Source of the DNA: Capillidium heterosporum
Lineage: Eukaryota; Entomophthoromycota; Entomophthoromycetes; Entomophthorales; Capillidiaceae
Length of the DNA: 64,000 bases
NCBI GenBank assembly: GCA_016630905.1
Contig: WBMQ01000001.1
Span: 868,001 to 932,000, forward strand
Reading direction: 5' to 3'
This document shows, one piece after another, positions 1 to 64,000 of the stretch (position 1 is the first letter of the stretch; every line of letters starts with the position of its first letter). The translations under genes and the position numbers were made by a program. The notes beneath the pieces were generated by a model that saw nothing but the letters and a program-made list of their open reading frames with translations, searched no databases and was not told where the DNA came from.

Positions 1-399
1 GGTTTATTTATGATTAGAAATACATTCATTTTCGATGCTTTATAGGCATAGCTACTAAAATTAAATTTTAATAGTGTTGGCTAATATTCATATTTAGAAT
101 GCATGTATAGATAGGTTGAATGCTTGTTACTTTTTGCTCATATATTCATATATATTAGTCAAATGCATCCAAATTTTGACTGTTGCATAAGCTTTAAAAT
201 ACCAGCCTTACAAGACTTTATTTAATTTGTATATTACAGCTTATATTTAATAGTATTGAATGGCAACTTATGAAAATAACAAAATAATACTAAGTATAAA
301 ACAACTATTATATCCTTAATTTTATTAAAGTCTAACTACTACAGACTACATCTCATTAAGTGAATATACTTATTTCGTTTCTTGAAGGGCTGATATTAA
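1..399. other. AT-rich intergenic DNA
   Basis: AT-rich sequence downstream of the nucleoside hydrolase stop codon. I see no ORF with an ATG start, no RNA gene and no clear repeat. It presumably holds the 3' UTR and polyadenylation signals of the minus-strand gene next to it. Confidence 0.6.
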
Positions 400-1662
400 T
401 TAACGCAAGTAGGGGAATATATTCTCCAAAAGAATCTTCTGGTACTCGTTGGGATTGCTTATGTTGTAACATACCTCGATATTGTTCTTCTTCTTATCGG
501 CTAAGGGGTCGTGTCTGCGATCAACCACACACATGGCTTTAGTAAGGTGGGATCCCTGATATTCAATCTGGATGTTCTCGAATTTCGTCTCAGGCTTCAC
601 CAGCCCAATGGCAATTCCCATAGCCAACGGGTCGTGAAGGGCAACACCTAGAACCAACTCGAACTCTTCCGACCACTGGATGCAAGCTTCAAGCATGCTT
701 TTGAAGAACTCTTCGAGGGGACTGTCTCTAGTTAAGTTGGCATAGATGAAATCCCGGTGTAGGTAGGACTGCATAGTTATATCGAGTGGTACAATCTGTA
801 CGTGCAATGGTAAAGGTGCTTTCAAACTGGAGGTGCCGCTGATCGTGCGCTTGAGTTTTTCGATCTCGGGGGAGTAGCCCTTTGTCGCTTCCATCAGGAT
901 GTGGGCAGCTTTGGGGTCGGCGTAGAAGTTAAATTCGGCAGTAGGGGACACGTTTCCACTTACTGAGACAGCTCCACCCATTACAATCACTTTTTTTACT
1001 AGGCTGAATGTAATAGGATCCTTTAACCAAGCTTGAGCTACGGTAGTTAATGGTCCTAGGGTAACTATAGTAAGGGTAAATGGTGCTGAATTTCTTATTT
1101 GAAACAGCATCTCATCAACAGCATTAAGTTCGCTAACTTCGAATCTTTCGTGTTCTACCAATGCTTTTTCCAATCCTCGGCTGAAACGCTCTTCAGACAA
1201 CTGGTCGATTAAATGGGGATGCGTAACTGTAATGTTCCCCAACCCGTCGTTCCCGTGTACATCTTCAGCTAAGGCCTGTTCACCTTCAATGGGAGCTGCT
1301 GAACCTTTGCTTTTATTAGAGAATAAACCAAATGAATATTTACCTATTGCTACCCTTGGCTTCGAATTATGACTGTAGTAGTCTTTATGCTCCTTGTCGA
1401 GCGAAACCTCATACTCCTTCTGTAGAGAAAGGGTATGGAACAGTGAGCACATGTTCCTAGTTACGTTTGAAAGCGAAGTGTTCCCATGCGTCAAAGTTAT
1501 CGCCTTCAGATCGACTTTAGGCGAAGCTAAAGCTAGCAGCAAAGCCATCATATCGTCGACTCCCGGATCGGTATCTATAAGTAGGCTGATGGGCTCATCT
1601 GACCCTTCTACTTCCTCTAAAACTTTATTATATTTGGGATTTGGAGAGTAACTGTTGAGCAT
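400..1662 (-). CDS. inosine/uridine-preferring nucleoside hydrolase
   Basis: A 420-aa protein of the IUNH family, which hydrolyses the N-glycosidic bond of nucleosides to give ribose and base for purine/pyrimidine salvage. The calcium-binding signature DTDPGVDD lies at residues 30-37, followed by THGN, VHGNDGLG, TLGPLTTVA, VMGGA and the C-terminal HDPLA that completes the active site. The core is intact and unspliced. I chose the first real ATG at 1662. The frame stays open to 1809 without an upstream ATG, and an acceptor-like TTTGCAG sits at about 1804-1809, so a short 5' exon is possible. The gene is divergent from MRP51, with about 750 bp between them. Confidence 0.9.
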   Translation of the reverse strand: MLNSYSPNPKYNKVLEEVEGSDEPISLLIDTDPGVDDMMALLLALASPKVDLKAITLTHGNTSLSNVTRNMCSLFHTLSLQKEYEVSLDKEHKDYYSHNSKPRVAIGKYSFGLFSNKSKGSAAPIEGEQALAEDVHGNDGLGNITVTHPHLIDQLSEERFSRGLEKALVEHERFEVSELNAVDEMLFQIRNSAPFTLTIVTLGPLTTVAQAWLKDPITFSLVKKVIVMGGAVSVSGNVSPTAEFNFYADPKAAHILMEATKGYSPEIEKLKRTISGTSSLKAPLPLHVQIVPLDITMQSYLHRDFIYANLTRDSPLEEFFKSMLEACIQWSEEFELVLGVALHDPLAMGIAIGLVKPETKFENIQIEYQGSHLTKAMCVVDRRHDPLADKKKNNIEVCYNISNPNEYQKILLENIFPYLR

Positions 1663-2413
1663 TTCAGTGATATCTGCTGAGCTATTAACTATTGGGAATT
1701 TGGAGAGAAACAGAGTTGCTTTGTGTTTGCTTTTATGTTTTAGTGAATTTGTATAAGGGTTGATCGAATCAAGCCAATCTAGACCAAAGTCCCTATTTGC
1801 TAACTGCAAATAGAAAGTGGGTACAAACCCCTGTAAAAACTTCGAATAGTAAAGTATAAGTTGGTGTGCCTATTTACTAGAAATTTCCTATCTTTCCATT
1901 TGAGGTCTTGTGTCGTGTTGTGTTTGACATCTATTCTTTGGACTTTTAGTGAAACTTTATTTGCCATGCATAATAAAGAGGTTTTAGATTGCTGAACTTT
2001 TACAGAATATTGGGTGAGAATAAGAAAATTGATCCAAAAGTGGCTATGGATTTGTGAATTTGAAGCTTCTATTGAAAAGTCACAAGTATGACATAATAGT
2101 AAAGCTCTTTTGTTTCTCTTATAGTTAATTGGCTGGGAAGTGCTAAATGAATTACGTGACCTATAGAGCAATAGAGCCAATAAAGGCTACGTATTTATAA
2201 GTTTATTTGGTATCAAAGCAACCTATTAGTAAAGCTATAATTGGCTGAAGTTTATATCGGAATGAATCGATCTAAAAAAATTTCAATTGATAGAAAAGTG
2301 GTTGTTTGAGGCAGCAAGATACACAAATATTCAACAATCAACCAAGAGCAAGAGCTTGAAGATAGCCTCCATACCGCTTTCTTTAGATAGATACAATAGA
2401 ATAAATATATATA
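1663..2413. promoter_or_regulatory. divergent promoter region
   Basis: AT-rich spacer between two divergently transcribed genes, so it should carry both promoters. A TATA-like ATAAATATATATA run directly precedes the MRP51 ATG. A 5' exon of the nucleoside hydrolase could also lie here, but I found no frame-consistent ATG exon. Confidence 0.4.
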
Positions 2414-3424
2414 ATGTCAGTGTCTTTCGGTCAACTGTTTCGCGCTTCAAAACTGGCTTCCTATGATCCATTGATCAAGCAAGTCTATACCACCCCAAAA
2501 GCCAACAAATTGGTAGGAGATTGGGGTTTGAAACGTAACTTACCCAACACTTGGCGTGCCCCCGTCATCACAGTTAAAGCTTTGGACACGCAACAGAACC
2601 AGACTCCATTCGATTCTGCTCAACATGAAGTTCTCACTTGGAAGCGCCTGGTAACCAACATCGGCAACCCCAACAAAGAGACCTGGAAAGGAGTACTAGC
2701 CAACCAGAAGCGCCACCTTTCTGAGTTAACTGACTCTGAATTCGAACAGCTTCTTGAGGCTGCCAAATCTAGACGTGCTGAGTGGGCCGAGTTCCGCTCC
2801 CCTTACTCCACCAACTCAGTCAAGGAGCAGATCCTCTCGTTCTTGAACTTGCGTGACTCCGTCTTAGATAGCTTTGTAAGGGCACCCCCCATGTACCGCA
2901 GTACCTACGGTGAGAATCGCAAAGTGCAAGGTCGTATCTTGGGTCAATCAGCCAGTCGATCCTACCTAGTCGGTGTCAACGGATTGGTGGGTTCTTTGAC
3001 CAGCAGTGATTACTACAGAACGGGCTACAATCGTATCGATCTTAACCCCTTCAACCACGAGCTACGTACCTTCTACCTGTCCGAAGTTGCCTACAACACT
3101 GAGTCAGGCTACCCCAAGTTAAAACTACAGCTCCACCAAGACGATACTGGTAAGAACTTCGACAACTCGTTAGGATCAGGTCCTTCCGACCTGAGGAAGC
3201 AGTTGGATCTCCTGTTCGAGACACGAAGTGAAGCTAAGCCCGGATTCTCCAACAAGTTTCCACTCAACAAAGGTGAGGCTTTAGCTCGAACCAGCAAGCC
3301 CAACTCCCCTACCAACGCGTTCAATGTCATCGAAGGTTTACGATCGGATCGTCCCGGTAGGAACAACAAGCCCACCATTGATAACAACCTTTTGACTAAG
3401 ACCTTTAGTCGACGCAAGAATTAA
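2414..3424 (+). CDS. MRP51: mitochondrial small-subunit ribosomal protein MRP51
   Basis: A single-exon 336-aa protein that resembles the fungal Mrp51 family (bS1m-type), a component of the mitochondrial ribosomal small subunit. The diagnostic N-terminal block is GDWGLKRNLP at residues 35-44, preceded by a basic, serine-rich N-terminus that would serve as a mitochondrial presequence. The C-terminal third is basic and low in complexity, as is usual for this family. The ATG at 2414 is the first in frame. No frame break and no intron are present. Product assignment rests on the DWGLKR block and overall length. Confidence 0.8.
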   Translation: MSVSFGQLFRASKLASYDPLIKQVYTTPKANKLVGDWGLKRNLPNTWRAPVITVKALDTQQNQTPFDSAQHEVLTWKRLVTNIGNPNKETWKGVLANQKRHLSELTDSEFEQLLEAAKSRRAEWAEFRSPYSTNSVKEQILSFLNLRDSVLDSFVRAPPMYRSTYGENRKVQGRILGQSASRSYLVGVNGLVGSLTSSDYYRTGYNRIDLNPFNHELRTFYLSEVAYNTESGYPKLKLQLHQDDTGKNFDNSLGSGPSDLRKQLDLLFETRSEAKPGFSNKFPLNKGEALARTSKPNSPTNAFNVIEGLRSDRPGRNNKPTIDNNLLTKTFSRRKN

Positions 3425-4004
3425 ATTTGCTAGCTTGGAGTAGTCTATATCCTTAAAGTTCAATGGTGATGAGGTTTTAAAATTTGAAGATTAAATTTCC
3501 TTCAATTAGGTATCCCTTTACTTGCTTTTATAAGTTTTGTACATTTCTTTTCAGCTTTTGACTTTCCTATTTTCGCAAAGTATATAGATTTATAGCTATA
3601 ATATTATAATATTTTGACTTGAAATATTTGTGAAAATTGTATTTCTAATCAACAATGCTATAGAACTAATAATAAGTTTACAATTTATTAGTTATCTTAT
3701 ATTTCAAGCTATCAATCTATAGTAAAATTTATATCTATTTATCATTATAACAATTAAAAATGAATCAACCGAAATATTTAAATAGTATTAAAAATTCAAA
3801 AGTAGTGAATTGCGTTTCAATTATATTTTGATAAGGAACAAGGCTATAAAAGAATACTTATAAACAATTTGCTTGGCTCAATTGAAATCATTATATCAAT
3901 AGCTTCTTAAACATTATCGAAAACGTAACCTATCTAAAAAGACGAATACACCATACTAAAGGCTTTCGAAATCAGTATGTCTATTACTTGGGCATCAATC
4001 CAAA
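3425..4004. other. AT-rich intergenic DNA
   Basis: Convergent spacer between MRP51 and the first rhodanese gene. Very AT-rich. I see no gene in it. Confidence 0.6.
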
Positions 4005-4498
4005 CTAAAGTTTGACAACAAACTCGGGGAACTCTCTACTAAATTCGTTGAAGCTTCCACAGTAATTGTAGACACTAGAAAACATTAAACCAAAGTCGAA
4101 AAAATAGTTACTTTGGGTACCCCATAAACTTGGTCAAGTTGGCAGCTCGGCCCGATCTAGCACCTACCCTACATGTATATATAATGGGAACATCCTTATC
4201 TTTAACTGGCTTTTCAAATCCATATTTTCTTTGAAATTCTTCATCATCGCCCTTCAAAGCGGCTTCTAGTTCTAAGAGGGGCACGTTCTTGGAGGTAGGT
4301 ATGTGGCCTTCTTTGAACTCATCTGGTCCTCTTACATCGATTAAATAGCACTCTAGCTTTATATTTAGTTATATTCTAATTTTGCTGATTCTTACTTTTG
4401 CTGTCATCTTTGAGATAGGGCACTAGCTCTTCTAAATAAAGCTCTTCGATATATGGGTGCTCTATTATGTTTAAAGACCTAAATGGATACCATGACAT
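4005..4498 (-). CDS. rhodanese-domain sulfurtransferase, copy 1
   Basis: Three exons (4396-4498, 4112-4352, 4005-4074) encode 137 aa. Introns are 43 and 37 nt and both join in frame. It is a single-domain rhodanese, a family that moves sulfane sulfur through a cysteine persulfide. The opening CYLIDVRGPDEFKEGHIP, the active-site loop YTCRVGARS with its catalytic Cys, and the closing GYPNVYNYCGSFNEF are all typical. The substrate cannot be inferred. A paralogue with identical intron positions lies about 0.7 kb upstream, so the pair arose by tandem duplication. Start ATG at 4498 gives a 34-residue leader without an obvious targeting signal. Confidence 0.85.
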
Positions 4499-5178
4499 TA
4501 AGAATTTATATCTTTTAAATGGATACCTATCGTTTATATTATTCATTCCTGACTACTGATGAGTATTAAAATCTTGGAATTGGAGCTTGAGAAAAGAAAG
4601 CAGTAAAGTTGGATGAAACATCATGTCCAACCAAATGCCAGTAATTTCCTAGAAATCTGGGCTGAAGTTGAATTTACTGTCTTGTCATTTAAGCCTTCCC
4701 TTCATCTCTGAGGTTAGAGAACAGATCGACTTGCAATGAAGAGACTGTCAACTATAAGGAAGCACTTGAGTAAATTTTTAATTCACAGCACTTACAGTGG
4801 TTTTAAATTAACATTTAATTTCTATCTTGAAATTTTAGTTTTTCAAACCGCTTTCCTATTAAAATTTAAAACTAATGTACAGTACATCTTTCAACAAATT
4901 TAACGATCCAGATTATATATTTAGTTTATGTATTCACAAGTCGCTTTATTTATTTAAAGAGTATCTGGTTCTTAACAGTATGTATTTTACAAAACCCATT
5001 TGAGAAAGTTGAATTTTATATGTTGTAGGTTGGTAGAAGAAGTGGGGATTTATATAAACACAATGAGCTATTTTTAAAGTAAAATATAAAAGAATTGCCT
5101 TACCTTAGTAAACACTAGCGTACACTTATAAGAAAATATATCCTATAAATATGTTTAATAGTGAACAAGCAAGTTCGA
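4499..5178. other. spacer between rhodanese paralogues
   Basis: AT-rich. It holds the promoter of copy 1 and the 3' region of copy 2. I see no further rhodanese remnant. Confidence 0.5.
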
Positions 5179-5646
5179 TCAAGGTTTAATGACGAGCTCC
5201 GGATGTGCCCTACTAAACTGACTGAAGCTTCCAGCGTAGCTATAAACCCTAAAAAACTATTCAATATCACTAAAACAAAAAAGTAGTTACTTTGGGTATC
5301 CTAGCCCTTTAGCCAATTTTGCCGCCTTGGAGGCTCTAGCACCTATACCACACGTATATATGACAGGTACATTCTCATCGAAAGCTGGTTTTTCAAACCC
5401 GTACCTCTTAACAAAAGCTGCATCCTCACCTTTTAAAGCTTGATCGAGTTCTTGCACTGGTAAGTTTTTAGAAGTTGGTATGAACCCTTCTTTAAACTCG
5501 GCTGGTGTTCTAACATCAATTAAGTGGTATTCTAAAGCTTGCAGTTAGCATATAAGGATTCAATTTGACTTTTTACTTGCATTAGAGTCTTTGATCAATA
5601 TCAAAAGCTCATCTAAAGTTATCTCGTCGACGTTACTGGAGGCCAT
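5179..5646 (-). CDS. rhodanese-domain sulfurtransferase, copy 2
   Basis: Three exons (5577-5646, 5291-5531, 5179-5248) encode 126 aa. Exons 2 and 3 have exactly the same lengths (241 and 70 nt) as in copy 1. The rhodanese opening YHLIDVRTPAEFKEGFIP, the active loop YTCGIGARA with the catalytic Cys, and the closing GYPKVYSYAGSF are present. The loop differs from copy 1 in two substrate-pocket positions (CGIGARA against CRVGARS), which could change the preferred acceptor. The N-terminus is shorter (MASSNVDEITLDELL). For intron 1 I prefer the acceptor CTTTAG, by homology to copy 1; an upstream GCAAG also keeps frame. Confidence 0.85.
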
Positions 5647-7008
5647 AATGCTCTTTAAAAACTTGAAAAAGTTCATTATCTTGTTGATTTACATATTTAT
5701 AATAGGTATTACCTATTCTTATATACTGTCTAGTTTCTGACTTGTATTAAAATATCTGTTTGAAAATTTACGGATAAACGGGATACATGAAAAACCATGC
5801 CTGCTCAACTTTGGCAGAGCTTTACGATACCCAATCAAACTGCCTTTTAGATGGAGAACTTGCCTAAAAGGTTTAGTTTAATGATTTCGGCACGAGCTTT
5901 GGGTTAAGGAGCCCGCCTTTAACTAGTGTGGGAGTGAACTTGCTTTGTTAGTCAGGAGTCGAGCTAATATTCCTCAAAAGTTAATTATTTTGAGCTAAAC
6001 CTTGCACAGGGGCGAACTACTGCAGGCTTTTATAGCTTGGAGTATTCCGGATAAAAGGGATTCAGTGCATATTTAGGACAAAAGCTTGATATTCTACGTA
6101 GAGAATAGCTATTTCATTTTGAGACTGGTGAGATACTATGAATAAGGCAGTTTTTCTAATTGAAATTAAACATTTAGGTGGATTCTTTTACAGATACACT
6201 TTTTTGCAATTATTTTGAAAGTTTTTAAAAGGATATTCAAATATAGCCTAAATCAAATTTTCGCATATTGGAATTGAAAGGTTCGCATTGTTTCTGGTTT
6301 TATTTTCGACTACTAAATACTTTAGCCCGTCAAAACATTACTATCTCTAGAAAACCTACCTACCCTCACAAGTTCTTAGAATTCCTAGGTCTTCTAGCCT
6401 CGCTGCTATATACTAGCTTCCAATAACATTTCTTAATAAGCCATTTGAGTTTATCAATCTCAAGTTTGCTAATATTCAATAAACTTGTAAAAATATACAT
6501 CAGTGATAATAAAGGTATGGGAATTGGCATTTGGAAATAAATTCTCCTAAACCAATATTTCTTGTAAGCCAAGTAGAGTATACAACATATAGAGGATGAT
6601 TTTATATAAAGAAGTGATACATAATAGTATTAAAATTAGTAGCGGTATGTATATAATGGGATAAATCCTTTCTTCACTGTTTATAGTGTTAAGAAGTAAA
6701 TTTTAGGAACTAGTTGAAAGTGTAAATCAAAGATCAAGTGGTAAAGAAGAAATAATGATAGCGAGTAAAGTACAAGAAAAGTCACTTATTATAGTAACGC
6801 CAGTTATATCAATAATAGTACACAAAGAAAATGTTCAAGTATCTGCCAAAGATGAACCTTGTTCTTTGGATTGCAGTTTTATAGTGTTTTCATCATACTT
6901 CAAAGAAACATTGATAAAGCTTTTTCCAACATATAATGTTCAATTCGTCAAATTCCATAGCTTTTGAACAGAAGATTTTTCACCTAAAATTAAACATATG
7001 AACCAAAC

Positions 7009-7103
7009 TATAGGCCTATAAACAAGTTGGAGTACCCCACCTTGGTTTGACAGCCTGCATCCAAAAGCTAAAAGGAACAGAAGCAAACGTGACCTGTCAA
7101 ACC
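7009..7103. repeat. 12-bp palindrome and 10-bp inverted repeat
   Basis: TATAGGCCTATA at 7009-7020 is a perfect palindrome. It is followed by a perfect inverted repeat, GGTTTGACAG (7044-7053) and CTGTCAAACC (7094-7103), with a 40-nt loop. The function is unknown and chance is possible. Confidence 0.6.
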
Positions 7104-7686
7104 TATTGGAAATACCCATTCTAGGGATACAGCACGCCAATTTTGCCTTTCTGGTTCAGTTTAATGTCTCAGTCTACTATAATCGACTAAATTGGATTAT
7201 TAATAGAAGTTTGAAAACTTTTGTTTGCAAATATCAATGCATGAAGGTGGCTTAAGTGTCGCTAAAATCTGGTGCAATTTTTGGGCTGGATGGTACCATA
7301 TCCATGGTGGATTACGAATCATCTTGGAAGGTCTATGATCTAAGGTTTATCCTCAAAGCTTGGTGTAATGGTGCACCTAAAGAAAGGGTCTCCAACTTAT
7401 TAACCGATAGACCAAACAGTCGACAATAAGACGAAACTTGGGCGCAAGGATTGGTTCAATGAGTATTAAGAATTCCAAAGAATATGGACAAGTTACTGAA
7501 AGAAAAGTTACCAATTGGCTTGCCGCTCTATTTTATATTCAAAGGCCATTGGCTGTAATTTTCATTCTCCAAGTCATCGCACCTTGTCTAGATTAATAAT
7601 TTGCGCATTATTAATGGTAAATATAGATTTGAGTCGAAGCTTACTAGAGCGATTTTTAATCAAAGCTGGGGTCGAAATATAAAATG

Positions 7687-7694
7687 TATATAAG
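7687..7694 (+). promoter_or_regulatory. TATA box of CYS3
   Basis: TATATAAG lies 166 bp upstream of the CYS3 start codon, in an otherwise AT-rich but less regular stretch. The distance fits a 5' UTR of roughly 100-140 nt. Assignment is by motif and position only. Confidence 0.5.
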
Positions 7695-7859
7695 GGGCAA
7701 AAGATCAACTATACACTTCAATAAACCTAAGAAGTTCGCACTACGACCAGTTAAACCGACTTAAACAACTTATTCCATCACCTATTTAAAGAGAGGAAGC
7801 TTTCCAAATTTTTACCTCCTACCTGTCAAACTTTTACCTTCCAAAATCCTATTAACAAA

Positions 7860-9125
7860 ATGGTCCACGCCAACAAGAATCTGAAATTCAAGACTCTAGC
7901 TATCCACGCTGGTCAGGAACCCGACCCAAACACCGGTGCCGTAATCCCTCCTCTGTCTTTATCTACCACCTTCAAACAGTCCGCCGTTGGTGTCCACCAG
8001 GTAAATCTACAGCCGAAACTTTTCAATACTTACTTTTACATTCAGGGCTACGAATACTCCCGCTCCGGAAACCCTAACCGTGACGCCTTTGAGTTTGCTG
8101 TCGCTTCTTTAGAGAAAGCCAGTTTCGGTAAGTAGTTGCAAATAAGTGGTTTATTTATCTGACTTTTATTTTTAGGTCTCGCCTTCTCTTCGGGCTCCGC
8201 CGTTACCGCTTCCATCGTTAACACTTTGCCTAGCGGTTCCCACATCGTCTCGGTAAACGACGTCTACGGTGGAACTTACCGTTACTTCACCAAGGTTGCC
8301 AACACTAAGGATATCAGCGTCGACTTTGTCGACTTGAACGAGCCCGCCAACTTGGAGAAGGTCCTCAAGCCCAACACCAAGTTCGTCTGGGTCGAAACTC
8401 CTACTAACCCCACCTTACGTCTGGTCGACATCAGGGCTGTTGCTGAGATTGCCCACAAAGCCGGTGCCAAATTGGTTGTAGACAGCACCTTCCTCTCCCC
8501 CTACTTCCAGAACCCCTTGACTTTGGGTGCTGATCTCGTCATCCACTCGGTAACCAAGTACATCAACGGACACTCCGACGTCGTCATGGGTGTAGCCGCT
8601 ACCAATGACGAAGAATTGTACCAGCAGCTTAAATTCCAGCAGAACTGCATTGGTGCCGTACCCAGCGCCTTTGACTGCTTCTTAGCTCACCGTGGTCTCA
8701 AGACCTTGGCTTTACGCATGAAGCAGCATGAAATCAACGCCTTTGCCGTCGCCAAGCACTTGGAATCGAGCCAGCACGTCATCAAGGTCATCTATCCCGG
8801 TTTACCTTCTCACCCCCAGCATGAGTTGGCTAAATCTCAGCAACTCGGTTACGGTGGTATGATTTCCTTCCGCATCAACGGAGACGGTGAAACTGCTGAC
8901 AAGTTCTTGCAGTCGTTGCAGCTCTTCACCTTGGCCGAATCTCTAGGTGGAGTTGAAAGTTTATGTGAGCTGCCCTCCAAGATGACCCACGGCTCCGTGT
9001 CCGCTGAAGATCGTGAGTTACTAGGCATAACTGACAATTTGATCCGTCTGTCCTGCGGTATCGAAGACCCTGAGGATCTAGTTGCCGATGTTGAGCAGGC
9101 TTTGGTTCTCGCCACCAGTGCCTAA
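7860..9125 (+). CDS. CYS3: cystathionine gamma-lyase
   Basis: Exons 7860-8000, 8046-8127 and 8176-9125 encode 390 aa, the usual length of the Cys/Met-metabolism PLP-enzyme family. The enzyme cleaves cystathionine to cysteine, 2-oxobutyrate and ammonia in reverse transsulfuration. The PLP-binding lysine lies in SVTKYINGHSD, and YSRSGNP, ETPTNPT and the gamma-lyase-type C-terminus DNLIRLSCGIEDPEDL are present. LGGVESLCELPSKMTH retains the Glu that separates lyases from gamma-synthases. Both introns are 45-48 nt. Coding GC is clearly higher than the flanks, with a strong bias to C-ending codons, so it is probably highly expressed. A TATA box lies at 7687. Confidence 0.95.
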
Positions 9126-9818
9126 TTTCCTCAATCTATTCTAACCTAAGTTTAGACTTTTTAGCTATGAATCTTGTAAATGTGCTTGGAAATAAACATC
9201 TAATATTTCTTGTTTTAATACATGTTTTTATAATCATATACATTCAGTTAAAAATAGCAATATTTAATTTATAATAGTCTTGCATTTCAAAATTTTATAT
9301 GTTATGCACACCGACCTTGGTTCAAATTCCAACCTTAATCCTTGTATGCCAAAAGTATGGATTGGTTAGGGATAGATCTACTGCTACCAACTAAACTCTA
9401 AACCTAGTACGGCAGATGACAAGTAAGCTCTCAGCTTCAATTTAATTATCATGAAATCTTCAAGATAGTAAATTGGTTGAGTTGTAATCTCTTGATTCAC
9501 AGACTCTAATCCCACTTGAAACATCACAAAATAATATTGACCAGAAAGACGATATTCATAGTAATAAAGCCCAGATTTGACGGCTAAGGCAGTCTATTTC
9601 AATGAAGAACCCTATCGTGAATCAACTACTACATCAAGTGATGGATATAATAATAATACTGTCTTTAAGAAGACAATGGTTAGCAAGTAGCCCAAAACCA
9701 ACCTCCCTTATATCAAATCCACAACGTATTGCACAAAATTTCTTTTGAACGATATCAAATGTAAAGCATCTATGAGGAAAGGATTCATTCCAGCATTAGT
9801 CGAAAGGGGACAAACCCG
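9126..9818. other. AT-rich intergenic DNA
   Basis: Holds the CYS3 3' region. A T-loop-like GGTTCAAATTCC at 9319-9330 has no matching A box or acceptor stem, so I do not call a tRNA. Nothing else is visible. Confidence 0.5.
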
Positions 9819-10972
9819 TTAACTCAAGCACAGTTTTATTTCTTTAAATGCGTAGTTCCCTAACATATAAATAATTTTTCCCAATCGACAAGTAGATTCA
9901 CATTGAACAATATATGGAAGGAGACTTAGGACGGTCATGGTTGAAGTCAGATGGCGAAGCCGTGACCTAGATCTCGTTGATAGGGCAGACGACGAGAGAT
10001 ACTTTAGCCTTACATCCTTCTTTGGTCCTATTTCATCTTTAGGCAGGCTTATAGCTTTGATGCCTCTGATATTCTTGGGGACGTGTCGGACTTTGACCTT
10101 GAAGGTGCACTTAAAATAGTGATACTCCAAAGTGATCCGTCGTTTGTAATTTTAGAGTGAATGTACTTTTTAATGCTGAGTTCATACATGTAGTTTAGGA
10201 TATCTATTGTCCGGTTGGTGTTGCTCAAGTTGGTGAATTTCAAATCCTTACTAAGTTTACATTGGAGGTTAGTATAATAATACAATATGTATGTACCGCA
10301 TTACAAAGTTTAGATTTAAAACCGAGCCACTGAAAATAGTTGTGCTTATATTGATGCTCATGTTGTTGGTACCTTTGACGAAAGAATTTGTTGAATTGGA
10401 TCCATTGCTAGCATCTTTCTGTGGCATCTTAAAGACAATGAAGTTGAATTCTGCTTTTAAAGGCTGAGCCAAATATATTAGTGGGGAGTGTTTTATAGGT
10501 TAAATTTGATCTATTGATGGCTGTGTTATAGCAGAGTTCGATTGTAAGATATACAAAGAACTAGATAGTGACGAAAAGGAAGTTTCAATATCTGTAGCTA
10601 GCGACTTGTCGACGAACATCTTGAATATCAGCATTTACTCTTACCACCATAGCAGGGTTTGTCCTGAAGGTAAACTGATAGAGTTTATCTACGCTCTCCT
10701 TCAAATCTTTAAATCTACAATCGTCTTAAGCTAAAAATCAAAATAGATATATATTAGCAACTATATATATAGTTTAAAAAGATTGATAGCATCACGTCAA
10801 TAATAGAGCTATCGTATCTTTTAGAAGTGTTGAATTTATAAAGGAAGCTATTTTAAAGCATATAAACTTACAAGGCTGAGGAAAGGCAAAGGACCTTACT
10901 ATATTTTCACCATTTAATATCGAGAACTCAGGAAAATTAATGTTGAATGTATCTTGGTTTTATTGATCGGGG
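9819..10972 (-). CDS. candidate multi-exon gene, structure unresolved
   Basis: Several short minus-strand open segments with protein-like composition follow in order: about 10972-10880 (NINFPEFSILNGENIV), about 10720-10660 (DLKESVDKLYQFTFRTN), 10472-10320 (FIVFKMPQKDASNG), 10255-10120 (LKFTNLSNTNRTIDIL) and 10130-9819 (KVRHVPKNIRGIKAISLP). Intron-like GTAA..AG pairs lie between some of them, but I could not join all frames. The order and the pattern of short beta-strand-like segments weakly recall the TRAPPC13 family, including a C-terminal P-x-I-x-G-I block. This could equally be a decayed gene. Confidence 0.22.
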
Positions 10973-11952
10973 ACGAGTTCTCAGTACATTCAATCTTCGA
11001 TACTAAATTATATAATTAAGCTTTAGTCTTTTAATTCGAAACATAAATATAAGGTGGATACTAGTAAAAAGGGTACTGCTTCTGCCCCTCTTATATAGTT
11101 TCATTCTTTCAAATGAAAAAATAGGAATCATGCTGTAGAAGATGGACAAAGGTTGTACTAGTAGCTTGCATTTTAATAATCTAAAAAGATAATGGGATGG
11201 TGTTTATATTGATAAGTAAACTAGTCAAATGATATAAAAGCAATCTTACCTTCTATAACAAATTTGAAGACTCATTACCCACATTTTTGAAATATTAAGT
11301 TGAGTTTAGAAAGGTTAATTTCACATTTTCTTACGTTCAAGTAAACTTAAATTCAAACGTGAGCAAAACTTCAGAGTAGTTTGATTATGGATACTTTGTG
11401 TCTAAAGTACTTATAAAAACTGGTAAAGCATTAAATTAGTATAGTATTAAATTTCAAAAGTTACTAGTTATTTTACTATTTGAACTTTATGGCTGTGCTC
11501 CAAGTTAATTTAAAATACACTGTATTACAACAGTCACTATTCCAATACCTAGAACAACGTTAGCTAGAATATTATGAATTTTCAAAGCTTTTAAAATCAA
11601 AAACATTAGGACAAGCATCACTCCCATTAACTGAACGGTATATGGGCTACAAATATCAGAGTAAAATGGAATCATATTATATAGACATGTAAATTTAAAT
11701 ATAACTAGCACTGAAAAGTACTTTTGATTTCCGTCACAACCAAAAGCTTTAAAGGCTATTATAGTTAGATACTTCCAATCATATAAGCATTAAAAGAAAA
11801 TGGTTGGTCTAAAAGCTCAAGTAATAAGCAGGATTGCTAGACGTATTCAGCAATTTTCTCATCCAAAAGCCAAAAATTGGTTTTTGAGTTTAGAACTTTT
11901 CATACTCTTGACCAAAGAATATAATCAGTTGATATCGATTTTTTCTGGAAAT
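10973..11952. other. intergenic DNA with small membrane ORF
   Basis: Mostly AT-rich. The minus strand has a TATATAAGAGG at about 11091-11101 that could drive the gene at 9.8-11 kb. A minus-strand ORF 11675-11505 (ATG, 56 aa) encodes two hydrophobic segments (MGVMLVLMFLILKAL and ANVVLGIGIVTVVI). It may be the last exon of an unrecognised small membrane protein, but it has no supporting exon upstream. Confidence 0.3.
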
Positions 11953-12721
11953 ATGGTAAAATATAGCATCAATTTAATACAAATTAACTTTTATACTCTT
12001 TTCAGTCAGTGACTTTAGAAACAACCTTAGGAGATATCAAGATAGAAGTTTTTTGCGAGTCGGTACCGAAAACCAGTGAGGTAAATTTCTCCAAGAATCC
12101 TCCAATTTCTTTATTTTATGATCGAATTTAATGTTAATTTAAATTTCTTTGCATTTGTAGAACTTTTTAGCCTTGTGTGCTAGAAATTATTATGATAACT
12201 GTTTGATTCATAGGAATATCAAAGGATTTATGTTGCAGGTAACTCCAATTTAAATTTCAACTTTTATTCAATTTTTAAATAGACGGGAGATCCAACTGGT
12301 AACCAATTCTTGACTCGATTTTCCATACTTATTTGAAAAAAGGTACCGGCAAGGGAGGAAATTCGATTTGGGGCAAGAAGTTTCCCGACGAGATAAAATC
12401 CACGTTAAGGGTAATAATTTTAATATAAAGCAATAACCTAAAACTGATGGATCTATTTTATTTTTGTAGCATCACAGCCGAGGGATAGTGAGTATGGCCA
12501 ACTCGGGACCCGATACCAACCAGTCACAGTTCTTCATCACCTACGACAAGCAACCCCACCTCGATACCAAGTACACCATTTTCGGCAAGGTGCTGGATGG
12601 GTTTGACACCTTAGATGCCATTGAAAGCTTACCGGTGGATGAAAAGTATAGACCATTGCAGCCCTGTAAAATCCTGAAGGTCAAAATCCACGCCAACCCT
12701 ATAGCCGATAGAAACTCATAA
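11953..12721 (+). CDS. PPIL3: PPIL3-type cyclophilin (peptidyl-prolyl isomerase)
   Basis: Six exons (11953-11955, 12006-12080, 12161-12238, 12283-12298, 12343-12410, 12470-12721) encode 163 aa. Cyclophilins catalyse proline cis-trans isomerisation, and PPIL3 members associate with the spliceosome. Core motifs are present: NIKGFMLQTGDPTGTGKGG, FPDEI, SMANSGPDTNQSQFFITY (catalytic region) and FGKVLDGFDTLD. The first coding exon is only the ATG, and exon 4 is a 16-nt microexon. All phases agree. The frame upstream of this ATG is open to another ATG at 11800, giving an optional 51-residue basic leader. The gene converges on the PPR gene with 13 bp between stop codons. Confidence 0.93.
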
Positions 12722-12734
12722 ACACTACCTCTCA

Positions 12735-14753
12735 TCATATTTGTTTAAATTTCTCCAATAGTTCAAAATACTTGATTTCTGCCCCTCTGTCTCTAACTCT
12801 AAATGGGGTAGCTCGCAACTTACCGTTGGGGAACTTTCTAACCTCTTCACGAACCAAAGCTTTTAAGCTGGGATGATTGGTAACTAGTGCCAACTCAAAT
12901 AAACTAATAAAGGTTGACATATCCGGAACTATTGTGTACTCCTTGTAAACCATCAATTCGTAAATTTGGATGGACAGTTTGACCTGTTTGTGCTTCAAAA
13001 GATACTTCAGCCATGCGTTTAAAGTGAACGAATTGGGCCTGTTGGTCAACTGATCTAAAAGCTTGATGCAATGACGAATCCTAGACTCCTGGAAAGGTTG
13101 GAAATGCAACAGCAGCAGGATTTGGTGATACGTTTTTAGACTCAGCCCCTTGCTTATATTCAGCAGCTGGTTCAAAGTCACATAAGCTTCGTCAAGCTTC
13201 AGGCCTTTAACTTTGTCGATTAACTCCAAGTTCAAGCCACGTTCGTCCTGTATAGTGTAGTTGTAGTTCTCGAACAGCTCCGTTTTAAATAGATCATAGC
13301 CTTTGAAATCCTGATGGAGCTGGTAAGCCTTCAGCATGGTGTTAATCAATCTAGTGTCCACTTCGAGCTCATAAGTTACAACTTGGTCGTAAAGTTGCCT
13401 AGCTAGTTGGATATCTTTGCTGGTGAAAGCAGCCGATTGAATCAACGTTGTCATCCCTACCAAGCCCAGCTTTCTGACATCTAGTCCAAACCTCTCGATA
13501 AGTTGCTTCAGCTGAGTTGTATCTGCATTCAAAGAGAACCCGTAAAGTAAAGTGATGATTGCTTTCGAGTCGGGATCGATTTCATCGTTATCCATCATTT
13601 CCTGGAACAGCTGATTGGCATCGTCCTTTTGATTATTTGCTATATAGCCTCGAATTAGCAACGTGTAGGCGATAACGTTCGGTGTCAGTAGGTTGTTGCT
13701 CTTTAGGTAGGTGAATACGGTGGATGCGGCTGTTATACCCCGTAGCTGAACTATACGCATGAGCATCAAAGTAAATACCTTACTGTCGAGTTTGTAGGAG
13801 CTTGAAAGCTCGATCAGCAGATCTAATACCGTCTCCAGACTTGTTTCATTGGGTTTCTTCAAGTAGATTACCTTCTGCGACGTAAATTCGTAAACTGTGT
13901 TGGGTGGTCTTTGGAATAGGTAAAACAGTCTGGTGTCCATGGTATCCGAATTTAGAGTAGAGTTTATTGAAATTACTATGGATCGCATTGCATCGTTCAA
14001 AACCTCTAGCCTAAGTTTGACTTTGTTTTCTATCGTTAGATTTATTAATTTGTACTTTATAGTTGGATCCAAGTGCTTAGCCTCCAACAAACTTTCGACA
14101 CCTTTTCGATCTAAGCGGCTGTGATTCTTTAACAGAAGTAATAACGTGTTGTAAGAATCTGTATATCGATTAATACTACGTTGATGGATCAGGAGCTTTT
14201 TCAAAATCGGCTCTGGTAGTTTATCTAGATAATCTTGGGGCAAATTTAAATAGATGTAATTGGCTACTTCCATGGCTTTGTTATTGGAAAGAAAATCTAT
14301 TATACTCAACGGGTCGTTCATCACCTTCAGGTTGAAGCTTTTGTGGTTTGGGAAATAAATAGGCTCTGTCTTCCCTAAAGACCAGATGTCAAGTAACCTC
14401 TCGATACATCGTTGAGAATTGAAAGTATCGGAATAGGAGATATAGCTTATCAACAACATGAGCTCTACCTTTACCCTTGTTTCTATATCACAGTTGGCTG
14501 TAAAATCATGGTACAACTTTATGAAATTGCCAAAGTCTCGTTTTCGATACGCTGCAAATAGCTTTTCGGTTGATCTTTTCATATCTAAGGAAGACTTGGC
14601 TTCAATAAAACTCGCCTTCTCCTTGACTTTGTTGATATCGAAATTAGTATCTATTCGAAATGCTGGTAAACTATCGTGGCATCTAGGTGCTCTTAATTGT
14701 TGATTTGCTCTATGGTTTAGTATCCCCTTCAGTGCCCTGTTCACCTGTTTCAT
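12735..14753 (-). CDS. pentatricopeptide repeat protein
   Basis: A single-exon 672-aa protein made almost wholly of helical repeats. At least one clear PPR unit, PNVIAYTLLIRGYIANNQ followed by DDANQLFQEMMDNDEID, is visible near residue 360, with further weak units such as DTRLINTMLKAYQLHQDFKG and NSFTLNAWLKYLLKHKQ. PPR proteins bind single-stranded RNA, usually in mitochondria, for processing, stability or translation. The basic, Arg-rich N-terminus (MKQVNRALKGILNHRAN) suits mitochondrial import. The specific RNA target cannot be read from the sequence. The longest frame starts at GTG 14756; I use the ATG at 14753. Confidence 0.8.
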   Translation of the reverse strand: MKQVNRALKGILNHRANQQLRAPRCHDSLPAFRIDTNFDINKVKEKASFIEAKSSLDMKRSTEKLFAAYRKRDFGNFIKLYHDFTANCDIETRVKVELMLLISYISYSDTFNSQRCIERLLDIWSLGKTEPIYFPNHKSFNLKVMNDPLSIIDFLSNNKAMEVANYIYLNLPQDYLDKLPEPILKKLLIHQRSINRYTDSYNTLLLLLKNHSRLDRKGVESLLEAKHLDPTIKYKLINLTIENKVKLRLEVLNDAMRSIVISINSTLNSDTMDTRLFYLFQRPPNTVYEFTSQKVIYLKKPNETSLETVLDLLIELSSSYKLDSKVFTLMLMRIVQLRGITAASTVFTYLKSNNLLTPNVIAYTLLIRGYIANNQKDDANQLFQEMMDNDEIDPDSKAIITLLYGFSLNADTTQLKQLIERFGLDVRKLGLVGMTTLIQSAAFTSKDIQLARQLYDQVVTYELEVDTRLINTMLKAYQLHQDFKGYDLFKTELFENYNYTIQDERGLNLELIDKVKGLKLDEAYVTLNQLLNISKGLSLKTYHQILLLLHFQPFQESRIRHCIKLLDQLTNRPNSFTLNAWLKYLLKHKQVKLSIQIYELMVYKEYTIVPDMSTFISLFELALVTNHPSLKALVREEVRKFPNGKLRATPFRVRDRGAEIKYFELLEKFKQI

Positions 14754-15859
14754 CACTCTAAAAGACTTTGAAAAATTTTTATCAGTTTTCTTGGCTTGAA
14801 GAATGAGTCCTTATTGATCCAATCAAAGTTGGACATGTGAATCTGATAGCAGAAGATTATTGAGCGATATCTTTTAGAAACATTGCACAGAAATAAAGCT
14901 TTATATTTCTTTATATATATAGCCTTTGGTTTCTAACCTCTAAATAAATGAATAATTTTATAGTTTAAAACACTTTAAAAGATAATTTATATTTTTATTC
15001 CAAATATAGTTTTTGAAATAGAAATAATATTTTTGTGGTAGCTAAAATCGGAACCGTACATCCTTAGAAGGCAATGCAAAGTTTCTATTGTATAATTTGC
15101 CATATTTAAAAGCGTAAGCTGCGCCAACCCATTTCAATGCCTTGCCATCCTATTTTCAAAAATTTAACGACTTTATAAGATTCCTTGTCAACCCTCAGGT
15201 TAGATATTATTAATATACGACGTGAATTGACAAATAAATCTCATGTTTAGAGTGTTCACTATACATGATGTACCTTTTATTTTGATATATTGCAGTATAG
15301 AGCCTATTATTTCTTATTGGCACTATTCATTTAAGTAGACTATAAGATATGCTATATATAGAGTAAAGGCATTATATCGCATTGTACTTCCTGAGTCTAA
15401 CTTAATACCTCTACTAAACAGCAGCTATGAAGCTTTTGACTTATTTAAATTTTGTCAATAGTATACAAGATATAGTATTTAGGACCATATTCTTGGATAT
15501 ATCGTACAACTAAATACAGCTTATATAGCAATAAGAAATATAATAAGGCTATAATCCTTTCAAATAGTTAAAAACTCAAAGGACAGAAGCAAGCTCTCTA
15601 TCTTGAAGAGATGGGGGGACAGGACACTTAGGCTAAGTATAAATTAATTTAAGCTGCATATCTCTATAAGTACCTTATACCAGACAACTGAGAATTTGCC
15701 ACCTATCCCAATTACAAATGCTACGTGATCAAAAAGTCTGGGTGTACATGTGTGGATCAAACTTTACCCATAAATTCCTTGAACTCAGTTTTGCTAACTT
15801 TCTTTCAACAGACCAAAAGAAAAAACAAGAAACAATTGACTCAAGTTCAAAAACATATA
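14754..15859. promoter_or_regulatory. divergent promoter region
   Basis: About 1.1 kb, AT-rich, between the divergent PPR and Opi3 genes. A plus-strand ORF from the ATG at 15718 overlaps the Opi3 start in another frame; it would act as an overlapping upstream ORF if transcripts start that far upstream. Otherwise I see no gene. Confidence 0.4.
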
Positions 15860-16610
15860 ATGTCAGCATTCGCTTCATCCTTAGGAATAGATCTGAATGG
15901 CAACTACCTGGTACCTTGCCTCCTCTCCATAAGTTTCAACCCATTGTTCTGGAATATAGTCGCCCGTAACGAATACAGGAACAAGTCCATAACCAAACTC
16001 TTCAACAACAACCCTTTAAATGGATGCTACTTCTTGGCGGCAACTATCTTCAGTTTAGGTTTACTACGTGACTATATATACAAGCTATGTTTGGAAAACC
16101 AACCTCTAACTCCTGCCTTGGACAACTTCTACGTCCAAGTCTTGGCGGCTGGGTTCGTAGCATTAGGGCAGTTGTTGGTGCTATCAAGTACTTTTAGACT
16201 GGGTATTACTGGAACTTTCTTAGGTAAATTGATGATTTTTACTTTTTTCAAAACTCTAATTTTTAAATTAGGTGATTACTTTGGTATATTGATGAAAGAA
16301 AAGGTGACTGGATTCCCGTTCAGTTTCGTAGATAATCCCATGTACCTAGGTTCTACCTTGATCTTCTTGGGGACCGCCCTATGGTAGAATAGTTATATGT
16401 GTTGTGCATCAAACTAACTATTTATCATTGATTTAGGTATGCAAGAATTGCCGGTGTATTTATTACTCTACACGTTTATATGGTATACCGCATTGCCGAA
16501 TCTTTTGAAAAGTACTTTTTATAGACTTTGCTTTTACTAATGTGCTATTTAGTCCATTTACTACTATGATCTACGCCCAGAAGGAGCAAAGTAAGACTAA
16601 GAAGAATTAA
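15860..16610 (+). CDS. OPI3: phospholipid methyltransferase (Opi3/PEMT type)
   Basis: Exons 15860-16223, 16272-16383, 16437-16511 and 16553-16610 encode 202 aa, close to the yeast Opi3 length. The ER membrane enzyme transfers methyl groups from S-adenosylmethionine to phosphatidylethanolamine derivatives to make phosphatidylcholine. Family blocks are FNPLFWNIVARNEYR, NGCYFLAATIFSLGLLRDY, the SAM-binding FRLGITGTFLGDYFGIL, FVDNPMYLGSTLIFLGTALW and the C-terminal PFTTMIY. Four membrane segments are evident. The C-terminus is lysine-rich (EQSKTKKN), which fits ER retention. All introns are 41-53 nt and in frame. It converges on SEC10 with 154 bp between stops. Confidence 0.93.
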
Positions 16611-16764
16611 AATAAAGTTATACAGGATATTTAGTCTAGAGCAATTGCTATATCTCTATTTTTATCATATGTAGTCTATTTTATATTTTAAATATTAAGC
16701 ACAGTTTAAATTCCAAGGGTTTATTATAAACTCAAACGACTGGTTTCAACTAAAGAATATCAGT

Positions 16765-19700
16765 TTATCGGTGTAAATTATCGTAGCTATTCTGAGTCGA
16801 TAACATACCAGAGATACCCAACGATGAAACAGAGCCAAGGTTGTTGGGGTTGGATGCTAAGGTAGCTGTGTTGTAGAGGTAACCACTATCATCGAATTGG
16901 TGGAGCATCGAATTGAATTGACTATTTGAGGCAGCTATGTTGGATCCAGGTAGAGTGGGTTGGGATTGTATAGCCTCGGGCTGAATGTTTACTAAGCGGG
17001 CTATGTCGGCTGAAGAAAAGTCTTCACGGCAGCGTAGATACGGGTATATTGTTGCATGGTCCAAGGTAGCTAGGGTACCTTCCCTTAAGAGAGACGGTAT
17101 GCCGCTAGGGTTAGCGACGTACAGGAGTTTTGAGATTTCTCCCAGCACTTCAAATTTATCATTTAACTCGTCGATCTTAAGGTCACGGACTAGGGCTTGG
17201 TACTGGGATATATCCCTATAGTAGGTTAGTATATAAATAGTAAACCAATTACTTGAAGAGAAGTAGACCACCAGATGGAGTTACTGTGAACTTTTTATAG
17301 TGTTCCATTAGTAGGCTAAATAATGGTATTAGTATATTGCAATAGAGGAGAATTACCTATGAAGATTTGTCCCCAGCTCGACCAAAAAGGACTCTAGATT
17401 AGCACCTTTGAAGAAGGCTTGGGCCGATACGAAAATACTTTTCAACACGCTACAGCAACGGGAGCACGTTTCGGTAGCCATTGACAGCACCGTCAGATCT
17501 ACGTCATCATCCCTGGTGCGGAATATATGTCTGGGCTGCGAAGCCAGCATACTGGAAAGCCACTGGGTTATACAACCGGTCTCTAGTTGCAGGATTTGAT
17601 TGGTACTCGACTCCAGGTTGGAAAGTAGGCTATTTTTCTTAACGACGGTTTCGCGGTAAGCAGGTGGGGAAGAGGCTACCAGTGGCAGTATAGTAAACTG
17701 GAAGTGCTTCTGGATCAGACCCATTACCTGATTGATGTGGGATGCCAACTTTAGATTCCTTGATGTATTCTTGATGTCGAACGACCTGTTTTCCCTCTGG
17801 CCCAACTCGTATAAAGCTTTGTTTACTATTTTATCTAAGAACCTTTCGCCTAGGTTATCGATCAAAGTAGCAAAGAGTCGGTTGGCATGCGAAGATAAAT
17901 CACTTGCAGGCGAGAGTTCGGCACATCTGCTCATAGCTTCACCATGTATGCATAAGATCCTTATCGTTATATCGAGGATTGTAATTGGCAGTGAACTCAA
18001 GGAGGATGTCATGGATTCATGCAGTGAATCGGGCTCGTCATGGAGTGCCATGAACTGGGCTCTACTTGGTGAGGGAGGGGTTGAAGTGAGGGGTGAACTT
18101 AGAACTGTAGGAGATGAATTACCAGATGTAATGATGTCGGTTGCTTTAGCCAGTCGAGTAAACACGCTTACCTTAGTACTTGCTTTACTTTCTATAGATT
18201 TATGTTTTGAAAAGTACGCTTCGATCGTCGCCGGTAAAATAGTATTTAAAAACGAAACTTCTCTATCCATATATCGAATATGTATGAAAAAATCCTCCAG
18301 ACACCTGTCCACTGTGCTCGATACAGCCGTACATCTCTTCTCGTGCGATATTAACCCAGTTCCAATGAATAAAATATCGTTCCCGTTTTTCTCGTTGGCA
18401 GCCATTTGTCCAACCCGTCGCATCAAAGGGTAGATATGTTGCCTGTCAAATTGTTGAAGGTCAGAAACCAAATTGGCAGTGCAGGCATGAGTGCTAGCCA
18501 AAGTACGTAGGTAAGCTAACGGCGATTGATTATTTGCCTTTTCGAGCAGTCCTTCGAGGTAAGTTTCAATCTACAAAGCATTAAACGTGGAATAAACTAA
18601 TATATTTACGGATTGGCCAAAAATACGCTCTAGGAATTGACGTAGGACGAAAATAGAATTGGGGAACACTTGCGAAATTACACCCCACTCTTTAGCAACA
18701 ACAATTCGAACTTCACCATATAGCTTAACCATCCAAGGATCTGGTGGTGGAGGCGGTTCATTTGGATCATTTAACCCGATTTGACTCCTACAATACAGAA
18801 ACTATTACAAATGTAAATAAAAATTAATTACGCCTCAAAGGAATGCCTAGCGAAATCGATAGAAGACTCTCGCATCTTACGCTGTGACATAAAGAACTCA
18901 TGTTGGTTAATATAGGTCTGGACGCACGAAGCTCCTCCATTAAAGTCTAACAACGTACGAGAGCAGCTCTAGTAATTTTGGTTAAGTAATTAAAAGGCAA
19001 TCGAAAGAATAGCTACAGCCATAGTGGAGATATCCCCATTCGTATACGCTTGATCGAAAGTTTCCAGGAGGTCCTTTTCTAGGTTCTCGTTGTACTTATC
19101 TATACTAGCCCGAGTCTAAACCATTAGTTGTGGGTTTTAGTAAGTAATTTACCTTTTCAATACCAGTTAAATCGAGCTCTTTGGATATATTACTTAATTT
19201 TCGAGCTATTATAGCAGCCTAAAATAAAATGTAAATGAATTAAATTTCCACATCCTTTAAAGCTACTTTATATTGACCATCTGGTCCTTGCACCGAACGC
19301 ATTTCTTCAAGTTGGTTGCATTGACCCTGGCTGGAAAATTCGAGGAAAAACCTACATAGATCACGTGCTTGGAAGGCTCTATTACGTTGTCGATCGACAC
19401 TTTCCAACTGCTGCCCTATCCTTACTGCAGTAACACCAACCTCACCTATCTGACTTTCTAACTCAGAGGTAGCTACTTGTACTTCCTGTAACGTAAATTT
19501 AAAACAAAGATTATGGGAAATTTACCTCAAAGGTCTTGCCTAACAAAGCAAGTGATTGGTTATGTCGTTTTTCAGGCCTCGGCAGCTGCTAACTCCAACT
19601 CGGAAACTCTAGATTCTACTTGGGCTCGAAGTCCTTGAAGTGAATTGAGGGCATATTCGAAACTACGTATAAATGGTTTTGCAACGAACTCTTTACCTAG

Positions 19701-19981
19701 AAATATACAATTTAATATAGGTAGCATAAATGATTGATAAAATAGATTACTATAATCAACAAACTATAAAATTATAAAAATATTACTAGATTCATCTTGA
19801 CGTGCTTCATTTACTATTGTGCTTGAGAGGTCGTCAATAAATCTTTTTGAATCGATATCCGTCTAAATAAATAAACCCTAAGTATATCAAAACTACACTA
19901 GCTACAACTTACAAGGAAGTGCTCGATTGTCAATTTGTCTGCTATATCTTGGTTCATGCCATGGTTCATTAATCCTCTCAT
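16765..19981 (-). CDS. SEC10: exocyst subunit SEC10 with a +1 frame break
   Basis: Eleven exons: 19913-19981, 19787-19862, 19526-19696, 19267-19485, 19153-19218, 19017-19115, 18832-18968, 18610-18787, 17357-18570, 17253-17315 and 16765-17215, about 913 aa. Sec10 is part of the exocyst tether that docks secretory vesicles at the plasma membrane. Family marks are KPFIRSFEYAL, RIGQQLESVDRQRNRA, LLDFNGGASCVQTYINQH, MEHYKKFTVTPSGGL and the C-terminal helical domain. Exon 3 has an in-frame UGA (19574-19572) after ELELAAAEA; the conserved protein resumes at once in the +1 frame (EKRHNQSLALL), so the gene is open only with a one-base skip. The spacing to the next conserved block then fits what I know of fungal Sec10 without gap. 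Confidence 0.9.
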
Positions 19982-20839
19982 ACTTTATAAACATAAACGT
20001 TGTGACGAAATAACTAGGATAGAATTGAAATAGGGAATTTCGATTGAGTTTGGTTTCAAGCTTTAGGTAGGCTTTTCCTTTCAAATTATTACTACAAAAT
20101 ATTCAAGAAAAATGACGGTTTTCAATAGAAATCTGGATACAAATTATATTGTGGTGTTAATATATAGTATATGTGTATATATTTATTAGAACATACGATT
20201 TATACTTTATAATGTACGCATGCTTCTAGCTGCTATATAAAGTAGAGTTGAGTGTATTATTTTCAATTGAGGTATAGCTCCAATAAACTATACAAACTCA
20301 AAGCTTACACTTCTCTAATAGATATCTTTCACTCACTTTGCGTACTTAGGATCTCTTTGAAACACAAAAAGTATCCTACCTGTATTTATTTTATTTGCAT
20401 TTTCACTTTCATAAAAGTACAAGCCTATCATAATTTAATACAGCTATGATTAAGGCGTACATATACTTATAGAAAGTGCTATGATTTTAGCACATACATT
20501 TCTAATCATAGTGGGATTTATAACAGAGAACATCCACAATCTCCTCCATCCAGTAACCACATGCAGCATTTCATCATCCAACGATTTCATCTTTTTTTGA
20601 CGATCGCTGAGTGGCTAGAATGTTGGCTAGAACTTTTATTCAGGTCTAATTTGATGGAAGAAGGCTAAAACTAGAATTGCATAGCCAGTGACAATTTAAT
20701 GGACTTTTTGCTAAACAGCTGTAGTTGAATTTACGTTTTCAGGATAAAAGGTAACTGCCAATTTAAAGCGTCTTCGATGCTAACATCTATTTTCAACAGC
20801 TTCAGTACCTCAACACGCATCACAGAGTAATAGAAAGCA
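19982..20839. promoter_or_regulatory. divergent promoter region
   Basis: AT-rich spacer between divergent SEC10 and YPD1. I see no gene. The open frames here have no ATG start. Confidence 0.5.
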
Positions 20840-21514
20840 ATGGCGGCCTCAGTAACAAAAGTCTCAATTTAAAACTAACAAACTTTAGGACAACGACATC
20901 ATCGACTACGACGTCTTCGGACAGCTTTTAGACATGGACGAAGATGGCGACAATGAATTTTCCAAATCGATAGTCTACAACTACTTTGAGCAAGCTGAAA
21001 CGACGTTCAAGGATATGGACAAGTCATTGTAAGTCTTTTTGATGTATGTGGTATTAAATGATTGGCAAGGGAGGTGAAGGATCTCCCCGAATTGTCTAGG
21101 TTGGGCCACTACTTGAAGGGGAGTTCAGCAGCCCTCGGCCTCAAGAAGGTCAAAGTAAAATGCGAGCACATGCAGCATTTCGGTACTTTGAAGGACAGTT
21201 CTGGCATCAATCCTATAACCGAACAGGAAGCTCTGGAATCTATAGAAGCCTGCCTCAAGATGGTCAAAGAGGAATTTAACACCGCTAAAACCTACCTGAC
21301 CGACTTTTACGAGGAAGGTGGTGAAGAGGAAGAAGATAACGCTACCGGCAACGAGTTCACAAATGAGAATGAGGAAACTGAGGTTAAAGAAGACGAGAAG
21401 GTTGCAGATGACAAAGAAGCTAAAGGCACTGAACAAAAAGGCGCTGAATCCAAAAACGATAGACCCACTTTGGAAAGCAATGCCAAACCGGCTACCCCCG
21501 TAAGCTCTGTCTAA
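20840..21514 (+). CDS. YPD1: histidine phosphotransfer protein YPD1
   Basis: Exons 20840-20851, 20889-21028 and 21070-21514 encode 198 aa. YPD1 carries phosphate from a hybrid histidine kinase to response regulators (Ssk1/Skn7 type) in fungal osmotic and oxidative stress signalling. The HPt helix has LGHYLKGSSAALGL with the phosphorylated His, preceded by FGQLLDMDEDGDNEFSKSIV, a near-exact YPD1 signature. The first exon is only 12 nt. After the HPt domain the protein carries an unusually long acidic, Glu-rich tail of about 65 residues (from EEGGEEEEDNATG) that yeast YPD1 lacks. Introns are 37 and 41 nt. Confidence 0.93.
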
Positions 21515-22713
21515 AATATAGCTTCTTTTAAGTTTTCTTTGAAATGTGCTAGCTACATAGTCGTCTTCTCAACTAATATTGTGGTAATAAACGTTAATTC
21601 TTTATGCGCATTGCCCGCTAAAACTTTAGTTTGTTGCAAATGAAGATATAGGGTAAACCTATATCGACAGGTATGTTTATTGTGATTTTAATATATCCAG
21701 CAAGCTACCATTATTTTTGTAGATCAATGTTGTTGTAGAGCTGTTAATTCGAATTTGATCTTGCTATAAAATAATGTTTTAATTGCTATATCACTTTCAA
21801 CACATATATATTGCACTGCAGGCTTTTTAGCTACTTCAGCTATATATAGCAATATATATTCAACCTATTTACCTTTAGCAACCATAATAGTGTAGTATTT
21901 TATTAATGATCAACTGGCAGTTGGTTTTACTTTGAAGATGGGAAAATAAATGTTTCAGTTTTAAAAGAAGCCAAGTAATTTGATAAACTAAACCAAGGCA
22001 ACTTGTGTTAAAGCTATAGCAGCCTTTAAGTAGATTTTACAAACTTGAAATTTAGATTTTTAGACGTATATATAAATACATGTGATTAATTGCTGGTTTT
22101 TTATACTGCTATATTAGCATATAACTATCTTTTGACAATTTGTTTTTTAGTAAAGCATTAGTCTTTGGCTCTACCTTCCATCAGCAGTATCAATTTCAAT
22201 TTTGCAAATCAATATAAAGTAAAAGGCCTAGATGCTGTAAAATCTTGCTGATAATTTAGTTTCGTTAGGAGTACCTCATAGTTAAAAGTAAATTTGCACC
22301 GTCTTTCAACATAAATGTGAAAGTTACACTTTGAATACGATAAAAGTTTGCAGGCTTTTATTTCACTAAACCTTTGTTACTATTCACCAACTTTAGAAAA
22401 GGCATAGAAACTTAAAATTAACAATGGAAAGTAGCTGATACTTGTACGATAGATATTATGGCTATAGAATTCAATGGTATAAGCTTCAAATAGCCAACTC
22501 TTAATACACAATATTCGTATATCTCTTAAAAAACTAATGATCTACAAATCCAAACCGATAACTGTAAATTGAAGGATTTAACGACAAACCCAAGGAAAAA
22601 ATTAAAAGCTGGTAGCAAATAAATAAAATGTAGATGTTTAATTAGATTCCATTTGGTAAAAAGTATCTGAATAGTTAAATTGCTGGCATAAATAAAATGG
22701 TAGGCGAGCTACA
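21515..22713. other. AT-rich intergenic DNA
   Basis: Convergent spacer of 1.2 kb between YPD1 and the syntaxin gene. Nothing recognisable beyond 3' regions. Confidence 0.5.
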
Positions 22714-23826
22714 TCACGAGCTAAGGGTTAAAACGATAATGAGGGCTACCACGAATAAAACTAAGTAGATGGTACACATCAAGCTGCGCGACTTTTTCTG
22801 GTGGCGGTTGGCAACGTGTAGCTCACTGCTAGCTTGTTGTGTGTTGGCAGCGATACTAGTTACGTTACTTTCAATATTATCTAAATTGTATTAGTAGTAA
22901 TCTTAAAGTAAAAGTACCTAGTAAGCCTTGCTGCTCGGTGACGAAAGTACCTAAATCTCTAAAGACTTCGTTAAGCTCGGTTATACCTTGCTCGATCTCT
23001 CGGATCTCTTGCTCCCGCTCCTCAATAAGGTTACTGTTAAACTCAACTTCGTTGTCCAAGCCTTGGACTTGAGCACTAAGTTTTAAAGTTAGGATAAAGC
23101 CATGTTTCAATTAATACCGTTGATTAGATTCCATCAAAAGTGGTTGATCCTCTTCAGCTGCATCCTCACTTTAACTCAATTAGTCTAAATTAAACTAAAA
23201 ATGTACTTTTCGTTGTGGCTTTTAGATAGGTAATCAACGACCTCACGGGACTTTTCCGCTGAAAGACGTTGGACGCTGTAGAACTGCTCGACAACCTTCT
23301 GGAAGTCTTTGGTTAGCTTTTGGATGCTCCAACTTGCGTTGGCGCTAGAAATATGTTACTAAAAGAAAAATAAAAGTAGACTACCTGTTGCTCATGACTA
23401 ACGTTGTCAATTTGAGCAGCCAAATTTTTCAAGTCCAACGTTGTATCCTTTATAACTTCTCGTGTACCCTCGGTGACGTCGTGCCTTTTTACATTAGTAC
23501 TTTTTGAAAAGAAAATGATTACATGTGCTGTCGTAATTTGGTCGTATCGCGTGCCGTACCCAACTGGGAGACGATGCGCTGCAAGGTGGAGATGGAATTG
23601 TTAATTTTGAAGATCTTTTGCGAGACTTTTTTCTGTAACTTGGCGCTATCTAATAAGTCGGAATTTAGGGAAGATAACATATATCCTAAAGTCAGTAAAA
23701 TTCGTTATGAAATAAAGGTATTTAATATCTAATAAATTTAGATGCCTCCTTACCTTGAGCTGTAGAATCATTGTTTGCTGAATTGAGCCCATTGCCATAC
23801 CCCGCTTCAAGATCGTTGGAAGACAT
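22714..23826 (-). CDS. PEP12: Qa-SNARE, syntaxin 7/Pep12 type, with a +1 frame break
   Basis: Seven exons (23754-23826, 23523-23685, 23385-23484, 23207-23344, 23118-23168, 22918-23075, 22714-22880) encode about 282 aa. The protein drives endosome/vacuole membrane fusion. An N-terminal Habc domain is followed by the SNARE motif (NLIEEREQEIREIEQGITEL, zero-layer Gln in IEQGI) and a C-terminal anchor (TIYLVLFVVALIIVLTL). Exon 4 begins in one frame with RQRKLE and then continues in the +1 frame as KLTKDFQKVVEQFYSVQ. Both halves are highly conserved and adjacent in the family, so one extra base (near 23318-23329) separates them. Vam3 is an alternative name for the same clade. Confidence 0.9.
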
Positions 23827-26800
23827 TTGTGTTGGCTATTTAAAATGGTCAAGTGGTGTAAGGTTAACTTGTTGGTGCTGATGTTGAAGAGGGTAAACTG
23901 AGTCTATAGGATTAATAATGGCAATTTCACAATGAACAAACCTTATAGGGCTAATTATTCGTAAGTTGATGATTTCATTCGAGTCAGTGTAGGTTTGCGC
24001 TGGATTCAAATCTGTGGGCTGGTAGTTAAACCGTCTTTTCAATAAGTTGGGGATCAAATGGGATAGAATTTACTGGGATCTACCGAATATATTTATTCAA
24101 GAAAGAGACAAACTGTTTTGGATTGATGGTAATTTTCCAGATGATTCATTTTTTGCAAAAATTCATATCGATCGCCTTGTCAACTCAAGTTTCAGTCAAA
24201 GGCTGTGTAGACCAAGCTGTAAGGACATTAGGTGGATTTGATTCTTTCCCATTTCAGTCGCTATAGTTATCAACTTTTCAATTTATCCACATATACACTG
24301 AAATATAATAAAGGTTTTTGTAATCTAGAGCAACTTCACTTTTATCACTGGTCTTCAAACACTAACCACATACATAAATATTAAGAATGTGGCAGTATTT
24401 ATGAAAAAGCCATTTTTAGTGATAGTATTAGTTTCTTGCTTTTTCTCCATTTTTGCACTATAAGTCTTTCAATACCGATCGATATCCTTCAATTCATATG
24501 ATACTTTCCTTATTAATACAAAAGTAGTATTATTAAGATAATATACACCTATGAGTTGTTACTTTGGATAATTTGGTAGCCAAGTTCAATTCTATAATTA
24601 TACTATTAATTCTCGCTTACTACCTTGGTAGAATTGACCAACATTCTTTATTACTGGGAACTAACTTCACTGAGGTCAATCTTATTAACTGGATGGCAAA
24701 TATATTTGAGTTTAATCACTGGTTTTTATCCTATATCTATGCTATACTCTTAACCAAACATCCAGTACTACTGATACTGACTTTGGTCTATCTCAGATGA
24801 TATAGCTGATGGGTCCGGTAATCGACAATATCTTGGCTTTTTACTGCATAATAAAAAACCAGATACCTGTATGATATCAAATACCACTTATGGTCACCAT
24901 CATTTTAATTTATTTTCAAATTATATAAACAGTCTCTCTTTAGAATAAATGATAAAATGGTATAATTATCTACCTTGTCAATTTAAGGATGATAGCGTAT
25001 GTTAAGCTTGGCAGCAGTAAAGTAGCAGTAGGTTTAACCACTGCTAAGCACAATGGTGCATACCTTGAATTCAAATATCTCAAATCCCAATTTTTGATAG
25101 CACTTTTATACTACTTGAGCTATATCTAGCAGCTTATTTGATCATAACTCTAAACTAACGTTGGTTTAGATACAATCAATGAACTTGACTTGTAAAGCAT
25201 ATCTAGGTTTTGGATTATCTATATATGACTTACATTTAGCTCTGTATAGAGTTAGAATTCGATATGGAAGTTAGCAAATACATCATCATCAAATTCATAT
25301 ACTTGGATAAATTTTGATTTCGATTTGTAGCATCCCATACTAGTCAATGGATAGGTTCCTAAAGACTATACTTACTGTGATTGGCAACAATATGCAGTTT
25401 TAAGTCCTATACGATACTATTTAAAGGTACTACAAACACAACTACTTTAGTTCACAAATATAAAACGGCGGTCTTCACAATCTTCATAAATCTCAAACAC
25501 AAGTATACTTCAGCGGATAAAGGTCGTGGAGCGGTACAGCGACGGTATTTGCTACTCGGGAATTTCAAGGGTCTGAGTCGTTATTAATATGAATCGGTAG
25601 GAAGTTAGCAAATTTGAGGTTTCCTGCCTTTAGAAACATATTTATATAGACATGAGAAGTCTTATCTTTGATAAAAACTATCAGGGGCAACTAAAGGAGT
25701 TGAACTGAGCTGGTGAAGGCTTGATAAATTTGTTGGAACATCCAGGTTTGTAAAAGTATATTCTGGTACTGGCTGTTAAATTGACATCTACCTATCTAGA
25801 ACTCGGTTAGATTAGGATGTAATAGCCTTTACTACGTCTGTATTTCAACAGACTATAAAGGACATCTACACCTACTGGTTTACTGCAGTCAGAAGATTCT
25901 TATAATGATATACTGCTTCCGATCTGATTTAGAATCCACTTTTCTTACAAAGCAGTTGGATAAAAGTAGATTTTGAACTGATTCGGAGACGGTATATGGG
26001 TTGCCTTTATGCCATACGTAGTAACTGTGGCTATGATGTCCTTTAGTAACCGATCTATAGTTGACGTAAGGGTTTCACCTCCATAGATATAGGAAAAGTA
26101 TAACTGAGTTGAGTTTTAGAGATAAAGGGAGATAAGGTTGTTGCAAGTCTTAAAATAAAGTCAGTTTCCAAGGCTAATGTATTTTTAGATGTACTTGTAT
26201 CGTTCCCTTTGTAAAGATGACTAAATAAGCTTGAAAGGCGGATATTGTGGGCCCACTCGTATTTGAATGGACTTTAACTACCCTGGTTCGATAAAACGGT
26301 GGATATCTGGCTAATACGTGGAAATACAAACTTCTAGCCTGGCCTTTATTTTGCGTGTTGCCATCCCTTGTCAAAATTTTAATGGTAAGCTTGATAGAGA
26401 ATATTATGTCATTCTTCAACTCCATTATAGAAAGAAAGAAATTAAGAGTCACCGTTATGGTGTATCCCTTAGAGATAGGTAAAAGCAATAGGGTAGTTCT
26501 AATCAGCTGTGTAAAGGTGCAGGTTGTAACCCCAAGCCTAAAAAACCCGGGATCATATAAATTGCGAATTCTGGTCACATTGAATCAGAGGTGAATGTAA
26601 AGTACATTTATTGGGTAATATTGATTAGGCTTGCTGATAGTGTAATAAAGTGTCGAGGTAACTGCTGAAATTAGCTAGACTAAAGTTCACATGCACAGCA
26701 AGGGATAATTCCTCAGTTGAGGTGAGCACAAAGTAAACTTGAAGAGAAACCTATTGTAAAGGGTTGAAAGTCAAACCTGCCGCATCCAAGAATTAATTGT

Positions 26801-27063
26801 CGGCCACCAACCCCTAAACTCAGCACAAACGTATGGTCAGCCCAATTATATTGGGCAAACCGGTTGTAAAAGTTACTCAAAATAGCTTGGAAGTGATATA
26901 ATTATCAAACGCAAGACATCTATAAATCAGGGGTATAAAGCGCTACAAAGTTCAAGTGCTAATTTTATTTCTTTGTCTCCAATTTGATTCCCAATTCAAT
27001 CTCAAGTAAGAGTAAACGCCTTCAACTTTCCATACTAACTACGTTAACAGATACAACTGGACT
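23827..27063. other. 3.2 kb gene-poor region
   Basis: No supported gene. Scattered open frames (24564-24800 with hydrophobic content, 26174-26578 minus) begin at TTG or GTG and lack exon partners or recognisable domains. The 3' end holds the perilipin-like promoter. A non-coding transcript cannot be excluded. Confidence 0.4.
26934..26940 (+). promoter_or_regulatory. TATA box of the perilipin-like gene
   Basis: TATAAAG at 26934-26940, 124 bp upstream of the ATG at 27064; a second TATAAAT lies at about 26921. Downstream the sequence becomes pyrimidine-rich (CTTTGTCTCC), as in 5' UTRs of strongly expressed genes. Confidence 0.45.
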
Positions 27064-28252
27064 ATGATGGCTACCGAAAACCCAACCTACATGGAAGAAA
27101 CTAACAACCAGAAGGTCACCCCTCAAGTCGAAGAGAGTGAACCCGTCCCAGCTCAAGAAACTGCCCAGACTGAAGACAAATCGGGTCCCCAGTTCTCCGA
27201 AAAGGAGTTCCCCGCCCTCCCCAGCCCCAGCAGCGAGAGCACCAATTTTACCGAGCACGAGGGCCACTTCCTGGACCATTTGAACTCCATCCCCATGGTC
27301 GCTGAAGGTGTTTCCTATTTCCAGAGCTTCGTCAATGATGATACCAAGTCCTACAGCCGCTACACCAAATATGCCCTCACCACAGGCTGGAACTGCTCTC
27401 TCCAAAGTCACCGAAATTGCTGAGACCCACTTCCCCAACCAGGTCTCGGCCGTCGATCAAATGGCCGTCAAATCGTTGGACTACTTGGAGGAACAGCTCC
27501 CCGTCCTCAAGCAGAGCTCCAGCCAAGTCATTGAGAGCTCACGTCAGGTCATCTCCGACATCGTCGCCACCCCAACCAACGCCCTCAACTCTACCCTCAT
27601 CAACGTCGCCAACAACGCTGAAGCCGTCTTGGACCGTATTCTACCTCCCTCCAGTGAAGAAAAGTCAGAGGAAATTGAAGATGGTGGTATTGCCAGACTT
27701 CGTCATGTCACCGTCGACGCTCAGCGCCGCGTATTTAAGGTCGTCAAAGGTCAGATCGATAACTTGACCGCCGAGAAGGATTCGTTATTAAACCTGCGCG
27801 AGACCAACGCCTACTTGCAGCGAGTCTCCAACGAATTGACTAGCCTCAACGACAAGCTGCACAACGCTGTTGCTTCCACCAAGGACAACGTAGTTAACCT
27901 CAAGGACTCCAGTCTCCAGTACCTGCAGCAAACCCAAGTCCAGCTGACCAACCGCATCAAATCGGAAGTCGACAACGTAGCCAAGCTCATCAAGTTGGAC
28001 GCTTCCTCGCTACCTGAAAGCTTACAGGCCCAGATTGAGCCCACGCTCAAATTCTTCAACGAGCGGTACGCCTTGCTGTCAGCCGAGTTCCAGAAGAAGG
28101 AGCTGACCACTTTACAGCTGGCCAAGAACGCCATTGTATTGGCAACTGAGTCGGTCCCCTACCTTGAGGATACCCGCAACTACATCACGTCCTTCATCTC
28201 CAAGAAGGAGGCTGAAGTTGAAGCTAAGCAGGCTGAGACCCAGGCTAACTAA
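27064..28252 (+). CDS. perilipin-like lipid droplet protein with a +1 frame break
   Basis: About 395 aa if one base is skipped. Perilipins coat lipid droplets. PAT-domain marks are FLDHLNSIPMVAEGVSYFQS in the first frame and VDQMAVKSLDYLEEQLPVLK in the second, followed by amphipathic helices. The first frame ends at TGA 27421-27423; the second is open from before that point to 28252. The join falls near 27376-27388, reading ALTT then AGTALSKV. An unusual 55-nt intron from GTC at 27331 to CACAG at 27385 would also restore frame, but its donor is unlike the others here and it would remove residues of good codon quality. Codon bias to C-ending codons is very strong, so expression is probably high. 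Confidence 0.72.
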
Positions 28253-31200
28253 CTTTGAGCCTGGGTTGTATCCTTATCCCCAAAAGTCCACCTCCAAAAT
28301 TTCTTTTTCCTATCTAATCCCTCCATCTATATAATATACTACGTTTTTAGCTATCTTTTAACTCCACCCATAGCTTTATTATACGCACTTCCTACTTTAG
28401 CACATTCGGATGCCTTTTCTTTTGATATACAATTAAAGATATATTTGTTTAACAGTTTAGTTTTAGTAAAAACTTATCTTTGTAGTTACATTTACCTTCT
28501 GTTTGATATGTAAATATATATTTGTATATCTCTAGTTTTAATGATTTAATGTGGATATCAATTTATAGAAACCATCATCTCAGTTGCTTATTCTAAAAGG
28601 TATATTTTGCTAACGAGTTCATATAGTCGCTTGCTCAGTACTTTGGCTGATATATCGATCAGAGATAGATGGAAGCTTAAAATAGTTCTAAAGTGAGACT
28701 GGCATTCCACTAATATACTTATGACAGTCACTCTCCCTTTATTCTACAAACTCTACGATTTAAAAGATCCCAAGTTTGAGATCAGTAACTATATGTAAAC
28801 CGGACATTTGCTTCCTATCCCAAAAATCTATCTAATGTTAAGTTTCAATAATTTAAAGTAGAGTGAAAAGGAGAGTTCAAATTATAATTCTATAAAGATG
28901 AACTTCAGGCTAGGAACAGACGTAATATAAAGTTTACACTACAAGGTGATAGGATAAGCGATACCGTCAAGCCTCAAAACAGAAATACAAAACGTAATAA
29001 TTGAGGAAAGATGGAGATAATTAATCACAAGCCTTGGCTCAACGCTACTCTATCATGTATATTTTAATAATGAAGTTTTGTATAAAGAGTTTCAGCTACA
29101 AAGCTTTTCGATTTTAGGAACTTCACCATATCCTTATCCTAAAAGATACCTTATCAGGTAGCTGACTTAACTAATAAAGTAAATACTTTGTGATCAAAAG
29201 TTTGGGCTACAACATCTATTTCTTTGAGCTTTATACCAAGCCTTAGTACTCATACCCCTACCTTATAATACTATCTTCCCTTTCCTCATCTATTGCCTTA
29301 TCACCTTGACCAATTTCTTTGCTTTCTTTTTGTATCTGTTGGCTAGCGTTCTAGTATTTAGTCCTACCTGAATGTAGGTGTTCTTCAATGGACGTACAAC
29401 GGATACTACTTTATACTATAGGACGGGCTTGGCTTATCCTAAGAAAATTACTATTAAATACTTCACTAATATAAATTTTAAATTAAAAGTAGCTGATGCA
29501 GTTCAGGTGAGTCTTTATTGAAGAAGTAGGTGGGTTGAAGCCAAGAAACTAAAAATTAACGAAAATATCTTAATCACCTTGAATTGTAAAATTGAATTTA
29601 AATAACATTCTGTTGGATATGTGCTTTGTAAATTTATTAGTGTTGGTTAGCCACTTTGATCACATTTTTCTAGTGGTTGGTTATAGCTACTATGATCTTT
29701 GGCCTTTGCGACCTACTCTACATGTTTCTTTTTTACAGAGTCTAATATTTGTTGGATATTAGCTGAAGATGCGATCTTTACGTGTGCATTTAAACAGAAA
29801 GACCGAGTTGAAGAAGGGGTACCGCATTGAACAGCTTCATTATGTTTCTTATATGGCTTCTATACTCTCTTCAAATCGAAGCAAAGCTTGAGTACTCATA
29901 CTTTTTGCTACCTACAGCTTCAACTGCTCCAGCTTAACTTGTACTAAACAATATATTGATAGCACGTTAGAGCTGATTTCTTTGTGAGCTGTCCCACATG
30001 TACTTTGAAGATTGTATTCAAATGCAATCCCATAGACTATCATTTGACTAAGTCTCTTTGAGAGTTTTTTTACTACATATTCTAATGATCTGTCAACCAA
30101 AATTGTTCAAACTTTCTAATGTGAGAAGGAACTTTAAAGACTAGCAATTTCAAAGATTTTCATATATATAAAACTCATTTGTAAATAATGAATTTATTAT
30201 GAAAATACTAAAAAGAACACTTTATAAGGAAAGTGTAGGATAGAATTGTTCAAATTCGAATGTTTCTCCCCATATGTTGGTAAAATTTAACCAGACTAGG
30301 ACAACCGGCTCTTATTTGATGAGACTAGCTTCATATTTATCCTCAAAAACCATAAATATCTTAACTACACTCTAAGTAAATATAGAACAGCGTCATCATC
30401 AATTTACTAAATTTTCAAATCAGAATACCCTTTCAGAGCTACAGGTTTTATTATTCACAAGTAAATTGGAAATACGACTTACGATTCTAAAATATAGGCT
30501 GTATATTTCATATCAAAGCTAAAGTGTAATGGCTCCATATAAGTTTATTTCAGTTACCTACAGATAGCTAGGTATATAGCAGCACTAAAATTGATGAATC
30601 TTTGGCTGAAATCCTAATACATTTCCATTCATCGTACTATATTGCCGATGCTCGTTAAGACTACCGTGCATCATCGGCTGCATGTAGATCTGAACTGTTG
30701 TTGGTTGAGTTTAACGAATACCAAATTGCAAAGCGATAGTAGTTGCTAAACTTTATCATCTAGAAACGCTACAACCGATTCAACATAAATTTGAGATGGA
30801 AAGCGCTTCAAAGAGATAAGCTTTTTATGAACGTTTTCAATAGTATTTGAGATTGTTATGTATGGTTTATGTTTAGAGCTTCAAAATGAAAGTATAAGTT
30901 GATAACCATTTTAGAATAGTACTGATTTGATTTTATCCCAGCAGCTAATAGATTGGAATATGTAAAGTAGTAGCTAGAAATAACTTGGCAGGACATATAT
31001 ACTCTGGATAAGTTTATAAATTTCAGTAGTATAAGGAGATAGTTAGAAAGTAGTAATATAGATTGATAAAGTCAAAATATAAGCTAAAATATTTAGTGCA
31101 TTAGTGAAGCACATATTACTACAGTTTGCTTAAAATAAAGTGTCAAAAATAGAAATGTAGGTGCAATTCATTACCATCAGTGTATAGCGATGATAGATTA

Positions 31201-31486
31201 AATTTTAGTTTGATACGGTAACTGTCATGTGTAAAGGATATCTACTTACGATCAACTTTAACATGTTATCTGTTGAAATCAATAGGCCACTTTTATATTG
31301 GAGCCAAGTAAAGCTACATGTCTTACAAAAACTACATACATCAGAACAGAATTAAAAATGAGATATTTATTAAAAGAATAACCCTATTGAATAATATGCA
31401 CACAATAATTTCTAAAGGTTCAAAGGTAGACTTTTAGCTTACTTTCGAATATAAATAAATAGAAGGTCAAATGTATTACTTAAAAC
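28253..31486. other. 3.2 kb gene-poor region
   Basis: AT-rich throughout. I see no ATG-initiated ORF of note on either strand, no tRNA and no mobile element. It contains 3' regions of the two convergent neighbours at its ends. Confidence 0.5.
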
Positions 31487-33332
31487 TTAAACGGTATCCC
31501 TTGTCTTTACACGTTCATCAGTCGGAGAGAGGGGTGGGGATGACATTGTGTAATTTTTGGGTACTTGTAGGTCGATACTCTGAGGGGTAGGTGTCGCAAT
31601 ATTAGGTACCGTCAAGTTCTCCATGATGATGGCATGATCGTAGCATTCTTTGATCCGCATTTCTAGGAACTGGTAGTCATCACTGCGGTCCCCATTAAAG
31701 TTTTGGAAGGCTTGGTACCCATCATAAAGTAATTGAATAAACTTGTAAAGCAGCGGAACTACTTCCTTGGGTGTACTATCGAGTTTCGCTAGGCATCGGG
31801 AACGTGCCAGGGCACGACAGTCGACCAGCAAAAATATAAATATTACTCGGTTCTCATGATACACGTTCAAGCCTTCGATAATCTTGTGCACGAGCTCAAA
31901 GTAGGTGTTTCTAAATATAGTTGACTTACTGGAAGAGAGGTACCATTCGAGGCCAAGCGAGATTAAACCGATCGGGTAGGCGGGTGGGATTTTAGAATTC
32001 AAGTAATCGTTACCAATGACGCATTTCGTAAAAAAGTTTACAAAATTTAATCGGTTCAAGGTGAGTGGGATGAGCCATTTGAGGTCACCTTCATCGTGTC
32101 CATAAGGTAAAGGTCCCTCAGGAAGTGGACTTATACCCTTGCCGTATTTTTGGAGGTTGGTGAGCTGATCGCATGGTTCTTCACTTTCCAAGTTGTACAC
32201 GGCAGCCCAGACATGGTCAAGTCCGTTTTTGATAAAGGTCAGCAAGATGCTGTTCAATAGCGCATATGTTGACTGCCTTACATCGGGCTCACCAAGGAAC
32301 GTATGGGACATGATGTTGCTAAGCAATTCCAAAGCTAATTGGCACCCTTCAACCCAATCCGAAGCTAGAACGTTGTAAAGTAGATTGTAAAATCTAGAGC
32401 TTTTAAGGTATTTGAAAAAGGGATGGTTGGGGTACTTGACTCCTTCGGCTATGAGGTGGGAGAGTAATTCGACCCAGTCTTCCTTGTCGTAATAGGCACT
32501 CCTCCTAAACTCAATATTAGGTTCAAAGATACCTAGCGTAACCAATTCAATAAAAGAACACTGAAAGTTTGCATAAGGGAGCATGTTGGCCAAGTCTTTA
32601 TCGTCAGAGTGCTTGAACAAGATCTCCAAAATTAAAGTAATGGCTGGAGGATGATGTATGTGCCACAATAAACTATACAACGGTGGTGAGGCGGGAGTGT
32701 TGATTAGGTTGATCGTGTAGGTTGTAGTAAGTAACCACTTATTTACAACTTCTTTACTTCTGGGGACTGCATTTAAAACTGCATTTAGGGCTGCGCTTAT
32801 ATGGTAAAAGTTGTAGTTCAATTGACTGGGATCTTGGGGATACCGGTAGAACGGTAATGGTGGAGAGAAGAAGACTTCGATAAAGCTTGTCACTACAAAT
32901 TTACAAATGAATAGATGAACAAAAGCAAAAACTATTATATTGCAAAAATTCAAGTAGCTTACTTAACATATCGATATGGTATCCAATGAATTGTATTACA
33001 TGGGGCTCCTCCGACTGAATTATCTTGAGTACGTTGTAAGCACGCTTGACACCAACGTTGGCACTGGGGGGGTTGAGGATCCTAGGCTTGGTAAGGAACT
33101 CAATAAACATCTTCATAACTTCAGCGCTGGCCAGCAGTATCAGCTGTCCATTCTTGTTGAGCTTAGGCGATTCCAAGTCTAAGAACGCCACCATCATAGG
33201 GTAGGTGATGTGCATCAGGTCATTTGTATCAATTTTGGTAATGTTTTCCAGATATTTGAGGTTGAATGGGTTGACAGTTGGAACTTCCTTTTGCTTCGAT
33301 CTCCTTTCCGATTTTCGAGGCTCTATTGACAT
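31487..33332 (-). CDS. unidentified helical-repeat-like protein
   Basis: Two exons (32963-33332, 31487-32892; intron 70 nt) encode 591 aa. I do not recognise the family. The N-terminus is basic (MSIEPRKSERRSKQKE). The body is almost all helix-forming, with repeated hydrophobic periodicity as in ARM/HEAT-like proteins: ANVGVKRAYNVLKIIQSEEP, ALNAVLNAVPRSKEVVNKWL, CQLALELLSNIMSHTFLGEP. The C-terminus is proline/serine rich (TMSSPPLSPTDERVK), a possible phosphorylated tail. No signal peptide or membrane segment is obvious. It could be a scaffold or chromatin-complex subunit, but that is a guess. The coding frame is clean. Confidence 0.75.
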
Positions 33333-34089
33333 TCTAATGTGGTTGAGTTCTTCGATGTAGTGCAATATCCTTCAAACTAACTTTAAAATGTGGTGATTTT
33401 TGCCTCAACTTCAAAAATATCCTGAAATCACTGCTTTAGTGGATTTTAGTTTTAAATCACCTTCAAGAGCTTTATTAGTGTCCTTATTTTCAAATATTAT
33501 AATGTAATATAAACAAACGCATGCAGTATAACTAATGAAGGCATTTGTTTGTGAAATACAAAGGGAGGGCACACTATATTGGTTATGAAAGCTATTCAAT
33601 ATAGAAATAGTGGTATATTCCGTTCAAAATACCTTGCTTGTGGATTTGTCAGCAACTAGTAAATAAATTTGCTGGTGAAAACAATTCATTACTTGAAGCT
33701 AATCTTCTTTTGCAGGTTGCCGATAAATAAACAATGTCTTTTATCTAACCAGTCAAATTTTAGCAGCACTTTCAAATAGTTTACAACTGCCCTATCTGAC
33801 AAGGTATAGAATAGTCGTATTATAGGATGTCCATCACAGTGTAGCTTTTAGAGAAGCTTAACGATGTTTTGTGGTAGCATATTATTTATAAAGTAATTAT
33901 TGGTATCGTACTTCTATTATAACTTCAAGTATAAGCAACTCTTGTTTTCTTTGAAGATATGGTGGATGTAAGATAGTTTTCAACACCTAAAAGCAAAAGC
34001 TTCAATGACGAAACTTTATAAATTGGAATATAAGTGAAACGAATCTTCTGCTTTAGCATCTTATTTTCAAAAAGGTATTATCGAAATCT
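33333..34089. promoter_or_regulatory. divergent promoter region
   Basis: AT-rich spacer between two divergent genes. No ORF with support. Confidence 0.5.
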
Positions 34090-35105
34090 ATGTTTACAAT
34101 TAAATTTAACCTTATACTCTTAATCCTTGCAATTCTACTATACTACAGCTTTAATAAATTGGAAACATATAATAGAGTTAGTAATTCAGAGATGGCTAGC
34201 TTGTTACCCTCCGTGATTATAAAATCCACCTTACCTCAGACTGCTTCGGTAATCTTTTTGCATGGGCTTGGCGATTCGGGTCATGGATGGTGACTTTATA
34301 AACTTTTTTATTAGAAATTAATACATTCCTTTAAGGTCACCAATAGGAAATCAACTAGCTTCCAAGTTCCCTCATGTCAAATTTATCTTCCCTCATGCGT
34401 AGCTATTTCAGTAATTTGTATGAATTAATATTTTTATTAGTCCAAACCAACCAGTTACTTTAAATGGTGGTATGAGGATGCCCTCTTGGTACGACATACT
34501 TTCTCTAGATGATGTCAATAAAGATGAGGATGAACAAGGCTTACTCAACTCTTCGAGACTAAGTAAGATATATTATCGAGCCTTTAATCTCATTTTTAGT
34601 CAACAAAATTATCCAAAATGAAATTGATTCGGGCATTCCAAGTGACAGAATAATAGTCGGAGGGTTTTCACAAGGTACATATTTAAACAAGATGCTTATT
34701 TTTATTCTTATACCATACATTTAATATAGGCTGCGTCTTAAGTTTACTTACCGTCTTAACCTCGGAATATAAGCTTGGTGGTTTGGTTTGCTTCAGTGGG
34801 TACTTGCCTTTACGTAACAAGATCTTTGCAATGGCTTCCGATAACTCAAGAAAGGTTCCTATCTTATGGTGTCATGGTGAGCAGGATATGGTAAGCCCGC
34901 AATACATTAGTTATATTTCTAACATGCCAATCTCCTATCAAAGGTTGTCAACTACCAGTACGGAGTTATGTCCAAGGACGCTTTGATCAAGTCCAAGTAT
35001 AACCTTGAATTCCATTCGTTCCCCAACATGGGTCACTCTTCGTGTCCTGAAGAAATTATTGCCTTGGCCTCGTTCCTTGCAAGAACTGTTCCTAATCAGA
35101 GCTAA
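34090..35105 (+). CDS. APT1: acyl-protein thioesterase with N-terminal anchor
   Basis: Six exons (34090-34289, 34336-34398, 34441-34562, 34600-34674, 34730-34890, 34944-35105) encode 260 aa. Acyl-protein thioesterases and lysophospholipases of this alpha/beta-hydrolase family remove palmitate from proteins. The catalytic Ser lies in GGFSQGCVLS, the Asp in CHGEQDMVV and the His in NMGHSS; FLHGLGDSGHGW forms the oxyanion loop. The gene starts with an extra hydrophobic stretch (NLILLILAILLYYSF, residues 7-21) that cytosolic relatives lack. An internal ATG (MASLLPS) would give the usual soluble form. Introns are 36-55 nt and in phase. Confidence 0.92.
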
Positions 35106-35975
35106 ATTGGATAGTACTATTTTTTGACCTTTATTTTCAAATGAACCTATTAAATATATCCTCTTTACACCTTTCTTTTCTTTGATGGACATGAATTTAA
35201 TATGTGTCACTTTATTATTTGAATTAATAGCTGGTTAAACACTACCACATTATGTTTCAAAACTCAACATTTGTAGTATATCAATATAAGGGATTATGCT
35301 TAAGTATATAGTGCTAAAGTATATTATATTACCAACTAATATAAGGAGCGATGTACTTATACATTGTTAATCTGTCTTAGCGGCAGTAATATAAATTCTA
35401 ATGGTAAAAATACTATTTATTACCAAGTCACTATTATAAAGTTTAAAAGTATAGGTAGTGTTATCAATAGTAGCCAAACTATTGAGATCATATAGGCTAT
35501 ACTTGTTTACCTACCAGATACTATTCAAATCTAAATTAACACTTGGATATTCGTCTAATATTTCTAATGATATACAACATTGTAAGTTAATTTATACCAT
35601 CAAGTGCTATAAACACTTTGTAACTTTAAAAGCAGTAACTATTTATTTAGAGTACTATAACTAGCTTTGAAACTAAAATGAAATGCAACGCTACATTGGT
35701 GAAAGGTGAAGGTAAAGGAAGGCACTCATAGTTGATGAGAATTAACTAAAATCAGATAAATCTATTTTAAATAGCTAGGGTTACAAAAGGGTAGGAAACT
35801 ATAGGGAGTAACGGATTGTATTATTAAGACGACAGATCCTTCGAGCAACAATACAGTACTTAGAGCGAATGGATCATCAAAGTTAGTAGTCGGTATGCAT
35901 GTACGTGAACCCAGTCAATTTGAATTGTAGATTATTCACTGGATCAAAGATAGTGTACATTGAAGCAGTGGTTAG
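35106..35975. other. AT-rich intergenic DNA
   Basis: Convergent spacer. An AT-rich open frame at 35458-35664 lacks an ATG start and recognisable content. Nothing else seen. Confidence 0.5.
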
Positions 35976-37024
35976 TTAGTCGTTGTCGAGACGGGCGTAC
36001 CCTTCGCGCGTATGAATGTTGGATAGCAGGGTCTCCAATTTACCTATTACCAGTGGCTTAACTCCCTTGGAGCTCGATTTACTGTTGGGTAAGGAGATGG
36101 GTGGATTGTAAGTACTACGTGACCCTGGAGCTGGGGATCGAAGTGGACCCGAGTTGTTGTTACTTTGTGCCTTATCGAAGGTAGTAGTAGCTTGGACCAT
36201 AAGGACAGTTCTTTCGGAACTTGTATAGCAAGTCAACGTTAGGTAGCTCTTCAAAGTTGTGGGTAAATATCCCTAGCTCACTGTCTAAATGCCGTAATGC
36301 CTTCAACTTTAACTCCATCATTGAGTTAGCGTTTCTATCTGAGAAAGTTTAAAAACATAAAGCTATAAAGTTTACCTAAATCAAGCATTAACTCCATATA
36401 CACTCTATCGCTTTCAAAGCCGTTGTAGCAGTCCGTTAGTACGTCGAATAGAACCGTCTTAAAGTACAAAAATTTGGCTTTGAAGTCGAGTGCTGTTTCA
36501 GGTAAGGTTGCGAACCATTCGGGATCAAAGGTAACTGAGATGCGCGTAGTTGGTATAATAAACCTACTAAAAACCTTGTTGGATTGGTTCATAAACCATT
36601 CAGCTTCACGGTCTTGAGCTGACATAACGCGATCGATCTCCATGTAGCAGAGCTAAAGTTATAAGTTAAGCAATATAGACAATAAGCTTACTAGATTCTG
36701 CAGCATATTGTTACGGTAACAGTATCGCATAAAATAGCACAACGGTACCCAAGATTGGCTTATAGAGCAGAACCCCAAATTGGAAGTTTTGGAAGGAACT
36801 CCATCTACCATTACCCTGTCACCAAAGAAGTGTTGTAGTTTTCGAGCTCGTGAATTGGCAGGTGAAGGTAAAGGTGGTGAAAAGAAAGGTTTGGGGACGA
36901 CTGTAGTGTTGCTGACGTTGAGTTTCAAAGGTGTCGGCACCCGTTTGGTCTTGGTACTTTTGGTGCTGGTCGGTTTCATAACGATTATACGAGAGGGTAG
37001 TGTACTGTGGTAGGCAACATCCAT
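35976..37024 (-). CDS. RGS-domain protein, possible +1 frame break
   Basis: Exons 36692-37024, 36376-36652 and 35976-36338. RGS proteins accelerate GTP hydrolysis by heterotrimeric G-alpha subunits. The domain runs over exons 1-2: SWVPLCYFMRYCYRNNMLQN, LLCYMEIDRV, then ISVTFDPEWF, VLFDVLTDCYNGFESDRVYM. The N-terminus is basic and proline-rich. In exon 3 the first frame ends at TAA 36174-36172 just after NCPYGP; the +1 frame continues for about 68 more residues of Ser/Pro-rich sequence to 35976 (323 aa in all). A 67-nt intron starting GTTGAC could also restore frame, so this break is less certain. The shorter product would keep the whole RGS domain. Confidence 0.65.
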
Positions 37025-38402
37025 TTCTATTAAAACTACCAAGATATTTCAAAACTACAGTCAGAGTTTCAACTGGACTGGCGATACTAACGAGCACAAC
37101 TGCAAAGGAAGTCGTACTTGACTATGGGTGGTAGAGCTGTTTACAAGGATCAAATAAATTAAAATTTAACTCAGTTAAACTTCAAAGTAGGAAAGGTATT
37201 GGGAAAATCCAAGCTTCTCCTAGTAGTTAATCTAGTGGGCTGTAAAGGGCAAACTCTATGTAGAATTACAGCTTGAATTATTGGAAAATCGCAAACAAGT
37301 CAAAGTAGATTTTACAATTTCCAAAAGTGAAGTGGTTTGGATCCTTATTGCCAAATTTGGCAAATTTACAACTACTGAAATTGACTTTGAAGTAAATATT
37401 CCTAAAGGCTAGATGGAAAAGTTCCAACTATTCCTTGGTAACCAATGAATTGTAGTAGTAAAGTGCTTTGGTTTGTTAGGTAGCTCATGACATAATTTGT
37501 AAATTTAGTAGTTTCAACCTAATTAAATGTTCTGGATTCAACTTATTGCTTGGAAGGAGTAGCATTTAATGAGATGGACCGTAGCCATCGCATAATCGCC
37601 AAGTCATAGCTACAGAAGGCACTGCAGTCTTTGCACCAGCAGGAACATTCAAGCAAAGGAGTAGCTGAACCAAGCTGATCGTATTGGAAAAGCTTTAATA
37701 TAAAAGTCTTATGGTGGCACTAAGTAGCCATCTGTATAAATCGTTAGGCGCAATATCAACTCAGGTAGTGATTGAAAACTACAAGAAATGTAAAGGGTAT
37801 TGTGAGTAGTTATAAGATTATACTACTGTACTATGATAAATCATTGAAGGCAGTAAAGTGAATGAAAAAATCAAAATTATATAACTGTATAATGTGATTT
37901 TGATTATATACTTGCAAAAGTAGTGCTTATTAATAATCTATTTAGTATTAATGGTATATATCAAGTTAAAGTTGGTAATGCTTTTGATTTGCAATCCTCT
38001 AGAAATTGTATAGTCGTAGTATACTATTGTATGGGCCCATCTCTTTTACATCCTACGAGATAAGTAAGGGTATTGAAGGTAAATATATAGCTTATTAGCA
38101 CTTGAATTTACTTTGTACTATTTAGCAAAGTAATTTGCATACCTAATCATATCTTTACATATCTAATAATAGACTGAAGTTTCATTTGGTTCAGTATAAT
38201 AAAATTTCAAACCATATAATATATCGGATGGATATATATATGCTTAAAATAAATAATATAAAATAATGTACCTATATTCAAATCTAAACCATTTTCTTAA
38301 TAAAATATAGTCCTATATAGCTATAATGTTCGAAAACCCTTCACCAAATTTATTACTTTCAAATATCAACAAATAAAATTTACCATCAAGTTATATCAAC
38401 TC
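37025..38402. other. AT-rich intergenic DNA
   Basis: Promoter of the RGS gene and 3' region of ARL2. I see no gene in the 1.4 kb. Confidence 0.5.
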
Positions 38403-38957
38403 TCAGTCCAACATATATATCCTAGATCCAATATCTTCAACCAACCAATCGAACCCTTCGTACAAGTTGTCTCCAGTCATAGCACTACACGGCAGTATCT
38501 TCCAATGGTGGGTCTCAATCTTATCAAGCTTCAGAATATCCGAAATCACTTTGCAGTCTAAAGCACCTTGAACATCTTGCTTGTTGGCAAGTACTAATAG
38601 GGTAGCACCAGCTAAACGTTCCTGCTCCAACAACGTCTGTAACTCTTGGTAGCAGATCTCCAATCTAGTTGTATCCGTTGAATCGACAACAAATATTAAA
38701 CCTTCCGTCGACTCAAAGTAGTTCTTCCAATAGCTTCGCAAGCTCTTTTGACCTCCTACATCCCATACGTTCAACTTGTACTGGTTGTGAATGAAAGTTT
38801 CAATGTTGAAGCCCAAGGTGGGGGCTATGGTGTCGGTTGGTTCCCCCATCATCTTCTTCAGAATAGTTGTCTTACCGGCGTTATCCAAACCTAAGATTAA
38901 TAACCGCATTTCCTTGCTCTTTAAACGTTCTTTGCGTAGTATAGTCAGTAGGCCCAT
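38403..38957 (-). CDS. ARL2: ARL2-type small GTPase
   Basis: A single-exon 184-aa ADP-ribosylation-factor-like GTPase. ARL2 (yeast Cin4) works with tubulin cofactors in microtubule assembly and with carriers of lipidated proteins. GLDNAGKT (residues 23-30), the switch threonine in [14 protein letters not shown] (65-70) and NKQD (125-128) are intact, and Gly2 follows the start Met. [20 protein letters not shown] is the typical ARL2 N-terminus and separates it from ARL3. It is one of the few conserved genes here without an intron. Confidence 0.95.
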
Positions 38958-39917
38958 CGTTAGTTAATTTCTTGAAGTCTGAGGTTGAAACGAAAGTTGC
39001 TTTTGAATTTGACAACTCATTTTTCTAGTGAGCTGCAGAACTTTGAGTTTATTGGTGAGTTTTTCATTACTATTCAAAGTTTAAATAGGTCATCGATGTG
39101 GGATACTAAAGTCTTGAGTTAGATACAATACAACATAGTCAATATTTGGAAGATTTAGAGAGATTTTAAAATATAGCTTTAAATTAGCCAAAAGTATACT
39201 ATAGGGTAAATGTAAATACCTTTATTCGTATATAGAAGGGTAGTTGAACATTGAGACTACCACTATAAAGTTCTGGATTACAATGTATAAAAACAGTAAA
39301 AGATATAGGCACTATTCAAATACTTATATATTATGATATATGATGTAAAGATGAAAAACACATTCATTTAAAATTTATTAAGTAAATCTTCATTTTACTA
39401 TGATGTTTAAAAGCTTTGGAGTTTGGAGTTTATTGAAACTTGAAGGATGACTTTTCTCTTCTAAACCCCAGCTTTTGAGATTTTGAAGGCAAATTGAATT
39501 TAAAGACACAACACTAAACATAGTCTTTATAACCTGTACCTCTCAATTTATTATTATTGCTACTTGAATAACAAAATGAAACGAAACCCCCTTATATACT
39601 CAATTGTATATATTTAATAGGGGTTAGATTGATTAATGTAAATATATAGGTAGTGGAGAAAACAGTTTCGAAAGTTAATGTTGGCTTGGGCTTTTGATAG
39701 AATCTTGATAATTGTCAGATCTATCAGAAGCTTTATTCTATATAAACAAAAACATTACCATAGTATATCATTATAATATACAACTATATTTGGAAATAAA
39801 CTTGAAAAAGCATCTATTTATTTCTACCAACGATAAATGTACAGGTTAGAATTTCATATGGGTTAGTAAATGATCAAGCAACAGTTAGTATAATGTCTGG
39901 CTAGCAATCAAAATAAA
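38958..39917. other. AT-rich intergenic DNA
   Basis: Promoter of ARL2 and 3' region of the carrier gene. No gene seen. Confidence 0.5.
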
Positions 39918-41161
39918 CTAGAAGGGGACCGTTTGGATAATAAATAGGTAGAGTGTGACCAAGGCAGTCATCACGGGGATAGCTAGGATGTAGGAGTATA
40001 GTAGGAGCATCGACATCTCATCTTCGAACTTGTGGACCGACTGGCATACCTGGAGAAGGTTGATGGCGGTGGGAGAGGAGACTAGGATCATTATGACCAG
40101 GACAAATACCGGGTCGTCACCAAGGTAGAACCAGGGTTGGGCTAACAGTAATAGAGAGACGACAATCAAAGGTGAAAAGATGAATCGATTGACTAGGACT
40201 AGACCAATCATCTTAAACGATACGGGGCGAGATTCGTTGACGAGAGTAGAGATATTGCAGCCTAGACCAATCAAGATAATTGGGATGGATGCACCGGAAC
40301 ATACTTTGATAGCCTGAGCCAAGGCAGCTAGGGGAGCTGATGGACCGTACAGTAAGCTTTTCAGAGGTGGGACGGCAACTACAAATATCGAAGCGAAAAT
40401 GGCAATCAGTGGTGGATTGAGTATAGCTAAAAAGTTGTTGTAGAAACTCTCTAATTGCGATTTCAAAGTTTTAGGGTGGCTGGACTTGCGTGCTCCCCAA
40501 AAGTGGGGCAGATTCATCATCCGAGCTACTACAAAGTCCTGATTCGACTCGGGTTTCGATCTGCTTGTTCTGGTCCAGTTCAACGTTGTCAGGTCCCTTC
40601 AATAGGTTAACACCGAAAGACCATCGGACAATGTTGGAGCAGGCAGCAAACATGACGATGTAAGTTATACCACGACCTTCGATTTCCTCGATGGTGTCGT
40701 CCTGATCCCACAGCAGGTGATGGGCGACCGAGCTTAGGGCGATCGACTGGATCAAGGACATGGGCAGCGAGTTGGAGTTGGAAAATATAGAGGCAAAGGT
40801 GGCAAATCTCCTCTTAGTGTCACTTAGACCTAAAGCTTTAGAGCCTAAATAGGCGACTAGCATAGAAACACCCATAGCTACAAAGTAAATAACGGGGATG
40901 GGCCACATGCTGATAAGGGTATTAAAGTTTGTGTTGGAGACCATCTTGGTGAAGAGCAGACACGGCGTAAAGAAGTTGATGTTCAGTTGCGACATACCTT
41001 TGTGTAAGTCGTTGCTGATGATCTTGTAACGCATCAGCACGAAACCAAAGATGCAAGTACAGGCCACTTGGATAATTGCCTAAAATAATTTAGTAAAAGT
41101 TCGATAGTTGGGGTTGCGTTACCTGTACTGAGGTGGAGATCAGTGGGATTAAGTCTACCAT
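39918..41161 (-). CDS. auxin-efflux-carrier-family transporter, probable +1 frame break
   Basis: Exons 41123-41161 and 39918-41079 encode about 399 aa of the AEC/PIN-like membrane transport family, found in fungal ER or plasma membrane. About ten hydrophobic segments are arranged five plus five around an acidic cytosolic loop. N-terminal half: LNINFFTPCLLFTKM and FSNSNSLPMSLIQS; C-terminal half: LNPPLIAIFASIFVVAVPPL, SIPIILIGLGCNIS and SPTAINLLQVCQ. The first frame ends at TAA 40473-40471 in the loop after DDESAPLLGS; the second half is open in the +1 frame from there. One extra base in the CCACCC run explains this. A 64-nt intron with a GTCG donor would also fit. Substrate unknown. Confidence 0.8.
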
Positions 41162-42284
41162 ATGGTATTTGAGAAGAAGGTTGTCGACAAACAAGTATGT
41201 AAAAAAGTTAAATCGAGTTAAAATGTAAATTGGCCAAATTTATACACCAGAATTTAACCCAATTTATCAGATCACTTAGACCATTTCTACGCTAATTGCG
41301 AAGTTCAGTTTGGAAATCTTACATCATGTCTTATCCCTCGCTTTGAACGGTGGATTCCAGCCCACTTGTTAAGCTGATTGGGCAGAGATAGGGATGGCAA
41401 GAAAATAGTCTAAACTTCATTAAATTAGAACGAGCTAAATAAAGCAAGTTGAACTTTGGAATATTCTTGGAATGATCTACCGCACCTACTCCTAAACTAT
41501 TGTTTCTCAAAAGAAGTTTGAAAGCTTACAGTTGGGGGGCTGAGCAGGAACCGGACTAGTGCCAAGCTGGACTATCAAACCGGTATTATAATAAAGTTTG
41601 TACGGCTGAAATGGTAGTCGTAACCTTTAAAATTAATGGTGTGTTGTTGACATCTACCATAAACTGAATTTATTAACAGATAAGTTAATTTATACATCAC
41701 CAATTATAGTTCTCTATCTTATCGAACCAATAGTTTGATTTCAAATTTCTACAGAGAATTGCAAATCAGATTGTCTAATCATAAAGAATCATGTCCAAAT
41801 TAGGCAAGATATGGTGGCTGAACTCGGGACACAATTACAGCTGCAGCTCGGAACAAATTTGCAGCGATAAGTTTACCTTGGACTAAATCAAAGCTTGGGT
41901 TTTTATAGCAGAGTGAAGGACCGATGGACAAGTCCATGAAGCGATTGAAAAATCAGATCGGCCAAGACTAGATTTTCGATTGCTTGACAAATCCAACATA
42001 TTAGTTAGCTAAGTTTGAACAAGTATTTTTAGCACTTCTTGACAACTGCTATTCTCAAGAAGTTTCGCCAAACTTGTAGCTCATATCCAATAGGAGTCTC
42101 TTATAAAGACATGTGTATTTGGAAATAATAATATAAAATGTCGAAAATGTTGTGATGTAAGCAGAAAATCCAATCTAAGTTTGGAATTTTCTACATTACC
42201 AACTAAACAATATGTAGCTTGTAAAAACTAGTACTTTCTCAGCTGTAACTATATCTTGTTTATTAGAAATAAGGTGTATTGCCT
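41162..42284. other. AT-rich intergenic DNA
   Basis: 1.1 kb between the carrier start and the HIR3-like stop codon. No gene seen. Confidence 0.5.
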
Positions 42285-45200
42285 TTAATTAGAGTCCGAA
42301 AGCTGATGTGGTTGTGTCTCCCCCTTCTTCAACTTGTTTATCCAGGTGTAGAGGACTCCAACTTGATCTAACCAAGTCGAAGGTGGGTCTAAGATAGTAT
42401 ATCTGCTTGCTAAAGTCAAATTATTATCTATCAACACTAATAAAACGAAATCGTCAATATAAAGTTTAAAGTAAAATTACCTTGAGCGTAATATCCGAAA
42501 ATAGCACTGTAGTTCTGCTTCAAAAAGTTCTGAAGAGTTTCTCTAGGTTGGAAATCTATACAAGTGATCCCCAGTTTCTTATAAGGCAGGTCGTCGTTCG
42601 CTTGATATACATTGTAAATCTCAAATAGAGATGTAAATATATCGGGAAGCGAGTTGAAGGAGAGCTGGTCGTTTTGGTTGAGATGTTCTATAATAACGTT
42701 GATAGAATATATAGTGGGTGGACTAGGGAGAGTGGCATTCAAGCTTTGGAATAGATGAGCCTTCTGCTCAATTACCTAATACGTGAAAAGGTTAAGGTTC
42801 TTGATATATAAGCTAACTATTGTACCTCAATAAACTGCTCTATAATAGAGCTCCAAACTGACTCAATTTGATAGATACCTATGATCGAGTTGTTTGCAGT
42901 ATGCCTTTCAACTCTTCTTATAAGTTGGCAAAGGGACTTGCTGTCATTAGTCTGCTTCAATAACGTAGCAAGCATCTTTATATATTTGGATACGTAGACA
43001 AAGATTTTGCCCGTTCTAAACTGCTTAATAAAATACAAAGTTAAAGAAAGTTACCGTTCGTATGTAGTCTTCCAGACGTTAATAAAACGAGTTCCACCCT
43101 GGTCAAATCGAATCAAGGCCTTCATTATATGGATAGCTCCAACTACATTATCGAATTGATCGGCCAATATCCTAGCTTTGAGGTAGCTTAAGCGGTGGTA
43201 GTACAGCTTTTTATCCAGTGAAATGGCGCGATCTATCGCCTCTAGTAGTAGCTGGTATCCATACTTATTAGAGTTTGAGGCATGGCTTACATGCTCGGAT
43301 GCCTTAGACATAAATTCAGCTATATTGTCAGGAAATAAATTTTCAAGGTGCGATTCAACAAAAGTGACCTGTAGCATAAGTTTAGTATATATATTAAAGT
43401 TCATATATTACATCGATTTCATCTGCTATTAGCTTTTTATACAGGACACTTAAGAGGAGTATAGCCGGTTCGAGTATTAATTCTGGTCCCACCTTGACAG
43501 GCTCTTTCAAAGCCATAACACCTGCTTCGACCAAGTATTTACAGATAACCTAAAGATTAAATTTTTTTAATAAATAACATATATATATAGAGCTACGGTA
43601 GGGGATTGATTTGCTTTGGAGCAACATTTGGCGATCATCATTTTAATCCTAAAAGGTGAAGAGGTTACTTATAAATTATAGAAGCAACAGTACGTCCAGT
43701 TTTGTTCATCTTCATGCTCGTTTTGCTTAAAAATGTTGAGTATATACAGAATGCTGTCGAGATAGCTTTTGGGTGAAGTGCAGTACTGAGGCTGACTTAG
43801 CACTTGGTTTTTCATCGGTTTCGAAATAGTAGTATATAATGTACTTCCAAGGTCGTTATAGATCTCAGTTGAAGTTGATCGGTTTTCATCACGTAGCTCA
43901 GGAAATTTATGAAGCAGTACAATGGCCTCCAAAAAGCATTTGACACATTGCTAGTGATCATATGCGATTTAGAAAAATGATAAAAGACGCTTACCTTGTA
44001 AATTTCCACCAATTCAACTTCACTCCCACGGTCAAGCCCAGGTTCTAAAGCTAGGCGCCTATCGGCCAACAGAAGGTAGCATTTTCCAAGGTAGTACCAG
44101 CCATCGGCACTCCTTGGAGCCAATACAAGATGTTTCTAAAGTTAAAAGAAGCTAATTATAATGGCCAATAACTAAAGAGATTACTTTAAAGTAGCTTTCT
44201 GCTTGCTTTGCATCCACTTCCTCTAAGACGGCCTTATCCTTATACTTCTTGGCAATATGCAAGTATTGAATTAAGGCTAGATTTAATGTCATCGTTTGAT
44301 AAAGCTTCAAATCTAAATTGGAATTTATAAGCAATATAGCGAAGGATATGAATACCTTCTCTGTCCAGGTTGCGATATATTCTAGTGTCGGTATATTCAT
44401 TTAATTCCAGCCACTCAATTGGAAGCTTTAAAAAGGAATCTATAGATTCATTGTTATACTTAGTACCTAGTTAGAACGTTTTAGATTTAATAAAGCTTCA
44501 TTATTAATGCTGAAGGTACCTTCACAAAAGCCTAGTTTTAGCAGTGCAGGTAGATGACTATACAAGGTGTTGGCTACTTCCTTATGCTCATTCTTTGGAG
44601 GTAACCCACGTTCAATTTTGACACCAGTAGCTGCCCATAGGCTAACGTACAGATGTTTTAAATCCGACAACTCAACCTTTTCCATGGCAGGGGTGTGCTC
44701 TAGGAGCTTAACTTCAGCCTAGTTCATTACCAATTAGTAAATAGTTAAATGGTATCGTGTACATGTGATTTTATTCGAAATAGACAATAGAATACTTGGT
44801 AGATTTCAGGACATAGCTCTGGTTTACCCTGCCAGTAAAAATGTAGAATTATCTTTGGAAGTTTGCCTACAAATATTAGAGCACTAAATTACTGATAATA
44901 TACCTTTTGCAACATGACATAAACTTAATGCTCCCAGAACTAAGTGAACGGAATCGACGATTTCTAAAAATTTCGACGGGAAGGCAGATGTCGGAAGGTG
45001 GTGATAGTACAGAGCCTTCATTACTGCTGTTATCAGATATATGGTTTTTACTAGCTGGTAATGTTGATTCTACTTTCAAATGCCACAATCGTAAAAGCAA
45101 AAGTCGGAATAATGAAATGACTAAAGTGCCTAGTTCTTTAAATTTGGGACCTAGAAGCTTAAACTGATGAACTAAGAATAAGGACACTATACACAGCTCC

Positions 45201-47741
45201 AAAGTATTGTCGATAGCTAAATTTGGTGTACTAGGAGGCTGATGTATTCACAAAAATTAGTAGTTAAGGGCAAGCTTATGAAAAATTGGTAAAATAGCAT
45301 AAAAGGATATATTGCAGTCTATCCGCCAGAACGTCAGCATATTCGATCACCTAGTATTTTGATGAGCTTTAAAATAAATAAAGCATTTACTTTTTCAACG
45401 ACAGCATCTGAGTGAGAACTGGGAAACCGCTCTTTGACCAATACTGATATTAAGTCTTTAAAGTACGAATCAAACTGTAGATCATCTAACTTTAGCTTCA
45501 ATTCTGGATTCATTCGCTCATTTTTAGGTCCAAAGTTCTACTTATGTTAATTCAAAATCTCAAGCTACATTTACCTTGTTCGAAAGTGCTTGGAAATCCA
45601 ACTTGAGTGTTTTGTCGTTAAATTTATAAATTTGTTCTAGCATCGATGCAAAATTGTTTGTAAAGAAATCGGATTCGTCGTCCTGGATTCCCAGCTTAAG
45701 TTGCGCAACCTTTATCCTCAGCAGTAAAAAGTCTTGGTCAACTGGTTTCCGAACTCCTCTTAATATTCTAAATTCCGAGCTGTCTCCAAACTTAGGGCTC
45801 TTCAGGATGTCATTCAGAAGATCCAACTCGAAATCAATTTTTTCGATGCGGCGGTACCAATCAGCAAGAGCTACTTGTATCCTTAACCTAAAAATGTATT
45901 AGATGGATTGCAATACCATTAAGAGTTACTTTAAATCTTCATCCAGCTTCATATCTCTCAACCCAACAGTTTCATCTCGTAAAAGTCGCATCCATTTGTT
46001 GTAAACTTCGTTAGGGTATATTTGTTTGTACCATATCTCACATACTGTTAAAGTTAACTATATAGTAATTAGTATGCAGAAATACCAGTCCTAAAATATA
46101 CCTTTAGCTTGGATTCCAAACAATAGCTGATATCCGGAAAAATAAATGGAGTGACCCATTGAATCAACTTTATCATATCTGCCTTTATTTCAAGCATAAG
46201 GAATTCAAGGTTCGGTTGGAGTCCTATCCAAATTAGAAACTCTTGAACCCAGCCGACAATCGACATGCCCTTTAAGTTGCTGACTTTAACAAAGTTTTCA
46301 AGTGAGATCTGAATATCTTTGTTATGTTTACTATGATAAACACATTTAATATAAATGGTATTCAAATAAAATGCTTACGATTCATCGCTGATTGCCATAT
46401 CTTTAAATGAAATCCAATTGCAAAAAGGTTTATGGACCTTGGCGTTCTCCAAATCGTAGCCTTTGAACTTGAAAGCTTGTTGAAGGGGTGCATAAAGTGA
46501 GTGCTCTAATTTTGGCCTAATATAGGGTGTAGAGGTGGATAGATTGGTTCGTTCTTTCTTCCTTTTAGGGGTAATTCTCTCGACTCTAAGATCGGATTGC
46601 TCAGATAATGCTTCATCGGATGACTTCATATAAAAACATAGCGTTTGTAGTAAATGGGCAGAAACACTTTGACAAAGAGTAGAATTTAGCTTAGCAATCA
46701 CATTTTACTTACTTTGGTTGTTTGGCAGCCTGAGTTTCAGTCGTGTATTTCAATAGCTTAGACGAAAACACCTTTAGATCAAAACAACTTAGGTAAATAT
46801 CGATAGCTTTGTTCGCTATGGGGCCAATAGTTGTGGAAGGAATGTTCTCTAAACTAATATATGGAGATTTATAGGTATTTAAAAAATATACAATACCTGT
46901 GTTTCCTTAAACACTCGGCATTCAAATCTCTAAGAGATTCCAGTTCATGGTTGTTAGGATTCAATTGAGAACCTAAATTCAGATAGTACTGAGTCGTATC
47001 GAAATCGCCTAGCTTCAAACTAATCTAAACTACATTAATTTATACTTTATTTAATAGTTACTTCAATCAGCTTTAAAATACTTTGCCACTGTAGAGGTAG
47101 GATAATGGAGTCGGATTGGATAACGCCTTCCATTATATCTAAAAAGCACAGCTTGCTCGACTGATACTCCTTGAGTTTAAAGTAACTTAAGCCTAATCGA
47201 TACTTGGCTAAACTATCCGTGCTGTCTAGCCCTAAAATCTGATATCAAATAGCTATTAAATAAAATGTAGCTTTTGTATATGAAAGTACCTGTTTACAGT
47301 AGTATATAAGCAAGTATAATTGCTCCGAATCGTTAGATGCATCGGTCAACGTACTGCTAAAAAATTCCATCAATTTTTCATAGCAAAGCTTTATCAAGTT
47401 CTTTGATTTTCGTTTAAATTCCTGGCTAAATTCGAATTCCTAAGAACAATTAACAAAATTAAAATTTGTAAAAGTTACCAGCTCTTTAACTCCTTTCAAA
47501 GATGAGCTGGTTTCCAATTCAAAGTTGGCTAAGGCATCCTTCAAAGCATCTACGGCTGGATTGTCAAGTTTGTTTTCTTGTTCGGTGAATGGTTGTTGAT
47601 AAGCCCTATAAAGTTCTATATACTAAATTCAAAATTACTTGAGCCGTGTAAGCTATCAATTACTTTTGCTTCCAATTTCTCCCTCTCTTCTATGTCTTTG
47701 GTGTAATCCACTGGTAAATTTATTGCGCTGAACTTGACCAT
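42285..47741 (-). CDS. HIR3: HIR3/CABIN1-like histone chaperone subunit
   Basis: A long gene of roughly 25 short exons separated by 33-90-nt introns, start ATG 47741, stop 42285. HIR3 (CABIN1) is the TPR scaffold of the HIR/HIRA complex, which deposits H3-H4 independently of replication. TPR-like blocks near the N-terminus (LAKYRLGLSYFKLKEYQSSK, TTQYYLNLGSQLNPNNHELE), a basic segment (ERITPKRKKERTN), LTVCEIWYKQIY, RIQVALADWYRRIEKI, and a later TPR (APRSADGWYYLGKCYLLLAD) follow the family order. One junction (near 44401-44485) is unresolved. Assignment rests on overall architecture, not one diagnostic motif. Confidence 0.55.
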
Positions 47742-48428
47742 CTCTATAAGAAACAAGTGTTGAATTTAGCTCTCAAAGTTGAAACGTAATTTTGGCTTTT
47801 GAAGCTGAATTTCAATTTGAAGAATTCAAGCTTGAGAAACCAATAAATATGATCGAAATAGAGTTGAGGGTGGGTTTTATTAACATAGACAATACATGTA
47901 TTTATAAAGCTAGATTATATATTTGGATAAATATATCAGATAGTGTCAGTATATCTGAGCTGTAAGCTTTATCTTTTAAAAATAGCTTTCCAACCAACAG
48001 GCACATCAAACTATCCATCCAGGCTATATATTCAGGCCTCCCTTGACAATACTGCCATATCAAAATACGATACCAAGGCATAGCTAGGTGGTAGATAATT
48101 ATATAAAAATATCAAGATCCCACGTTACTCTTGATGCTTTCAAGAACTCACATTTTGAAAAAGTGCATTACAACTCTATATAAAATGTCGACATAAAGTT
48201 ACTATCAGAAATTTAATGGATAGTTTTGCTATCATGTGTCAACATAAAAGTAGTAACAAAAGTGGTTATATATATGTTAAATATAAAACTATAGTCGTAA
48301 CAGCAATAGCTGTAACTCCATCACATTATATATCTAATTTATGATATAAATATCTATATAAAGAACATTAAAATTTACATGCCATCTTTATTTAAACCAA
48401 AAATAAAAACAACGTTCAAAGCCTCCCA
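47742..48428. other. AT-rich intergenic DNA
   Basis: Promoter of the HIR3-like gene and 3' region of BNA1. No gene seen. Confidence 0.5.
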
Positions 48429-49068
48429 TTATTTTGCGTAGTTTTCATGGCCACACCCCTTACATTTACGGAGCTCAGTGTCGCTGGCGTACTTTTCGAT
48501 AATAGGTTTGAGCTGAGTACCTAAGTCTACACAATGGAAGCTCTCCTGGTATACAACTTCATGACAGTTGTCGCAGTACCATCTCAAAGTATCTACAAAA
48601 GCATCAGTAAATGGGATAAGAGTAAATAGGTACCAATTTCACTTTGACTACGTTGACGTTCAATTACTAAACCAATAGTGTTGGCGAACCTTACCGGGTT
48701 GTGGGGAGTGTTGGCTAGTAAAAGTAAAGTAAATTTAGATATGAAAACTTGAAGATACTTACCAGGTAGCAAAAACATCTCACCTTCCTTGATGTGAATG
48801 TCTTTGAACTCCTTACCATCAACCACTTTGAGTAGCATATCTCCTTGATACTGGTAAAACCATTCCTAGACAAAGTCAGTTAAAAAGTAAAATTTCCAAA
48901 TACCTCAGTCTGGTTGATATGGTAATCGGTTCTGGCGTTGGGACCGCCAACTACCATGATGATAAAGTCACCACGCTGCAAGCAGTAGTTGTTGACGGGA
49001 GGTTGTAGTTTAGATTTGTGCTCTTCGACCCAGCTTTTGAAGTTGATAGGTGGTAACAAGCTCGTCAT
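48429..49068 (-). CDS. BNA1: 3-hydroxyanthranilate 3,4-dioxygenase
   Basis: Exons 48904-49068, 48763-48865, 48634-48714 and 48429-48592 encode 170 aa. The enzyme opens 3-hydroxyanthranilate in the kynurenine route from tryptophan to NAD. The cupin iron ligands are visible: His and Glu in [15 protein letters not shown], and the second His in NTPHNPVRF. The C-terminal rubredoxin-like site has CDNC and CKGC pairs (second metal), as in the bacterial and fungal form. All introns are 38-48 nt and in phase. Confidence 0.96.
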
Positions 49069-49977
49069 ATTTAGTTGAGTTTTTCAAGTAGTTTTGAGTC
49101 GAGAAATTGAGCTCGTTAAATAGTGCTGGAATCCTGGAAAAGTATTTGTAATCAGAGTGACGAATAGCAACTTAAATTTACAGCTCGAAGTTGTGAATAA
49201 CCCGATGTCATGAGACGTTTATGATATTTACTCCATTCAGATTTATTGAGCATATTCTCTTATGCATTTCCAAGTCAAATGTGCATAATATATTTGAACG
49301 ATGGAGGTACGAAATATACAAATTTGGATAACAATGAGCAATGTAAATGAGATTTATAGCTATTGATACCCAATGAATTTTGATTATTTTAAGAACCATG
49401 CTACTTAATTTGTTACTGTAAAATTTCCATTGTAGCTTCAATTTATAGTTTGTGAGCTAAAGGATCGCACTTATAAAGATGTAAAGCGAGTATAGTTGTA
49501 GTCCTATGATCTATCTAAACTCACCTGCTACCGCCGTCGTCTCCTATGATCGCTAAATATCCTTTTAAAGCAGGCGTACAACTTACTTTTAAAAGCCTGC
49601 ATGCCTTTACAATATAGTTTGACTTAAACTGGATCAGAAATTTGTTCTATTTTGGACCTTCAAAACTTCTATAACTCATTCTAATTTCATATATAAAGAC
49701 TAAATTAGCATACAACTAGGTCCTATTTGATAATGCCTAATATCTCAAATAACTTCTATATAAGTATGCAGAATACAGAGTTTATATTTTAAAATGATAT
49801 ATCGACAGTATCCTAATACTTCAAGCCACCCATAAAGCAGGCATTGTAAAATATAACCATCTATTTAATCAATCATCAAACTACATTATATGTAGAAAAT
49901 ATTCATAAAAATACTAGCTCAGCATATAGTTTTAATTGGCCTAAGTGAAAGTTGGGTAAAAGACACCCATATTCAAC
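49069..49977. other. AT-rich intergenic DNA
   Basis: Promoter of BNA1 and 3' region of SF3B1. An open frame at 49208-49441 (minus) has no ATG at its start and no domain. Confidence 0.5.
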
Positions 49978-52900
49978 TCAAATGAAGTAATCCAACTCAT
50001 ACCGTTGGTAGGTGTTGTTCTCATCATCCTCGACTCTGGGATAGTAGGCGACGAGAGCGTCGGGTGCAGCGATGTAGACGTTGTTGTATAATTTCCAGTA
50101 GATTTCTCGGACCTTACGGGCAGGATGGAACAGACCTTGCAAGATGTACTGTAAGATACGTCCTGGGCCCAAGGCGACACGCAAGCCGTCGATAGCCTCA
50201 GAGACGGCGTTGATGACATGAGGCGACGTCTCAAAGATATTGGGCCATACGTGGTTGAGGAGATGAAGGAGGGCGTCCTCGCAGCCTAGACCAAAGACAC
50301 CTAGTGCCATGTGCTTGACTGTAGCACAGGCGGTCTGGCGATGGACGAGGTCTCGGTCGATAAGGGCGTCTTCTAGGATGGGTGTGACAGCATAGATGTA
50401 GTCCTTGCCCATCTCACCGATATACTCAAAGAGGAAGGATAGCGATTTGAGGACACCGTTTTGGACGTTAAGCTCAGGGACACGGTACTCGTTCATGAGA
50501 GCAGGTAATACGGTGAATGGTGCACAGGTCTCGGCGACGATGGCGATGGCAACTGTCGTACAGACACGGTTCTGACGCTCTTGTACCTTGAGATTGTTGA
50601 GCAGCGTGGCTAAAACGTCCTGAGGGCCGATAGCCTTGGCGATGTAACCAAAAGTGTTGACGGTGGCTCGACGGATCCCCTTCTTGTGGGCCTTCAGCAT
50701 GTCAAGCAGTTCGAAGCAAATACGCATCCATTCCTTGGCGGCTACGAACTCGGCACCGCGATCGGCGATACGTCCGACCAGGTCGATGCAGTTCTCTTGC
50801 ACTTTCTCGTGGCGATTTTTGAGGATAGGCGTCAGACGGGGAAGCAGGTCTTTGATGGGTGGAGTCATACTCGTCATACCGATGACGTTGACGATGGCCT
50901 TCAAAGCACCTAAAATCGAGCCAAGTACTTCAGGATACTCTTCACCGAGGTATTCAAAGAGGACGACACCGAGTTGGCCCATCAGTCGTTCTTCACCACA
51001 GGTCTTCATGACGACAGCAATGCGGGAAATAAGATCCGCGGCCTGTTGGCGTACCTTGGCTGATTTGTTATTGAGACGCCACAGGATGGCTGAGTTGACC
51101 TGAAGCAAGTACTGCTGGGCTCGCATACCCAAGGCGTTGATGACTGCTCCAAATCCATTGAGGATGACGGTTTCCTCTAATGTCTGCTCCTGGAACGCGT
51201 ACAAGATACCGTCGATCAGCATCTCTTCAAGGCGGGTGTCGATGTCGGTGACTCCCAACGAGGTAACAACCTTCTCGATTGTCTCCATCACCATCTTGCG
51301 GTAGGGCTCCGACTCATCCTTAAGGTCCTCGACAATACGACCAACAATCTCACTGGAGCCAACCTTCTGGGCTAACTCGACCGTCGTTTCGACCAATTGG
51401 CGGTAGTTCCGGCGATCCAAGGCCATACGGCGCACCCAAAAGTGCTTGAAGAATTCAGGAAGGATATCTTCTTTAATGTACTGGACTGAAACACCGTCGG
51501 TGGCGGCACACTGCTTAACGACTTTCAACACGATCTTCTTCATTTCCTCATCGGGGGACTGGAACTCACGGATAAGAATAACCATGACCTCTCGCGTGTA
51601 GTAATTGGCGTATTCGGAATCCATGAGTGGGATGATGTAGCCAATGGCCTTGAGGAAGGCGGCCAGCCCTTTACCACGGTGCTTGCGGATACCGGTCCAG
51701 AGGGGCTTCAGAATATTGTCAAACGATTCAATACCGTAAGGGGCAGCTGCCTCTGCTACGGCTGCGATGGAGAGGGCGGTGATCGTACGGACTTTCTGTT
51801 GCTCATCTTCCAAACCGTGTTGAATAATATCGACCAAGTTCTTCAGATGGGGAAGGATAGCACAGCCCATAAGGATGGCAATCTGTTGCACAATCTTAAT
51901 ACCGGTATGGCGAGCCTGCCATGACTTCTTTGACTTACAGACAGCTTTCAAAAAAGGCATTAACGCGGGGATACCTAAGGCGGAGGCGACGACTGAGAAT
52001 GCACGAGCCGTGGTATTACGTACATATTCATCGACGTGATCAATATCGGGACGCATAGTAGCAATCATGGTGGCGAGACCAGCAGCTTTGGATAAGTTAC
52101 TGATGATTTCACGACCTTCGACACGAGCATAGTAATCCTCATCAATCAGAAGGGGCTCGATAACAACCAGAATCTTGTGCACGTAGGGTCGGATCAAGTC
52201 ATCAAGTTTGTAAAGGATACGGTCGATAACTTTAACCAAAAGATGTCTCTCCTGGTCTTCGAGGGTTGGAGACATCAGCAGTGGTAAAATCTGGTTCAAA
52301 AGCGGGCCAGCTCCAAAGTCGCGAGCTTTGTCTGTGATTGTACGCAATGCAGACTTTCTCATGGGAGGGGTACCATTCTTAATTTTGAGTAGTAGACGCA
52401 TGATCTTACGTTCTTTCAGCTGCTCGACGGGAATCTTCTCTTCATCAGTGTTGTCAAGAAGCTTGCCAAAGAACTCCATATCCTCCTGTTTGAAATGTGG
52501 TAAGCTTCCGACACCTGGGATTTCAGTGGGCAGGTCTCCGCCGTTGATAAACATATTTTGCTCTTCGGTCATCATGAAGCCGCCAGAGCCGGCCATTGGG
52601 GTGGGAGTGGCCATCAGTTTACGAGCTGGGGTACGGATGGGGGCATAGTTGGAGGGTGGTTCGAGGATCTTGTACCCAGAAGAAGGTAAAAGTGCATCGA
52701 TATCTGCATCGCTTAGAGGTTGGTTGCGCAGGTCGATCTCACGCTCCCATCTGAGGGTATTCATTACTTCAGGAGTCATCGGGATGAGGTTGGAGCCTGG
52801 GGTGGCTAATCCCATATTATTTGGCGTGGCAGAAACTTGATCAACACCAACTGGAGTTTCATCCCAACGTGAACGTGTACGCTTACCGGAGGCGTCGGCT

Positions 52901-53613
52901 GAATTAGCTTCAGATCTTGGGGTTTCATCCCAGCGCGATGATTGCTTGGTAGAATTTGAGGACTCTACAGGAGTTTCATCCCACCTGTTACGCTTACGGA
53001 TGGATGAGCTGTCGGAAGCACGGGGCGTCTCATCCCATTTCTTTGAGCTTGAGGAGCTGCTCGATTGTCTTGAATCCCGAGTCATTACAGGGGTTTTGGC
53101 TTCATAACGTCCACTCTGCTCGTACTCTTCCTTCAATCTATTTACCTTTTCGGCCTCTCTTTCTTTGATGGTTTTGCGGACTTTCTCTTCTTCATGCTCC
53201 AACTCTCGAGTCTTCATTACGTCGCGGTAAGCTCTACCACCTGAAGAGTCTTTTGAAAAGGCATCGGCTCTCTCGGGGGAAATGTCACGCAAGAAGCGTC
53301 TGGAATGGTAATCATCTTCGCGTTGGGCAATAATCTTACTTGCTTTTTTATCGACATGCGCAAAAGGATCTGCATCATGGTCGATTAGGTCGTCTTCTTC
53401 ACCAGGTAGTGGTAGGCTGGAAACATACTCCGATTTATCATTTGTGCTGTAGTAATCTCTATCGTAGGTGACACCGGATAATGAAACGCGACTTGCCTGC
53501 TCTTCTTCAAGGCGCTTAGCTTCTCTCTCCTTTTGTTTTTCTCTGAGTTCTTTTTCAAATTCTAAATTAATGTTAGTGAGTAGGTTAGCTTTAAAATAAC
53601 AATTACCTTCCAT
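49978..53613 (-). CDS. SF3B1: splicing factor 3B subunit 1
   Basis: Exons 53607-53613 (7 nt: ATG GAA G) and 49978-53561 encode 1196 aa. SF3B1 is the HEAT-repeat scaffold of the U2 snRNP that clamps the branch-site helix. The N-terminal region has four W-D-E-T-P motifs (KKWDETP, NRWDETP, SRWDETP, SRWDETP), the cyclin/CDK and cofactor docking repeats. The HEAT superhelix is very conserved: [20 protein letters not shown] includes the lysine matching human K700, and [17 protein letters not shown] follows. The C-terminus ends [12 protein letters not shown]. The 3.6 kb coding sequence has no frame break. It is the largest and best-conserved gene here. Confidence 0.98.
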
Positions 53614-54866
53614 TACTGAATTTGCTGTAAAAGAAATAGGTTGAAGATTTGATAGTGTTCTGAAAACAAAAGTAAACTTGACAAAATTTAGTTTAGCTTA
53701 GCACAGAACTTCAAAATGTGCAAAATATTTGTACTCTATTTCAAATTAACTGCATTTGAAAAAAACCATCTTAGAGTTTATAAGGCATTTAATTTGGAAT
53801 ATGGTTTAATAGCCAAAACAGAGCATAAAGCTTCCCACCAAGGATACTAGCATCAAATACATATAAAGTCAAAAGGAAATCCTCCTATGATATTAGCCAA
53901 TGCCTAGTAGTGATTAGTTGGACTGGTAGCTACAGTGGATGATTTTGCAGTACTACAGGCAGCTCATACTCTAAATCAACCATAAGCTATGAAGGGGACA
54001 TTACTAAGCACAACAAATATATGCCCTTGGTCGCAGCATAGTGTTACTTATAAAGCTATAGCCTATTTTATAGCTAATAGTAAAGTTAATTTTCAGTTGG
54101 CTTTATTTTAATTTGTTATGCCGATGTATAGCCTCATAATAGCATCTTTCTTCCATCTGATGCTGTTAGGTATTTTACTTTAAAAATATATTTGGTATAA
54201 GTACTCGATCTTTCCAAATGAGAGTAGTAGCTTAGATAATAAAAAGTAAAACCATATTATTAAAGATATAGGACAGCATTAGCACAGTAAAATATATCAA
54301 AATCATTCTGAAAACTGTTTATACTACCAAACATAATGCCTAGAGAAAAGGCTGCATTTGTACATATACAGGCTTGAAATTTAGATAGACGTTAAACCAG
54401 AAAGGATAATAAGGATAAAATAGAATAGTTGCTTGTAAATTAATCTTTACTATTTTAACAGTAGCTTCAAACTTTATAGAATTGTGTGCTCAATAACTAC
54501 ACTTTTCTATAGTGTTGCATATAGCCTTATTTTGGTAACGATGCTAACCATTAACATGGAAGTATACTGCTAAACTTAGCATAAATATACTTCAAGTAGT
54601 AAATACTGAATTAAATGTATATACTTATTAAGTCAAGGAAAATTAAAAAATGCACTAGAATTTCGATAGCTTTGGAATTATATTCCTGGCTTAGTAAAAA
54701 CAAATAGACAGTAGAAATGGATGATAAACAATGTAAAAAGAATCGGAATGGTGACAGCATAGTAACTAAAGATAAACTATTTGATGAATCTTGAATAGAA
54801 AAAACACAGCAACAAGTCATTACTTTAACGGAACGTTGTCTTGAAAAGTTTATAGATGGGAAGCAT
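53614..54866. other. AT-rich intergenic DNA
   Basis: 1.25 kb with the SF3B1 promoter and the 3' region of the COX7C-type gene. No gene seen; the frame at 54611-54820 has no exon partner or domain. Confidence 0.5.
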
Positions 54867-55173
54867 TTACTGCTTGTTAAGTTGCCATACGCAAGCTAAA
54901 TGTAGCATAGCTAGTAAGTACATAATAGTTTACAAAAAATACCTAATACGGGGAGAGAGCTAGCGAAGACGCAGGCAGCGGTGAACTTGAAAGCGAAGCT
55001 GACCTTGTTCTTGGTGCTGAAGGGTAGGTGCTAATTACCAAAAACATAATTTAGAGTCAAGATTGGAAAATGAAGCTTACAGCACCATTGGTGTTCTCGA
55101 AATGGTAGAGATCGGAACGGCGGAGTTGGCGCATGGCAGCAGTGCTGCGGGTGAGGGCGGATCTGGCAAACAT
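54867..55173 (-). CDS. COX8: cytochrome c oxidase subunit, COX7C/yeast Cox8 family
   Basis: Exons 55081-55173, 54943-55030 and 54867-54895 encode only 69 aa, too short and split for ORF callers. The subunit is a single-span component of complex IV in the inner mitochondrial membrane. A presequence rich in Arg/Ser (MFARSALTRSTAAMRQLRR) precedes HFENTNGA, then the family block HLPFSTKNKVSFAFKFTAAC and a membrane helix ending VLACVWQLNKQ. The LPF-x-x-K-N signature and the WQL end match COX7C/Cox8. Both introns (50 and 47 nt) join in frame. Confidence 0.88.
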
Positions 55174-55753
55174 TTTAAATACTCTAGGCTGGCTTAGAAA
55201 CTTGAGATGTGATCTCTGATAACAAATTTTATTTTTGACGAAAGGATGATTTTTGCTTGACAAATGAGATCCTTCCATAACTTAGGGCTCGTGAGGTAAT
55301 TCAATAAAACTTGGAAAATATATTCCAAATTAACTGCGTCAGTTTATATTTGACATTTAATATAGTCAGTTATTAATTTGGAATTTCCACTCGCTATTTG
55401 CAGCACTACCCTGTTCGGATATATCTGGGAATTTTCTATAATTAAACTTGTAAAACTTACACAAGATCTATAGACAGCTTTTATGACATTCATCAGAAGA
55501 ATTTGCACTGATTTTTTTAGATAGCAAAGCGTTCCTAACTCTATTAGATTTTTAAATAAATCGCTTTATGTAAGATGCCAGCTTAATTTACCTTTTCAGA
55601 TAGCACCATTATATATTTAAGAAGTTTCGATTCCTTTGTACATGACACTGTTTAAAGGCAATTGTAAATTTACATTTTAATTTTATGATTCTTTTATATT
55701 TTCACAAGATTATATATAATTCAAAGTATAGCTTTAACTAGCTCATTTAGGAG
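55174..55753. promoter_or_regulatory. divergent promoter region
   Basis: AT-rich spacer between the divergent COX8 and RdRP genes. No gene seen. Confidence 0.5.
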
Positions 55754-58700
55754 ATGCCTTCAGCTAAAGAATTCCCTACCAAAAATTTTACGTTACAGGG
55801 TCTACCATTAGATGTATCTGAGCATAACTTAGAAGATTTATTCAGGAAATATGGTCCCATTGAGAGTATCGATATAAAATCCAATCTCCTAGCACAATCA
55901 ACTACAGCTTCACTAAGATTTAGGGAAATACCACCACCTGCAATATATTCCGATTTAATATATTTTAAAAGTCGAAAGGTATATGTAATCAGCGAATGCC
56001 CAAATGTAGAACAGATGGTTGAACTTGAGAGTACCAATGAGTCTTCTGAAAAGAAATCTGCAAACCCCCAAAGTAATGACAAGGCCTTTGAATTAAGCAG
56101 AATAGAACTTGGAACTTATCATCAGAATACTTTTTTTTCAGAATGGACGAGTGTACCTTTATCCAACAAGGATGATGTCAAATTCTGGTTGAAAATAAAT
56201 CAGAGCAAAGCTATATTGATAATTGAGTTTGTGGTCAACAAGTTTTTTATTCGAGCCAATATCTCGTTCCAGCATATCAAAGGCACCATTTTAGTTGAGG
56301 AGGTGGAGCATGATATCGTATTGACCATTCGAAACTTAATCCCACCAAAGCTGTGGTTTATCTTGAAGGAGGAATATAATGAAAACAAAGCCAGTAAGAA
56401 ATCGAATCGCTTTAAGAGACTAGTTGACCACCACCGCAACCTTTTTGCCCATAATTCGCAGACGACTAGCCCACTCACTCCACCTTACAAAAATAGGAAG
56501 AAGTTTAATCTGGGCGTCAACTTGGTTTGGCGTATCCGATTACATGCCAATAGCTACGGAGACAATTTGAGCAAGCAACGCGAACTGAGCTGTCTTTCCA
56601 AGTACAACATACTAAAGGATCCGATAGAGTTCGAGCATATTGAGGTCCGTAAGATAGACACCAAAGGTCCCGTTTATATTCCAAAGGACCTACCGTTTGC
56701 AGTCCAGTATTCGATAGAGAGTCTCTTCAGCCGCAATTTAACTTTTTACCATGCCTGGTCCAAAGATTTCGCAGATCTTTTACATAATATGCCCCAGAAC
56801 AAAGTTGTCCGAGCGATGGAGCAGGTATGGGCTGAAGATGAGGCAATACTAGACCTCTACAGATATTTTCAAAGCGAAATTGAGAACCCAGTCTACCTGC
56901 AGCACAATGTAAAGACGCCCACCTACAACGCACTTGTTCGTAAGGTAATCATCACCCCAACCAGGATGATCGTTGTCCCTCCCACCTTCGAGATTACTAA
57001 TCGCATTTTGCGTAAATTCCGTCACGTCGAGGATCAATTTCTACGTGTTGCTTTTACCGACGAGAACTCCATATCGATAAACTCAGCCTCTCATGATGAG
57101 GCCCAGCATCTCAGCAATCGCATCTTCCTTGCTTTGTACTACGGCATCAGCTTAGCCGGGCGCAACTATAAGTTCCTTGCTTTCTCAGCCAACCAACTGC
57201 GTGATCATAGTTGCTGGTTCTTTTCAGAGGGAAACGGTGTAAAGATTGATGACATCCTTAAATTCATGGGCAACTTTGAGAATACCAACTATGTTTCCAA
57301 GTACACGACACTCATGGGCCAGAGCTTCTCTAGCTCATATGACAGTATTAAGCTAGCCTCCACCGACATCAAGATCATTCCTGATATCGGACATAACAAG
57401 CACACTTTTTCTGACGGGGTGGGTAAGATTTCAGCCTATTTACTGAGAAAAATCGCCAAGAAACTAAGCATGGACATTGTTCCCAGCGTCATCCAGTTCC
57501 AGATGGCTGGCTTCAAAGGAATCCTATCTCGATGTGATGAGCTACCTGACAATGAGGTTCACTTTCGTAAAAGCCAGTACAAATTCGACTCCAATCACTC
57601 CACTTTGGAAATTGTCCGGAAAGCAGCCTACTCCTCCTCCTACCTCAATCACAAATTAATCAACATTCTGTCCACCCTGGGTGTTCCTGACTCCACCTTC
57701 ATCCAGATGCAGGATGAGATAGTTGCTGAATTGCTGAATTTTGATGCCAGCGTCAACCAGGCTCGCCGCTGTTTGGTCAAATACTTTGATGATTTCGGCA
57801 TCTCTCGGACGCTGCTACGTCTTATTAATGCTGGATTTTTGACTACCACCGATTGTTACGTCCGGAATTGTCTGAAACTTATCGCCATTAACATCCAGAA
57901 CAATCTCAAGCAGAAGGCCCGTATCCACGTCAACGAGGGAGCTCTGCTAATTGGAATTCTCGACGAGACCAACACATTGGAAGCTAACCAGATCTTTGTA
58001 TGCTGTACCGATCTCGAATCTTCCACCCAAAGGAAACGAATAATAGTGGGCCCTTGCATTGTGAGCCGAAACCAGGCTCATCATCCGGGCGACATCCAAT
58101 TAGTTGAGGCGATCGATGTAAAGGGCCTACACAATCTTCATGATGTCGTCGTCTTTTCAGCCAAGGGAGAACGCACTATACCCAGCATGCTAGGTGGCGA
58201 CGATTTGGATGGGGATAAGTTCACTGTAATCTGGGACAAGAACCTGATCCCCAAAAAAACATATGAGCCGATGCAGTCATTATCCGCTAAGGAAAAATAT
58301 GTGGACAAGGTGAAGACCACCGACATCATTCAGTTCTTTGTCGAGCACATAATGAATGATAATATGGATCAAATCTCCAATGCCCATCTCGTATTGTCTG
58401 ATACCAGTCCCAAAGGCGTCTTCGATCCTGAGTGCATTAAATTAGCTCAGCTATACTCTAGGGCGATCGATTTCTCCAGATCGGAAATTCTGGCAGAGTT
58501 TCCCGATGAGTATAGGCCCAGAGCGTACCCCGACTTCATGGAGAAGAACGACAAGCCAACATACGTCAGCAATAAAGTGCTTGGAAAGCTGTACCGTAAG
58601 GTAGATATGCTCTACTTCGCGCCGGATGATGAGTACAAGCTCGATCAATCGATGCTTATCGAAGGGGTACCAGAGCTACGTAGATGATGCAATCCAGTGC

Positions 58701-59351
58701 AAGCTAGAGTATGACGCGTCGGTACGCTCCATCATGAATCAATTTGGGATCCAATCCGAGTTTGAAGCTGTATGCGGATGTATGCTGCGTCACCACGATA
58801 TGATAGAGAAGACAAGCTTCCGAGTTCGAGAGATGATGTCGGAAACGATGCGCAGCATCAAGAAGGACTTTAGCGATAAGTTTCACGCCCCCTTCAAGTT
58901 AAACAAAAAGGACCTTATCATAAACGAGGACAACAAGGATACCATCTTAAAAAAGGCATCAGCTTGGTACTACGTCTCCTATTCACCTGACATTCGCCAA
59001 CAGACTGAGTCCAACTTTACTACATTTGCATGGGTCATCGAAGATCGGCTAATTGATGTTTTAAAATCCAAGGGATATAAACCTAAAATCTTTGCAAAAC
59101 CTACCTCCCAGCTTGATAAATTGGATGGAGAGAAACCAGTAAAGTCAGAGCTCGATAGCTTTACCTATCCAACTGTGAATACCAGGCTGGATAAAATTAA
59201 TTTTGCCAGTCCTGATAACATTCAAGATATACTCCTTATAAGTTCGGATGATGAGCTTTTTGAGGATGATGACGACAACTTTGAGCTTAACCAGCGACTT
59301 GAAGCTATGAATTTAGAAGATATATTAACCCAGTCCAACCATAAGGTTTAA
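55754..59351 (+). CDS. RNA-dependent RNA polymerase (RNA silencing) with a +1 frame break
   Basis: One exon, about 1198 aa with one base skipped. Eukaryotic RdRPs (QDE-1/RDR type) convert single-stranded RNA to dsRNA for Dicer. An RRM-like domain occupies residues 6-80 (FTLQGLPLDVSEHNLEDLF). The catalytic DDLDGDKFTVIWD motif is near residue 815, supported by GDNLS..., FSDGVGKIS and QFQMAGFKG. The first frame stops at TGA 58685-58687; the C-terminal domain (YVDDAIQCKLEYD, SIMNQFGIQSEFEAV) runs on in the +1 frame to 59351. The break is at GAAGGGGTACC (58661-58671): dropping one G gives the conserved EGYQSYVDDA. The active site lies before the break, so a truncated protein would keep it but lose the C-terminus. 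Confidence 0.93.
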
Positions 59352-59469
59352 AACTATTCCCTACCTGCCTATCGCCCATGCTGTAACTACTGCTGACTTC
59401 TATTTACCAGCATAGAATATCTTCTAAAATAAATCTAAATTGCTTTTAATTTTATTTAACTTTTAAAAT

Positions 59470-61015
59470 CTATGCTGTAAACAAGTCCCAGTACAGCGCT
59501 CCATACAGGTAACAAGTCAAAATCGCCGAGTAGATTGAAGTTAAAAGCAAAGGTAGGAAAGTCTCAGAGATACCTGGTAAGAATCGCAGTACAAATATGG
59601 GTAAAGCCATCGAGTAGTATCCCACCTCTAACCAAGTCAACTTCAACTTAGTAAACCGGTAAGCTAGGCAACTCCATATAACCAAATAAACTAATCCAGC
59701 TAAACTTTCGGTAAAAGGTATGAGCAACGGTAGGTTCCCATACCCACCCACTATTTGCAACTGGATCCAGATTTGAGTCAACTTTTTGGAAGTAGGAACT
59801 AAGTAGATCAGTGGGAATATAACCAACATGATAGCTTTCTCATGGACGTGGTATCCGAAATGGAAGGCAGTAAACCCGTTCAATGTCAGAACCTTGAAAA
59901 AGTTTGTTGCAGTTGGCTTGCATGCCAAATAGAGTAAGCTAGGTAGCATCATACCTAACGTGATTAAAAAGGTATGATGGGGTTGAATGTCAGGTAAGTG
60001 GAAGAACTGAATATCACCTACCAAGCCTCGAGTTACCGAACTGGTATCAATATCTAACTTAGGTAGCAACTTCAACAACAGTCGGTCAATGACAGCATAC
60101 AATGCCCAAAAATTGGGGGCCCAGTAGGCGTGCAACAATCCTCGTTGGAAGGGAAATAATCTTGATTTAATTTGCAGCAGCTGATCGATACTCAAAAATG
60201 GGGCAAAGGCTACGCCAACAGGAATAAGCACCGATATACCTAAAGTTAGTAAACGCTGGCATCGATTTTACAAGGGGAGGGGTCAGAACATATCCAAAAA
60301 GTAAGTAGACAAAGTAGGCAGGAGCTAAGTAGACGTAAATGTGCTTGAAACATAGTAAAGTTGCAAACAGAAAACCGCCCCATACGAAGTTGGAGGTGAA
60401 GATAGCGTTGAGGGACAGGAGTAGGATACCGTACATGAAACCATTGTATTGGAAGTGGATATGGTCTACCATAAATAAACTGGGGTTGAACAAAGTCAAC
60501 AGGCTTAATACTTGGATACCAAATTCGAAACTCTTGACTACACTATTGAACCTACTTCCAGTTAAAATTGAAATAGAAATAAAAATTACTGGATAAGGCT
60601 GAACACCAACATCAATTCAGAAACTATAACGGAAAGGCGTTGGAATAGTACGCAGGCAAAGCTAGAGTAATTGAGTTGGTTGAGATTGGTTATATTTAAG
60701 TCGAATAGTTTGGAAACTTGGCTTCAGGATGAATTCAAAGTATGCGAAAAATGGTGGGTAATCTAACGTCCATTCGCTAGTTTTCTAAATTTTTATAAAA
60801 AACAAATGTTAACTTGATGGAAAAGATAAAAAGCTACTTCAAAGTACCATTGGTTCAAAGGTAAGCTCGAAGTTATAGCTAACCAGTTTCTATGGACTTC
60901 AAAGTCGGTTGACTTGCTTTGTAAAATTTAAAAAATAATAGATACTATAAACTTACTAGGCAAAGAACAGTAGGAGCTTGATACCGGTTACCAATAGGAA
61001 TATTCGTAGGTACAT
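59470..61015 (-). CDS. ALG8: dolichyl-P-Glc alpha-1,3-glucosyltransferase ALG8 with two +1 frame breaks
   Basis: Exons 60957-61015, 60838-60916, 60590-60784 and 59470-60551 encode 470 aa if two bases are skipped. ALG8 adds the second glucose to the lipid-linked oligosaccharide in the ER lumen. Family blocks: [83 protein letters not shown] (which separates ALG8 from ALG6) and FGYHVHEKA. Break 1 is in exon 3 at about 60719-60727 (FEFIL then SQVSKLFDL). Break 2 is in exon 4 at about 60251-60262 (VKSMP then RLLTLGISV). Exon phases agree only if both are +1. Many membrane helices. Confidence 0.92.
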
Positions 61016-61789
61016 TGTTGAATTTCTTCTGTCTTGATTATTTCTAGTATAGAGAGCTTGATTTTGGTCATAGCTTTCTCAAAGTCCAAGGTTTACTGAT
61101 TCAACATCAAAAGGATAATTTTGAACCAATTAAAGGTAGTTAGCTGGCTACAAATGGTACAGATATTCAAATTGCAATGGCACTATTTTCAACAGAATAG
61201 GTAACTTATTTTAAATGAATTATTGGATAGGTTTAGTTACATTACAACAAAAGTTCTTCAGGTAGCTCATAATATAGATGATACGTATGTGGCTTAAAAT
61301 ATATAAATGTAGCATTGACTATATTTTCCTTGCTCAAGTAAATCTACGTTTATAAAAATTTGATACTTTTGCATTATATTTAAATCAGAAAGAAGCTAAT
61401 AATAGTACAGCTATTGATAAACCTGACAACACTTAAGGCTTAAGGCTTAAATAAGATACTATTTTTGAATAGATACCAATATGGTAACAATATTGAAGGT
61501 TTCTATAATTCCCAAGTACTCCTTTACAACAATCTACTATAGTGCTATCTAAAATAACCTAACTACAGCTCATCCTATATAACAAGCTTCATGCTATCTA
61601 TTGGTGGCATCAAATTTCCAACTATACCTTTGTTAACTTGAAGTTTATACTGTAAAATATTGTAAAAATACCAATATTCAAAATTGCACATTTTTTCAAT
61701 AAAGTCTATAACATTCCCACTTAGGCCTATAGTATAAAGCCTTTCATATTCAAAACTCAAGCCTTCACACTTTGTCACCTTTCAACCAA
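61016..61789. promoter_or_regulatory. divergent promoter region
   Basis: AT-rich spacer between ALG8 and the La-related gene. A minus-strand frame 61575-61778 begins at GTG and has no domain; a La motif exon for the downstream gene was sought here and not found. Confidence 0.4.
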
Positions 61790-62850
61790 ATGAGTAAAGT
61801 AAGCATAAGCATGGCTATCTTCAACGCAAAATGCACACCTACTAAACCAACCCTACACCTATAGAGACGAAGAATAATACACAATTTAGACCACCTCTTC
61901 AAAAAAAATTTGGAAGACAAGCTGGATAAAACTATATACTTGGTAAGCATCTCCCAAAATATTTTACTAAACTTTGGTTATTTTTTACAATGTAGGAAAA
62001 CTATCCCATAAAATTTAAGGAAGATGATATAAAGGAATTATTCAAAGATATAGTAAAAGTTGAGTTAATAGAGCCGATAAAGAACTACCAGAATGTCGAT
62101 TTGAACTCATGTTCGTTTTTAGTGTTAGAGAGTAAGGTGGAGGTGGACAAGGTTCTAAATTTATTCACAAGTAAAGAAATACCTAAAAAGTTGATTGGTA
62201 TGCGAGTTTGGTCCAAGTAACTATTTTAGTTCTTTTATTTTTTACATTTTATTTTTTGTAGGCGTCGATGGTTAGAATTGAAAGATGAGTATTTAGCTTT
62301 GAAGGAAAAGAGAACCAACTTACTACGTGATAGTAAACAGATGGGTAGTACAAATAGAGGTGAAGATGCTGTCGATTCTAATATAGAAACCGAAAATTCC
62401 AATGTAATTTTAGTATCGGGTATCCATTCAGCTACCAACAAAACTTTGATAAAGGTAGCTTCGAATACCACTCAACATTTACTTATAACCAATACTTACA
62501 TTTTAGGGTTACTTTGAAAAAGAGTTCAAATTGATAACTGTATTTTATCAGCGGAAGGATACAAAGGTAATATTGTTTTAGAAATTTATAGTTATCCATT
62601 TATTATCTAGTGTTACTTGAAATTTGAGGATAAACTTGAAGCCCAAAGCTTTTTAGAGTACATAAATAGTACTCAAGTATATCAGATTGACAAAGGTGAT
62701 TTCAAAACTAAAGTAGAAGTAGATGAGTTGAACCTACAGCTAGATGGATTTGTCAACCTCAAGGCTTCACTCGTAATAGGTATCTTTCTAGTATATATTT
62801 CTAAACTAATACATGTACGATTAGGAGAAGAACTTAATAAATTTTTATAG
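61790..62850 (+). CDS. La-related RRM protein (LARP7/Pof8-like?)
   Basis: Seven exons (61790-61798, 61865-61942, 61996-62216, 62262-62454, 62507-62566, 62611-62779, 62825-62850) join cleanly to 251 aa. An RRM-like fold begins KTIYLENYPIKFKEDDIKEL, followed by a La-type linker RRWLELKDEYLALKEKR and a second RRM-like unit GYFEKEFKLITVF plus CYLKFEDKLEAQSFLEYI that ends GEELNKFL. This order resembles RRM1-linker-xRRM of La-related proteins, which bind RNA polymerase III or telomerase RNAs. The N-terminal La motif is absent. The similarity is structural rather than motif-based, so another two-RRM protein is possible. Tail-to-tail with the next gene, 30 bp apart. Confidence 0.5.
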
Positions 62851-62880
62851 ATATCATTTACTGCTTAACCGCATTTAATT

Positions 62881-64000
62881 TTAAAAATCTTCCAAATTGT
62901 TGAGCTGATTGTAAAATTCAGTGACGATGGGATTGTAAGGTTGGGAAAGTTTGAGGACCTTGAGGCCGCGCTCTAAGAAGTCTTTGCTCTGAGTTAAGAT
63001 TTGAGAGAGTTCATGGTTGGCAAAGTTAGTTTGAATGTTGGACTTCAATGCAAAGGTATGGACCAAGATAGCCGAACTTAAATTGTAATACCGAAACATG
63101 ACTCCGTACCTCAAAAACCCTTCCCCTAGCTCTTCAGCATTGATTATTACTTTGTTGGCCGACTGGATGCTAAGTTTGAGGTAAAAGTTGAAGTTTTCAT
63201 GCTTGAGGTCCCGCAGGAAGTAACGGCTGAGGTGGATGATAAAGCCGTGCATGGCGTTGAAGTTGTTACCAATGAGTAACCTACACATATCCAAGTACCA
63301 CTGGGGTTGGCTACGCATAGTTTTCTGGATGTCGTAAATGAACTTGTGGTAGCGGGCCAAAACTTTAGTGATAAGCTTCTGGCATAGGATGTGGGCCTGT
63401 TCGGGGAACCTTTGAAACTTGAATTTTAAGCAGGCAGCGCCGTACCCGATCATGTCGCACAAATGGGCGAACATCTCAAAGTAGATGAAGGAGGCGTGGT
63501 CTCTAGCTAAGATATACTCCTTGGTGCTGGGATTTGCGTTCAGCTTGGGTAGCTTAGGTTGGGGTGGATACTCGACCTCCCAGTCGCCAGCGTTGAAGAT
63601 CATAGGCCGGTTCAGCAGTAGAGCGTGGATCTTGTCTCCGATAGAGCAGGCCCACCACTGCAAGACGCGCAACCTTTTCTGCGACTTGGTTAATTTCATT
63701 TTACTGTGCGGTTTTTGACTCAGCCCGAACATCTTCAGGTAAACGCTATAGTAACTGGTGAACATGCAGTTTTTCCTGAATTCTTTGACGGCAATTTGGT
63801 ACTGCCCGATGATGATAATACTTATAGCGATATCCATGGTGATCTTGCGCGAGGATTCAACGTACTGTAGCATGAGTTGGTTGTCGAGGTAGGGGATTAA
63901 GCCGGGTATGGAGCACCCCATGGGCAGGTACTTGCAACCTACCGCCACCACTAATTTGGTTAAGAATGGGGTAGGATGCCGGGCCAAAAACTCTTCGGTA
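62881..64000 (-). CDS. fungal transcription factor, C-terminal part (cut by window edge)
   Basis: The frame is open from the window edge at 64000 to the stop at 62881, so only the last 372 residues are seen. The middle homology region of fungal Zn2Cys6 regulators is recognisable: an early TKLVVAVGCKYLP helix and the signature RVLQWWACSIGDKIHALLL followed by NRPMIF and a conserved acidic Asp/Glu (GDWEVEYP). The N-terminal zinc cluster would lie outside the window. The target genes cannot be inferred. Confidence 0.75.
   Translation of the reverse strand, partial: TEEFLARHPTPFLTKLVVAVGCKYLPMGCSIPGLIPYLDNQLMLQYVESSRKITMDIAISIIIIGQYQIAVKEFRKNCMFTSYYSVYLKMFGLSQKPHSKMKLTKSQKRLRVLQWWACSIGDKIHALLLNRPMIFNAGDWEVEYPPQPKLPKLNANPSTKEYILARDHASFIYFEMFAHLCDMIGYGAACLKFKFQRFPEQAHILCQKLITKVLARYHKFIYDIQKTMRSQPQWYLDMCRLLIGNNFNAMHGFIIHLSRYFLRDLKHENFNFYLKLSIQSANKVIINAEELGEGFLRYGVMFRYYNLSSAILVHTFALKSNIQTNFANHELSQILTQSKDFLERGLKVLKLSQPYNPIVTEFYNQLNNLEDF

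Follow-up and report, generated by a model that had tools for sequence, protein, structure and literature searches.

In Euplotes, +1 programmed ribosomal frameshifting has been described at AAA-TAR stop sites (PMC4759687), and about 11.4% of genes were reported to be frameshifted (PMC5011710). Apparent frameshifts have also been described in the merged-allele PacBio consensus of Trypanosoma brucei Lister 427; they were gone after phasing, and neighbouring allelic variants were named as one cause of indel errors (PMC8445201). Single-base indels are described as breaking genes in long-read assemblies and as being removed by polishing. Entomophthoralean fungi are described as generally thought haploid, with the ploidy of Entomophthora muscae unresolved (PMC11105155).

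The window analysed here was a 64,000-nt stretch of the Capillidium heterosporum genome, whose SF3B1 and Lys2 relatives point to the Entomophthoromycotina. The broken genes were as follows, with the base to be skipped set between hyphens:

16765..19763, minus strand, SEC10 exons; break at 19574-19578, read as GCC-T-GAA (extra base 19574)
22714..23826, minus strand, syntaxin gene; break at 23317-23326, read as CAT-C-CAA (23323)
27064..28252, plus strand, perilipin-like gene; break at about 27378-27388, read as ACA-G-GCT (27385)
35976..37024, minus strand, RGS gene (name taken from the original prediction); break near 36177, read as CTT-C-GAT
39918..41161, minus strand, AEC carrier (Mem_trans); break between 40542 and 40471, read as CCC-T-AAA (40473)
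55754..59351, plus strand, cellular RNA-dependent RNA polymerase (RdRP); break at 58662-58667, read as GAA-G-GGG (58664)
59470..61015, minus strand, ALG8, break a; 60719-60728, read as CTG-A-AGC (60724)
59470..61015, minus strand, ALG8, break b; 60257-60270, read as TCG-A-TGC (60262)

With anchors chosen by the analyst on either side, all eight named sites (8/8) needed one extra base to be skipped, as the original prediction had stated. The anchors were 4 nt apart in SEC10, 7 nt in syntaxin, 4 nt in RdRP, and 7 and 16 nt at ALG8 breaks a and b. Because the anchors are so close, an intron is impossible at these five sites, which bears out the claim that five breaks leave no room for one. A frame-restoring GT-AG intron of about 30 nt or more was ruled out at all five (anchors 4 to 16 nt), and none of the gaps between exons in the family tables implied an intron shorter than 31 nt.

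Profile searches showed that the SEC10 upstream piece matched Sec10_N positions 1-35 with 22.4 bits, under the cut-off of 27.4; the 25-aa downstream piece had no match in Pfam, and a C-terminal piece matched yeast SEC10 (5yfp_E). The Syntaxin_2 profile matched the downstream piece of syntaxin, and the Perilipin profile was found in the downstream frame of the perilipin-like gene. The Mem_trans profile covered positions 5-157 and then 199-341 in the AEC carrier. The RdRP profile matched its gene, and the alignments adjoined at the break in two of four homologues. In ALG8, which is present in one copy in the genome with no second, unbroken copy, the Alg6_Alg8 Pfam profile was unbroken across the pieces (39-59, 59-104, 117-214, and 207-479); by eye, positions 104 and 117 are separated by a canonical intron. 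In the window, Rfam gave no match and ARAGORN gave no tRNA.

Like breaks were found on other contigs in Lys2, MTHFR, glutamate decarboxylase, CCT, HSP60, HSP70s, aldehyde dehydrogenase, and Polo-like kinase. Among the conserved genes examined, extra-base breaks numbered 22: 14 lay outside the window, including one in a myosin on contig C43 whose position could not be pinned, and 8 lay within it. The statement that breaks of the opposite sign never occur failed at HSP60, which carried, besides its extra-base break, the sole clear missing-base break among the conserved genes examined. The dynein heavy chain (C5) had one missing-base break within a variable loop, and a bHLH gene had either three extra bases or one break in each direction. 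One break was seen in the Pkinase table, every break seen in the tRNA-synthetase and actin tables was an intron, and no break was seen by eye in AMP-binding.

In 100,134 nt of predicted CDS, a frameshift-aware gene model with penalties equal for both signs called an extra base 9 times and a missing base 3 times. The calls at C1 block 153909 (D), L001 position 9 (D), L009 position 3654 (D), and L035 position 15 (I) were discarded as edge or gene-end effects. SF3B1, PPR, and MRP51, which had been described as clean, were break-free in this model. The excess of extra bases was more than chance. The C5 block had no extra-base calls in 40.6 kb of predicted CDS vs 9 in 59.5 kb on C1 (chance about 0.009). 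One 6-kb part of the C5 block was single copy, and separated haplotypes therefore fail to explain this block.

At 20 of the 20 pinned extra-base breaks, the extra base could be read as the synonymous transition partner of the third base of the preceding codon. In the well-pinned set, 13/13 breaks fitted this rule, with 5.3 expected for random insertion (P = 4e-6) and 5.0 for homopolymer extension (P = 2e-6); "well pinned" was the analyst's judgement, as were the anchors, patterns, and classes. The Polo-like kinase break on C23, read as GTA-G-AAG, was found after the rule. With it added, 14/14 breaks fitted (expected 5.8 and 5.5; P = 2e-6 and 8e-7), the rule having been derived from 13 of the same 14 events, with one fresh test only, and several events allowing more than one reading. 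Controls on the 14 breaks showed no excess of wobble transversions (4; 8.4 expected) or of transition pairs at codon base 1 (4; 4.1 expected) or base 2 (6; 5.2 expected).

The extra-base breaks are probably consensus errors: at a heterozygous synonymous transition, the base of each allele would have been written, one after the other. The source genome would be heterozygous, diploid or heterokaryotic, and collapsed in the assembly; reads of two alleles would have been merged, and the consensus step would have kept both bases, C/T or A/G, at the third base of a codon. Loss of both alleles at a site would produce a missing base, the less frequent kind of break, and this may have happened in HSP60. 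The genes would then be intact in the cell, and frameshifting would be unnecessary. When 800 heterozygous sites were simulated under maximum-likelihood consensus calling, with error rates that were assumed, both alleles were written at 57 sites and neither allele at 3, a result that reproduces the +1 bias.

Comparison of contigs showed that C2 and C14 were colinear over 37 kb, with matches that kept their order and were spaced 37,117 and 37,041 bases apart. Over 1801 bases these two contigs differed at 11 SNPs, 10 of them transitions, and over 801 bases C4 and C17 differed at one SNP, a transition; transitions thus made up 11/12 SNPs in the two gap-free contig pairs. The pairs appear to be alleles, but may instead have arisen by recent segmental duplication. 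Only 2/7 SNPs within the C2/C14 open frame were synonymous, below what the rule would predict. Compared with its partner C2, the C14 tail had 6 extra and 3 missing bases. It read GCAG and CCAG where C2 read GCA and CCG, two double-written sites beside other errors, and in its coding sequence just 2/5 extra bases obeyed the rule. No second, unbroken copy of any broken gene was found.

The original prediction had allowed three of the breaks to be atypical introns. By eye, GTAGCT...ATTAG fitted the AEC carrier and GTCAAT...ACAG the perilipin-like gene, and GTAGCT donors fitted two further window introns; this part of the claim stood for these two genes, and for RGS what was found was an upstream piece with no Pfam match and a tail that is poorly conserved. 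However, the stretches to be skipped in the AEC and perilipin-like genes looked like ordinary protein in the upstream frame, and introns are inapplicable to the five tight sites, HSP60, HSP70, and Lys2; that some of the eight breaks (AEC, perilipin, RGS) are short or atypical introns is very improbable. True pseudogenes or lineage-specific losses can be dismissed as the cause. Divergent HSP70-like copies with internal stops were present, but +1 and -1 breaks in these copies numbered 8 to 7 (the grouping was the analyst's), whereas those in conserved genes were one-sided; pseudogene decay was rejected on this sign, in agreement with the earlier argument that decaying pseudogenes should not show a bias of one sign. 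The broken set also holds genes that are hardly dispensable (HSP60, canonical HSP70s, CCT, SEC10, and ALG8, the last without a second copy). Ribosomal +1 frameshifting of the Euplotes kind, whether programmed or tolerated, would account for the single sign of the eight window breaks and of nearly all those elsewhere, and every pinned skip could be placed between two codons. The commonest reading was CCC then T (4/21), which is a known context of +1 slippage by proline tRNA. Against this, the 21 pinned breaks had no common A-site codon and no common slippery site, and a shared slippery motif was rejected. Stop-codon-driven shifts were likewise rejected, a zero-frame stop standing at the shift, on the rule reading, in only 4/21 (SEC10, AEC, Aldedh, and HSP70 on C6) and AAA-TAR in 0/21. 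The Lys2 break was absent from the Lys2 proteins of 8 of the 8 relatives compared (of 120 listed), which run across it, although these are predicted proteins and could hide a break. The HSP60 missing base, the uneven density of breaks between contigs, and an SNP-like rule for the skipped base that no slippage model predicts also argue against frameshifting, and this part of the original prediction is scarcely credible. Equally hard to credit is that the extra bases are real and that four-base words (NNCT, NNTC, NNAG, and NNGA) are decoded as one amino acid, which if true would mean widespread non-triplet decoding in a fungus.

Insertion errors of noisy, poorly polished long reads, mostly homopolymer over-calls unrelated to alleles, are an unlikely cause, with more in their favour than introns or frameshifting. 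Extension of a run of at least 2, in many cases a C or G run, was possible at 18/20 breaks, or at 13/14 under loose patterns; the uneven spread of breaks among contigs and the indels of the C14 tail are also in keeping with such noise. However, run compatibility is high by chance too (9.9/14 for random insertion), and when read as tightly as possible, HSP60 and aldehyde dehydrogenase (both GAC-T-G) have no runs and, like Polo-like kinase, cannot be run extensions. The homopolymer model also predicts 5.0/13 on the wobble-transition rule, against 13 observed; over-calls alone leave this rule unpredicted and were dropped as the entire cause. The suggestion of an insertion-biased assembly was right in kind, given breaks that affect several contigs and all kinds of genes, the HSP60 missing base, the C14 tail indels, and extra bases that obey an SNP-like rule. 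Both the observation and the interpretation in the original prediction hold in part: the breaks are present in the assembled sequence, but they are most likely errors of assembly and so give no evidence of unusual translation.

A false lead towards widespread frameshifting is thereby removed. If the merged-allele explanation is right, wobble-transition repeats at breaks would point to merged alleles and offer a cheap test for unphased long-read genomes, the broken genes would therefore mark heterozygous sites, and Capillidium heterosporum, an entomophthoralean fungus, is suggested to be heterozygous.

As in the descriptions of Euplotes, many nuclear genes are involved and the sign is +1; unlike there, where AAA-TAR sites are described, none occurred in 21 breaks here, few stops stood at the shift, and there is also a -1 break. 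Gene-breaking single-base indels are likewise described among the indel and homopolymer errors of long-read assemblies, but the wobble-transition rule is not predicted by over-calls alone. With T. brucei Lister 427 the likeness lies in apparent frameshifts from a collapsed diploid assembly; the causes described there were length-varying repeats and misaligned nearby variants, whereas in the present assembly it is the extra base that matches the second allele (PMC8445201).

The assembly consists of 29.5 Mb in 44 contigs, and the window occupies positions 868001-932000 of contig C1. Gene density was high, and introns were short (GT...TAG, median 43 nt, n=156 predicted). The best named relatives of SF3B1 among the 120 matches listed, the top one of which stood at 83%, were Entomophthora muscae (82%), Neoconidiobolus thromboides (79%), Massospora cicadina (78%) and Basidiobolus ranarum (74%); those of Lys2 were consistent with this (E. 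muscae 68%, Massospora 65%). The search for the RNA-dependent RNA polymerase (RdRP) returned nine relatives only, headed by Tieghemiomyces (40%). We take the source to be a member of Entomophthoromycotina whose own sequences are absent from the protein database. On the minus strand, two adjacent ORFs (4111-4368 and 5290-5544 of the window) were alike in sequence and resembled what we take to be a duplicated rhodanese-type domain.

The named window genes were read by eye, and their frames were then tested by anchors flanking each site. The test confirmed the original prediction that all eight breaks (SEC10, syntaxin, perilipin-like, RGS, AEC carrier, RdRP, ALG8a and ALG8b) require the skipping of one base (8/8), and at the five tight sites (SEC10, syntaxin, RdRP, ALG8a and ALG8b) the anchors were only 4 to 16 nt apart. 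The pieces of ALG8 matched consecutive stretches of a single Pfam profile. The further claim that a missing base never occurs did not hold: HSP60 on contig C7 had a missing base besides its extra base.

Our own gene finder, which models introns, insertions and deletions with an equal penalty for both signs, was trained on the window and 200 kb (C1:858001-1022000 and C5:100001-200000). Across 63 predicted genes (100,134 nt of CDS), it called 9 insertions and 3 deletions; it overlooked the SEC10, syntaxin and ALG8b breaks and was therefore not exhaustive. One of the three deletions fell in the final codons of a prediction; the other two affected a variable loop of dynein and a bHLH gene with an additional insertion:

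C5 block position 9638 (L023): dynein heavy chain, apparent missing base in the variable loop
C1 block, window coordinates 77524-78774 (L015): bHLH gene, either three extra bases or one extra plus one missing

Extra-base calls were unevenly spread, with 0 in 40.6 kb of predicted CDS of the C5 block (C5:100001-200000, L023-L032) vs 9 in 59.5 kb on C1. A 6-kb part of the C5 block was single copy; the block may therefore be homozygous or better covered, and, in the 6 kb tested, a separate second copy does not account for its lack of calls. No unbroken second copy of any broken gene was found.

Sites outside the window were retrieved as sequence and read. Clear extra bases were present in Lys2, MTHFR and a Bud6-like gene on C1, and in glutamate decarboxylase (C44), CCT (C38) and HSP60 (C7). 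Family-match coordinates placed others in canonical HSP70 genes (C1, two; C23; C41; and C6, HSP110-like), aldehyde dehydrogenase (C12), myosin (C43) and a Polo-like kinase (C23). In the family tables, the leftover at conserved-gene breaks was exactly 1 in 6 of 7 cases and 7 in the C6 gene; intron-separated matches left at least 31 nt. Two kinase matches on C23 (2888494-2889057, minus; 2894322-2894885, plus) had near-equal scores and opposite orientations, with about 5 kb between them, and may be an inverted duplication.

Divergent HSP70-like copies on C2, C3, C32 and C44 served as an internal control for sign. Of their classed breaks, 8 were +1 and 7 were -1, and one further break was left unclassed; the method therefore detects both signs, and the one-sidedness is limited to conserved genes. 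These copies were numerous (C44:335495-700034, C2:407355-442989, C3:103557-104392, C32:697713-698856), many with internal stops, and are possibly a decaying or fast-evolving expansion.

At 20 of 20 breaks, the extra base could be read directly after a codon whose third base was its transition partner, as in SEC10 (GC C/T GAA), RdRP (GA A/G GGG), HSP60 (GA C/T GGT) and HSP70 (CC C/T GCC, CA A/G GGT), where the slash marks the extra base. Null expectations came from a simulation in which bases were inserted into 52 clean predicted CDS, each event keeping the span and the free and fixed residues of its observed counterpart. For a rule discovered on 13 of the 14 events, in a well-pinned class set by our judgement and with many events allowing several readings, all 13 well-pinned events fitted vs 5.3 expected under random insertion (P 4e-6), 5.0 under homopolymer extension (P 2e-6) and 4.6 under C/G-run extension (P 3e-7), and with the later-found kinase 14 of 14 fitted vs 5.8 (random insertion, P 2e-6) or 5.5 (homopolymer extension, P 8e-7); these circumstances qualify the P values. 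Among the controls, wobble transversions were observed 4 times (8.4 expected), and transition pairs 4 times at codon base 1 (4.1 expected) and 6 times at codon base 2 (5.2 expected).

Synonymous SNPs are usually third-base transitions. If reads of two alleles were forced into a single consensus, a consensus with both bases would charge each read one deletion, against a substitution in half the reads if a single base were written. A simulated maximum-likelihood consensus, which is a model with noisy-read error rates that we assumed rather than a test of the program behind this assembly, wrote both alleles at 57 of 800 heterozygous sites, a single allele at 740 and neither at 3; it yields a +1 bias and an occasional missing base. 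The extra-base breaks are almost certainly an assembly artefact of some kind, and allele doubling is quite likely its mechanism. The accessible portion of a Trypanosoma brucei assembly paper (PMC8445201) describes frameshifts caused by collapsed alleles and removed by phasing; no account of SNPs written twice was noticed in the portions of the literature that the search reached.

Two contig pairs, C2/C14 and C4/C17, had near-equal scores in the family tables (C14, 83,873 bases; C17, 53,093 bases). C2 and C14 matched at two places with order kept and spacings of 37,117 and 37,041 bases. The near-identical pairs (L043-L048) were:

C2:1494232-1531612 and C14:44378-81685
C4:1428411 and C17:47256

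Alignment of C2 with C14 showed 11 SNPs, 10 of them transitions, and zero gaps in 1801 bases; C4 and C17 differed by one SNP, a transition, in 801 bases. Judged from these alignments, the pairs are probably alleles kept as separate contigs. The fungal group is generally thought to be haploid, according to the available part of one paper (PMC11105155). In the C2/C14 open frame, only 2 of 7 SNPs were synonymous, so this gene is not typical of conserved ones. Some 2 kb from its end, C14 had 3 substitutions, 6 extra bases and 3 missing bases relative to C2; two of the five coding extra bases obeyed the wobble-transition rule (GCA/G/TCG and CCA/G/GAA, where C2 has GCA and CCG) and three did not.

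Programmed or tolerated +1 frameshifting had been offered in the original prediction beside an insertion-biased assembly, and a translational signal at the extra-base breaks is not supported. The Lys2 pieces upstream and downstream of the break adjoined or overlapped by a few residues in all eight relatives compared; those of RdRP adjoined in two of four homologues, and similarity faded ahead of the junction in the other two. A common codon or site was sought across the 21 pinned breaks and none was found: the commonest reading, CCC/T, occurred four times, and a zero-frame stop stood at the shift in 4 of 21. The breaks differ from those of Euplotes, whose AAA-TAR site occurred at 0 of the 21.
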